This document shows, piece after piece, positions 1-64,000 of a DNA stretch of 64,000 nt (the first letter of the stretch is position 1; each line of letters opens with the position of its first letter). A model generated the notes under the pieces. That model was not told where the DNA came from. It ran no database searches and saw only the letters and a list, made by a program, of their open reading frames with translations. The translations under genes were made by a program, and so were the position numbers. Source of the DNA: Peronospora farinosa (lineage: Eukaryota > Oomycota > Peronosporomycetes > Peronosporales > Peronosporaceae); contig CANTFK010000631.1 of NCBI GenBank assembly GCA_947646735.1, positions 79,171 through 143,170 on the forward strand, read 5' to 3'.

Positions 1-711
1 AATTTTTCTTGTGCTTGGAAACGAGGTGGAAATCCCTTACGCACAGCAGTGTGGTTTACCAATACCCAGCAAGCCCATCACAATACTTTTCTTCGTATGC
101 AAGTATTCACGCTATTGTGAAAAGACTCTTGAAACTATCCATCCAGCATTTTCCATTCGCCAAACTTTTCCACTTTGGTACGTACATCTACCCAAGCTGC
201 TCATATACGAAGGGCTCTTGTGTACAGCAATGACACCCCGCTCGTTCAGTAGAATGCATTCCTCAGCGTATTTTATGGCTCGTTCAGTACAATGGCGGGT
301 GGAAGCTGTACATTTGCTGTAATCGAAACAACATTCGCAACCTGTGCTGGCAACTTACCAGCACGTGTACCGGAATATTCCAGCTGCAACATCCTCCTCG
401 AGACTTGAATCCGCATAGCTTCCTCCATGTAGCCAATTAACCACGCTGACTGCGCTTCCGCACCGTCTACAGCGTCAGACCACTGATGTAACTCACGCTT
501 TGCTTCACCTTTGCATCCGTCAGCCATGCTTCGCGGCCCTTATCTTTCTGTGCCAGGAGGAGCGCTGGTCCATGGCATTACATGAGATTGTCACCAACTT
601 CATCTCTTTGATTGCCCTTTTCAAGTGTCCCACTGACTTGTTGTAATGGAGTCCACAGGAAAGATTCTTGCTTTTTCAACCAGCACACACATTTGATAAA
701 GCAGTACCATT
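1..711 (-). pseudogene. Decayed Crinkler (CRN) effector gene, N-terminal part, cut by window edge
   Basis: No single frame is open, but short minus-strand stretches in successive frames follow the order of a CRN N-terminal domain. They are a start ATG at 711, a piece reading AIKEMKLVTISC near 625-590, a piece reading KDKGREAWLTDAKVKQSV near 565-505 that matches the LFLAK-type core, then RIQVS near 410, EEDVAA near 395 and VHVLV near 370, which corresponds to the conserved HVLV end of the domain. A further piece near 80-55 reads MGLLGIGK, like the P-loop found in some CRN C-termini. CRNs are modular secreted oomycete effectors that act in the host nucleus. Here at least three frame breaks and several stops make the gene non-functional. 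The frame-by-frame order is what I see; the family call is from known CRN architecture. It lies just downstream of Rab7 on the same strand. Confidence 0.7.
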
Positions 712-1059
712 TTCCTACAGCTGAGAAATTGTCGAAGGAGATAATTTGTCAAGTCAGCAAAAGCGAATTAAAGCGATGGGTCAGCACTGAAAAAGCAGAA
801 AGGTCAGAGGTATCAATGGCAGTGGACAAAACTATCTTCCTGTGAAATGGGGTTAGTTAGACGACAGCCTCTATCGAAAACTAGCAAATGAATTTCTCGT
901 CCTACAAAAGTGAGACTGAAATTACGCTCGTCTGGCCTGGCTTGCTCATCGTGCTCATTGCTCCATTGCCTTCTCGCGGACCTTGTCTTGATATGACTCA
1001 TCACATGTGCTAACGTCGAGCTGTCCTCATAAATTCAATGCAGCACACAACGTCACAGT
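712..1059. other. Intergenic stretch, no gene seen
   Basis: This is the gap between the CRN remnant and the 3' end of Rab7. I see only short open frames without recognisable motifs, and no repeat or RNA gene. Confidence 0.6.
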
Positions 1060-2073
1060 TTAGCAGCATGAAGAGCTCTCCCGCTTCGATGATGTGCAAC
1101 TGAGATCAATCGTTTCAGGTACGTAACTGCAGCAGCCAAAACAACACGGGTTCAAGACAACTTTATACAAATCACCACACATTTGCAATTCTACCTTATA
1201 CTGGTATACGTACATATCGTCTTCATGGCCCTTGTGCAAAGCCGAAGCAGCAATTGTCTGAAACGCTTCTTCCACACTCGTCGCTTCTTTCGCACTTGTT
1301 TCATAGTGCTGAATTGGCTAAATCACTCCCACCGTAATAAACATCAACACCAATCATGTAATTGCAGCACTGTCATATCCACTCACCTGTTGGACGTTCT
1401 TTCCACGGCACCACTCGTGCGCCTTCTCCTTGGGAACCTGCACCACGATTATGATAAGTCATTCCACAGCCACAATTCCTAGACCCTCAGCCCAAGTCAA
1501 TTATTTCTCCTCACTCTTCGTTCCGACTCCTTGTCCACCTTGTTACCCAGTACAATAAACGGAAAGGCATCCGAGTCTCTTGGTCCTGCCTGTGCCAAGA
1601 ACTCGTCTCGCCACGTGTCCAGCTTCTCAAAAGACTACAATAAAACGATAGAAATGTCAGCCCTTTGCAGCCTCACTACTACATCTTCACTGTTATTAAT
1701 TGCCTTGGGGTTGGTAATGTCATAGACCAGCACGCATGCATCAGCTCCACGGTAAAAGGCGACACCTAGACTCTGGAATCGCTCCTGGCCCGCCGTGTCC
1801 CATATTTGCATCGTCACCAGTTTGTCGTCCAGCATGATCTCCTTGGTAAGAAAGTCGGCACCAATCGTGGCCTTGTATTGACTACTAAACTTTTCGTTCA
1901 CGTACTGGTTCATAAGCGACGTTTTCCCCACGCTAAATGATGACAAAAAATAGTATTATGTGACGTATGATTCACTTTTGAGACTTTAATTCTGTAGCCA
2001 CATTAAGAGAGTTAACGCACCCACTATCACCCAAAATGATCACCTTAAGCAGAACTTTCTTGCGGTGCGACAT
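1060..2073 (-). CDS. RAB7: Rab7-type small GTPase, six exons
   Basis: Late-endosome and vacuole traffic GTPase. Exons on the minus strand are 2021-2073, 1704-1932, 1515-1634, 1387-1437, 1214-1308 and 1060-1126; joined they give 204 residues, against about 207 for the family. The N-terminus [18 protein letters not shown] runs into the P-loop GDSGVGKTS across intron 1. Next come the switch I region around ATIGADF, the DTAGQERF switch II motif, NKVD for guanine specificity and ETSAKEA. The protein ends in SSSCC, a double-cysteine geranylgeranylation signal that places it on membranes. Introns are 69-94 bp. Intron 2 (1635-1703) appears to have a GC donor rather than GT; this is the only splicing that gives the family sequence [11 protein letters not shown]. 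The start ATG at 2073 is fixed by the family N-terminus. All G-motifs are intact, so the gene looks functional. Confidence 0.93.
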
Positions 2074-2118
2074 ATCAATTGAGCAATGGATCGAGTGTCA
2101 CGTATGAAAAGAGAGTAA

Positions 2119-2162
2119 ACCTTCGATTTACCGTCTCTAGACCTTCGTTTTACCGTCTCTAG
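2119..2162. repeat. 22-bp direct repeat, two copies
   Basis: Two adjacent 22-bp units (2119-2140 and 2141-2162) differ at one base, and a partial third follows. They lie about 45 bp upstream of the Rab7 start on the opposite side from the gene. This could be a promoter element or chance. Confidence 0.6.
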
Positions 2163-2269
2163 ACCTTGATTTTAGTAAGAAAAGGTGTGATGTAAAGAGA
2201 ATCCTCCACAAGCGTTTCAGCCAATCGAAAAGCAAGATAGAATAGAGATGGCTACGTTTGACATGCTCA

Positions 2270-4186
2270 TTAAAGTCGCCTGAGATGGCTACACCTTTTG
2301 TAACGCAATATGTGACATGCTATACACCAAATCGCTAACTTATAGTAGTCGCCGTGTTGGAGCTCCGAAGTGAATTGACAGACGGCAACATTGCGAGTGG
2401 TCGGCGTAGTCAGCGTTGTAGAAGTTGACGTGCTTGGATCACGATTGGTTACCTCCGTTTTCATTCGATTAAGCTCCAACATCACCACTGGATCACAATT
2501 CATTTCGGTCGCCAAACAAATCGTCTTTTGTACCGCCTCCAAATCGCTCACAGGCTGGCGACCAGGGGCGGTCATAGCACCATGTGACAACCACGAATCA
2601 TCCAGTGAGCCAGGGTACCCCTGCTCAAAACCAGGGTTATTGCTCAGTACGTTGCTGACATTGTTGCTGTTGCGGCGGGGTGCAGCTGGACTGGATGAGA
2701 ATGCCTGCATATCGACTGGTGTCAAGCTATCTGAATTTGTAGACTCTTGCACTATCGTATGGCGGGTCAGGTCGTCCAAGCTCAATTGTATACCAACCGT
2801 ACCTTGAGCGGCATGCAGCGCCGAATCGGCAAAATCTGCATCTGTCAGGTTTTCGTCGGACACCTTCTCAGAACTAGATGCCACAACCTCAATCAGCCGC
2901 ATGGGACTGACTAGCTATAAACGCTTCAACAGCACTTGAATCTGCGCATCAAGTTTTTTATCAATATGGTCGTCCGGGGCAACTGCAGCTCCTGTCTCGG
3001 TAGTAAACATCACGCCCACGTGCGCGAAGCTAGCAATGATGCGAGACCGCGGAATTTGCTGCCAACCTTGTACCACCCACTCTACAACCTTCTGCAATGG
3101 AATATCGTAGATATCAAGCTGACCTTCTTCGCGTCGGTCAAGCGCGTAGTCTAAGAGCTGGTAGCGGTAATGGCGCTTGATAGCAGCCACAACGCCCATT
3201 TCTAAAGTTCGAACACAGAGCTCTCCAGTGTGGTTGCGTTCCACAAAATGCATCTTTACATTCGACAGCAATGCTTTTTGCACGCACATGGCAGCTACTG
3301 AGTCAACAATCAGTACTATGTTGCGATTACTAAAACGCATGCGCCAATCCAGTGCCATGAGCCAGTCTCGTAGCATCGTCGGCGGCATCCAGGCTTTATG
3401 ATTGCAGGCAAATTAATATGGCCGTTCTTCCGTCTTTTGGTTCGAATCCATCGACAATGGGTGAGAGGTCCCACAAAAAACGGGTTAAGTCTATCACTGC
3501 CGTCCGCGTTAAGTGCCAATAGCATTGTCAACTTTTTTTCCGGATGATGGTTAGTTGGTAACGCTTGCCTGTCCGGACTCATCGCGTAAAACAGCCGCGT
3601 CTCATGCAGCCAGTAGACATTTTCCGGCGGCACACCCGCCACTGCCGCCTTGATATGGTCCGGCGTGGAGATCACCGACGTTTCCGGTGTCAATTTCGGT
3701 TTACTGTCCGCTACTTTATGTTGCGTTCGTCCTTTGCTGCCTTTGCCTCCTCCTAAAGAGAATCCATGCCTTCCCATGAATGAATGCATCCAGCATTAGA
3801 ATATTAGGGCGGAGAGCATGTGACACTTTTGGTAGCTGCGGGGCTAGGAGCTTATAGAATATGCGCGCTTTATGTCGTACGAGATCTCCTGGTAATTTGA
3901 GTCGTCTTGCTTGGCAGTATAGGAACCAATTGGCCAGCGCCGAGTACACCTCGGGACAGTTGACGGTGCGCAGCTTCTTGTAGTCGCGATCTTCACTAGA
4001 CACGAGTTCGAAGCGTTTCTTGAGCATGTAGCTAGTGGCGGCCTGTGATGGCACATAGTCGTGATTGGACTGCTCTTTAGCCCATTGACCCAATTGTGTT
4101 TGGGTGGTCTTGGGAAACTGTCGCGCGTGTAGACAGATGAGGCGCTTTTGCTCAGGCGTGAGCCCGTGCCTTGGGCTTGTGAACAT
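2270..4186 (-). pseudogene. Pogo/Tigger-like (CENP-B/DDE_1) transposase, inactivated
   Basis: A minus-strand transposase reading frame in pieces: 3716-4186, 3316-3789 and 2915-3388, continued in the same frame by 2270-2902 after one TAG at 2915-2917. The first piece has a CENPB-type helix-turn-helix region starting LTPEQKRLICLHARQF. The break near 3790 is crossed by GWMHSFMGRHGF-type sequence, the usual end of the second DNA-binding domain. The DDE_1 domain follows, with MLLALNADGSDRLNPFFVG and NRNIVLIVDSVAAM, the second catalytic Asp. At the first catalytic position the motif reads YWLHETRLFYA, so His stands where the family has Asp. Two frameshifts, one nonsense codon and the lost Asp make it inactive. 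The C-terminal 210 codons are low-complexity and typical of oomycete pogo tails. I could not find terminal inverted repeats. Confidence 0.8.
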
Positions 4187-4819
4187 GTGGACTACACGTC
4201 CACGATTATTAACCTCAGGATATTAGCAATGTGTATGGCCCTATTTGGCTGTCGTCAGCATGCTCTTCTACATGGTCTTCTACATGCACGTCTAACACCT
4301 TCGCCGTTGCTTCATTTGCGGCCCATTTCCCAACTCTATGCTATCCAGAGTACTTTTTTCATTCATTGAATACCGTCTTGTCAAAAATGCGTCTGTGGTC
4401 TGTAGATACGTCTCTACAGATCGCAAAATCCGTGCAATCTCGCTTCTTGACGTGCCGCCGCTGTCACGGGGCTACACGACGGTTGGACCATCATACCGAA
4501 AGTAAGTCACGGTTGAAAAAGTTTCTACATTGCATGTAATGTATTACTAATACTAATCTTTCTACAAAGGGGTATTATAAATGAGTGATATTATAAGATA
4601 TAGGTCAAACCCTATACTACCGGATTCGGTCCTTAGCTGATACAGTAGTACCAAGTACATCATACACTGATAGCTAAAATTCCATATTCAGCTACAGAAG
4701 ATGCCATACTACTGTATAAGACGATGCCATACTATAGCTACTATAATAGTTATTAATTTAGCGTAGAGTACTTAGAGTAGTATAATAAAATTGTAAATAT
4801 TAAAATATGAAAATGCTAT
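4187..4819. other. AT-rich intergenic DNA, no gene seen
   Basis: Only short plus-strand open frames (up to 102 codons) without recognisable domains; base composition becomes strongly AT-rich after 4540. The 5' flank of the pogo element probably lies here, but no inverted repeat was identified. Confidence 0.5.
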
Positions 4820-4930
4820 GGCCTCAGACATTACTACTAGGGCCACAGACATTTATACTGCGGCCACAAACAAAGCTACTACAGTACATGTAGGGCCACA
4901 GACAATAAATAATCCCAGCAAATCACAGCT
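4820..4930 (-). repeat. Left arm of a diverged inverted repeat
   Basis: Read on the minus strand, this stretch resembles 11160-11260 on the plus strand. Both start GCTGTGATT, then GGATTA, then contain several spaced copies of a TGTCTGTGGCC core. The left copy carries four cores and is longer by small insertions. The two arms lie on either side of the copia insertion. Confidence 0.55.
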
Positions 4931-5267
4931 TGGAAACTTCAATTATAACTACCCACTCTAGATAATTAAATTACTGGTTTACTTGTACACACGAGCTTCT
5001 GCTGTGCGCGTCCCTGTAGGTGAAATTAGCAGCGCATTCTGTCCAGTCTAACATATTCTCAAGCTCGTTCTCGCTGCATCCAACATCTTTGCTGGTCGCG
5101 AACAAGCGTCTAGGGCCCAATTCTTAGCGTAACGTGCAAGAATTGCATTTCTCGCGATGCTATTACGTTTAAACGAATGGCAAAGCAACGCTAGCAATCA
5201 GCGGTAACATGTTAAAATTGTTTTAGTGTAATAACTGCTCTTTTTTCTGACCGTCTAACTGCTATTC

Positions 5268-5359
5268 ATGCATGGTATAGGAAATACTGGATGCATGGTA
5301 TAGGAAATACTGGATGCATGGTATAGGAAATACTGGATGCATGGTATAGGAAATACTGG
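5268..5359. repeat. 23-bp tandem repeat, four copies
   Basis: Four perfect head-to-tail copies of a 23-bp unit starting ATGCATGGTATAGG (5268, 5291, 5314, 5337). Confidence 0.95.
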
Positions 5360-5730
5360 ATGTTGGTTTGTGGTTGATTTTAATGAAGAACTTCGAATGG
5401 GTGCTGCGAGATGTTGCGAGTGATTGTAAAGGACCAGATGTTGTTCGTAAAGGTGTAGATTCGTATTGTAAAAGTTCTGACTTTCTAAGTTAACTTATTT
5501 AACTTTGATGCATAGCTTTACCTTTCACTTCTAGTCTAACACCTTTGAAAATAGGTCAATAATTGAATTGGCTTTCGCCTTTTAAACCCTTCTTTCTTCG
5601 ACATGTCCATGACGATTTCGATCTACGCCTTCACGATCGCATTTGTAGTTAAAATAAGTAATCGCCCATCTCGTTGCTTGTATAAGGGCACTGTGACGAT
5701 TCCATAGCCATTTGCGGCGACTTTCATATT

Positions 5731-5735
5731 CATAT
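5731..5735. other. Target-site duplication, left copy (CATAT)
   Basis: CATAT immediately before the left LTR equals the five bases after the right LTR (10977-10981), the 5-bp duplication expected of a copia integrase. Confidence 0.93.
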
Positions 5736-6119
5736 TGTAAGAGTGAAGTGAAGTAGTGGTGCACTTGTGCACTTGTGCACGTAGAGGTAGAAGTAAAAGT
5801 GATATATATTAAGCATTAACTTTCCTCGTTCGTTAATACCTACACATGCATGCGAAACCGACTGCAACTATACCATCTATAGTTCACGTCTATCCCGCTC
5901 CGTCCCATCTGTTACGACATCGACAAGACGGTGTGGTAATCTCGTCGCCTCGTCCCATATGTCGCAACATCCTGATGGTCCGACGTGGCGATATCGTCGC
6001 CTCGTCCCATCTGTCAGCACGTCAAGTCTGTTTAATCAATCAGGTACGGTTGTTACTTACCGCGTGACAGGGTATTGCCCTTGACCTTCACGACCTGTCA
6101 ACAACAATAGCTTCTAACA
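5736..6119 (-). repeat. Copia 3' LTR (384 bp)
   Basis: Matches 10601-10976 except for an extra CACTTGTG unit and substitutions at 5931 and 5936. The pol stop codon at 6120-6122 abuts the LTR; a purine-rich GAGGAG stretch just before it is the likely polypurine tract. A 73-codon open frame inside both LTRs is not treated as a gene. Confidence 0.96.
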
Positions 6120-9100
6120 CTACTCCTCAACCGTATCCTGAAAGTTCTTAGACTTGAACATCGCACGTAGGTCCTTCATCCTTGGTGCTGCCAGCGCTTT
6201 AGTTAGGAGATCAGCAATCATCTCTTCTGACTTGATGAAGCGTGGCTCAACCTCGTTTGCTTGTGCGTAGTGGCAGATGAACTTGAGTCGGACGTCCACA
6301 TGCTTTGCACTTGATGAGCTTTTCTCGGTCTTCAACAAGTTGATTGCGGCTTGATTATCCATCTACATCGGCATCGGCTTGACGATCTTCATGTTCAATT
6401 CACCAAACAGTTCCTATAAACCCAACAGCTCGCGACCAGCGTGGGATGCCGCGATGAACTCAGCTTCCATGGTGCTCAGCGACACACCCGTCTGCTTCTT
6501 GCACGCCCATGACACGACAGCACCATCCATCGTGAGAACGTATCCCGTGACTGACTTGCGGTCCGACTTGTCCGCTGCAAAGTCTGCATCACTCCAGCTT
6601 TCAATCTTAATTGGGTCGTCCATACCGCGTGAGCTGTTGATGCAAAACTTTAAACTCTTGGTTTCCTTCAGGTATCTTGCGACTCGTTTCGCCGTTCTTC
6701 AATCCTTGGTTGTCGGCTTGTGAGTCTGTCGAGTCGCTCGGTGTACTGCGAAACAAATGTCTGGTCGAGTGCAACGCGCGATCCAGAGTAAACTTCCGAC
6801 GAGTGATTGGAAGGCCTTGAAACTTGCATCTCCAGCTTTGGCGGTCGACTTCAGGGACTCCGAGTTCGTCTCATCGACGTCATTGCATTCGTCTCCTATT
6901 GGAGATCGAACCCCGTTAGCTGTAGCTAGTCCATGTTCCTTTAGCAGTGAGTCGATGGTTACTTCTTGATCTATTACGTAGCCTTCGTTTTCGTCCAGCT
7001 TGACCCTAAGTCCGAGAAACTTGTTCACCATCCCGAGGTCCTTGATCTCGAGAGACGTCATGTCCTTAAAAAATTGTCCGACGAGATCATTCGATGTTCT
7101 AGTCACCAGCAAATCGTCGACGTAAACTCCGACGACCGTTACATCTATGCCGGTTCGTTTGACGTATAGACACATGTCCGTCGTGCATTGTCTGAAATTT
7201 AACTCAGTTAATTTGGAGTGCAGTAGCTTGCTCCATAATCTTCCAGCTTGTTTTAATCCGTACAAGGATTTCTTAAGCAACAGCGCGAGTTGCTTTGTCC
7301 CGTACACTCCATGATGGGCCAAGGTGTCATCATCGACTTGCATACCGCTTGGTATTTTCATGTAGATGTCGAGGTCCTTTTCTTGATCGGCCTTGACGTA
7401 TGCGTTTGGCACATCGCCGTGCCGAGCCGGTACGTTCCATCTGCGTGAGAGGACCAGAATCACCTTGACTGTTCCAAGTTCCATAACCGCCGCAAAAGTC
7501 AAGGTGTAGTCGACTCCAAACAACTGCTCGTTTCCGCATGCAACAAGTCTGGCCTTGTAGCGTTCGACTTTCCAATCGGCGTCGGTCTTTGTCTTGAAGA
7601 CCCATTTGTTGTGCAGTATGTGGGCGTTGTCAGGTGGAACAACAACCGCCCACACACCGTTTTCCTCCAATGCATGCAGCTCGTCCTTGATGGCCACAGA
7701 CCATCTATCCTTGCTGTCGCTCCGTACGGCCTCGCCATAGTTCCTTGGGTCTCGAACAACGTTGAACATGCCGACATTCTTGTGTATGTCTATGACATCA
7801 CTTGATGTGTCTCCGTCAGCTCGACGTGACCGTGTCATGTGTGGATCACGTTTCCATTCCGATGATTTTGCCCTTGATTTGCTCGTGCCACCTTGGTCAC
7901 CGAGCTCCTCCTGACCTTCGGTACCATGTAACGTTTTAGTCACGTTTTTCTCGTGTATGTTATCCAACATCTCAACATTTTTCACATGTTGACTCACCAC
8001 CACGATACGTTCCATCGGTATGAAAACCCGATATCCTTTCATTTCATCACTCTTGCCGATGATGATACCTTGTTTTCCCCGAGGACCCAACGACTTGTTT
8101 GTAGTCGTTCGGTGCACGGTGCATGGAGATCCGAAAACCACAATGTCACTTAAGACGGGTGTTTTCTTGGTTAACATCTCAATAGGTGAGATGCCACCTT
8201 CGTTTGCCTTGGTAGGGCTTCGATTTAGGATGTATGCTGCATATTCTGCAGCGTCACCCCAAAACATCAAGGATAACCCACTTGCAAACACCATGCTTCG
8301 CACCATGTTCATGATGGTGCGATGCATGCGTTCATCTTTGCCATTGCTGGCCTGATTGTCACGCTCGCTCACCTGACGAGTGACACCGACTTCCTTGCAA
8401 AAAACATCCAGAGGCTTGTACTCACCTCCACCGTCTGTACGTAAAACGTGTATACGGAAATTAAATTGACGCTCAAAAGCCACCAAGAAATTCTTGAAAT
8501 GCATCGCAGCGGCATCTTTGGTCTTCGCTAAGAACACCCGGCAGTAGTTCGACCTGTGGTCAATAAAATTGACCAGGTATCGATTTCCGAGCCGATCACG
8601 GGGGGTCATAGGACCTTTTAGGTCTGAACATACCACACCTCCGATCACGTCAATGGGCAAATTCAGCCCACTGTCCTTCCGCGATTGTCGGTTTTTTGTC
8701 TGCTTGCCTTGCGCACATGCTAAGCACTTGACACGCGTGGTATCAGTCAATTGGATACCAGAGGCGGGATCCCGAGCCATCTTGATGATGGTGTCATAGA
8801 ACAGGTGACCTAGACACCGATGAAAATAGGACAGGGATCTGTGTTGCGTGTCGTTCTTTGCATGGTTCGTAATGTCTTCAACAACCGTCATGATCGCTTT
8901 TCTTGGTGACCCAAATCCACGAAAATCATCGGTCGTAATTCCATTGAAAACTTCAACGACCAGTACATTGTTGATGCGATCAACATCCATTATAGGTATC
9001 CCACCAGAATGTGATACCATGACACGCCCCCCTTCTCAAAATTCAAGAACGCATCCCTTCAACTCGAGTTTCCCAAACGAGATGATGTTGCACTCCAAAT

Positions 9101-9413
9101 TGGAGGCGTATTGAACATCGAGAAGACGAATGGTCTTAGTCAATCCAAGTGCTTTGACCCGGATCACGACGCTTCCTTGTTTGGTGATCCGAAGTGGTTC
9201 ACTATCCGATGCTGCAGTAAAACATTCGGTTTTACAATCCACCGCATTTTCCAGCAAGTTTAAATCGTTAATCAGATGACGTCCAGCACCCAGTGATTTG
9301 ATGAGATCGTCCGATGTCCTGGAATTGCCAATACAAAATCCGTATCTTGTTTCTTTTTGGTACCTTTTGGGCAGTTCATCTTGAGGTGCCCGGTGCTCCC
9401 ACACAGGTAACAC
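6120..9413 (-). pseudogene. pol: Copia pol: protease remnant, integrase, reverse transcriptase, RNase H
   Basis: One minus-strand frame from about 9413 to the stop at 6120, interrupted by TGA at 9036, TGA at 6699, TAG at 6414 and TAG at about 6363. The 773-codon middle part (6699-9020) has the integrase zinc-binding HHCC pattern (FHRCLGH, CLACAQGK), catalytic core pieces DLKGPM and LRTDGGGEY, then reverse transcriptase with KARLVACG and the YVDD box. RNase H pieces SDADFA and LSTMEAEFIAAS lie in 6414-6623, and the C-terminus is in 6120-6362. The stop at 6699 falls where relatives have Trp (KPTTKD followed by RTAKRVARYL). The protease start is damaged: the Asp-Ser-Gly active site is missing (see findings). 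The element cannot make a full polyprotein. Confidence 0.93.
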
Positions 9414-10489
9414 TGCTTGGGTCGTTGCGGACCATGTTGTTTCTTGTTCCGGTCGTTTCGCTTAAGTTGGTTGTTCGGTTCGACGATGTTAACGACATCT
9501 CGACCGAAATGCTTCACGCGAACTTCCAGTTCCGTTGACTGAGCAAATTGGGAGAGCTCTTCAGCTTGGCGAAGGTAATCGACTCTGCTTAAATTCAGGC
9601 GAGACAACATGGTCGGCCGCATAGACGGGTCGGCATAGTGCACGATGTTGTCTAGCACGAGGTTGTCCGCACCTCCGCACGCATCGCTTACAGCTGTCAG
9701 GTACAGAAAATGCTCCGTCCAGCTACGCTGAGATGACTTGGCTGCAGTAAACAGCTTCATGCTTTGGGCAGGTGTTATCTTGGTGTTGAAGGTCTGGAGT
9801 AACCTTTGCATTGCATGCTCCAAGGTCGGACTTTCAGACCACCAAGTTTCCACCTGCCGCCGATAGTACTTCTGCGCCGTACCAGCCAGGTGTTGGCCGA
9901 GTACATCAACCTTAATGTCCTCAGGCCATGCAAAGCCACAGGCGCGTTCCGAAAAGGCAACCTGCCGAACAAATTCTTTCCCCCATTCAACGAAGCCACT
10001 ACCAAGTCCGAGGTAGAGCTCCTTTCCGTCGAAAGGCTGCAAAGCCAGCTTCCTTTGACGGCCATCCGGTACACCCTGGTGTACTTGCCCAGGTTGGTGT
10101 AACACAGGACCTGGCATCTGCATTCCCGGGTATGCTCCCGCGGGCATGGCATGCCCATGAATTCCAAGCTCAAGTCCTTGAGCCATTCCGTGATTGACAT
10201 TGGCCTGGGCCGGCGCGTCGACCATGTGATCCCCGGCCAAAGCAGGTCGTCGGGCACCAAAATAAGTGGCCGGCGAGACGTTCGGTGATCGCTTAGGTGG
10301 CGGGGTACGCTCCAAAGCCTGGAGTGTTATACCGGCCCCTGAACCGAGAACCGAACCAAAGACGCTCGATTCCGCAGGTTCCTTGCGTTGGCCACCGACT
10401 TGTCCGTGTCGGGAGGATTCCATCCTACCCATCCGCTCCGACAAATCGCCTAGCATGGCGAGCATCTTGTCTAGTGCCGCCGCGGGCAC
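9272..10489 (-). pseudogene. gag: Copia gag with CCHC zinc knuckle
   Basis: A long minus-strand frame of about 405 codons. It has a Gly/Pro-rich N-terminal part, a gag core (around LQPFDGKELYLGLG and YYRRQVETWW) and a zinc knuckle CYLCGSTGHLKMNCP (C-x2-C-x4-H-x4-C) near its C-terminus. No ATG opens the frame: the first codons are GTG, and the first in-frame ATG is at 10465. A second frame opens with ATG at 10596, inside the primer-binding site, and reads MSPKNRDGGAAQG before a stop, so gag probably began there and lost frame by an indel near 10520-10545. The 3' end runs into the protease deletion and terminates early. Gag packages element RNA. Confidence 0.85.
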
Positions 10490-10587
10490 TGCCGACTTTT
10501 CTTCTAGTTGGTGGTCATCGGTCGATCCTGACCATTGACCACCACAGCGGGTGTGGCTCCTTGAGCTGCGCCGCCGTCACGATTCTT

Positions 10588-10600
10588 TGGGCTCATAACC
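10588..10600 (-). other. Copia primer-binding site, matches initiator tRNA anticodon arm
   Basis: The 13 bases next to the 5' LTR read TGGGCTCATAACC on the plus strand. This equals the anticodon stem-loop of eukaryotic initiator tRNA-Met (CAT anticodon), so the minus-strand template would pair with an internal tRNA fragment, as in Drosophila copia, rather than with the tRNA 3' end. Confidence 0.75.
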
Positions 10601-10976
10601 TGTAAGAGTGAAGTGAAGTAGTGGTGCACTTGTGCACGTAGAGGTAGAAGTAAAAGTGATATATATTAAGCATTAACTTTCCTCGTTCGTTAATACCTAC
10701 ACATGCATGCGAAACCGACTGCAACTATACCATCTATAGTTCACGTCTATCCCGCTCCGTCCCATCTGTTACGACATCGACAAGACGATGTGATAATCTC
10801 GTCGCCTCGTCCCATATGTCGCAACATCCTGATGGTCCGACGTGGCGATATCGTCGCCTCGTCCCATCTGTCAGCACGTCAAGTCTGTTTAATCAATCAG
10901 GTACGGTTGTTACTTACCGCGTGACAGGGTATTGCCCTTGACCTTCACGACCTGTCAACAACAATAGCTTCTAACA
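10601..10976 (-). repeat. Copia 5' LTR (376 bp)
   Basis: Partner of 5736-6119; eight bases shorter through loss or lack of one CACTTGTG unit. Starts and ends with TG/CA and is followed by the CATAT duplication. Confidence 0.96.
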
Positions 10977-10981
10977 CATAT
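10977..10981. other. Target-site duplication, right copy (CATAT)
   Basis: Identical to 5731-5735. Confidence 0.93.
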
Positions 10982-11159
10982 GTTCTCGCATTATCTTACG
11001 CGTGATTAGTTGCTTGTATTGCTGCTTCATGTCCATGTTTGCTGTAAGTGCTAAAATGTACAAATATGCGATGAGCCCAGTAAAAAATGTATTACACCAA
11101 CGAGATTCTAATATCGACCAATGATAATCATAATATATTGCAAACAATTCATTCACTTG

Positions 11160-11260
11160 AGCTGTGATTGGCTAGGATTATTGTCTGTGGCCGTAGTAAT
11201 TTTGTCTGCGGCCGTAGTATTAACGTATGTGGCCTTAGTGGCTCCTTAAATAAAATTACT
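11160..11260 (+). repeat. Right arm of a diverged inverted repeat
   Basis: Counterpart of 4820-4930 in opposite orientation: GCTGTGATT, GGATTA, then three spaced cores of the type TGTCTGTGGCC. Removing the copia leaves about 1.2 kb between the outer ends of the arms. Confidence 0.55.
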
Positions 11261-11713
11261 TCTCATTTTGAGTCGTAGAGATAAAGCCGGTATTGGCTTG
11301 TTCCTCTTGTGCACTTCTTGCGTTAGTTCATTGAATCTCAAAGCTGTTAGCTTGTTCTTGCACTCTGAGCGTTGGTTCTCTGAATCCTTTAGCTTATTGC
11401 TTGTAGACTAGAAGTCTCTCCTAGTATCTTAGAACGGGTGAACTTATAGTCATTTTTAACATTCGTAGATTTACGTGGCTTTTAGCCGTAACTTAAATTA
11501 GTTCTTTTAAACTAATAGGCGTTTAGCCTTCAAAGTCTTCCTCTGACTAAAGAGCTGTGTAGCTCCGAAATGAAAATTTTGTTGGTCAGCCCCTCCTACA
11601 CAGGGACATTATCACAAAAGAAGATAATATTGTCAAATCTTTTTATTAATAATAATATTCTTATTGGCACTTAATATTAGTGCCAATATAATGTAACGGA
11701 CTCACCCGTTACA
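11261..11713. repeat. LTR-like repeat remnant with palindromes
   Basis: Non-coding, with two palindromes near its right end: a near-perfect 25-bp hairpin (11663-11687) and an 8-bp inverted repeat TGTAACGG/CCGTTACA (11692-11699 and 11706-11713). On the minus strand the right boundary would begin TGTAACGG, a plausible LTR start. The left boundary is not clear and no target duplication was found, so a solo LTR is only an inference. Confidence 0.35.
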
Positions 11714-11980
11714 CGACAATTTCTTGACCGGTTTGCTGAATGCTAGCATTGAGATAAAGCTCTTTATATATCCAACAATTTTGCGCTCTTTCTTCATGTT
11801 GCCTTGGACTGCAACATTCTTCTTATCACCCTTGAAGTTGCGACGGGTGGCGATATCACTGCTGATGAGGTTGTTACTGGCACCGATTAGTCGATTCTTC
11901 ACTTTAACGCTATCCCCAGTATTGATGACGTTACAGAAGCACATACCGCCGAGGAGAAACACTTCAAAGGTCACACGCAT
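11702..11980 (-). pseudogene. Possible RXLR-like secreted effector remnant, 3' truncated
   Basis: A 92-codon minus-strand frame. The N-terminus MRVTFEVFLLGGMCFC is hydrophobic and looks like a signal peptide. A basic cluster RRNFKGD (residues 46-52) followed by KKER (63-66) sits where RXLR effectors carry RXLR and EER, but neither motif is canonical. The last three codons and the stop come from the TGTAACGGGTGA end of the adjacent LTR-like repeat, so the native C-terminus is missing. RXLR effectors are secreted oomycete proteins acting inside host cells. The assignment rests on layout and position only; it could be an unrelated small secreted protein. Confidence 0.35.
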
Positions 11981-12743
11981 TTTTGATGAATGCGGTTATG
12001 ATGAAAATAATTTGTAAAATGAAGAAGTAGCATATGTGGCGATGGAACATGAAATGGATTTATTACTAAAAATGAAGATGAAGCATTTCATTACCGTGCA
12101 TATTTGCAAAGGAAGCACTACTGATAGTTTCTTTACAAAAACAATTACTGCAAGAAAAACCTGTCTATATGATACAACAAAATGCTGTCCGTCCTTACGT
12201 CGTGCTCCTATTTCTGCATTTTGATTAGCTATATTACATTCACGTGAGAAGCTCAGTTCGTCCGTCGTGCTCCTTTCCAGATGATAAGTCCGCGTTCGCG
12301 TCCAAATTCTCTATCCGGAAAACAAAGTGCTGGACAGCGTGTTCAGGAGAAGGAAGAGAAGCGTGCCGCACGGCGGCAAGTGGAAGCTGCAATTTACAGT
12401 GCGCAACGTTTACGCCGACGGGAAGTTTCAGGGGATTTCGCCGCAGCTTAAGAGATTGTAAATCTACGGTCGCGATGTAATCGTCTGGCTCGGGAACATC
12501 GTGCTCGTGCGGTGAAGTGCTTTTTCACAATGTGGAGAATTGAGGTGGTAGTTGTTTTGAAGGGACAAGGGACCGAGCACCAGGGAAAAGGGAACACGCA
12601 CCAGGAAAGAAGGGAACAGAAAGAAAGGGGACCTTGTAGTGAAGCGACCGTTGGCTGAGAATGTCAAGGACCAACATAGGAGAGATCATTACCAGGGAAC
12701 TGGTAAACAATACCAAAAGGAGTCGACCGCTTTCCTCTCATTT
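11981..12743. other. Non-genic stretch with a short basic open frame
   Basis: A plus-strand ATG frame at 12281-12451 (56 codons) is rich in Arg, Lys, Glu and Gln. After the TAA the same frame continues with REHRARAVK, so it may be a remnant of a longer basic coiled protein. I do not recognise it. The rest shows nothing. Confidence 0.25.
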
Positions 12744-13103
12744 GTAGACCTGGGTCCCTAATTGGTAGACCTGGACTCTCGTCGGACGACCTAGGTCCCT
12801 CGTCAGAAAACTCGGTCCCTCATCGGTAGACCCTGGTCTCTCATAGGTAGACCCGGGTCCCTAATCGGTAGTCCTGATCCCTCTTCTATAGACGCGGTCT
12901 ATCTTCAGTGAACCCCGGTCTCTATTCGGTAGACCCCGGCCCCTCTTCAGTAGACCCGCCCCGTTTTCGGTAGACCCGGTCCCTCTTCGGTAGACCCGGT
13001 CTTTCTTCGGTAGATCCGGTCCCTTTTCGGTAGGCCTCGGTCCCTCTTCGGTATATGCGGTCCCTCATAGGTAGAACCGGTCCCTATTCGGTAGACCTGG
13101 TCC
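12744..13103. repeat. Degenerate 20-21 bp minisatellite, about 17 copies
   Basis: Units resemble GTAGACCCGGTCCCTCTTCG with substitutions in nearly every copy; the best conserved units are in 12960-13040. Open frames across it on either strand are by-products of the period. Confidence 0.9.
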
Positions 13104-13113
13104 GGCCACTCTC

Positions 13114-13172
13114 GACCAGTCAACACAAGGATCAGACCAGTTGACACAAGGATTAGACCAGTCGACATACGG
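13114..13172. repeat. 21-bp tandem repeat, nearly three copies
   Basis: Units start at 13114, 13135 and 13156 and begin GACCAGT; the third is partial. It follows the larger minisatellite directly. Confidence 0.8.
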
Positions 13173-13255
13173 AATTAGGGATTCAGACAAGGATAGAGTA
13201 AAGGAGCTAAATGGATAGGACTATATTAAATACTACTCTACTATACTACCAAGGG

Positions 13256-13549
13256 TTAATCATAGGACTTTATGACCCTAAAGTCCTCACGGAGGGCAAT
13301 AGCAAATGCCTTCTCCAATGTTGCAGGCTCCGCGCGCTCGAGCGATAAGTGGGTCTGCTCTACACGCATACCATCATAAAATACATTCACCTGCGTGTAC
13401 ATGTCCATAGGATGCGTGATAATACACGACGCCAGATGCCTAGCCATCTGCACGTAGTCGCGCATCGCCATCTTACCCTTTCGCATAAGCAGAAATCTTG
13501 AGCGCACCAATTTTTGCTCTACTGTACTAATTTGCGATCTACCTGTCAC
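13256..13549 (-). pseudogene. Ty3/gypsy-type gag fragment
   Basis: A 97-codon minus-strand frame resembling the middle of oomycete gypsy gag proteins: LLMRKGKMAMRDYVQMARHL, then ITHPMDMYTQVNVFYDGM, then LERAEPATLEKAFAIALRED. There is no zinc knuckle, protease or LTR next to it, so this is an isolated fragment. The family call comes from these gag-typical phrases. Confidence 0.65.
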
Positions 13550-14697
13550 GACTTCGTCATCCTAAAAGAACTTTCTTTGAACTACTTACCTGATCCAAGA
13601 AGGAATAAATTTTGGCCCCCCGTTGAAGACAGTTGCGTGGTTAAGTTCACGTGCGAATACAACTCTAGAATATATTTGATCTGTCAGCTCGTTCGAGTAG
13701 CAACCCCCCCCCAAGACCCGCTATCAGAAGCGGTCTCCCTTGCCTCACGGTCCGGGAGCAAAGTAAAGGTCAGGTGATTTATACCCCTAGAACAACAAGG
13801 AAAGGCCAGGTACGACAAGCTCCCTGAAGAATTTGGTTCGAAGCCCACTCTCGACAAGGTAGACCGAGTGGCCACCTACTGGCTCACCTAGTGAAGCATA
13901 TCCACTCGAGGCTACCCAGGTCTACCTCTTATAAGGCAGACATCTACAACTTCACCCAAGTCTTTGGAAGAGTGCAATTCGCCAGCAAAAGGGTACAAAA
14001 GGTGAGAGAAGGTCCATACGCGGCATCGGGGTACCCCCTCCAACAGTCAGCAGTCCGGCACAGTGAGTAGTTTGGGGTCTCATCATACAATTTTGAAAAC
14101 CCACTCCACCACACGCTTTCGATGCTGCGGGATGCACTTTACGTGACACTAACGATCGGCCGGACTCGCTGTTTGAAAAAATCACTTTCGTCATGCGCAA
14201 CGGCTTGAGTCAGGTCCTTTCCATCATCCTAGAGAACCTGCATCCGGACGTCGTTGCGGCATCGATCAGGCTGCACGTTTGGCGCTTGCGACAAAACATG
14301 CTCGTCGGCGACGCCCAGCCAATCACAGACCTCGAGAACAGGAAGTTGGTGAATTGTCTGCTTAAGCACCGGCTGGAGAAGTTGACGAGGACCATGTACA
14401 GTGCCCTGACGCAATGGTGATTCGCACATAAACTAGCAATTTTTCTTTAACAAACGGGTTGCCATTTTAATCTGTCAATTTTGCACTCTCGTCAAACCAA
14501 ATAACCTCTTATATACAACTGTTTGATTTTCATACAATACAACCATACAAAATCCTGACAACCCATCAACCATAGAAACCATCTGTATAAACCAAACCAC
14601 ATATTCCTGCTGTAACTCCAAGCTGTGGGCATCTGCTCTACCTGTCTCTTGTGCCCCCCGTAAATTGCCTTAAGCCACTTCCAATTACAGTCTCATC
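13550..14697. other. Region without a recognised gene; one unassigned 75-codon frame
   Basis: A plus-strand frame at 14193-14420 (75 codons, Leu-rich, includes HVWRLRQNMLV) has plausible codon use but no motif I recognise and could be a transposon fragment. The last 280 bases are the likely 5' flank of the ArfGAP gene. Confidence 0.3.
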
Positions 14698-17417
14698 ATG
14701 GCCAATCTATTGCCAAGCGAGAAGCTCCAGGAGGAGCGGTTGATCCGGAAATTGCGTGACTATCAGCGTGCTAACCAGCCCAACAAGCGATGTTTCGATT
14801 GCAATGAAATGGTCTTTTGTGCAAATGGCTATCTTCCTTTTCTGTGTATATGATGCTAACACATTGTCCTGGATGTTTAGATGCCGCAATATATCTGTCT
14901 CGATTTTAATACATTCGTCTGTACTGCTTGCAGTGGCATCCAGTGAGTATAATGAAGTAGCACTAGTAGCTTTGTAACTTGTGTTCCTGCTATTATTAAT
15001 TGTGTAATGTCGGTGTAATGATTACAGTCGAGAATTTGCACATCGAGTCAAATCCATTTCCATGTCCAAGTTCACGGAGAGTGAAGTCAAGACCATGATA
15101 AACCACGGCGGGAATGAGGTTGGAAGATTTTTTTAGAGATAGGGAGTGAAAGTTTTGCTGATGAAGTGTTGCATTGTTGATAGGCAGCTCAAAAGTACTG
15201 GAGGAGCAAGCACGACCCGAGCTTTCGTCCAAGTGGAGGCAACGACGGCGAGCGCACGCGCAACTTTATTCGTTTGACGTACATTGACCGCAAGTACGAC
15301 GTCAATGTGTGTGATTTTTCCTAGCAGCCGGTCTGTTCATTGATGTGTTGATGAAAATAGGTGGGTGTACGAGTCTCCACGCCGTGCTAAGGATCAAGAA
15401 CGTGAGCGAAAATCGGTGAGTTTCTTTAGTACGACTTTGGGCGTCAAATACCTGTTGCGTTTGTTGACATTGCGAGCGACTTACTCGCTATATGTAGAAA
15501 AGCAGCAAGAAGAAAGAGAAGAAAAGTAACAGTGATGATGACTTATTTTCGTCCAGTTCGAAACCTGCCAAGTCTACCACTGAAAGCGGGTTTGGTGACT
15601 TTTCCAATTTCGAAGGCAGTAGTAGAACGGCAGCTACAGTGCAGTCGTTTGGCGATTTCGATACCTTCAGTAGTTCAGCCCCTGCGAAAAAAGCTACTGA
15701 AGATTACACAGATTTTGGTAATTTTAAAGGATCAAGTGCAGCTCAAAAGATAACATCAAAGACGACTCCACCCTTGCCAGCGCCGAAGTTTGCCTCGTTC
15801 AAGATTGCGCCACCACCTGGATCCGACTTTTCTGCGTCCAGTGTTAGTGCGATACCCGCTACGGAGAATCTCATGGGTCTTAGTGCGCCGAAGCAGGGTG
15901 ACAATCCGTTTGAGTTTGATGCTCCAGCACCAACGACCGAACAATCAAGCCACCCAGCTCCGGTAGCCTCATCTTCGTATAATTTTGATGCCCCAACACC
16001 ATCCAGTCACGCAGAAAGTCGCCCCACTTCGGCATTACTTGATCCCTTTAGCAACATGGCAGCCGCAGTTCCGTCAACACCAGTACCAGCCCATCAGAAT
16101 GTTTCGCCTTTTGATGCATTCAGCACTCCGAAAGTATCATCACCTCCGGCGTTTGATGCGCTCAGCGCCCAATCGCCTGCATCCACGGCGAGCAGCAACG
16201 TATTTGATGCATTTGGTGGAGGTGAAGACGCCTTCAAAGATTTTACCCACTCGTCAAGAACAAGTTCGGCCAACCCGGTGTTGGATCCATTTGCCACCGC
16301 AGCTGAGAAACCTGTTTCTGCTGCTGCCTCCGCTGATCCATTTGCGGCTTTTGATGGTATGCAGCAAAGCAATAGTGCTGCATCGACGCTTGGCAGTGCA
16401 GCTCCTACACCCGACTTTGGTCCATCAACAGGCTTCCCAGGGGGCAACAGTGTCAGCCAGCAGCAAGCTGCGATGAAGGGTCCGTTCGGGTTTGCAAGTG
16501 CTACAATTAACAACAGCGGGTTTCCTACAGCTCAGCAGCCACAATACCATCCTGCAGCTCAGCAGCCGCAATACTATCCTGCCACTGGTGCAACTAGTCA
16601 ACCGTTTGGTGGGTTTTCACAGCAGCAACAGCTCCAGAATGCCTTTGGTCATCAAATGCAGCAGCAGTCAATGCAATCATTTGTCCAAGGACAACCACCA
16701 CAAAACCAGCAGCAATGGTATGGACAACAACAAGGATTTCCTGGGCAGCAGCAGCCGACGCACTTGACTGGACATCAGTACGCCGTGCAGTTTCCACCTC
16801 GCCCAGCTGGAGGCGCTCCTCCTGCACCGATCACAGTAAAGGTAGGCAGGCAGTTACAGCTTGTGATGAGACTACATTTGACGTTAACGTGTACTTTCTA
16901 CTTGTGTGTTTTCTTGGTGTTTAGACCCCGGCATCAGCGTCTTCGATCAACGACCCTTTTGCCTCACTCAGCATCGGCAACCTAGGATTTGGTGGCTCGA
17001 GCAACACTACTACAACCCACACAGGTTCAGGTGGGGGAGCTTCTTTTGCACCTTTTGCACCTGCAAACCAACCCGGGACAATTAACTCATTTGGGAACGC
17101 CCCAACATCCTCTGGATCCATCTCCTACGCACAGTATGTACCATGATTGCAACCAAAAGCTTGGTCTGAGCACTAAATGTGATTTTTATCTACTAGGCCA
17201 CAAGCTCGAGCGGCGGTCTCGCTTCCTCAGCAGAATACTACCACGTTTGCAGATCCTAATGCGTAAGTCCCTGAAATGCTGCCAAGCTATGGATCTGTTA
17301 ATTGATAGTCTAATGCCTTTCGTATTGCCACGTAGGTTCGCCGACTTTGCGGGTGCGCCAGGTCCAGCTCCATCCCAGACGTCAGCCTCTTCAGCTAACC
17401 CTTTTGACTTGTTTTGA
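14698..17417 (+). CDS. AGFG/AGD14-type Arf GTPase-activating protein, nine exons
   Basis: Exons 14698-14811, 14881-14942, 15028-15118, 15184-15308, 15361-15415, 15498-16841, 16925-17133, 17197-17262 and 17336-17417 join to 715 codons. Residues 1-130 form an ArfGAP zinc finger: C32-x2-C35-x16-C52-x2-C55 with the catalytic Arg at 60, followed by HRVKSISMSKF, a hallmark of the AGFG/plant AGD14 branch. It should speed GTP hydrolysis on Arf during coat assembly. The long tail has GFGDF, DPF and NPF repeats, a Gln-rich zone and ends NPFDLF, all typical of contacts with clathrin adaptors and EH domains. Splice sites are GT-AG and phases agree throughout. Exon 4 donor (15309) was chosen because it keeps the frame. 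Nothing suggests decay. Confidence 0.88.
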
Positions 17418-17919
17418 GCGATCACATGATCTGGCTTCGGCGACAGATTTTGAGTGGGCAATGTCAGTACTGTAGTGGTGGCAAATAGAGTTGCAATTAC
17501 CGATAAAGCTAGCCAATGTAGTAAGCAGTACTTTGCTAACACGTTTCCCAGACGGTTAACACCAGACATTGAACACTACTGGTAATGTACTATTCCAGAA
17601 TGATGTTTGACGTAACGAAGTTTCAAGTACAGACCCAATACAGCAGTATGAGATAAGGGCAGACTTCAAAGGTGGATTTCATGCTAACCGCAGACCAAAT
17701 AGAGTTGAATGCTTGCCGTGCGTACAACAAGCAGCCAACCCACATCTTCGCAATGCGCAACACAAAATCCGCCCGGACAGAAGAAAGCAGCAAAAGTGCT
17801 GCAATCAACCCAGTGACGGCAAAGAAGCACGGCTCGGTTCTATTTTTGTTAGTACCGGTTACGGGCTCTCTCCTAGCAGCGATGGACCCCATGATAAGAG
17901 TGACTTTACACTAAGTAGC
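17418..17919. other. Convergent intergenic region
   Basis: Holds the 3' ends of the ArfGAP gene and of the minus-strand ribosomal protein gene. No recognisable coding region or RNA gene. Confidence 0.6.
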
Positions 17920-18489
17920 TTAGTTCTCTTCAATCTCGATATTGGTCTTCTCGGACACGTAGATACCATCAAGGAACTTACGGATATCCTTGCGACGGAC
18001 CAAGCAGGCCTGCGTGATGTTGGCAGCATCCTGTGAGACCTTCTGAAGATCAATGCCGCTCAGTTCAATCTGGTCCTTCACATCACCCGTGCGCACGTAC
18101 TGGACACCCTCGGATAAAGCCACGCGACGCACACGCTTTTCACCCAGAAAGTTGCGGATCTCCACGACGTTGTTGTCAAACGTCACATTGATGGGAAAAT
18201 GGGCGTACACGAAGCGCATCTTGTATAGGTAACCGACACGGACACCCGTGATCATGTTCTCAATCAACGAGCAAACCGTACGGACGCAAGCAAGCTGCTT
18301 ACGGTTGCCGAACCACAGGTCCACGCGGATCTGCTCCTTGTTGACACGACGCATGTCAAGCGTCAAGTGACGGAAGTCACGGGTCAATTCACCACGCTTG
18401 CCGCTGACGGTGACCTTACGGCCATCAAGGACGACTTTGACATCATCAGGGATGGTAACGAAACGAGTAGCCAAAAGTTGACGGGGCAT
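17920..18489 (-). CDS. RPL9: 60S ribosomal protein L9 (uL6)
   Basis: Intronless, 189 residues, the usual length for eukaryotic L9. The N-terminal half has the duplicated uL6 fold with VTVSGKRGELTRDFRH; the C-terminal half has GVRVGYLYKMRFVYAHFPIN and then NFLGEKRVRRV, both highly conserved in L9. The protein is part of the large subunit near the GTPase-associated centre. The start at 18489 gives the family N-terminus (MPRQLLATRFVTIPDDV-like). No defects. The neighbours are unrelated; the upstream gene is on the same strand 210 bp away. Confidence 0.96.
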   Translation of the reverse strand: MPRQLLATRFVTIPDDVKVVLDGRKVTVSGKRGELTRDFRHLTLDMRRVNKEQIRVDLWFGNRKQLACVRTVCSLIENMITGVRVGYLYKMRFVYAHFPINVTFDNNVVEIRNFLGEKRVRRVALSEGVQYVRTGDVKDQIELSGIDLQKVSQDAANITQACLVRRKDIRKFLDGIYVSEKTNIEIEEN

Positions 18490-18699
18490 CTTGGTAAAGT
18501 CTTGGGAGGAATGCTAGTTTGCAAGTGGTTCATAAGGTGGTATTTGCTAAGGAATTGACTGGCGGAGAGACATTGATGAGTCAAATCGATTTGATTGGAT
18601 TAAATTGAAAGATAATGTTTTAGAGTGACAACTACGATTTTTTTGGACCGGCAATTATTGTTTGTTTACGAGTTATTGCCATTATTGCAGAATTCTACT

Positions 18700-19624
18700 T
18701 CATTTTGCCGTGTCTTTGGATACATTCATCTTCTTGTGCGTTTTGTCCTCGACTGCTTCTTCTCCTTTTTCTTCTTGCAATTCCTTCCGCAGTTCATCCA
18801 TACGGGCTACAATACGGCGTTCAATCTCCTTTTCCGATATCTTGATGCTCTGTGGCAATAAAGATGGAAACGCCAGCTCTCTTGGAGGACCTTGGCTCTC
18901 CACAAGCACAGCAGTGGTCGGGTGATATACAGCAGGAGCCTTGCCGTACTTGGCCTCGTACCGTTTCACGCCCTTACTCAAGCGCCACTTAGAAAACTTC
19001 TCGCGACCAAAAATGACGGCGGATCCTACTGCAGCGCCGGCAACGGCACCCTGTATACCACGAAACCGACCGCCTAAACGTCAAGCAAATACCCACCACT
19101 TCTGTCAGTAAAGCAATGATTGCGTCATGTTGGCAGCCGTTGTCAGCCTTACCGATCAAACCGGCGTAAAATCCACCAGTAATTGTGCCAGCGGTAGCAC
19201 CAGTAATCCAATCCTTCTTTCCACCTCGTTTGTCCGTGATCACCTCCTCAAAAGCTGCTCAGGACACGACACACTGACATGTTACAAATCGTCCCCCTGC
19301 TGCTTAGCAACTACTACCACTTATTCTCTTTCTTCTTCTTACCGATGTATGTCGAAGAAAGTAAGAAAAAATTCGAGCCCATGGATGCAGCATAAAATTT
19401 AATATTCTCATTGCGTAACGCCGCCAATACTGCGCCTACTGTAGCTCCTGTAGCGCCAGCCATGCTGGCACCCACCAGCATGTGCTTGACAGCTTCCTTG
19501 AACTTCTCTGCACACAGCAAAACACATTAAGCATCACAATTGAGTCTACCTAAGGCCAATAAAAACATCAGCCATTATCATCCTAACCAAGCGATTTCTC
19601 CATCTCTGGACTGCGTTCGAACAT
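18700..19624 (-). CDS. Tim17/Tim22/Tim23-family mitochondrial inner-membrane protein
   Basis: Four exons on the minus strand: 19588-19624, 19343-19507, 19153-19254 and 18700-19073, giving 225 residues with consistent phases. Gly/Ala-rich membrane helices carry the small-residue pattern of the Tim17 fold: GASMAGATGATVGAVLAAL, then ITGATAGTITGGFYAGLIGG, then GIQGAVAGAAVGSAVIFG. The C-terminal 90 residues are hydrophilic and end in a charged coiled stretch (EIERRIVARMDELRKELQEE). The family includes protein-import channel subunits and the complex I subunit NDUFA11/B14.7; I cannot decide among these. The start at 19624 is the only ATG in phase upstream of exon 2. The protein probably has three or four membrane segments. 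Confidence 0.8.
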
Positions 19625-19774
19625 TGTCAAAAATGGGATTTTGATGTATTGATTAAAATCTCAATGCAATCGTATATTTGACGTCAATAATGGATATTTG
19701 TCAAAAATGCATTTCATTCCAATATCCACCAATCAAGTTTCTCCATAAGCTGCTCGTCACTACTAATACGAGTC

Positions 19775-21447
19775 ATGAAGGCGTCACGCACGTACACGCC
19801 AAGCGACTCGAACATGCCGGAGCCTAGCGCCACAGATCTCGCAGCTGGTATCGTAGGGCCTATGGATATTCCAGTGAACAAACCCATCCCACTCTTGCGC
19901 CTCAAAACACGCCGGTTCCGTAAGGAAAGAGCCCGTATTGCCACCTACCGAAGCCTATTAAAGCGCGAGGGCCGCAAACCCTTCGTCTCCATCACGATGA
20001 AGCGTCTACAGAAAATGTGGCGTCTACGTTCATCTCTTGGGCTACCAGTCACTTCATTTCGGGAGAAGGCACAGAGTCTGAGCGATTCTTTGAATGAAGA
20101 ATTTCACGTGATGCAGAATCAGAGCAGCGTCTGTTTGTGCTTTTCCTGCCAGCATATACGTCGCTGGAGCTCTACATCACAACCATATTGCTGTACGAAC
20201 ACGAACTGTAGAATTACATTCGTGAGCTTTATAGATCTCTATGAACATCAGCTGGACGTTCACGGAGGACTCGATCCGAGAGCTAATCGCATCGTGAACG
20301 AGTTGTACCATCAACAGCAGGGTATGCTGGCTTTACCACCGTCCACAGTCTATGCGGGACAGCAATTTTTGATTCCAAGTCGCCCACCGACGCCGTGGAA
20401 GTCTATGGATGAACTGGATGAAGAGGCCAGAACTTTAATGGAGAGATTGCGGGAAGAAAGTCAGGACCTTTTTGTACGACCCTTTAATGTGTTCAAGACA
20501 GCATATGAGCTAGTGAAGAGAAATGGGTGGAAGGAGATGAAACGGCAGTATCATATTGCAATGGAACACTACTTTGCGACGATGAAGTACCCTGCTTCGA
20601 GTCGTGGCTTTCATGACGGATGTCCGTCGGTTGAACGCGGTAGGAACTGGCTGGTACGTGTCGAGACGAAGAGGGGTCGTCTGACTGGTCCTGTGGCTAA
20701 CTTTTTTGTGCTGGTTACTGGTGCTCTTTGCAGACGTCTACGGATCGGGAAGACGCTCGGATACTGCATCCGTTTAGTCTTGGCGACAAAGTAGATGTTG
20801 AGCTGGAATTTGTTCTGGTTGACACGAAACGCGACCAGGAAATGTGCATTGAGCTGAGTGGCGATGAAGATGATGAAGACAATGTAGATGCATCTATTGA
20901 CGGAAATTGTGCTAGCGGGCAGAAGATCTGTAAAATGGATGAAGACATTGAAATGAAAGTGTTTGAAGGTGACGGCTTCGAAGCTGCGCAAGAGCGAAAA
21001 GTCTTCAAAGCCGACAGTGATGATGACGTTGACCTGAAGTCGAGTGAAGGTAATGATGGCGAAACTACTGAGCGGAAAGTCTCTGATGTCGACATTGACA
21101 ATGACGAAGCCAAGCGTGTGAAATCCGAAGCCAGCGATAGCGACTTCGATGCGCAATTATCTGGAGGCGATGATAAAGTCGAGCTGAAGTTTTCTAAGCT
21201 TCCTGACAGTGCTAGTGATAACGAGAGTGGCAGCCACAGCGAGAGTGATGAGGGCGATTCTGCAAGCAAGGTGCAATCACTTTCGGAAGACGACAGCAAT
21301 AGTGACAGTGGCGTTGAGTCCCAAATTCGAAAAGACGAAGCTCATGTGGATTTTGTGAGCGACAGCGAGAGTGATGACGACAAAACTGCCAATAACGTAC
21401 AGCGCTGTCCTTTTCCAAAGACAGCAGCGACAGCAACAACGACGTAG
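19775..21447 (+). CDS. Unassigned protein with Cys-rich zinc-finger region and long acidic tail
   Basis: Two exons, 19775-20653 and 20734-21447, give 530 residues. Residues 40-85 are strongly basic. Residues 120-163 hold Cys pairs (CLCFSC and CC) followed by a C2H2-like pattern C140-x4-C145-x12-H158-x4-H163. From about residue 310 the protein is very rich in Asp, Glu and Ser (SDSDFDAQLSGGDD, ESGSHSESDEGDS), as in nuclear chaperones or chromatin proteins. I do not recognise the family. The start could also be the second ATG at 19814. The last 14 codons (RCPFPKTAATATTT) break the acidic pattern, which continues in another frame to 21554, so a frameshift near 21404 is possible (see findings). 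Confidence 0.7.
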
Positions 21448-21633
21448 CATTCAAAAGCGGGCCAAAAGACGAAAAAAACAGCACTTTGGTCAGCACCAGT
21501 AACAGCGACACGGACAAAAAGCACAAAAGCGACACCGACAAAGCCTTTGAATAGCCTCTCAACTCGAAACGTTTTGTACACCAACCACATTACTAATAAT
21601 CTAAGCATATTCCTAATTCCAAGTCACTTTACT

Positions 21634-24267
21634 ATGGCCACTGATCAAGTGGCTCTACTACCTCTCGATGTCGAGTCTCGCGAGCGCATTCCTGGCAGTC
21701 CATTAGTTCCGGGTGGGATTGCATGGTCAGAAGATGGTCGTCTTGCTGTCGTGTCCGACGCGAGCATTCTCGTCGCTACTTTTCGGAGTCGCGAGCTCGA
21801 AATGTTCCAGCCAAAAGGTCCTGCTGTCTCAAAAGACTTTGTTTTTCTTCCAGAAGACACAAGAAATGAGCACCTTCCAGTAGCAATTCCACCAGTAATG
21901 GAATCACTTAATGCCGGACTACCTCGAGCTAGCGCTTCGTATTTTTTGCTCAATGAGAGCGACCGGCATCAACACAATCCCAAGGAATTGTCACTATCCA
22001 AGAATGCAGGCAAGACGTTCATTGCGGCAGAGTGGGGACCTAGAGGCTCTGCGCCGAGCTCTTCCTGTGCTCTATTGGCACTTACAGCGGCGTCTAGAGT
22101 GACGCTGCATTTTCCTCCCAGCTTTCACATGGACTGGAAGGAAGTCGCAGTGTTTTCCGAAAACTTGTTCGAGTTTTTCGAGACCAAAAACTTTCGACTC
22201 GGTTCATCACATGATGAGAGATGTAATCAACTACCACCGAGTGTGGCCATGGCAGGATCACGTAGAGAAAAAGCAGGGAAGAAGAACAAGAAGAGGAAGG
22301 CAGATCCAGAGGAGGGACATCTTGCCATGAACTCGGTCGCCGAGTATACCCATAGATGTGCTATGATGTCGACACTGACAATGGCCTGGTCGCCATTTAT
22401 GGTCATGGCAGATAAGCAGAGCATAACGTCGCTTATTGCACTGTCGGGACGTAAAGTGAGTACTGTTTGGGCATATGCGTATCCATCATTCGTCAAAGGA
22501 AAGGTGATGCAGCCTTTTCTTTTGTCAATCCCAGCTGCGTGGATAGATACAGAGAAGTATGGTTGGGTTTCTACGAGTACGTGGCAGCAGATGCATCGAC
22601 ATGGAACGGCCTATGCAACACAACAAAGCCTTAAGTTAGCGTTAGGAACATCGGAAGGTCATGTTCTGATTGTTACTGTTCCGGTGAGGGCGCCTACGAC
22701 AGATAGTTTGCCCCAAGAGTTGGCTGTAGATCGCGTTATCTTGGCGCCGCACTCTCAACCAGTCTTCGGTCTGTGTATGGGAAGCCGTTGGACGTACTCA
22801 AACAGCCCAACAAATGATTTGGTTGTCGCATCAGGGTCAACGATCTCTGTATGGGACTTGAAGAAGAAGAAGCAAGCACAGCCAAGCGCGAAGTGGAAGG
22901 CACATGATGGCAACTTGACTGGAATCGACATCAATTACTTTGGAGATACAATCTATTCCGCTGCAGTGGATGGTACGATCAAAGTATGGGAGAAGAGCAC
23001 AGGAACACTGCTATACTCTAGCGACGCGACTTCTATCGATCCAACGGATAAAAACTCTAGTGGTACTGCTTCTGCTGCATCAGACACTAGCAAATACCCC
23101 GTGTTCGGTTTGGCAATGTCGCCCAGCTCCGCCCAGTTGGCGTGCGTGTTCATCATTCCTCCAGCTTCCCGGCCCAATCGCAAATCGCAGGCTGACGTTT
23201 CGTACAGCCGTGTCTCGAGCTCACTCGAGTACATTCCGTCACCTTGGGTGAAAAGCTCGGACCAATTTGTAGACGTTGTGTGCCGCGTACTTAGCGAAGG
23301 CGAGTCGGTGGATAGCTTTATGGATGTGGTGTGGTTATGCTATAACGACAATGCGGCGCTGATGTCGCTCAATGGGGCAACAGACTTGGCCATTCCCAGT
23401 ATGCTAAACAAGATCAGGAGCGCCAACGGTGAGGCGAGCGACAGTGAGTTGCTCGCGCGCCAACCGATGTATCTACCTCTTTGTGAGGAGCTTGAGAAGC
23501 GCTATTATCGAAATGCTGACTCCACGAAAAACGATCTTAGACCTCCCATTCCGCTTTTCCTACAGGCTTCATTATTGCTTCGTAGTGCAATCACCCCGGC
23601 AGATCATCAAGTAGCGGCTCAAAATACTGTACTGGCAAAGACAAGGCGCACCTTGGGTGTGTACTGGGCAGAGCGGTGCTTGACAGCACTGGTCAGGGCA
23701 TCGAAAAAGGCCAACAAGGCGCTTCGAGACTATGTTACACGTTCATTTTCTGAGAGGAAGAGTGCATTGACGATGGCCGATTTCCTCAGTGTTCAGGATC
23801 CGCTGACGCACCGCAGTGAAGCTCTCGTTACGCATATTTACGAGCAATTGAGCTCGACGGAAAACGTCAGTTCATGGATAGCCTATATCAAAGCAAAAGC
23901 AAATGCGGATGGTGAGGACCAGACTGCTGAAGTGTCCGACAATGCCACTACAGTGTATACGCCACCATCACGAGAGACATGCTTCATTTGTGAAGGGAGT
24001 GTCCCATTTGGCGAGCTGGAAATAGTGTGTGTGTCTGGCCATACTCTGGAGAGGTGCTTCCTCTCGTTTTGCTGCATTTCTGCCATGGAAGTCTGGAAGT
24101 GCATGGGTTGTGGAGCTTCAGCGTCTGAAATCAACTTTTCGAGCGGCACGTGTCCATTTTATTTATTAGACTTCGAGCATGACAATGACGTTGGACTCGC
24201 TACCCCAGCTGCTTCAAAGATAATCTGCCGCTTGTGCGGTAGCTATTGTAGCTTTCAGAGATATTAA
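21634..24267 (+). CDS. TFIIIC90/GTF3C4-like subunit of Pol III factor TFIIIC
   Basis: A single exon of 877 residues from the ATG at 21634; an upstream extension of the open frame lacks an ATG. The N-terminal two thirds is WD40-like, with SEDGRLAVVSD near residue 30 and a clear repeat around residues 420-465 (KAHDGNLTGIDINYFGD, then DGTIKVWEKSTG). A lysine-rich stretch KKNKKRKADPEE near residue 215 is a likely nuclear signal. The C-terminus (about 782-877) has spaced cysteines, CFICEGSVPFGE, GHTLERCFLSF, WKCMGCGAS and CRLCGSYC, matching the TFIIIC zinc-finger domain. TFIIIC recognises tRNA-gene promoters and recruits TFIIIB. The family call rests mainly on the pairing of WD40 with this zinc finger. 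Confidence 0.75.
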   Translation: MATDQVALLPLDVESRERIPGSPLVPGGIAWSEDGRLAVVSDASILVATFRSRELEMFQPKGPAVSKDFVFLPEDTRNEHLPVAIPPVMESLNAGLPRASASYFLLNESDRHQHNPKELSLSKNAGKTFIAAEWGPRGSAPSSSCALLALTAASRVTLHFPPSFHMDWKEVAVFSENLFEFFETKNFRLGSSHDERCNQLPPSVAMAGSRREKAGKKNKKRKADPEEGHLAMNSVAEYTHRCAMMSTLTMAWSPFMVMADKQSITSLIALSGRKVSTVWAYAYPSFVKGKVMQPFLLSIPAAWIDTEKYGWVSTSTWQQMHRHGTAYATQQSLKLALGTSEGHVLIVTVPVRAPTTDSLPQELAVDRVILAPHSQPVFGLCMGSRWTYSNSPTNDLVVASGSTISVWDLKKKKQAQPSAKWKAHDGNLTGIDINYFGDTIYSAAVDGTIKVWEKSTGTLLYSSDATSIDPTDKNSSGTASAASDTSKYPVFGLAMSPSSAQLACVFIIPPASRPNRKSQADVSYSRVSSSLEYIPSPWVKSSDQFVDVVCRVLSEGESVDSFMDVVWLCYNDNAALMSLNGATDLAIPSMLNKIRSANGEASDSELLARQPMYLPLCEELEKRYYRNADSTKNDLRPPIPLFLQASLLLRSAITPADHQVAAQNTVLAKTRRTLGVYWAERCLTALVRASKKANKALRDYVTRSFSERKSALTMADFLSVQDPLTHRSEALVTHIYEQLSSTENVSSWIAYIKAKANADGEDQTAEVSDNATTVYTPPSRETCFICEGSVPFGELEIVCVSGHTLERCFLSFCCISAMEVWKCMGCGASASEINFSSGTCPFYLLDFEHDNDVGLATPAASKIICRLCGSYCSFQRY

Positions 24268-24422
24268 AATGATGATTCAAGCGTAAAGGCTACCTCGGCA
24301 TTGCTAAGATGGAACTCAGCAAGTGCTGCAGAACGATGGTGTTTGCTTTATTTGGTTGATTCAAAACTCTTACGTATACGAAATCTACTCCGTCTTCTTT
24401 CCTCGCTAAAGCTCAGGTTTCC

Positions 24423-24956
24423 TTACGAGCACTTCTCCGATTTGCTAGCTGCAAAGACCTGCGTCCAATAGGACGGGAATTTGGACTTATCTTTGTCATC
24501 AAAGCCACACCCAAACATGGTAAAGCGGGGGGACAGAATATTTGCCCGGTGCTTGGGAGAGTTCATCCATGAAGCCATCACTGCGTCAATCGACTTTTGG
24601 CCTGACGCCACATTTTCAGCTTGTGTAGACTCAACGTAATGTTCCGCATGAATCCGTTTCTGCGGCTGCGAACCGTCCGTGCCAGTGTGACTCATGAGGT
24701 TATGGACAGCCATGTCAGTAGAGTGGACCTGGGCTGCATTCTGCAATTTTATATTCATGCACAACGGTCTCACTCCGTGATCAGCACGTACTTGGTTGAC
24801 TTTTTTCAGCATTTCATCACGCCAATCGAGCTTTGAGGACGCAGACCGCAAGTGACGATTAACGACTGGTGTCAGCTCGGTCCCTTCGGCTGCTTTTGAA
24901 TAGCCAAAAGACATTACAGCCAACACGAGCAAGAAAAGAGGTGACATGTTCGTCAA
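24423..24956 (-). CDS. Secreted CAP/PR-1-like (SCP) protein with an RHLR motif
   Basis: 177 residues, single exon. Residues 1-22 form a signal peptide (core LFLLVLAVMSFGYS). The CAP domain spans about 45-177: NQVRADHGVRPLCMN, then SHTGTDGS (89-96), AENVASG (113-119), SWMNSPKHRANILSP (129-143) and YWTQVFA (163-169). His78, Glu114 and His136 are candidates for the conserved CAP cavity. CAP proteins bind sterols and lipids in other eukaryotes; oomycetes secrete several. A stretch RHLR at residues 34-37 lies just after the signal peptide in the position of an RXLR motif, with no EER after it. A second ATG three codons in is equally good as a start. The gene is intact. Confidence 0.9.
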   Translation of the reverse strand: MTNMSPLFLLVLAVMSFGYSKAAEGTELTPVVNRHLRSASSKLDWRDEMLKKVNQVRADHGVRPLCMNIKLQNAAQVHSTDMAVHNLMSHTGTDGSQPQKRIHAEHYVESTQAENVASGQKSIDAVMASWMNSPKHRANILSPRFTMFGCGFDDKDKSKFPSYWTQVFAASKSEKCS

Positions 24957-25365
24957 AAAGGTCAGTCGTGCGATGTTGGAGGTTCGAATGAAAAAGCAGA
25001 ATGAAAAAATAGTTCGAGCTCTTGGCTAATTGCAACAGATCCAAGAGCTCAAATGCCTTTACATGTGCCTCTTGGGAAGTCGCACTGATCTCGAGATTTG
25101 TTTTTTTGTGGCGTCAGGAATGATGATGCATGCTTTTATAGCACGAGGGACGACCCATTCCCGCTAGTAATAAAGTGTCTTGGTCGTAAATTGCATTGGA
25201 AAATTGAGGTCTTTGTCAAGACATGCGTGTCACATGTAACATGTGGGTCACGAAGCGATGTATGGTGTAGACCACACTAAACGTTTTATTGTAAGTACAC
25301 AACGTTAGTAAGTTACAATCATTCAAGTACATGAGAGTGTATTATGTTGACCAATCAGTGGTGTC
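24957..25365. other. Divergent intergenic region
   Basis: 409 bp between the minus-strand CAP gene and the plus-strand SET gene, so both promoters should lie here. No clear core element was identified. Confidence 0.5.
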
Positions 25366-26739
25366 ATGAGTACGAACCCGAGTGTATCTTTGCAGGCGGC
25401 TTTTGGACTCTTTGACGACGACAACAGTGATCACGAGGCAGCAACATCATTTGTAACACCTCATGAGTTTATGTGTATCATACCTCCTACTGCTACGTCT
25501 TCTACCGTTACAAAAGAGACACAGGAAGCAGCAGTTCAAGTCATACGGAATTTGTATGAACCTTGGAACGATGTGAAGCCACTGGTAGTGGGACCCATTG
25601 ACCTGATTACAAACTTTAATGACGTTGGAGGATCACGTGGCTACGTGGCGGTAAAAGACTTGAAGCCGGGCACAAAGGTGCTAGTGGAGCACGTGTACGT
25701 CCCTTGGCCGCGTCACGTGGATACGTCAGACCCCGAGTTTTTTCTAGCCACGATGGAATCGATATTATCTCGGCCTGATTATTCAAAAATTATGAAACAC
25801 TTGGGTCATCTGTACCCTGAGCAAGTTAGTGATTTACCAGAAGAACTGCTCGCTGCTGGAAGACAAAAGTACGACCCACAAGTGAGCGAGTTGTGCAAAA
25901 ACTTCAGTGAGTTGGCACTCTCGCATGATCAAGTGCTGCAAAATGTATTTGCGATGCAGTGCAATGCATTCGACAGTGGTGTTTTTCTGTACAATGCTAT
26001 GTTTAATCACGACTGCGATCCGAATTGTGTCAAGTTTACACCTGAAGATGCCGGACCAGAAGGTGGAGTGTCAGACGTGCGGGTGGCACGACCTATCGTC
26101 AAAGGGGAACAGCTAACGATTTCGTACTTATATCCGCGCGAACAAAGCCGTGAAAATCGACAGAAAAATCTGTGGGAGCAGTTTGGCTTTGTGTGCAAAT
26201 GCCAGCTCTGTCAACGAGGTGATAGCGTGATGCCTCCACCACCGAGTGCTGCAGAAAGTATTGATGGCACGAAGCCGAGTATGCAGGACTTAGAGAAGAT
26301 GCTGGTTGGCGCGGAGGAGACTATCAAGACACACCCGAAAACTGCTGCTGCTGCACTGTCAGTGGCACTCGAGATGCTCTCTGATGCGTTGGAAATTGCA
26401 GCGCACGATCACTTGGTATTCATGCGCATCCACAAGTTGGTAGCGGACTCGTGCGACCTGCTTTTGTGTGCAAAGACTGAGCGAGTGTGTGAATACTCAA
26501 TCCTATTTTTACGTAGCAGCTATGAACTACTCGAGCTACAGCGGACGTATCTGAACCCAGACCACATCGACCTCGCCCGTACGCTTAACGATGTTAGCCA
26601 GGGTATTCAACTATTGCTGTCATACGACCCTAAGGTGCTGCTCACCGAGTTTCCTGAGTGGAAAGACTTTCGCCAAGCTTCAGTGGTCGAAAACCAGTAT
26701 CGTCAGGAGTACAGACGGCTAAAGCGGTTGTACGCTTAA
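25366..26739 (+). CDS. SMYD-like SET-domain protein without MYND finger
   Basis: 457 residues, single exon. The SET domain starts with GGSRGYVAVKDLKPGTKVL (88-106). The conserved NHDCDPNC is at 214-221, where the first N and H shape the cofactor pocket, then GEQLTISYLY (247-256), then a post-SET cysteine cluster FGFVCKCQLC (273-282). The C-terminal 170 residues are helical and TPR-like, as in SMYD proteins. SET proteins transfer methyl groups from S-adenosylmethionine to lysine on histones or other proteins. The SET core is split by a long insert (about 110-190), but no MYND zinc finger is visible there. Substrate unknown. The start is the first ATG of the frame, with an acidic N-terminal stretch. 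Confidence 0.88.
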   Translation: MSTNPSVSLQAAFGLFDDDNSDHEAATSFVTPHEFMCIIPPTATSSTVTKETQEAAVQVIRNLYEPWNDVKPLVVGPIDLITNFNDVGGSRGYVAVKDLKPGTKVLVEHVYVPWPRHVDTSDPEFFLATMESILSRPDYSKIMKHLGHLYPEQVSDLPEELLAAGRQKYDPQVSELCKNFSELALSHDQVLQNVFAMQCNAFDSGVFLYNAMFNHDCDPNCVKFTPEDAGPEGGVSDVRVARPIVKGEQLTISYLYPREQSRENRQKNLWEQFGFVCKCQLCQRGDSVMPPPPSAAESIDGTKPSMQDLEKMLVGAEETIKTHPKTAAAALSVALEMLSDALEIAAHDHLVFMRIHKLVADSCDLLLCAKTERVCEYSILFLRSSYELLELQRTYLNPDHIDLARTLNDVSQGIQLLLSYDPKVLLTEFPEWKDFRQASVVENQYRQEYRRLKRLYA

Positions 26740-26943
26740 ATGTTGTCAAATACGAAGAAGCGGGAGCGAATCAGTAGAGAGATATAGTCTAGAGCCATTC
26801 CGAGGTTAGTTGAAATGTTTGCCTTTTCATCTTATCCGATTTTAGGTATCAAGCTCGTTTCCTAGTGTATCGTTGAAGACACCTATGTGTGCTTTAACTT
26901 TTTGCTCTTTGTGGCTACAGGCAATTTGCAGTCTTTTACGTTG

Positions 26944-28632
26944 TCAGTGAAAGCGAAGACTTGTCTTTACAGATGCAGCTTGCTCAATTCCACGTTCAAG
27001 CTTTTCAACTTCCATAAAACGACGCGGCCATCGAGTGCTAGCACGTAAATGCATAGAACAAAAGTAACTAAATGACATTGTCTGAGCATGAATACAGCAA
27101 GCCATTACCTGAGGTGGAGAATTCCGTGACGCCACCGGAGGCAGACTGAGCGTATGGCTGGATGCACGTAATGTTGCTTTCGTGTTTCCTGAAATGAGAG
27201 AATGATTAGCGGTCAGAAATCAAAACGCAATCGTATGCCATCGGCATATTGTGTTTGCATCAACGTACATCCACAACATATCCTTGTCGAGCTGAGTAGC
27301 ATCAGATGACTGTCCTCGCATTACTTTGCTTTCAAAAAGGCTTCGAGCTGAGAGTCACCAAATACACACCAAAAATCAGCATCTCCTCCATTTCTGCAGC
27401 ACCACATGGCGTGAGTTTACCTGCGCTAAAACCGCCCAAATTTATCTTCACAGCAGCTTCAGTAGGTTTCTTGTCCACAAACTCAGAGAACGACCTAGAT
27501 AAAAAAAGTCATCACTTAATTGTGAAAAGCGCATTACACGTTTTACCAAACCTATCTTGTACCAGAAATTGTTGGCAGCCTGAGAAAACAGCATCGGGTT
27601 GAAATCGTGACCGACGCCAACGATAGCGGAGTTCGACAGGAACATGATGCGCATGAGCGGTCGGTGAGAAAATCGAATCGACTGAATCATTTCATTGCAG
27701 CATACACGCGTAAGTACCACATCAATGCCTTTCCCAACACATTTAACAGTACCTGAATCGTCGGATACTCGCCAGGGGCACCAAAATGGACGATGTGAAT
27801 GGAAGATCCTTGACTAGCAAATGCCAAGCAATCACCCTTCGGAGACCACGCCACAGCGTTGACCCAAGCACTCGCATTGTCAAACTCAGCCAGTGGCTCA
27901 CCAAATGGCGGCATTGTTTCAAAAGGACCTGCATCAGGTGGTCCATCAACGTCTTTAATGTGTGCTGAAAACACACGGCACTTGAGATCCGTGCTAGCAG
28001 TTACCAGCAGCTGACTGTTGGAATGCCAGTCCAAGTCCGTCACCCTGTACAAATCACACAATACTTATGCTTCTGTCTTAACTCTAACACCAAATTAAAG
28101 CGACATGTACGTACGTGGACTTGTGCTTCTTAATGATCTTGCTAACCCACCAATTCTCTGCTGCCTGGTAGTAGCACACCGACACACACTTGGCACCACT
28201 ACTGACGGCAAACTTTTTCCCTATAAGAGCATAAAATTGCAATCAATTGCATTGTATAAACCCCATAAAATCCCCATCTTTCTACAGGAGTTTACCATCT
28301 GGACTCCACTTGACGTTAATAGCGGCACGTGTGACACGCAACACTACGAGCAACGGCTTCCATTGACGAAAAGAAGCTTCATACTTCCATACAAATGCAC
28401 TACGATCATGCGAGCAGGACACCAATTGGTCGTGCACAGGTGACCAATCCAGACCGCTTACGAGCATATCGTGTTCCGTGAGCACAGCCTCTTTACGCCA
28501 TTGCGACGGATCCGGTGCGTGACATCCCGAGTAGATCCAGATCTCGTTTGAATTCGGACAAATAGCTAACTTGCTTCGATCTTTATTCCATGCATGACAG
28601 GAGATCGCTTTTGCCAGCTGGAATAAATTCAC
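26944..28632 (-). CDS. ARPC1: Arp2/3 complex subunit 1 (ARPC1), WD40 protein, multi-exon
   Basis: WD40 subunit of the actin-nucleating Arp2/3 complex. Well-supported exons on the minus strand: 28296-28632, 28115-28220, 27753-28044 and 27552 or lower to 27681. Smaller exons near 27425-27470, 27250-27350 and 27110-27190 follow, and the last is 26944 to about 27040. N-terminal AISCHAWNKDRSKLAICP and the repeat HDMLVSGLDWSP are diagnostic of ARPC1. Later come INVKWSPDGKKFAVSSGAK (across intron 1), VTDLDWHSNSQLLVTASTD, AWVNAVAWSPKGDCLAFAS and VGVGHDFNPMLFS. The end is STSALDGRVVLWKLKS, the final blade. Exon 4 to 5 splicing near 27480-27560 is ambiguous: the best in-frame solution joins KIGL to FVDKKPTEAAVK. 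Divergent from the next gene. Confidence 0.88.
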
Positions 28633-28866
28633 GTCATCCCCCCTGCGACCATATCGACTTGACTGACTCGTTTTGTAGAATCAGATCGGACAGGGAGTAG
28701 GGACGGTTCTTATAGAGGATGAAAAAACGATAAGCGCTCAAAGGTGTGGTGCACACGAATAGAGTGATATGTGGTTTACCTGAAATTCAGGGATGGACAT
28801 AATTTTGAAAAAAAAAACTCGTTTAAATTGACAATCACTCTCGATTCGCTTCTTGACCGGGTCTTT
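28633..28866. promoter_or_regulatory. Short divergent promoter region
   Basis: 234 bp separate the ARPC1 start (minus) from the ATG of the downstream plus-strand gene, so it should carry both promoters. No specific motif is claimed. Confidence 0.4.
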
Positions 28867-30851
28867 ATGGAGTCTTTAGACCACAGGGCGGAACCAATTG
28901 GTGGTCCATACGTCGAGGAGATTTTCTTAGAGGCTTGTAACCTACAAGTACGTGTGTTTTTTGTTATCAACTCGATTTTATCCTACGTGATCACTGACCT
29001 TTCAGTGTTTTGTTGTTGTTGTGTGGTGCACAGTGGAAATGTATCGAATTACGGTGTCAACGGCTGCAAAAGATGCGACAGCATATTCGTTTGACTCATC
29101 AGATGGAACTGGAAGAACTACGATACAATCGTCAATTGCGTCGATTTAAACACAAGAAGGAAGCACGTCAAGAGAAGAAACGTCAAGAGGAAGAGACGCG
29201 ACGTCGTCGAGAAGAAGAAATGAGACGCCGTCAATGGGAAAAAGAACGGGTTGAACCGAAGAAGCAAAAGAAAGAGAAGAAGAAGGAAGTGAGTGACATG
29301 CAGATGGATGAGGACGGGCCTTTACCGAGAAAAAAGGCCGCTACAAAGACGAAGTCGAAGGTGTCAAAGACCAAGATGCAGTTGAAACAGGTCAAGAAAA
29401 CAAAGCCGAAGAGGATCGTGCCTACTACGTTGCCATCAACACGGCCAGAGGATGACGAGGCTGGAACAGAGGAGAAAGAGGATCAACTAGGTGGACATGA
29501 GAGCTCCCCTTCGGAACTACCGGACGATGGTCTGTTAGATTTACTGTCACTTGATAAGGCTAGTGATTCCGATATCGATCATGAGCCGTCAATGGTGAGT
29601 CTGATTTTACCAGTTGCCCAAGACTTGCCGAAACCTGTGCCTGTGGAGAAGAAGAAGTCGACACCTCAGAAGAGATTTGCGAACAAGAGAGGAGGTATAC
29701 CAGTGGATTTCGACTTTACAAATGCCGAAGCTAAGCGGCAAGCGAAAGCAGCTGAGGCTGCTCGGGGCAAACAGTATGAATGTGACGAAGATGACCCCGA
29801 ACCTGAACCGGTGCCGGCACCATCGATTCCAATCCCAAAGAAGCGTTTGAAACGTCGAAAGGAGGCTGCAAAGGGCAGCCAGCGAGCAAACGGTGTTAAT
29901 ACATCGGGAGGGAAAACGTTGATGGCAGCCATGGCAGATACGACGATTGCAATTAAACCAAAAAATGGTGTGACGAGTGACGAGTCTACTATGAGAACTA
30001 ATGGTATGCGGAAAAAGACGACTGAAAATGACACGGTTTCGAAAGGTGCACTGACTAAGACAAAGTTAAAGAATGCACAGTCGTCAGCTGAAGTAGAGGG
30101 AAAGACGCCCGACGTATCGTCGAAGGTGATAAAGAATGGAAAGACTGAGACGATGTCGATCAAGCAACGGCTAGCAAATGTCGAGCTGCTCGCTCAAATG
30201 AACAAGATGCAAGATATGAACACACCGAAAGTTCTGAGCAAAAAAACAAAGAAAACCGAAAAGCAGGAAGCGGGAAAGACGCTGGCTGCTAAGCGGGCTG
30301 AGATGCGAAAGATGTTATCGAGTGGTACAGAGGAGGCAGACGCACGTCAGCCCGACCAAATGATTGAGGAGGAGGACTTGAACATCAGCTTAAACAGCAG
30401 TGGTCTAATGAGCGATAACGACTCGCCAGAAAATCTCCGTGCTCTGACGCGAAAAAGAGCGAGGGTTGTAGTACAAGGGGATGTGACACCTACGAAGAAG
30501 CTGCAGTTTTTTGAGATCACGAAGCGGTTGGCTAAGTCGCCGATGCCACGATTTTTGCGAACTCCTACGCCACTTACCTCACCTGCGGTTCCATCAGCTC
30601 GTGTCAACCTGAGGGCTGCGTCACCAGCTCCTCGTGCCGCAAGTGCTCGCAACACAGCACCAAATGAATATGAAGAGCGCCGTATGAAATCAGCCCCCGT
30701 TAGGCCGAAGAAGACTATTAATGCAAACCGTTTTGGTGTTCCAATAGGTGGCGCCAATGTTGGCGCGGGAGGTGGTAGTTTTTCAATGTTCGATGCGTTT
30801 GTGAACAGTGGTAGCAATGGGGCGATTCCACGACTAAGGAAGAAAGCTTGA
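28867..30851 (+). CDS. Unassigned lysine-rich coiled nuclear-type protein
   Basis: Two exons, 28867-28947 and 29034-30851, give 632 residues. The N-terminus (PIGGPYVEEIFLEACNLQ, then WKCIELRCQRLQKMRQH) is folded-looking. Residues about 45-110 form a highly charged coiled coil (EARQEKKRQEEETRRRREEE). The rest is Lys/Glu/Pro-rich and disordered, with many KK and KKK clusters suggesting nuclear location. The C-terminus from about 600 is more conserved in character: NANRFGVPIGGANVG and SMFDAFVNSGSNG. The coil layout recalls INCENP, but I see no IN-box for Aurora kinase binding, so no name is given. The start was set at the first ATG of exon 1; a GTG further upstream opens the same frame. Confidence 0.65.
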
Positions 30852-30943
30852 GGAAATGTGTAGCCGTCGCAATAGGTTGATGTCCATAATGTAATCTACT
30901 GAGAGACATGGTTTCTAGAATGAAGACACATCACGTAGAATCT

Positions 30944-32470
30944 CTAGCTCTCCAGCGTCTCAGCTTGAAGCTGATTGATCGCATCAACAGAGTCGACGTA
31001 GTGGTCGGGTACATGAAAAGCGTTGTCAATTTTGCTCAAATCCGACTCTTGCGTGATTCCAGTCAGCACCAACAACGTTTGCAGACCACCAGCGTTGCCA
31101 AACTCAATGTCCGTCGAAAGACGGTCGCCCACCTATTTGACAACAAACATCACAACATGCAAAATCAACACACTGATCACATAAGACTTATCAAGCACGA
31201 TCGCCATACCATGCACGTGCGTGAGGGATCCAACTTGTACGTGGCAATGATTGTCTGAAGTAGATCCTGCGATGGCTTACCACAGATGGCCTCTGGAGGG
31301 CTGCATCGCACGAAACACGATACAATCAACACCGGAGCACTAAATAATTCCAAAGAAGGTTTATACGCACTAGCCAATGGCACATTCCAGCATACGGACC
31401 AGGGAACCACCTCCCGGGATAATGGCTCCATCCGTGGGAAATGTCGAGTCCCTGTTCGATCATCACACAAAGACATACGTGAGACGGACTGTCAAAGAGG
31501 TAGTTGACTACTCAAACACAAACTTACGGATTGGTGCCAATGAAGTGGCAGCCCGGAATCTGAAGGACACATGCCGTTGCGTACGCCATTTTGTAATATG
31601 AGAAGTATCTGCAAGACGTACCGTTGCAACGATCGATTGACACCACCAAGGTCAGCTCGTTGGACGTATATCAGTAGACATGATCCTATGTTCACTACTA
31701 TACCTGTCCAGGCCACAGACAACAGCCTTCGTGTCCATATCAATATCTGGTACATGCGGAAGGCCCTTGATATCACTATGCTCCATGCCACTGACTTGGT
31801 AACCTTCCAGCTCCAACTCCGTCTGAAGACCGGCCTCACCCACCATGTACACCTTGCCTTCAATCTTATGCTGCTTCATGTACTGCACCGTAGCCCACGC
31901 CGAACTGCAATTGACAGTGCACACATTTGCTAAGATATACTCGACACCCTCCATTCAGTACACAACTCACGTGACGATATCGGCCTCATCAGCAGTGATG
32001 CCCTGCGATGCTACACCAAATCAAATAGTTTAGTAAGTCCAAGCTACCTATTCATAAACCCGTCGACGCAGTATATACCAAGTTTCTTCACATAAGTAGC
32101 ACGGCTATTCGTGGCATTGTTGGTCTACACAACATTGGAAAAACCTTGTCAGTATCTCCTTTATATCTCCTGAACCCCCTGAATCTCACAAGTTTCAGCT
32201 GCACCTTACCACAAACATAACACGCTTGTTAAGCGATCGCAAGAGGCTGATCGTCTTGGCGGCGCCCTTGATCGGGGCAGCTCCGCACCACAACACTACC
32301 AGAAAAGTTTTTGTAATTAGTGTACAGAGCTGACGGGGTCACATTTGTCACTGGGACTCGTCACACATTGTACCTCCATCGCAATCGAAGAGAAATGCAT
32401 CAAGACCCTGAATCCATTGCTTGAATGACTCGCACGTAAGTCTTTGAGCCATTTTTTTCGTGGTCGCCAT
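30944..32470 (-). CDS. HAD-family phosphoglycolate/4-nitrophenyl phosphatase (PGP-like), multi-exon
   Basis: Minus strand, start ATG at 32470 and stop at 30944. Exon 1 (32374-32470) ends in FLFDCDG and exon 2 (from 32295) starts VLWCGAAPIKG, together forming HAD motif I with the nucleophile and acid Asp pair. Motif II follows in FVTNNATNSR across the next intron. The cap region includes ITADEADIVTSSAW and KVYMVGEAGLQTELELEG, where the acceptor near 31918 keeps the frame. DTKAVVCGLD and the late motif IV region VGDRLSTDIEFGNAGG come next, with the C-terminus LQTLLVLTGIT. This is HAD subfamily IIA, cytosolic enzymes that remove toxic by-products such as 2-phosphoglycolate. Exons between 31170 and 31640 are less certain. 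About eight short introns; catalytic residues look intact. Confidence 0.85.
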
Positions 32471-32686
32471 GCTGTAGATAAGGTGGTAGTAGTGTTGTGC
32501 GTAGCTCTTCAGAGGAGAATGTCAGATTTGATGGACAGGTATAACACCCGAGGGCATACAAAATTTAAGCTTTTTTGCTGCTTGGATGGATGTCTCGGAT
32601 ACGATTGTAAGTGTCAAGTTTAAACTAACTCATGCTTGTATCGCCCTCACGCCACCGTCGAATATTCTTCTAATGGTGATTCGGCT

Positions 32687-34151
32687 CTACTGAGGAACGT
32701 CCCAGCTACCAAACTGCTTTAGCCGTGCATCGATGCGAGCAACAACTTCGGGGTCAAAGCCCATAACGCCGTCCTTGTCTAGAATAGCAAGCTCTTTCGA
32801 CGTCAGATACACGATATTGTCCGGGTACAGCGGTCGGTCCGTCCGCCAACGAGCCAAGTAAAGTCGGTCGTGACCACCATTCTTCACTCCACCTACAGAG
32901 CTGCGTCCCCGCCAAATTTCCTGGTAGACAAACTCGACCTCGTCCTTCTCCAGCTCTATCTTACGGCCTTCGTTGAATAGCAAATGCTCGCGTTGCTGCA
33001 GCTTCTGGTACAACTTGTTGCGCTGGTCACGAGACAATCGTGCGACCGCTTCCGGGTTGATCTTTTTGCCAGCCAGGTCGCAAAGCACAAAGGCTGCCAT
33101 AGACTGCCCAAAGAGGGCAGGCATTGTACCGAGCACCGGGATCACACGAATGCGAAAGTACTCCACGTTGCCAAACTCTTCAGGATTCTGCGCCTGCTCA
33201 GCATTCAGTGGTAGCAGCTTACACACACTTTTCTCGCTTGAGAAAATGGTCGTGATCTCCGACGATGAAACACCCTTTTTCTTCAAAAAGTATCGGATCT
33301 TGGTCGCGAGCGGGTCACCTACATCAGATCCATACAACCGACAAAGACCATTAGTGTTACATACTCAAGACAACACACGCTACGATAAAATTGCAACGTA
33401 CGGACAGCGTCCTTGAGTGTCCCAATCTGGAGACGCGTCGGGTCGGCTTTGGCACCTGCTCCAGTTGCCGTAATAATCTTCAAATTCTTACGCGTCACGG
33501 CCTCCAGCAGTGCACACTTGGTCTTGACGTCGTCGATACAGTCCAGCACGTACGTCGGATTGCCTGTTGAGCACATCCGACCAGTCAGTTCTTTTTGTCT
33601 CCATTTCAACTGCTGCTACTGCAACAAATTTCGTCACCTTCCAGTAGCTCCTCCGCACTGTCCGCATCAAACATAACCGGCATGCCTTCAACCTCACAGT
33701 CCGGCACAATATCACGCAAGTGGCGCTTCATAGCAATCACTTTGGAAACCCCCACATCAGCACGAGTAGCCACCGCATGGCGGTTTAAAGACGATAACGT
33801 CACGTAGTCAAAATCAATCAGACGCAATTTACCGACACCCGATCGCGCCAACATGTGCGCAGCATGAGACCCCACTCCACCCAAGCCGACAATCACCACA
33901 AATGCGTCTTTCACCTTGGCAAATCCTTCCGGGCCGAAGAAAGAAGCGGTTCGAGACAGCTGCTCCTCCAGTAGCTCTTGCGAAGCGGCATTTGTTCCAA
34001 GGGACGTCGTCATGACTAATTGCGACGTACAAGAACTGCCATTTTGTTGCTTGAGAGCAATTTCGTACACATATTGAGCTGCAATTGCAGCAGCGACACC
34101 CACACCAAAGGCGATGGCAAGCTCCGTGCTGCCCATTACAGTCTTGACCAT
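32687..34151 (-). CDS. tRNA threonylcarbamoyladenosine dehydratase (TcdA/Tcd1-2-like E1 enzyme)
   Basis: Three exons on the minus strand, 33638-34151, 33402-33563 and 32687-33318, join to 435 residues. The N-terminus has one hydrophobic segment (ELAIAFGVGVAAAIAAQYVY), suiting the outer mitochondrial membrane position of yeast Tcd1/2. The ThiF/E1 nucleotide fold follows: VVIVGLGGVGSHAAHMLARS (about 85-104), then LIDFDYVTLSSLNRHAV. Exon 2 has YVLDCIDDVKTKCALLE and IITATGAGAKADPT. The Tcd-specific C-terminal part contains GTMPALFGQSMAAFVLCDL. The enzyme uses ATP to cyclise t6A37 in tRNA to ct6A. There are no ubiquitin-like partners nearby. All key loops look intact and lengths fit the family. 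Start at 34151 includes the membrane segment. Confidence 0.9.
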
Positions 34152-34239
34152 CGATTTGTGGTGAGCATATGGTTTAGTCGAAGGGCTAGGTTGGGACGAG
34201 GACGGGTGTCATGTATCCAACTAGTGTAGAATAGATAAG

Positions 34240-34760
34240 ATGAAACTCATCTCGCTCAAACTTGACGTCGTCAGTGCCGAGAAAACCGAGGGGGTGGCCA
34301 TATTGCTTGATCCGCGTAAGCACCAAGTGGGCCAGCGGTGGCGTTCGGAGCTTTGGTCAAAAAGAATGATGTCCATTGTCGTCTACTCTATTTTACTTGT
34401 TAACGTCTATGCTTCTAATGACAGAGCGTCTTTTCCGTCAAATGCAGGAATGGCCTTGGCTTCAATTAGAGATGGTACTATTTGGCGATTTCAATTGTGT
34501 CTAGAGTCCTCATCTTGACAGATTAGGAGGTTTGCGGTCGGGATGGCCCGAAAACCTCGATTGGAGACTTTACTACAAGCCTTAGGACTCGAAGACGCTC
34601 AGACTATGGTGGCATCGGCAATAGAGACGAAGTACCAGAGCCGCTTAATTGCTACATATTGTGAATGCACGGTTGGCCAGCAGGCTTGATCGTTTCTATC
34701 TTTGCAAGCCATGGACAGCGGTTGTCCAGCAGGTTCAAGTACCACTGCCTGTTTGAACTT
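34240..34760 (+). pseudogene. LINE (non-LTR) endonuclease-domain fragment
   Basis: Plus-strand pieces read like the middle of an APE-type endonuclease. VAILLDPR and RMMSIVVYSILLVNVYASND come first (frame from 34240), then in another frame MVLFGDFNCV, the conserved GDFN motif, and later LDRFYLCKPW. There are several stops and at least one frameshift. No reverse transcriptase or poly-A tail is nearby, so this is an isolated, decayed piece. Confidence 0.6.
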
Positions 34761-36469
34761 GGCTAGCATCAAAATACAGATCTCCCTCCGCTAACTTATG
34801 GGTACGGTGGACGACGGTATTCTTGACTTAGCAGAGATTATAACTTATCGATTTATGTGTATCAAATGTTAGAGAATCATAAAGTTTAAAAGTGGCCCTG
34901 GGCAACCAGAACATTCCCACTCCTCCCTAGGCTCCAGTCCCACGATTGTAATTGCTAAAAAGAACGCAAGTCTTAGGCTTTTTTGTTACTTTGACCCGTG
35001 GTCAAAGGTGTGAGACACGTCGCCAACTTGTTTTTCTTGTGCTGATAGTGAAAGCTATATGTAAATTTACAGCGTTTACCAGTGTCTTGCCTTCAAATTG
35101 TCGCAAAGTTGGAGCAGGAGCTGAGAAACTAGTTAGAGCAGCTGCGTGTCCGGGATCAAATGACGATTTTGGACATTTGCAATCCTATCTTAGTGAATAA
35201 TATTTCTTAGCCGGAGATGAGCGAAAGCGTAATTTGTGGAAAAAGTAAAAGCTAGAATTTTTAGTAATCATGATTCTGTGTTATGCTTGACTTTCTCTGC
35301 TATCACTTTCTTCTATGCATACCTATCTACGCTAGTTACCCTACCGTCCTTGCTCTCACCAGGCACAAAATGAGGAAAAAATTAGTGGAGATGTGGCGCC
35401 TGTCCCAAACAAACTCATCAGAATTGAAAAGACCAACCTCCTCCATGATACCTGCTCCGTGCTCGATGTATCCCGGTCCACAAGCCGCTTCTAAAGTTCT
35501 CTCGCGACCTGCAACTAAGCTTTTCGCAACGCACTATACTTAAATTACCCTTGACATGTGGTTAAAGTAGGTTTTCGCGTCCAAAATACAAGAAAATACT
35601 TATTTTATAAAGTTATATTGCCCTGTCTGACTATAACTTATAACTTATTACTTATAACTTAGTGACCATAGAACGAGCTCGGTGGACACGAAATTTGATA
35701 ACCTACCGAAGGATATAACTTACTGGAGGATACCTTATTGGAGGGAGGCCTGTATACACAAATTGATTAATTATGCAAAGTTCGGATACGCGCTTCTTTA
35801 ATAAGCGTATCCCTACGTGCGAGCTTCGATATATTTTACCTTGATGTTGACGTCCTCCTGTGACGTCATCATGACGCCTAGTCCCAACTAGGCCCTGCCT
35901 ACAAAATTAATTGAAATAAGTATGCAAATAATAAGACAAAATTAGATAAAAATAATATTTTAGGATAAAGCCTTAAATTAGTAATTGATAAAGATATATA
36001 TATTCTTTATTATAAATCTTATTATCCTTATAAAGATTATAATATTATATTTTTAGCAATAATGTACAAAACTGTTTTAACTAATTTTTTTTTATATTAA
36101 TTATATGAATTTATCAATGGATATCACATTCACGAGGGTGGGTCACATTGAGATGCCTCACCCAAGTGGGAGGTCTAAGGTAACATGTACCCTTATTAAC
36201 CTTCCTGTATAAGTTTCTTATATACTTAACGGACTCGTGTAACTATTGGCCCTTTACACGAAACATCCCACGGTGGGTCGCAAATCCGCCCAGTTTAAGG
36301 AATGTGTTCTTATACATACTTGTAGACTAAATCAGCCATTGATTTTTATCAATATCAACAAATACTAGACCACAGCTTGCGAGTACGCTGCTGATAAAAG
36401 ATGCAATGATTGCGACAAAAACAGCCTCGTTCGTAAGAACATAACTCTGATTAGAATATTACTCCGTCC
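34761..36469. other. AT-rich intergenic DNA, no gene seen
   Basis: Only short open frames. It contains TATAACTTA-type clusters (around 35630-35665) and very AT-rich DNA at 35900-36110. At 36120-36300 there is a GC-richer patch with ACGGACTCGTGTAAC, similar in style to the TGTAACGG repeat end at 11692, so transposon debris is likely. It ends at the first satellite unit. Confidence 0.5.
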
Positions 36470-39400
36470 TTAACTGGTGCAAAAACGATCACTTATCTTT
36501 TTCCAATCTTGCAAACTCATGTTGACCAAGTGCCGCAATCGAGTAGGATTCTGACGGTTTGTGTGGTAATCACGCTATCTTTTGCTCAAGCAGTATGATG
36601 ATTCGCGGCTCTCGAGTACTGGCTTCTCGCATACATATTGAACAATGGACAATTTGAGCTTGCAACTGTTGCCCCTGGCTTCGAACAAAGAGCAACACGT
36701 ATTTTTCTTTTGCTTTTGGAGTGTTTACATTTTTGAGGAACTCAGCAATTATATTTTCCCCTCCAGCTCTAGGTCCTTTTTCATTAACTCTTTGAAAGAA
36801 GGAGTCGTCATCCCCTCCTTGAGTTTCTTATCGTCTTCAGTGATGGAGACCAGCCAGACGCTGCCCCTCATCGTCAGAAAAAGCTGCAGCTGATCCGCAT
36901 CAAAGTGGTTTAAGGCGTTCATCTTTTCCGCCTAAATGTTCTTCTTCAAGTGGTACATCGACTTTTCCGTATCAATGTCGATAGCGAAAGCACTACCTCT
37001 TTGACCAACGATCGCGCAGTACAGAGTTTACCATCATTCAAACCAGCAAATTCTCAAATAAAGAATCACGAATTTTCTGTTCACAACTAAATATGATTGA
37101 CTATGTATTCGCTTATGCTGAGGCCAAGACGAGAGACATTCTCCCATTTTGACTGGCCGACTAACAAATAATATCGATGCCGCTGAGCGAACAACTTCGA
37201 CGTCTTCTAAAAAGAAGGCTTTATTCGGACTACAGGTCCACTAAAGAAGGTTACATCCTTTCTTCCTATGTTTCTGAATGCTACGACGCTGAAACGCTGA
37301 ACGGTGTCGCCGTCAACTGGTGCAAAAACGATCACATTATCTTATTCCAATCTTGCAAACTCATGTTGACCAAGTGCCGCAATCGAGTAGGATTCTGACG
37401 GTTTGTGTGGTAATCACGCTATCTTTTGCTCAAGCAGTATGATGATTCGCGGCTCTCGAGTACTGGCTTCTCGCATACATACTGAACAATGGACAATTTG
37501 AGCTTGCAACTGTTGCCCCTGGCTTCGAACAAAGAGCAACACGTATTTTTCTTTTGCTTTTGGAGTGTTTACATTTTTGAGGAACTCAGCAATTATATTT
37601 TCCCCTCCAGCTCTAGGTCCTTTTTCATTAACTCTTTGAAAGAAGGAGTCGTCATCCCCTCCTTGAGTTTCTTATCGTCTTCAGTGATGGAGACCAGCCA
37701 GACGCTGCCCCTCATCGTCAGAAAAAAGCTGCAGCTGATCCGCATTAAAGTGGTTTAAGGCGTTCATCTTTTCCGCCTAAATGTTCTTCTTCAAGTGGTA
37801 CATCGACTTTTCCGTATCAATGTCGATAGCGAAAGCACTACCTCTTTGACCAACGATCGCGCAGTACAGAGTTTACCATCATTCAAACCAGCAAATTCTC
37901 AAATAAAGAATCACGAATTTTCTGTTCACAACTAAATATGATTGACTATGTATTCGCTTATGCTGAGGCCAAGACGAGAGACATTCTCCCATTTTGACTG
38001 GCCGACTACCAAAATAATATCGATGCCGCTGAGCGAACAACTTCGACGTCTTCTAAAAAGAAGGCTTTATTCGGACTACAGGTCCACTAAAGAAGGTTAC
38101 ATCCTTTCTTCCTATGTTTCTGATTGCTACGACGCTGAAACGCTGAACGGTGTCGCCGTCAACTGGTGCAAAAACGATCACGTTATCTTATTCCAATCTT
38201 GCAAACTCATGTTGACCAAGTGCCGCAATCGAGTAGGATTCTGATGGTTTGTGTGGTAATCACGCTATCTTTTGCTCAAGCAGTATGATGATTCGCGGCT
38301 CTCGAGTACTGGATTCTCGCATACGTACTGAACAATGGACAATTTGAGCTTGCAACTGTTGCCCCTGGCTTCGAACAAAGAGCAACACGTATTTTTCTTT
38401 TGCTTTTGGAGTGTTTACATTTTTGAGGAACTCAGCAATTATATTTTCCCCTCCAGCTCTAGGTCCTTTTTCATTAACTCTTTGAAAGAAGGAGTCGTCA
38501 TCCCCTCCTTGAGTTTCTTATCGTCTTCAGTGATGGAGACCAGCCAGACGCTGCCCCTCATCGTCAGAAAAAGCTGCAGCTGATCCGCATCAAAGTGGTT
38601 TAAGGCGTTCATCTTTTCCGCCTAAATGTTCTTCTTCAAGTGGTACATCGACTTTTCCGTATCAATGTCGATAGCGAAAGCACTACCTCTTTGACCAACG
38701 ATCGCGCAGTACAGAGTTTACCATCATTCAAACCAGCAAATTCTCAAATAAAGAATCACGAATTTTCTGTTCACAACTAAATATGATTGACTATGTATTC
38801 GCTTATGCTGAGGCCAAGACGAGAGACATTCTCCCATTTTGACTGGCCGACTACCAAAATAATATCGATGCCGCTGAGCGAACAACTTCGACGTCTTCTA
38901 AAAAGAAGGCTTTATTCGGACTACAGGTCCACTAAAGAAGGTTACATCCTTTCTTCCTATGTTTCTGAATGCTACGACGCTGAAACGCTGAACGGTGTCG
39001 CCGTCAACTGGTGCAAAAACGATCACATTATCTTATTCCAATCTTGCAAACTCATGTTGACCAAGTGCCGCAATCGAGTAGGATTCTGACGGTTTGTGTG
39101 GTAATCACGCTATCTTTTGCTCAAGCAGTATGATGATTCGCGGCTCTCGAGTACTGGCTTCTCGCATACATACTGAACAATGGACAATTTGAGCTTGCAA
39201 CTGTTGCCCCTGGCTTCGAACAAAGAGCAACACGTATTTTTCTTTTGCTTTTGGAGTGTTTACATTTTTGAGGAACTCAGCAATTATATTTTCCCCTCCA
39301 GCTCTAGGTCCTTTTTCATTAACTCTTTGAAAGAAGGAGTCGTCATCCCCTCCTTGAGTTTCTTATCGTCTTCAGTGATGGAGACCAGCCAGACGCTGCC

Positions 39401-42400
39401 CCTCATCGTCAGAAAAAAGCTGCAGCTGATCCGCATTAAAGTGGTTTAAGGCGTTCATCTTTTCCGCCTAAATGTTCTTCTTCAAGTGGTACATCGACTT
39501 TTCCGTATCAATGTCGATAGCGAAAGCACTACCTCTTTGACCAACGATCGCGCAGTACAGAGTTTACCATCATTCAAACCAGCAAATTCTCAAATAAAGA
39601 ATCACGAATTTTCTGTTCACAACTAAATATGATTGACTATGTATTCGCTTATGCTGAGGCCAAGACGAGAGACATTCTCCCATTTTGACTGGCCGACTAC
39701 CAAAATAATATCGATGCCGCTGAGCGAACAACTTCGACGTCTTCTAAAAAGAAGGCTTTATTCGGACTACAGGTCCACTAAAGAAGGTTACATCCTTTCT
39801 TCCTATGTTTCTGAATGCTACGACGCTGAAACGCTGAACGGTGTCGCCGTCAACTGGTGCAAAAACGATCACGTTATCTTATTCCAATCTTGCAAACTCA
39901 TGTTGACCAAGTGCCGCAATCGAGTAGGATTCTGATGGTTTGTGTGGTAATCACGCTATCTTTTGCTCAAGCAGTATGATGATTCGCGGCTCTCGAGTAC
40001 TGGCTTCTCGCATACATACTGAACAATGGACAATTTGAGCTTGCAACTGTTGCCCCTGGCTTCGAACAAAGAGCAACACGTATTTTTCTTTTGCTTTTGG
40101 AGTGTTTACATTTTTGAGGAACTCAGCAATTATATTTTCCCCTCCAGCTCTAGGTCCTTTTTCATTAACTCTTTGAAAGAAGGAGTCGTCATCCCCTCCT
40201 TGAGTTTCTTATCGTCTTCAGTGATGGAGACCAGCCAGACGCTGCCCCTCATCGTCAGAAAAAAGCTGCAGCTGATCCGCATCAAAGTGGTTTAAGGCGT
40301 TCATCTTTTCCGCCTAAATGTTCTTCTTCAAGTGGTACATCGACTTTTCCGTATCAATGTCGATAGCGAAAGCACTACCTCTTTGACCAACGATCGCGCA
40401 GTACAGAGTTTACCATCATTCAAACCAGCAAATTCTCAAATAAAGAATCACGAATTTTCTGTTCACAACTAAATATGATTGACTATGTATTCGCTTATGC
40501 TGAGGCCAAGACGAGAGACATTCTCCCATTTTGACTGGCCGACTACCAAAATAATATCGATGCCGCTGAGCGAACAACTTCGACGTCTTCTAAAAAGAAG
40601 GCTTTATTCGGACTACAGGTCCACTAAAGAAGGTTACATCCTTTCTTCCTATGTTTCTGAATGCTACGACGCTGAAACGCTGAACGGTGTCGCCGTCAAC
40701 TGGTGCAAAAACGATCACATTATCTTATTCCAATCTTGCAAACTCATGTTGACCAAGTGCCGCAATCGAGTAGGATTCTGACGGTTTGTGTGGTAATCAC
40801 GCTATCTTTTGCTCAAGCAGTATGATGATTCGCGGCTCTCGAGTACTGGCTTCTCGCATACATACTGAACAATGGACAATTTGAGCTTGCAACTGTTGCC
40901 CCTGGCTTCGAACAAAGAGCAACACGTATTTTTCTTTTGCTTTTGGAGTGTTTACATTTTTGAGGAACTCAGCAATTATATTTTCCCCTCCAGCTCTAGG
41001 TCCTTTTTCATTAACTCTTTGAAAGAAGGAGTCGTCATCCCCTCCTTGAGTTTCTTATCGTCTTCAGTGATGGAGACCAGCCAGACGCTGCCCCTCATCG
41101 TCAGAAAAAAGCTGCAGCTGATCCGCATCAAAGTGGTTTAAGGCGTTCATCTTTTCCGCCTAAATGTTCTTCTTCAAGTGGTACATCGACTTTTCCGTAT
41201 CAATGTCGATAGCGAAAGCACTACCTCTTTGACCAACGATCGCGCAGTACAGAGTTTACCATCATTCAAACCAGCAAATTCTCAAATAAAGAATCACGAA
41301 TTTTCTGTTCACAACTAAATATGATTGACTATGTATTCGCTTATGCTGAGGCCAAGACGAGAGACATTCTCCCATTTTGACTGGCCGACTACCAAAATAA
41401 TATCGATGCCGCTGAGCGAACAACTTCGACGTCTTCTAAAAAGAAGGCTTTATTCGGACTACAGGTCCACTAAAGAAGGTTACATCCTTTCTTCCTATGT
41501 TTCTGAATGCTACGACGCTGAAACGCTGAACGGTGTCGCCGTCAACTGGTGCAAAAACGATCACATTATCTTATTCCAATCTTGCAAACTCATGTTGACC
41601 AAGTGCCGCAATCGAGTAGGATTCTGACGGTTTGTGTGGTAATCACGCTATCTTTTGCTCAAGCAGTATGATGATTCGCGGCTCTCGAGTACTGGCTTCT
41701 CGCATACATACTGAACAATGGACAATTTGAGCTTGCAACTGTTGCCCCTGGCTTCGAACAAAGAGCAACACGTATTTTTCTTTTGCTTTTGGAGTGTTTA
41801 CATTTTTGAGGAACTCAGCAATTATATTTTCCCCTCCAGCTCTAGGTCCTTTTTCATTAACTCTTTGAAAGAAGGAGTCGTCATCCCCTCCTTGAGTTTC
41901 TTATCGTCTTCAGTGATGGAGACCAGCCAGACGCTGCCCCTCATCGTCAGAAAAAAGCTGCAGCTGATCCGCATCAAAGTGGTTTAAGGCGTTCATCTTT
42001 TCCGCCTAAATGTTCTTCTTCAAGTGGTACATCGACTTTTCCGTATCAATGTCGATAGCGAAAGCACTACCTCTTTGACCAACGATCGCGCAGTACAGAG
42101 TTTACCATCATTCAAACCAGCAAATTCTCAAATAAAGAATCACGAATTTTCTGTTCACAACTAAATATGATTGACTATGTATTCGCTTATGCTGAGGCCA
42201 AGACGAGAGACATTCTCCCATTTTGACTGGCCGACTACCAAAATAATATCGATGCCGCTGAGCGAACAACTTCGACGTCTTCTAAAAAGAAGGCTTTATT
42301 CGGACTACAGGTCCACTAAAGAAGGTTACATCCTTTCTTCCTATGTTTCTGAATGCTACGACGCTGAAACGCTGAACGGTGTCGCCGTCAACTGGTGCAA

Positions 42401-45400
42401 AAACGATCACATTATCTTATTCCAATCTTGCAAACTCATGTTGACCAAGTGCCGCAATCGAGTAGGATTCTGACGGTTTGTGTGGTAATCACGCTATCTT
42501 TTGCTCAAGCAGTATGATGATTCGCGGCTCTCGAGTACTGGCTTCTCGCATACATACTGAACAATGGACAATTTGAGCTTGCAACTGTTGCCCCTGGCTT
42601 CGAACAAAGAGCAACACGTATTTTTCTTTTGCTTTTGGAGTGTTTACATTTTTGAGGAACTCAGCAATTATATTTTCCCCTCCAGCTCTAGGTCCTTTTT
42701 CATTAACTCTTTGAAAGAAGGAGTCGTCATCCCCTCCTTGAGTTTCTTATCGTCTTCAGTGATGGAGACCAGCCAGACGCTGCCCCTCATCGTCAGAAAA
42801 AAGCTGCAGCTGATCCGCATCAAAGTGGTTTAAGGCGTTCATCTTTTCCGCCTAAATGTTCTTCTTCAAGTGGTACATCGACTTTTCCGTATCAATGTCG
42901 ATAGCGAAAGCACTACCTCTTTGACCAACGATCGCGCAGTACAGAGTTTACCATCATTCAAACCAGCAAATTCTCAAATAAAGAATCACGAATTTTCTGT
43001 TCACAACTAAATATGATTGACTATGTATTCGCTTATGCTGAGGCCAAGACGAGAGACATTCTCCCATTTTGACTGGCCGACTACCAAAATAATATCGATG
43101 CCGCTGAGCGAACAACTTCGACGTCTTCTAAAAAGAAGGCTTTATTCGGACTACAGGTCCACTAAAGAAGGTTACATCCTTTCTTCCTATGTTTCTGAAT
43201 GCTACGACGCTGAAACGCTGAACGGTGTCGCCGTCAACTGGTGCAAAAACGATCACATTATCTTATTCCAATCTTGCAAACTCATGTTGACCAAGTGCCG
43301 CAATCGAGTAGGATTCTGACGGTTTGTGTGGTAATCACGCTATCTTTTGCTCAAGCAGTATGATGATTCGCGGCTCTCGAGTACTGGCTTCTCGCATACA
43401 TACTGAACAATGGACAATTTGAGCTTGCAACTGTTGCCCCTGGCTTCGAACAAAGAGCAACACGTATTTTTCTTTTGCTTTTGGAGTGTTTACATTTTTG
43501 AGGAACTCAGCAATTATATTTTCCCCTCCAGCTCTAGGTCCTTTTTCATTAACTCTTTGAAAGAAGGAGTCGTCATCCCCTCCTTGAGTTTCTTATCGTC
43601 TTCAGTGATGGAGACCAGCCAGACGCTGCCCCTCATCGTCAGAAAAAAGCTGCAGCTGATCCGCATCAAAGTGGTTTAAGGCGTTCATCTTTTCCGCCTA
43701 AATGTTCTTCTTCAAGTGGTACATCGACTTTTCCGTATCAATGTCGATAGCGAAAGCACTACCTCTTTGACCAACGATCGCGCAGTACAGAGTTTACCAT
43801 CATTCAAACCAGCAAATTCTCAAATAAAGAATCACGAATTTTCTGTTCACAACTAAATATGATTGACTATGTATTCGCTTATGCTGAGGCCAAGACGAGA
43901 GACATTCTCCCATTTTGACTGGCCGACTACCAAAATAATATCGATGCCGCTGAGCGAACAACTTCGACGTCTTCTAAAAAGAAGGCTTTATTCGGACTAC
44001 AGGTCCACTAAAGAAGGTTACATCCTTTCTTCCTATGTTTCTGAATGCTACGACGCTGAAACGCTGAACGGTGTCGCCGTCAACTGGTGCAAAAACGATC
44101 ACATTATCTTATTCCAATCTTGCAAACTCATGTTGACCAAGTGCCGCAATCGAGTAGGATTCTGACGGTTTGTGTGGTAATCACGCTATCTTTTGCTCAA
44201 GCAGTATGATGATTCGCGGCTCTCGAGTACTGGCTTCTCGCATACATACTGAACAATGGACAATTTGAGCTTGCAACTGTTGCCCCTGGCTTCGAACAAA
44301 GAGCAACACGTATTTTTCTTTTGCTTTTGGAGTGTTTACATTTTTGAGGAACTCAGCAATTATATTTTCCCCTCCAGCTCTAGGTCCTTTTTCATTAACT
44401 CTTTGAAAGAAGGAGTCGTCATCCCCTCCTTGAGTTTCTTATCGTCTTCAGTGATGGAGACCAGCCAGACGCTGCCCCTCATCGTCAGAAAAAAGCTGCA
44501 GCTGATCCGCATCAAAGTGGTTTAAGGCGTTCATCTTTTCCGCCTAAATGTTCTTCTTCAAGTGGTACATCGACTTTTCCGTATCAATGTCGATAGCGAA
44601 AGCACTACCTCTTTGACCAACGATCGCGCAGTACAGAGTTTACCATCATTCAAACCAGCAAATTCTCAAATAAAGAATCACGAATTTTCTGTTCACAACT
44701 AAATATGATTGACTATGTATTCGCTTATGCTGAGGCCAAGACGAGAGACATCCTCCCATTTTGACTGGCCGCCTACCAAAATAATATCGATGCCGCTGAG
44801 CGAACAACTTCGACGTCTTCTAAAAAGAAGGCTTTATTCGGACTACAGGTCCACTAAAGAAGGTTACATCCTTTCTTCCTATGTTTCTGAATGCTACGAC
44901 GCTGAAACGCTGAACGGTGTCGCCGTCAACTGGTGCAAAAACGATCACATTATCTTATTCCAATCTTGCAAACTCATGTTGACCAAGTGCCGCAATCGAG
45001 TAGGATTCTGATGGTTTGTGTGGTAATCACGCTATCTTTTGCTCAAGCAGTATGATGATTCGCGGCTCTCGAGTACTGGCTTCTCGCATACATACTGAAC
45101 AATGGACAATTTGAGCTTGCAACTGTTGCCCCTGGCTTCGAACAAAGAGCAACACGTATTTTTCTTTTGCTTTTGGAGTGTTTACATTTTTGAGGAACTC
45201 AGCAATTATATTTTCCCCTCCAGCTCTAGGTCCTTTTTCATTAACTCTTTGAAAGAAGGAGTCGTCATCCCCTCCTTGAGTTTCTTATCGTCTTCAGTGA
45301 TGGAGACCAGCCAGACGCTGCCCCTCATCGTCAGAAAAAAGCTGCAGCTGATCCGCATCAAAGTGGTTTAAGGCGTTCATCTTTTCCGCCTAAATGTTCT

Positions 45401-48400
45401 TCTTCAAGTGGTACATCGACTTTTCCGTATCAATGTCGATAGCGAAAGCACTACCTCTTTGACCAACGATCGCGCAGTACAGAGTTTACCATCATTCAAA
45501 CCAGCAAATTCTCAAATAAAGAATCACGAATTTTCTGTTCACAACTAAATATGATTGACTATGTATTCGCTTATGCTGAGGCCAAGACGAGAGACATCCT
45601 CCCATTTTGACTGGCCGCCTACCAAAATAATATCGATGCCGCTGAGCGAACAACTTCGACGTCTTCTAAAAAGAAGGCTTTATTCGGACTACAGGTCCAC
45701 TAAAGAAGGTTACATCCTTTCTTCCTATGTTTCTGAATGCTACGACGCTGAAACGCTGAACGGTGTCGCCGTCAACTGGTGCAAAAACGATCACATTATC
45801 TTATTCCAATCTTGCAAACTCATGTTGACCAAGTGCCGCAATCGAGTAGGATTCTGATGGTTTGTGTGGTAATCACGCTATCTTTTGCTCAAGCAGTATG
45901 ATGATTCGCGGCTCTCGAGTACTGGCTTCTCGCATACATACTGAACAATGGACAATTTGAGCTTGCAACTGTTGCCCCTGGCTTCGAACAAAGAGCAACA
46001 CGTATTTTTCTTTTGCTTTTGGAGTGTTTACATTTTTGAGGAACTCAGCAATTATATTTTCCCCTCCAGCTCTAGGTCCTTTTTCATTAACTCTTTGAAA
46101 GAAGGAGTCGTCATCCCCTCCTTGAGTTTCTTATCGTCTTCAGTGATGGAGACCAGCCAGACGCTGCCCCTCATCGTCAGAAAAAAGCTGCAGCTGATCC
46201 GCATCAAAGTGGTTTAAGGCGTTCATCTTTTCCGCCTAAATGTTCTTCTTCAAGTGGTACATCGACTTTTCCGTATCAATGTCGATAGCGAAAGCACTAC
46301 CTCTTTGACCAACGATCGCGCAGTACAGAGTTTACCATCATTCAAACCAGCAAATTCTCAAATAAAGAATCACGAATTTTCTGTTCACAACTAAATATGA
46401 TTGACTATGTATTCGCTTATGCTGAGGCCAAGACGAGAGACATCCTCCCATTTTGACTGGCCGCCTACCAAAATAATATCGATGCCGCTGAGCGAACAAC
46501 TTCGACGTCTTCTAAAAAGAAGGCTTTATTCGGACTACAGGTCCACTAAAGAAGGTTACATCCTTTCTTCCTATGTTTCTGAATGCTACGACGCTGAAAC
46601 GCTGAACGGTGTCGCCGTCAACTGGTGCAAAAACGATCACATTATCTTATTCCAATCTTGCAAACTCATGTTGACCAAGTGCCGCAATCGAGTAGGATTC
46701 TGATGGTTTGTGTGGTAATCACGCTATCTTTTGCTCAAGCAGTATGATGATTCGCGGCTCTCGAGTACTGGCTTCTCGCATACATACTGAACAATGGACA
46801 ATTTGAGCTTGCAACTGTTGCCCCTGGCTTCGAACAAAGAGCAACACGTATTTTTCTTTTGCTTTTGGAGTGTTTACATTTTTGAGGAACTCAGCAATTA
46901 TATTTTCCCCTCCAGCTCTAGGTCCTTTTTCATTAACTCTTTGAAAGAAGGAGTCGTCATCCCCTCCTTGAGTTTCTTATCGTCTTCAGTGATGGAGACC
47001 AGCCAGACGCTGCCCCTCATCGTCAGAAAAAAGCTGCAGCTGATCCGCATCAAAGTGGTTTAAGGCGTTCATCTTTTCCGCCTAAATGTTCTTCTTCAAG
47101 TGGTACATCGACTTTTCCGTATCAATGTCGATAGCGAAAGCACTACCTCTTTGACCAACGATCGCGCAGTACAGAGTTTACCATCATTCAAACCAGCAAA
47201 TTCTCAAATAAAGAATCACGAATTTTCTGTTCACAACTAAATATGATTGACTATGTATTCGCTTATGCTGAGGCCAAGACGAGAGACATCCTCCCATTTT
47301 GACTGGCCGCCTACCAAAATAATATCGATGCCGCTGAGCGAACAACTTCGACGTCTTCTAAAAAGAAGGCTTTATTCGGACTACAGGTCCACTAAAGAAG
47401 GTTACATCCTTTCTTCCTATGTTTCTGAATGCTACGACGCTGAAACGCTGAACGGTGTCGCCGTCAACTGGTGCAAAAACGATCACATTATCTTATTCCA
47501 ATCTTGCAAACTCATGTTGACCAAGTGCCGCAATCGAGTAGGATTCTGATGGTTTGTGTGGTAATCACGCTATCTTTTGCTCAAGCAGTATGATGATTCG
47601 CGGCTCTCGAGTACTGGCTTCTCGCATACATACTGAACAATGGACAATTTGAGCTTGCAACTGTTGCCCCTGGCTTCGAACAAAGAGCAACACGTATTTT
47701 TCTTTTGCTTTTGGAGTGTTTACATTTTTGAGGAACTCAGCAATTATATTTTCCCCTCCAGCTCTAGGTCCTTTTTCATTAACTCTTTGAAAGAAGGAGT
47801 CGTCATCCCCTCCTTGAGTTTCTTATCGTCTTCAGTGATGGAGACCAGCCAGACGCTGCCCCTCATCGTCAGAAAAAAGCTGCAGCTGATCCGCATCAAA
47901 GTGGTTTAAGGCGTTCATCTTTTCCGCCTAAATGTTCTTCTTCAAGTGGTACATCGACTTTTCCGTATCAATGTCGATAGCGAAAGCACTACCTCTTTGA
48001 CCAACGATCGCGCAGTACAGAGTTTACCATCATTCAAACCAGCAAATTCTCAAATAAAGAATCACGAATTTTCTGTTCACAACTAAATATGATTGACTAT
48101 GTATTCGCTTATGCTGAGGCCAAGACGAGAGACATCCTCCCATTTTGACTGGCCGACTACCAAAATAATATCGATGCCGCTGAGCGAACAACTTCGACGT
48201 CTTCTAAAAAGAAGGCTTTATTCGGACTACAGGTCCACTAAAGAAGGTTACATCCTTTCTTCCTATGTTTCTGAATGCTACGACGCTGAAACGCTGAACG
48301 GTGTCGCCGTCAACTGGTGCAAAAACGATCACGTTATCTTATTCCAATCTTGCAAACTCATGTTGACCAAGTGCCGCAATCGAGTAGGATTCTGATGGTT

Positions 48401-51400
48401 TGTGTGGTAATCACGCTATCTTTTGCTCAAGCAGTATGATGATTCGCGGCTCTCGAGTACTGGCTTCTCGCATACATACTGAACAATGGACAATTTGAGC
48501 TTGCAACTGTTGCCCCTGGCTTCGAACAAAGAGCAACACGTATTTTTCTTTTGCTTTTGGAGTGTTTACATTTTTGAGGAACTCAGCAATTATATTTTCC
48601 CCTCCAGCTCTAGGTCCTTTTTCATTAACTCTTTGAAAGAAGGAGTCGTCATCCCCTCCTTGAGTTTCTTATCGTCTTCAGTGATGGAGACCAGCCAGAC
48701 GCTGCCCCTCATCGTCAGAAAAAAGCTGCAGCTGATCCGCATCAAAGTGGTTTAAGGCGTTCATCTTTTCCGCCTAAATGTTCTTCTTCAAGTGGTACAT
48801 CGACTTTTCCGTATCAATGTCGATAGCGAAAGCACTACCTCTTTGACCAACGATCGCGCAGTACAGAGTTTACCATCATTCAAACCAGCAAATTCTCAAA
48901 TAAAGAATCACGAATTTTCTGTTCACAACTAAATATGATTGACTATGTATTCGCTTATGCTGAGGCCAAGACGAGAGACATTCTCCCATTTTGACTGGCC
49001 GACTACCAAAATAATATCGATGCCGCTGAGCGAACAACTTCGACGTCTTCTAAAAAGAAGGCTTTATTCGGACTACAGGTCCACTAAAGAAGGTTACATC
49101 CTTTCTTCCTATGTTTCTGAATGCTACGACGCTGAAACGCTGAACGGTGTCGCCGTCAACTGGTGCAAAAACGATCACGTTATCTTATTCCAATCTTGCA
49201 AACTCATGTTGACCAAGTGCCGCAATCGAGTAGGATTCTGATGGTTTGTGTGGTAATCACGCTATCTTTTGCTCAAGCAGTATGATAATTCGCGGCTCTT
49301 GAGTACTGGCTTCTCGCATACATACTGAACAATGGACAATTTGAGCTTGCAACTGTTGCCCCTGGCTTCGAACAAAGAGCAACACGTATTTTTCTTTTGC
49401 TTTTGGAGTGTTTACATTTTTGAGGAACTCAGCAATTATATTTTCCCCTCCAGCTCTAGGTCCTTTTTCATTAACTCTTTGAAAGAAGGAGTCGTCATCC
49501 CCTCCTTGAGTTTCTTATCGTCTTCAGTGATGGAGACCAGCCAGACGCTGCCCCTCATCGTCAGAAAAAAGCTGCAGCTGATCCGCATCAAAGTGGTTTA
49601 AGGCGTTCATCTTTTCCGCCTAAATGTTCTTCTTCAAGTGGTACATCGACTTTTCCGTATCAATGTCGATAGCGAAAGCACTACCTCTTTGACCAACGAT
49701 CGCGCAGTACAGAGTTTACCATCATTCAAACCAGCAAATTCTCAAATAAAGAATCACGAATTTTCTGTTCACAACTAAATATGATTGACTATGTATTCGC
49801 TTATGCTGAGGCCAAGACGAGAGACATCCTCCCATTTTGACTGGCCGACTACCAAAATAATATCGATGCCGCTGAGCGAACAACTTCGACGTCTTCTAAA
49901 AAGAAGGCTTTATTCGGACTACAGGTCCACTAAAGAAGGTTACATCCTTTCTTCCTATGTTTCTGAATGCTACGACGCTGAAACGCTGAACGGTGTCGCC
50001 GTCAACTGGTGCAAAAACGATCACGTTATCTTATTCCAATCTTGCAAACTCATGTTGACCAAGTGCCGCAATCGAGTAGGATTCTGATGGTTTGTGTGGT
50101 AATCACGCTATCTTTTGCTCAAGCAGTATGATGATTCGCGGCTCTCGAGTACTGGCTTCTCGCATACATACTGAACAATGGACAATTTGAGCTTGCAACT
50201 GTTGCCCCTGGCTTCGAACAAAGAGCAACACGTATTTTTCTTTTGCTTTTGGAGTGTTTACATTTTTGAGGAACTCAGCAATTATATTTTCCCCTCCAGC
50301 TCTAGGTCCTTTTTCATTAACTCTTTGAAAGAAGGAGTCGTCATCCCCTCCTTGAGTTTCTTATCGTCTTCAGTGATGGAGACCAGCCAGACGCTGCCCC
50401 TCATCGTCAGAAAAAAGCTGCAGCTGATCCGCATCAAAGTGGTTTAAGGCGTTCATCTTTTCCGCCTAAATGTTCTTCTTCAAGTGGTACATCGACTTTT
50501 CCGTATCAATGTCGATAGCGAAAGCACTACCTCTTTGACCAACGATCGCGCAGTACAGAGTTTACCATCATTCAAACCAGCAAATTCTCAAATAAAGAAT
50601 CACGAATTTTCTGTTCACAACTAAATATGATTGACTATGTATTCGCTTATGCTGAGGCCAAGACGAGAGACATCCTCCCATTTTGACTGGCCGACTACCA
50701 AAATAATATCGATGCCGCTGAGCGAACAACTTCGACGTCTTCTAAAAAGAAGGCTTTATTCGGACTACAGGTCCACTAAAGAAGGTTACATCCTTTCTTC
50801 CTATGTTTCTGAATGCTACGACGCTGAAACGCTGAACGGTGTCGCCGTCAACTGGTGCAAAAACGATCACGTTATCTTATTCCAATCTTGCAAACTCATG
50901 TTGACCAAGTGCCGCAATCGAGTAGGATTCTGATGGTTTGTGTGGTAATCACGCTATCTTTTGCTCAAGCAGTATGATGATTCGCGGCTCTCGAGTACTG
51001 GCTTCTCGCATACATACTGAACAATGGACAATTTGAGCTTGCAACTGTTGCCCCTGGCTTCGAACAAAGAGCAACACGTATTTTTCTTTTGCTTTTGGAG
51101 TGTTTACATTTTTGAGGAACTCAGCAATTATATTTTCCCCTCCAGCTCTAGGTCCTTTTTCATTAACTCTTTGAAAGAAGGAGTCGTCATCCCCTCCTTG
51201 AGTTTCTTATCGTCTTCAGTGATGGAGACCAGCCAGACGCTGCCCCTCATCGTCAGAAAAAAGCTGCAGCTGATCCGCATCAAAGTGGTTTAAGGCGTTC
51301 ATCTTTTCCGCCTAAATGTTCTTCTTCAAGTGGTACATCGACTTTTCCGTATCAATGTCGATAGCGAAAGCACTACCTCTTTGACCAACGATCGCGCAGT

Positions 51401-54400
51401 ACAGAGTTTACCATCATTCAAACCAGCAAATTCTCAAATAAAGAATCACGAATTTTCTGTTCACAACTAAATATGATTGACTATGTATTCGCTTATGCTG
51501 AGGCCAAGACGAGAGACATTCTCCCATTTTGACTGGCCGACTACCAAAATAATATCGATGCCGCTGAGCGAACAACTTCGACGTCTTCTAAAAGAAGGCT
51601 TTATTCGGACTACAGGTCCACTAAAGAAGGTTACATCCTTTCTTCCTATGTTTCTGAATGCTACGACGCTGAAACGCTGAACGGTGTCGCCGTCAACTGG
51701 TGCAAAAACGATCACGTTATCTTATTCCAATCTTGCAAACTCATGTTGACCAAGTGCCGCAATCGAGTAGGATTCTGATGGTTTGTGTGGTAATCACGCT
51801 ATCTTTTGCTCAAGCAGTATGATGATTCGCGGCTCTCGAGTACTGGCTTCTCGCATACATACTGAACAATGGACAATTTGAGCTTGCAACTGTTGCCCCT
51901 GGCTTCGAACAAAGAGCAACACGTATTTTTCTTTTGCTTTTGGAGTGTTTACATTTTTGAGGAACTCAGCAATTATATTTTCCCCTCCAGCTCTAGGTCC
52001 TTTTTCATTAACTCTTTGAAAGAAGGAGTCGTCATCCCCTCCTTGAGTTTCTTATCGTCTTCAGTGATGGAGACCAGCCAGACGCTGCCCCTCATCGTCA
52101 GAAAAAAGCTGCAGCTGATCCGCATCAAAGTGGTTTAAGGCGTTCATCTTTTCCGCCTAAATGTTCTTCTTCAAGTGGTACATCGACTTTTCCGTATCAA
52201 TGTCGATAGCGAAAGCACTACCTCTTTGACCAACGATCGCGCAGTACAGAGTTTACCATCATTCAAACCAGCAAATTCTCAAATAAAGAATCACGAATTT
52301 TCTGTTCACAACTAAATATGATTGACTATGTATTCGCTTATGCTGAGGCCAAGACGAGAGACATCCTCCCATTTTGACTGGCCGCCTACCAAAATAATAT
52401 CGATGCCGCTGAGCGAACAACTTCGACGTCTTCTAAAAAGAAGGCTTTATTCGGACTACAGGTCCACTAAAGAAGGTTACATCCTTTCTTCCTATGTTTC
52501 TGAATGCTACGACGCTGAAACGCTGAACGGTGTCGCCGTCAACTGGTGCAAAAACGATCACGTTATCTTATTCCAATCTTGCAAACTCATGTTGACCAAG
52601 TGCCGCAATCGAGTAGGATTCTGATGGTTTGTGTGGTAATCACGCTATCTTTTGCTCAAGCAGTATGATGATTCGCGGCTCTCGAGTACTGGCTTCTCGC
52701 ATACATACTGAACAATGGACAATTTGAGCTTGCAACTGTTGCCCCTGGCTTCGAACAAAGAGCAACACGTATTTTTCTTTTGCTTTTGGAGTGTTTACAT
52801 TTTTGAGGAACTCAGCAATTATATTTTCCCCTCCAGCTCTAGGTCCTTTTTCATTAACTCTTTGAAAGAAGGAGTCGTCATCCCCTCCTTGAGTTTCTTA
52901 TCGTCTTCAGTGATGGAGACCAGCCAGACGCTGCCCCTCATCGTCAGAAAAAAGCTGCAGCTGATCCGCATCAAAGTGGTTTAAGGCGTTCATCTTTTCC
53001 GCCTAAATGTTCTTCTTCAAGTGGTACATCGACTTTTCCGTATCAATGTCGATAGCGAAAGCACTACCTCTTTGACCAACGATCGCGCAGTACAGAGTTT
53101 ACCATCATTCAAACCAGCAAATTCTCAAATAAAGAATCACGAATTTTCTGTTCACAACTAAATATGATTGACTATGTATTCGCTTATGCTGAGGCCAAGA
53201 CGAGAGACATCCTCCCATTTTGACTGGCCGACTACCAAAATAATATCGATGCCGCTGAGCGAACAACTTCGACGTCTTCTAAAAAGAAGGCTTTATTCGG
53301 ACTACAGGTCCACTAAAGAAGGTTACATCCTTTCTTCCTATGTTTCTGAATGCTACGACGCTGAAACGCTGAACGGTGTCGCCGTCAACTGGTGCAAAAA
53401 CGATCACGTTATCTTATTCCAATCTTGCAAACTCATGTTGACCAAGTGCCGCAATCGAGTAGGATTCTGATGGTTTGTGTGGTAATCACGCTATCTTTTG
53501 CTCAAGCAGTATGATAATTCGCGACTCTTGAGTACTGGCTTCTCGCATACATACTGAACAATGGACAATTTGAGCTTGCAACTGTTGCCCCTGGCTTCGA
53601 ACAAAGAGCAACACGTATTTTTCTTTTGCTTTTGGAGTGTTTACATTTTTGAGGAACTCAGCAATTATATTTTCCCCTCCAGCTCTAGGTCCTTTTTCAT
53701 TAACTCTTTGAAAGAAGGAGTCGTCATCCCCTCCTTGAGTTTCTTATCGTCTTCAGTGATGGAGACCAGCCAGACGCTGCCCCTCATCGTCAGAAAAAAG
53801 CTGCAGCTGATCCGCATCAAAGTGGTTTAAGGCGTTCATCTTTTCCGCCTAAATGTTCTTCTTCAAGTGGTACATCGACTTTTCCGTATCAATGTCGATA
53901 GCGAAAGCACTACCTCTTTGACCAACGATCGCGCAGTACAGAGTTTACCATCATTCAAACCAGCAAATTCTCAAATAAAGAATCACGAATTTTCTGTTCA
54001 CAACTAAATATGATTGACTATGTATTCGCTTATGCTGAGGCCAAGACGAGAGACATCCTCCCATTTTGACTGGCCGACTACCAAAATAATATCGATGCCG
54101 CTGAGCGAACAACTTCGACGTCTTCTAAAAAGAAGGCTTTATTCGGACTACAGGTCCACTAAAGAAGGTTACATCCTTTCTTCCTATGTTTCTGAATGCT
54201 ACGACGCTGAAACGCTGAACGGTGTCGCCGTCAACTGGTGCAAAAACGATCACGTTATCTTATTCCAATCTTGCAAACTCATGTTGACCAAGTGCCGCAA
54301 TCGAGTAGGATTCTGATGGTTTGTGTGGTAATCACGCTATCTTTTGCTCAAGCAGTATGATAATTCGCGACTCTCGAGTACTGGCTTCTCGCATACATAC

Positions 54401-57400
54401 TGAACAATGGACAATTTGAGCTTGCAACTGTTGCCCCTGGCTTCGAACAAAGAGCAACACGTATTTTTCTTTTGCTTTTGGAGTGTTTACATTTTTGAGG
54501 AACTCAGCAATTATATTTTCCCCTCCAGCTCTAGGTCCTTTTTCATTAACTCTTTGAAAGAAGGAGTCGTCATCCCCTCCTTGAGTTTCTTATCGTCTTC
54601 AGTGATGGAGACCAGCCAGACGCTGCCCCTCATCGTCAGAAAAAAGCTGCAGCTGATCCGCATCAAAGTGGTTTAAGGCGTTCATCTTTTCCGCCTAAAT
54701 GTTCTTCTTCAAGTGGTACATCGACTTTTCCGTATCAATGTCGATAGCGAAAGCACTACCTCTTTGACCAACGATCGCGCAGTACAGAGTTTACCATCAT
54801 TCAAACCAGCAAATTCTCAAATAAAGAATCACGAATTTTCTGTTCACAACTAAATATGATTGACTATGTATTCGCTTATGCTGAGGCCAAGACGAGAGAC
54901 ATCCTCCCATTTTGACTGGCCGACTACCAAAATAATATCGATGCCGCTGAGCGAACAACTTCGACGTCTTCTAAAAAGAAGGCTTTATTCGGACTACAGG
55001 TCCACTAAAGAAGGTTACATCCTTTCTTCCTATGTTTCTGAATGCTACGACGCTGAAACGCTGAACGGTGTCGCCGTCAACTGGTGCAAAAACGATCACG
55101 TTATCTTATTCCAATCTTGCAAACTCATGTTGACCAAGTGCCGCAATCGAGTAGGATTCTGATGGTTTGTGTGGTAATCACGCTATCTTTTGCTCAAGCA
55201 GTATGATAATTCGCGACTCTTGAGTACTGGCTTCTCGCATACATACTGAACAATGGACAATTTGAGCTTGCAACTGTTGCCCCTGGCTTCGAACAAAGAG
55301 CAACACGTATTTTTCTTTTGCTTTTGGAGTGTTTACATTTTTGAGGAACTCAGCAATTATATTTTCCCCTCCAGCTCTAGGTCCTTTTTCATTAACTCTT
55401 TGAAAGAAGGAGTCGTCATCCCCTCCTTGAGTTTCTTATCGTCTTCAGTGATGGAGACCAGCCAGACGCTGCCCCTCATCGTCAGAAAAAAGCTGCAGCT
55501 GATCCGCATCAAAGTGGTTTAAGGCGTTCATCTTTTCCGCCTAAATGTTCTTCTTCAAGTGGTACATCGACTTTTCCGTATCAATGTCGATAGCGAAAGC
55601 ACTACCTCTTTGACCAACGATCGCGCAGTACAGAGTTTACCATCATTCAAACCAGCAAATTCTCAAATAAAGAATCACGAATTTTCTGTTCACAACTAAA
55701 TATGATTGACTATGTATTCGCTTATGCTGAGGCCAAGACGAGAGACATCCTCCCATTTTGACTGGCCGACTACCAAAATAATATCGATGCCGCTGAGCGA
55801 ACAACTTCGACGTCTTCTAAAAAGAAGGCTTTATTCGGACTACAGGTCCACTAAAGAAGGTTACATCCTTTCTTCCTATGTTTCTGAATGCTACGACGCT
55901 GAAACGCTGAACGGTGTCGCCGTCAACTGGTGCAAAAACGATCACGTTATCTTATTCCAATCTTGCAAACTCATGTTGACCAAGTGCCGCAATCGAGTAG
56001 GATTCTGATGGTTTGTGTGGTAATCACGCTATCTTTTGCTCAAGCAGTATGATAATTCGCGACTCTTGAGTACTGGCTTCTCGCATACATACTGAACAAT
56101 GGACAATTTGAGCTTGCAACTGTTGCCCCTGGCTTCGAACAAAGAGCAACACGTATTTTTCTTTTGCTTTTGGAGTGTTTACATTTTTGAGGAACTCAGC
56201 AATTATATTTTCCCCTCCAGCTCTAGGTCCTTTTTCATTAACTCTTTGAAAGAAGGAGTCGTCATCCCCTCCTTGAGTTTCTTATCGTCTTCAGTGATGG
56301 AGACCAGCCAGACGCTGCCCCTCATCGTCAGAAAAAAGCTGCAGCTGATCCGCATCAAAGTGGTTTAAGGCGTTCATCTTTTCCGCCTAAATGTTCTTCT
56401 TCAAGTGGTACATCGACTTTTCCGTATCAATGTCGATAGCGAAAGCACTACCTCTTTGACCAACGATCGCGCAGTACAGAGTTTACCATCATTCAAACCA
56501 GCAAATTCTCAAATAAAGAATCACGAATTTTCTGTTCACAACTAAATATGATTGACTATGTATTCGCTTATGCTGAGGCCAAGACGAGAGACATCCTCCC
56601 ATTTTGACTGGCCGACTACCAAAATAATATCGATGCCGCTGAGCGAACAACTTCGACGTCTTCTAAAAAGAAGGCTTTATTCGGACTACAGGTCCACTAA
56701 AGAAGGTTACATCCTTTCTTCCTATGTTTCTGAATGCTACGACGCTGAAACGCTGAACGGTGTCGCCGTCAACTGGTGCAAAAACGATCACGTTATCTTA
56801 TTCCAATCTTGCAAACTCATGTTGACCAAGTGCCGCAATCGAGTAGGATTCTGATGGTTTGTGTGGTAATCACGCTATCTTTTGCTCAAGCAGTATGATA
56901 ATTCGCGACTCTTGAGTACTGGCTTCTCGCATACATACTGAACAATGGACAATTTGAGCTTGCAACTGTTGCCCCTGGCTTCGAACAAAGAGCAACACGT
57001 ATTTTTCTTTTGCTTTTGGAGTGTTTACATTTTTGAGGAACTCAGCAATTATATTTTCCCCTCCAGCTCTAGGTCCTTTTTCATTAACTCTTTGAAAGAA
57101 GGAGTCGTCATCCCCTCCTTGAGTTTCTTATCGTCTTCAGTGATGGAGACCAGCCAGACGCTGCCCCTCATCGTCAGAAAAAAGCTGCAGCTGATCCGCA
57201 TCAAAGTGGTTTAAGGCGTTCATCTTTTCCGCCTAAATGTTCTTCTTCAAGTGGTACATCGACTTTTCCGTATCAATGTCGATAGCGAAAGCACTACCTC
57301 TTTGACCAACGATCGCGCAGTACAGAGTTTACCATCATTCAAACCAGCAAATTCTCAAATAAAGAATCACGAATTTTCTGTTCACAACTAAATATGATTG

Positions 57401-60400
57401 ACTATGTATTCGCTTATGCTGAGGCCAAGACGAGAGACATCCTCCCATTTTGACTGGCCGACTACCAAAATAATATCGATGCCGCTGAGCGAACAACTTC
57501 GACGTCTTCTAAAAAGAAGGCTTTATTCGGACTACAGGTCCACTAAAGAAGGTTACATCCTTTCTTCCTATGTTTCTGAATGCTACGACGCTGAAACGCT
57601 GAACGGTGTCGCCGTCAACTGGTGCAAAAACGATCACGTTATCTTATTCCAATCTTGCAAACTCATGTTGACCAAGTGCCGCAATCGAGTAGGATTCTGA
57701 TGGTTTGTGTGGTAATCACGCTATCTTTTGCTCAAGCAGTATGATAATTCGCGACTCTTGAGTACTGGCTTCTCGCATACATACTGAACAATGGACAATT
57801 TGAGCTTGCAACTGTTGCCCCTGGCTTCGAACAAAGAGCAACACGTATTTTTCTTTTGCTTTTGGAGTGTTTACATTTTTGAGGAACTCAGCAATTATAT
57901 TTTCCCCTCCAGCTCTAGGTCCTTTTTCATTAACTCTTTGAAAGAAGGAGTCGTCATCCCCTCCTTGAGTTTCTTATCGTCTTCAGTGATGGAGACCAGC
58001 CAGACGCTGCCCCTCATCGTCAGAAAAAAGCTGCAGCTGATCCGCATCAAAGTGGTTTAAGGCGTTCATCTTTTCCGCCTAAATGTTCTTCTTCAAGTGG
58101 TACATCGACTTTTCCGTATCAATGTCGATAGCGAAAGCACTACCTCTTTGACCAACGATCGCGCAGTACAGAGTTTACCATCATTCAAACCAGCAAATTC
58201 TCAAATAAAGAATCACGAATTTTCTGTTCACAACTAAATATGATTGACTATGTATTCGCTTATGCTGAGGCCAAGACGAGAGACATCCTCCCATTTTGAC
58301 TGGCCGACTACCAAAATAATATCGATGCCGCTGAGCGAACAACTTCGACGTCTTCTAAAAAGAAGGCTTTATTCGGACTACAGGTCCACTAAAGAAGGTT
58401 ACATCCTTTCTTCCTATGTTTCTGAATGCTACGACGCTGAAACGCTGAACGGTGTCGCCGTCAACTGGTGCAAAAACGATCACGTTATCTTATTCCAATC
58501 TTGCAAACTCATGTTGACCAAGTGCCGCAATCGAGTAGGATTCTGATGGTTTGTGTGGTAATCACGCTATCTTTTGCTCAAGCAGTATGATAATTCGCGG
58601 CTCTCGAGTACTGGCTTCTCGCATACATACTGAACAATGGACAATTTGAGCTTGCAACTGTTGCCCCTGGCTTCGAACAAAGAGCAACACGTATTTTTCT
58701 TTTGCTTTTGGAGTGTTTACATTTTTGAGGAACTCAGCAATTATATTTTCCCCTCCAGCTCTAGGTCCTTTTTCATTAACTCTTTGAAAGAAGGAGTCGT
58801 CATCCCCTCCTTGAGTTTCTTATCGTCTTCAGTGATGGAGACCAGCCAGACGCTGCCCCTCATCGTCAGAAAAAGCTGCAGCTGATCCGCATCAAAGTGG
58901 TTTAAGGCGTTCATCTTTTCCGCCTAAATGTTCTTCTTCAAGTGGTACATCGACTTTTCCGTATCAATGTCGATAGCGAAAGCACTACCTCTTTGACCAA
59001 CGATCGCGCAGTACAGAGTTTACCATCATTCAAACCAGCAAATTCTCAAATAAAGAATCACGAATTTTCTGTTCACAACTAAATATGATTGACTATGTAT
59101 TCGCTTATGCTGAGGCCAAGACGAGAGACATCCTCCCATTTTGACTGGCCGACTACCAAAATAATATCGATGCCGCTGAGCGAACAACTTCGACGTCTTC
59201 TAAAAAGAAGGCTTTATTCGGACTACAGGTCCACTAAAGAAGGTTACATCCTTTCTTCCTATGTTTCTGAATGCTACGACGCTGAAACGCTGAACGGTGT
59301 CGCCGTCAACTGGTGCAAAAACGATCACGTTATCTTATTCCAATCTTGCAAACTCATGTTGACCAAGTGCCGCAATCGAGTAGGATTCTGATGGTTTGTG
59401 TGGTAATCACGCTATCTTTTGCTCAAGCAGTATGATAATTCGCGACTCTTGAGTACTGGCTTCTCGCATACATACTGAACAATGGACAATTTGAGCTTGC
59501 AACTGTTGCCCCTGGCTTCGAACAAAGAGCAACACGTATTTTTCTTTTGCTTTTGGAGTGTTTACATTTTTGAGGAACTCAGCAATTATATTTTCCCCTC
59601 CAGCTCTAGGTCCTTTTTCATTAACTCTTTGAAAGAAGGAGTCGTCATCCCCTCCTTGAGTTTCTTATCGTCTTCAGTGATGGAGACCAGCCAGACGCTG
59701 CCCCTCATCGTCAGAAAAAAGCTGCAGCTGATCCGCATCAAAGTGGTTTAAGGCGTTCATCTTTTCCGCCTAAATGTTCTTCTTCAAGTGGTACATCGAC
59801 TTTTCCGTATCAATGTCGATAGCGAAAGCACTACCTCTTTGACCAACGATCGCGCAGTACAGAGTTTACCATCATTCAAACCAGCAAATTCTCAAATAAA
59901 GAATCACGAATTTTCTGTTCACAACTAAATATGATTGACTATGTATTCGCTTATGCTGAGGCCAAGACGAGAGACATCCTCCCATTTTGACTGGCCGACT
60001 ACCAAAATAATATCGATGCCGCTGAGCGAACAACTTCGACGTCTTCTAAAAAGAAGGCTTTATTCGGACTACAGGTCCACTAAAGAAGGTTACATCCTTT
60101 CTTCCTATGTTTCTGAATGCTACGACGCTGAAACGCTGAACGGTGTCGCCGTCAACTGGTGCAAAAACGATCACGTTATCTTATTCCAATCTTGCAAACT
60201 CATGTTGACCAAGTGCCGCAATCGAGTAGGATTCTGATGGTTTGTGTGGTAATCACGCTATCTTTTGCTCAAGCAGTATGATAATTCGCGACTCTTGAGT
60301 ACTGGCTTCTCGCATACATACTGAACAATGGACAATTTGAGCTTGCAACTGTTGCCCCTGGCTTCGAACAAAGAGCAACACGTATTTTTCTTTTGCTTTT

Positions 60401-63400
60401 GGAGTGTTTACATTTTTGAGGAACTCAGCAATTATATTTTCCCCTCCAGCTCTAGGTCCTTTTTCATTAACTCTTTGAAAGAAGGAGTCGTCATCCCCTC
60501 CTTGAGTTTCTTATCGTCTTCAGTGATGGAGACCAGCCAGACGCTGCCCCTCATCGTCAGAAAAAAGCTGCAGCTGGTCCGCATCAAAGTGGTTTAAGGC
60601 GTTCATCTTTTCCGCCTAAATGTTCTTCTTCAAGTGGTACATCGACTTTTCCGTATCAATGTCGATAGCGAAAGCACTACCTCTTTGACCAACGATCGCG
60701 CAGTACAGAGTTTACCATCATTCAAACCAGCAAATTCTCAAATAAAGAATCACGAATTTTCTGTTCACAACTAAATATGATTGACTATGTATTCGCTTAT
60801 GCTGAGGCCAAGACGAGAGACATCCTCCCATTTTGACTGGCCGACTACCAAAATAATATCGATGCCGCTGAGCGAACAACTTCGACGTCTTCTAAAAAGA
60901 AGGCTTTATTCGGACTACAGGTCCACTAAAGAAGGTTACATCCTTTCTTCCTATGTTTCTGAATGCTACGACGCTGAAACGCTGAACGGTGTCGCCGTCA
61001 ACTGGTGCAAAAACGATCACGTTATCTTATTCCAATCTTGCAAACTCATGTTGACCAAGTGCCGCAATCGAGTAGGATTCTGATGGTTTGTGTGGTAATC
61101 ACGCTATCTTTTGCTCAAGCAGTATGATAATTCGCGACTCTTGAGTACTGGCTTCTCGCATACATACTGAACAATGGACAATTTGAGCTTGCAACTGTTG
61201 CCCCTGGCTTCGAACAAAGAGCAACACGTATTTTTCTTTTGCTTTTGGAGTGTTTACATTTTTGAGGAACTCAGCAATTATATTTTCCCCTCCAGCTCTA
61301 GGTCCTTTTTCATTAACTCTTTGAAAGAAGGAGTCGTCATCCCCTCCTTGAGTTTCTTATCGTCTTCAGTGATGGAGACCAGCCAGACGCTGCCCCTCAT
61401 CGTCAGAAAAAAGCTGCAGCTGGTCCGCATCAAAGTGGTTTAAGGCGTTCATCTTTTCCGCCTAAATGTTCTTCTTCAAGTGGTACATCGACTTTTCCGT
61501 ATCAATGTCGATAGCGAAAGCACTACCTCTTTGACCAACGATCGCGCAGTACAGAGTTTACCATCATTCAAACCAGCAAATTCTCAAATAAAGAATCACG
61601 AATTTTCTGTTCACAACTAAATATGATTGACTATGTATTCGCTTATGCTGAGGCCAAGACGAGAGACATCCTCCCATTTTGACTGGCCGACTACCAAAAT
61701 AATATCGATGCCGCTGAGCGAACAACTTCGACGTCTTCTAAAAAGAAGGCTTTATTCGGACTACAGGTCCACTAAAGAAGGTTACATCCTTTCTTCCTAT
61801 GTTTCTGAATGCTACGACGCTGAAACGCTGAACGGTGTCGCCGTCAACTGGTGCAAAAACGATCACGTTATCTTATTCCAATCTTGCAAACTCATGTTGA
61901 CCAAGTGCCGCAATCGAGTAGGATTCTGATGGTTTGTGTGGTAATCACGCTATCTTTTGCTCAAGCAGTATGATAATTCGCGACTCTTGAGTACTGGCTT
62001 CTCGCATACATACTGAACAATGGACAATTTGAGCTTGCAACTGTTGCCCCTGGCTTCGAACAAAGAGCAACACGTATTTTTCTTTTGCTTTTGGAGTGTT
62101 TACATTTTTGAGGAACTCAGCAATTATATTTTCCCCTCCAGCTCTAGGTCCTTTTTCATTAACTCTTTGAAAGAAGGAGTCGTCATCCCCTCCTTGAGTT
62201 TCTTATCGTCTTCAGTGATGGAGACCAGCCAGACGCTGCCCCTCATCGTCAGAAAAAAGCTGCAGCTGGTCCGCATCAAAGTGGTTTAAGGCGTTCATCT
62301 TTTCCGCCTAAATGTTCTTCTTCAAGTGGTACATCGACTTTTCCGTATCAATGTCGATAGCGAAAGCACTACCTCTTTGACCAACGATCGCGCAGTACAG
62401 AGTTTACCATCATTCAAACCAGCAAATTCTCAAATAAAGAATCACGAATTTTCTGTTCACAACTAAATATGATTGACTATGTATTCGCTTATGCTGAGGC
62501 CAAGACGAGAGACATCCTCCCATTTTGACTGGCCGACTACCAAAATAATATCGATGCCGCTGAGCGAACAACTTCGACGTCTTCTAAAAAGAAGGCTTTA
62601 TTCGGACTACAGGTCCACTAAAGAAGGTTACATCCTTTCTTCCTATGTTTCTGAATGCTACGAAACGCTGAACGGTGTTGCCGTCAACTGGTGCAAAAAC
62701 GATCACGTTATCTTATTCCAATCTTGCAAACTCATGTTGACCAAGTGCCGCAATCGAGTAGGATTCTGATGGTTTGTGTGGTAATCACGCTATCTTTTGC
62801 TCAAGCAGTATGATAATTCGCGACTCTTGAGTACTGGCTTCTCGCATACATACTGAACAATGGACAATTTGAGCTTGCAACTGTTGCCCCTGGCTTCGAA
62901 CAAAGAGCAACACGTATTTTTCTTTTGCTTTTGGAGTGTTTACATTTTTGAGGAACTCAGCAATTATATTTTCCCCTCCAGCTCTAGGTCCTTTTTCATT
63001 AACTCTTTGAAAGAAGGAGTCGTCATCCCCTCCTTGAGTTTCTTATCGTCTTCAGTGATGGAGACCAGCCAGACGCTGCCCCTCATCGTCAGAAAAAAGC
63101 TGCAGCTGGTCCGCATCAAAGTGGTTTAAGGCGTTCATCTTTTCCGCCTAAATGTTCTTCTTCAAGTGGTACATCGACTTTTCCGTATCAATGTCGATAG
63201 CGAAAGCACTACCTCTTTGACCAACGATCGCGCAGTACAGAGTTTACCATCATTCAAACCAGCAAATTCTCAAATAAAGAATCACGAATTTTCTGTTCAC
63301 AACTAAATATGATTGACTATGTATTCGCTTATGCTGAGGCCAAGACGAGAGACATCCTCCCATTTTGACTGACCGCCTACCAAAATAATATCGATGCCGC

Positions 63401-64000
63401 TGAGCGAACAACTTCGACGTCTTCTAAAAAGAAGGCTTTATTCGGACTACAGGTCCACTAAAGAAGGTTACATCCTTTCTTCCTATGTTTCTGAATGCTA
63501 CGACGCTGAAACGCTGAACGGTGTCGCCGTCAACTGGTGCAAAAACGATCACGTTATCTTATTCCAATCTTGCAAACTCATGTTGACCAAGTGCCGCAAT
63601 CGAGTAGGATTCTGATGGTTTGTGTGGTAATCACGCTATCTTTTGCTCAAGCAGTATGATAATTCGCGACTCTTGAGTACTGGCTTCTCGCATACATACT
63701 GAACAATGGACAATTTGAGCTTGCAACTGTTGCCCCTGGCTTCGAACAAAGAGCAACACGTATTTTTCTTTTGCTTTTGGAGTGTTTACATTTTTGAGGA
63801 ACTCAGCAATTATATTTTCCCCTCCAGCTCTAGGTCCTTTTTCATTAACTCTTTGAAAGAAGGAGTCGTCATCCCCTCCTTGAGTTTCTTATCGTCTTCA
63901 GTGATGGAGACCAGCCAGACGCTGCCCCTCATCGTCAGAAAAAGCTGCAGCTGGTCCGCATCAAAGTGGTTTAAGGCGTTCATCTTTTCCGCCTAAATGT
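36470..64000. repeat. 846-bp satellite array, about 32.5 tandem units, continues past window
   Basis: Head-to-tail units with a period of 846 bp. A landmark ATGGACAATTTG recurs at 36645, 37489, 38335, 39180, 40026 and then every 846 bp to 51024; at 51869, then every 846 bp to 58637; at 59482, then every 846 bp to 62020; then at 62860 and 63706. Units of 844 or 845 bp come from A-run slippage, near 36880 and 38570, 51592 and 58870; the 840-bp unit has a 6-bp deletion near 62663. Neighbouring units are nearly identical. The left edge is a partial, more diverged unit; the right edge is outside the window. Minus-strand content is a broken CRN gene (next entry). Confidence 0.98.
36570..37034 (-). 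pseudogene. Decayed Crinkler (CRN) N-terminal region, first of about 33 satellite copies
   Basis: Described from the copy at 39951-40416; this first copy is equivalent. From the minus-strand ATG at 40416, and after a frame change within about five codons, the frame reads GSAFAIDIDTEKS, passes a TAG at 40314-40316 and continues AEKMNALNHFDADQLQLF, matching the start and the LFLAK position of CRN effectors. It stops at TGA 40218-40220. A second frame reads ITEDDKKLKEG and FKELMKKDLELEG to TAA at 40130-40132. A third frame reads IIAEFLKNV and KEKYVLLFV, where CRNs have the HVLV-type end, and stops at 39951. The same breaks occur in every copy I compared. The rest of the unit (about 380 bp) has a short frame around VFAPVDGDTVQRFSVVAF of unknown origin. 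No copy can encode an intact effector. The last copy is cut by the window edge. Confidence 0.75.

What the first reader, a model, noticed from the sequence alone, without database searches (positions are those of the whole stretch)
36470..64000. Satellite DNA built from a dead Crinkler effector gene
Seen: at least 27.5 kb of an 846-bp unit in tandem, each unit holding on the minus strand ordered CRN N-terminal fragments (GSAFAIDIDTEKS, DADQLQLF, ITEDDKKLKEG, KEKYVLLFV) in three frames with shared stops. Known: CRNs are expanded, modular oomycete effectors, usually dispersed or in loose clusters. Inference: the gene decayed first and was then amplified as satellite. That would be an unusual fate for an effector gene; possible roles include a source of small RNAs silencing intact CRNs, heterochromatin seeding, a centromere-like array or a recombination donor for new CRNs.
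Basis: partly seen in the sequence, partly recalled or inferred. Interest (0 to 1): 0.88.

Follow-up and report, generated by a model that had tools for sequence, protein, structure and literature searches.

The report
Satellite array from broken effector gene
In this oomycete genome a broken fragment of a Crinkler effector gene, promoter side included, has been multiplied head to tail into a satellite array beside the stump of its own parent gene, and a Crinkler gene of another subfamily elsewhere in the genome has done the same, so effector genes can seed satellite DNA.

Summary
Confirmed. Window 36469-64000 is a tandem array of 32 complete units plus a partial one, about 846 bp each and 99.4% alike, running to the end of contig C177. 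All 32 units match the Crinkler (CRN) N-terminal domain above Pfam's cut-off, each with an in-frame TAG. The unit is one contiguous piece of a CRN locus: 5' flank, start, N domain and the beginning of the C-part. The CRN gene's 3' continuation (36252-36468) still adjoins the array, so amplification happened in place. The array resumes on contig C224 after a repeat insertion that looks like an LTR. Units at the edges differ more than central ones, as unequal exchange predicts. New here: contig C273 holds a second CRN satellite (577-578 bp, about 37 kb) from another CRN subfamily (common origin rejected, p-AU 3e-8). It too adjoins its parent gene's remainder, with a 4-bp microhomology at the junction. 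Both units keep the conserved 5' block next to the start codon. Most likely these are gene-derived, locus-bound satellites made by tandem duplication and unequal exchange, without a protein product. A small-RNA role is possible but untested: the first satellite shares exact 21-mers with only 1 of 20 CRN loci. A centromere role is unlikely.

The parts
36469..64000 (-). CRN-derived satellite array: 32 complete units of about 846 bp (36469-63528) and a 472-bp partial unit, cut by the contig end
   Evidence: periodicity and unit alignment; contig end
40245..40409 (-). CRN N-terminal domain remnant (PF20147 positions 2-54, one TAG inside) in one internal unit; 27 of 32 units match 2-54, two 2-53, three 2-83
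   Evidence: C177:119415-119579
40410..40539 (-). proximal 5' block of the CRN locus within the unit (about 130 bp next to the start codon), shared with other CRN loci and the second satellite
40677..40690 (.). unit junction, where CRN homology ends (5' side) and begins again (3' side); position for one internal unit
36252..36468 (-). 3' continuation of the parent CRN gene, still joined to the first unit
   Evidence: 79% to C224, 72-74% to C189, C177 and C176 CRN loci (over 36252-36436 or slightly more); local scores 510-601 against shuffled maxima of 215-228
36103..36258 (.). dispersed repeat (transposon-like, with 35762-35889) that cuts off the CRN remainder
33606..34151 (-). ThiF-family open frame 2.3 kb from the array
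25366..26739 (+). SET-domain open frame
21547..24267 (+). TFIIIC delta-subunit-like open frame

Best explanation
A CRN effector gene on this contig lost its reading frame. Its 5' part (promoter-side flank, start, N domain and the beginning of the C-part, 846 bp) was then tandemly duplicated in place and multiplied by unequal exchange into a homogenised, non-coding satellite array. The gene's 3' remainder stays at one edge. A different CRN gene on contig C273 went the same way independently, with a duplication junction at a 4-bp microhomology. Shown: the CRN origin, the contiguity of the unit with the CRN locus, the attached remainder, the homogeneity gradient, and two origins. Inferred: the order decay-then-amplification, unequal exchange as the engine, and that the array makes no protein and persists mainly as a by-product. 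Transcription from the retained 5' block and small-RNA production are possible but not shown.
For: PF20147 in 32 of 32 window units, all with a TAG. Unit positions 691-1523 align in one piece to a CRN locus on C189, and most paralog matches that reach the junction start at 691-697 or stop at 677. The left flank continues the CRN gene. Mean substitutions to all other units: 8.3 (u01), 5.9 (u02), 6.0 (u32) and 6.4 (C224 unit) at the edges, 2.9-4.5 in u05-u30; neighbours share variants, and the last complete window unit and the C224 unit share a variant seen in no other of the 33 units. Second array: 62 hits about 577.5 bp apart with no gap (my count), nearest CRN at C239 with 84% identity, right edge running on into the rest of the CRN gene (81.5%), ACCC at both edges, 34 units at 99.4%. 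Tree: one clade for both satellites rejected, p-AU 3.4e-8.
Against: Homogenisation can spread one lesion through an array, so shared stops do not strictly prove decay before amplification. Three units (u01, u03, u27) lack one base and there the domain match runs further, so not all lesions are shared by every unit; long-read base errors are not excluded. One CRN match (C189, L018) runs 22 bases past 677, over the junction. The right flank on C224 shows no homology to other CRN upstream regions (0 of 5), so only one edge ties the array to the parent gene. A clean microhomology at the junction was not seen for the 846-bp array. Codon-position counts did not clearly distinguish decay from divergence. 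No RNA, read-level or population data were available.
Confidence: 0.82

Rival explanations
1. The arrays are small-RNA loci that act like Suppressor of Stellate: each unit keeps the CRN 5' block, is transcribed, yields 21- or 25-nt RNAs, and tunes intact CRN genes.
For: Both satellites keep the proximal 5' block (intact pairs 63% against 51% shuffled; distal block 51.5% against 50.3%). In P. infestans, tandem and inverted repeats give the most small RNA per Mbp (PMC3804510, passages), and 21-nt RNAs map to CRN genes and pseudogenes (PMC3804510, PMC3522703, passages). P. [quoted passage not shown] Exact shared stretches of 31 and 25 nt with CRN loci on C64 and C176.
Against: The 846-bp satellite (three units taken) shares an exact 21-mer with only 1 of 20 CRN loci (700 bases either side of the domain), whereas those 20 loci share with 0-8 of the other 19, 14 of them with 5-7; the 577-bp satellite shares with 5 of 20. 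In P. infestans less than 1% of small-RNA reads overlap annotated satellite repeats (PMC3804510, passage). No RNA data of this species were available.
Confidence: 0.13
2. Centromeric or pericentromeric satellite that happened to be founded by a CRN fragment.
For: Long homogeneous array at a contig end; Copia pieces in the window and retroelement sequence beside the C224 end.
Against: Open frames for TFIIIC-delta, SET and ThiF proteins lie 2-12 kb away. Apart from C224, one search listed no copy above 84% identity elsewhere; that search skips common words and did not list the C177 array itself, so it is not exhaustive. In P. [quoted passage not shown] whether the Copia pieces here are CoLT was not tested.
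Confidence: 0.05
3. Assembly artefact, or error-ridden copies of an intact tandem CRN gene cluster.
For: Length differences of one base among units are typical of long-read errors; the contig breaks inside the array.
Against: 20 different sequences among 33 units with variants in blocks; the TAG is in all units hit; the unit lacks most of the CRN C-part; a second array with different units lies on another contig.
Confidence: 0.05

Closest known systems
Oomycete satellites PpSat1 and PpSat2 (Phytophthora parasitica; PMC7290008) and the 41 AeSat families (Aphanomyces euteiches; PMC8780586)
   Same: Long homogenised tandem arrays in oomycetes; in several scaffolds PpSat1 arrays are also more divergent at the borders, read as concerted evolution (section 15 of PMC7290008).
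   Different: Those are families at many loci with shorter units (AeSat screened at 100-500 bp); in AeSat regions no coding sequence was identified and ten families resemble transposons (passages). PMC7290008 has 0 occurrences of CRN or crinkler in its main text.
CRN pseudogenes and clusters of Phytophthora infestans (PMC3804510, PMC3522703; passages)
   Same: Broken CRN copies, grouped, some producing 21-nt RNAs.
   Different: The passages speak of clusters of genes and pseudogenes, not of head-to-tail sub-gene units; small RNA is unknown here.
Suppressor of Stellate repeats of Drosophila (PMC8412255, listing and start of abstract only)
   Same: Repeats that give small RNAs against repeated protein-coding genes; that they are tandem relatives of Stellate is recalled.
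   Different: Targeting of the protein-coding genes is reported there; here there is no RNA evidence, and exact matches to other CRNs are few.

Membership tests
Satellite DNA | long head-to-tail array of near-identical units | tested here: met
   32 complete units in the window; with one from C224, 99.4% mean identity, minimum 97.5%
Satellite DNA | concerted evolution: homogeneous centre, divergent edges | tested here: met
   mean substitutions to other units 5.9-8.3 in u01, u02, u32 and the C224 unit, 2.9-4.5 in u05-u30
Satellite DNA | no protein product | tested here: inconclusive
   no ORF of 120 aa or more in the array; the domain is broken by a stop in every unit; no RNA or protein data
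Satellite DNA | heterochromatin | not testable with these tools
   needs ChIP
CRN effector gene | CRN N-terminal domain (PF20147) | tested here: met
   49.6-59.7 bits against a cut-off of 24.6, partial (2-53, 2-54 or 2-83 of 106)
CRN effector gene | open frame through the N domain and a C-terminal effector part | tested here: not met
   TAG in 32 of 32 units, markers in two frames, unit ends early in the C-part
Oomycete genome | CRN and elicitin families present | tested here: met
   22 elicitin matches over cut-off, 0 of 14 controls; CRN; that elicitins mark oomycetes is recalled; species not identified
Suppressor-of-Stellate-like small-RNA locus | small RNAs from the repeat | not testable with these tools
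   no RNA data
Suppressor-of-Stellate-like small-RNA locus | near-perfect match to target genes | tested here: inconclusive
   exact 21-mer shared with 1 of 20 loci for the 846-bp unit, 5 of 20 for the 577-bp unit
Oomycete centromere | CENP-A binding, CoLT cluster | not tested
   flanking genes argue against it; the Copia pieces were not compared with CoLT

The most novel reading that the evidence does not exclude
CRN effector genes repeatedly turn their own 5' halves into promoter-bearing satellites, and these tandem loci feed small RNAs back on the CRN family: a copy-number-tunable, family-wide silencing dial born from dead effectors.
Probability: 0.1. Interest if true: 0.88.

Novelty: new variant of a known kind. 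Interest (0 to 1): 0.6.

Why it matters
Where a satellite comes from is often lost, because founder and array part ways (general knowledge). Here two founders of one gene family, from two subfamilies, are still attached to their arrays in one genome. That makes the birth of satellites from gene fragments directly testable: the breakpoint, the order of decay and amplification, and whether CRN loci are unusually prone to it. It also gives a concrete test of whether tandem effector debris feeds the CRN small RNAs already known in Phytophthora.

Tried and rejected
Transposon origin of the unit: no transposon family in the three minus frames (plus frames not scanned) and one-piece homology to a CRN locus; rejected. 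One common origin of both satellites: rejected. A first tree was discarded because four minus-strand loci had been left unturned; the short row C189b was dropped in the repeat. Codon-position counts: too noisy to time the decay. Oomycete initiator consensus, recalled from memory: no match in the 846-bp unit, dropped. Homology of the C224 right flank to other CRN upstream regions: none of 5 above the shuffles. Intact parent elsewhere: none close was listed; the nearest CRN loci are about 69% alike over most of the unit and 78-80% in the N domain. Structured RNA: no Rfam match at gathering score in the window.

Full report
Observation. The window is C177:79171-143170 of a 46.85-Mb assembly in 274 contigs; it ends where the contig ends. 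From 36469 on it is a tandem array with a period of 846: 32 complete units and a 472-bp tail. PF20147, the Crinkler N-terminal domain, is over its cut-off in 32 of 32 complete units, always with one TAG inside, and in 0 of 14 control genomes. With X at the stops, one of the three minus frames of a unit gives PF20147 at E = 1.1e-12 and none gives a transposon domain. GC is 43.2% in the array and 47.3% before it.

Organism. 22 elicitin matches and many CRN loci make it an oomycete (that elicitins are an oomycete mark is recalled). Of 150 scored PF20147 matches (of 224 candidates, so lower bounds), 32 are in the window array, 2 in its C224 piece, 62 in the C273 array, and 54 elsewhere, 50 of which have no stop inside the match (my tally).

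What the unit is. Unit positions 691-1523 (two units laid end to end) align in one piece to 807 bp of a CRN locus on C189 (67.7%, gaps included), whose 616-aa open frame holds PF20147 at 70.8 bits. Most other CRN matches that reach the place start at 691-697 or stop at 677, so the head-to-tail junction lies there; one (L018) runs on to 699. So the unit is one contiguous CRN segment: roughly 270 bp of 5' flank, the start, the N domain, and the beginning of the C-part.

Grown in place. Left of the first unit, 36252-36436 continues the CRN gene: 79% to a CRN locus on C224, 72-74% to those on C189, C177 and C176; local scores of 510-601 compare with shuffled maxima of 215-228 in 4 of 4 loci tested. 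Further left a dispersed repeat cuts the gene off. So the array is joined to the stump of its own parent. The far side: C224 begins with 154 bp of a high-copy repeat (40 matches scored of 765 candidates, itself included). It looks like an LTR, because eight same-strand pairs in that list lie 7.1-7.5 kb apart (my reading; the element was not traced). Then come 1948 bp of array, ending within about 25 bp of the unit junction. The last complete window unit and the C224 unit share a variant found in no other of the 33 units. I read C177 and C224 as the two ends of one array with a retroelement inserted. The C224 flank shows no CRN homology in 5 of 5 upstream regions tested.

Homogeneity. 33 complete units (32 window, 1 C224): mean identity 99.4%, minimum 97.5%, 20 different sequences, 29 variable columns. 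Counted by columns, gaps included, u01, u31 and u32 differ from the majority by 10, 11 and 6, the others by 0-5; u31 is 6 bases short. By substitutions alone the mean distance to the other units is 8.3 in u01, 5.9 in u02, 5.2 and 5.0 in u03 and u04, 2.9-4.5 in u05-u30, 5.5 in u31, 6.0 in u32 and 6.4 in the C224 unit. Variants are shared by neighbours. This is the mark of unequal exchange, as also described for PpSat1 of Phytophthora parasitica (PMC7290008, section 15 read).

A second CRN satellite. On C273, 62 PF20147 hits follow one another at a mean spacing of 577.5 bp from 295644 to 330963 with no gap (my count); with the edges seen in L012 and L037 the array spans about 295375-332342. The stretch between L013 and L037 was not fetched and is known by the hits alone. 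34 complete units in the fetched pieces (26 of 577, 7 of 578, 1 of 579 bp; pieces outside 560-600 bp were dropped): 99.4% mean identity, 24 different. Its nearest CRN is C239, at 84% over the first 313 bp; its right edge runs on into the rest of the CRN gene: L037:1896-2898, of which the last 555 bases lie beyond the array, is 81.5% alike to C239 over 1019 columns. The letters ACCC stand at the breakpoint in the left flank, the right edge and the internal junction, as expected from a duplication at microhomology; four letters alone can also agree by chance. In a tree of 23 rows the 846-bp unit falls with C189a, C90a and C90b, the 577-bp unit with C239 and C131; holding the satellites together costs 97 log units, p-AU 3.4e-8. 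So CRN genes have founded satellites at least twice in this genome. Larger tandem duplications with CRN loci may also occur: hits on C239 every 10.4 kb, on C263 every 15 kb, on C177 16.8 kb apart (positions).

How it may work. Among 13 other CRN loci (78 pairs) the proximal 130 bp before the domain start are 63% alike (51% shuffled), nearly as the coding part (65% and 52%), while the distal 200 bp are at chance (51.5% and 50.3%). Both satellites keep the proximal block: 62.5% for the 846-bp and 70% for the 577-bp unit against those loci (alignment of 12 rows). Whether it is a working promoter is inference. In P. infestans tandem and inverted repeats yield the most small RNA per Mbp, though annotated satellite repeats hold less than 1% of reads, and CRN genes and pseudogenes yield 21-nt RNAs (PMC3804510, PMC3522703, passages). 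Against a role in trans: the 846-bp unit shares an exact 21-mer with 1 of 20 CRN loci, while those loci share with 0-8 of the 19 others (700 bases either side of the domain, so shared flanking repeats may raise the latter). Over whole loci and all window units the longest exact matches are 31 nt (C64) and 25 nt (C176), 2 of 22 loci at 21 nt or more, against 14 in the 36 kb before the array. The 577-bp unit reaches 5 of 20. I therefore hold a by-product satellite to be most likely and a small-RNA role possible.

Literature. A search for Crinkler, satellite and tandem repeat gave 4 papers; passages of 3 were read and none links CRN to a satellite; the fourth, PMC3886924, was not opened. PMC7290008 has no occurrence of CRN or crinkler in its main text. 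Among the titles and abstract starts listed (30 of 184 papers; 15 of 112; 8 of 8) I saw none. Most subscription papers, and preprints, are not covered.

Check. Mended: which units match 2-53, 2-54 and 2-83; the edge gradient by substitutions; the reach, which did not list the C177 array itself; the LTR pairs; the distance of flanking genes (2-12 kb); the place of the satellites in the tree (different subfamilies, not opposite sides); what the centromere paper's passages say.

Noticed in passing
G000 C273:295375-332342 (L012, L013, L037): A second, independent CRN-derived satellite with a 577-578-bp unit, joined to the rest of its parent CRN gene.
   Followed up: yes
G000 C239 (999, 11429, 21856, 32287); C263 (196775, 211781, 226773); C177 (60300, 77125): CRN hits repeated at 10.4-kb, 15-kb and 16.8-kb spacing: probably larger tandem duplications with CRN genes.
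   Followed up: no
L011:1-154: High-copy, LTR-like end inserted in the 846-bp array at the start of contig C224.
   Followed up: partly
window 6699-10489, minus strand: Copia-type retroelement pieces (RVT_2, integrase, zinc knuckle); not compared with the centromeric CoLT.
   Followed up: no
L012:299-918, L009:5548-6173, window 11247-11551: A dispersed repeat beside the second satellite also occurs near the CRN genes upstream of the window and, in part, inside the window.
   Followed up: no
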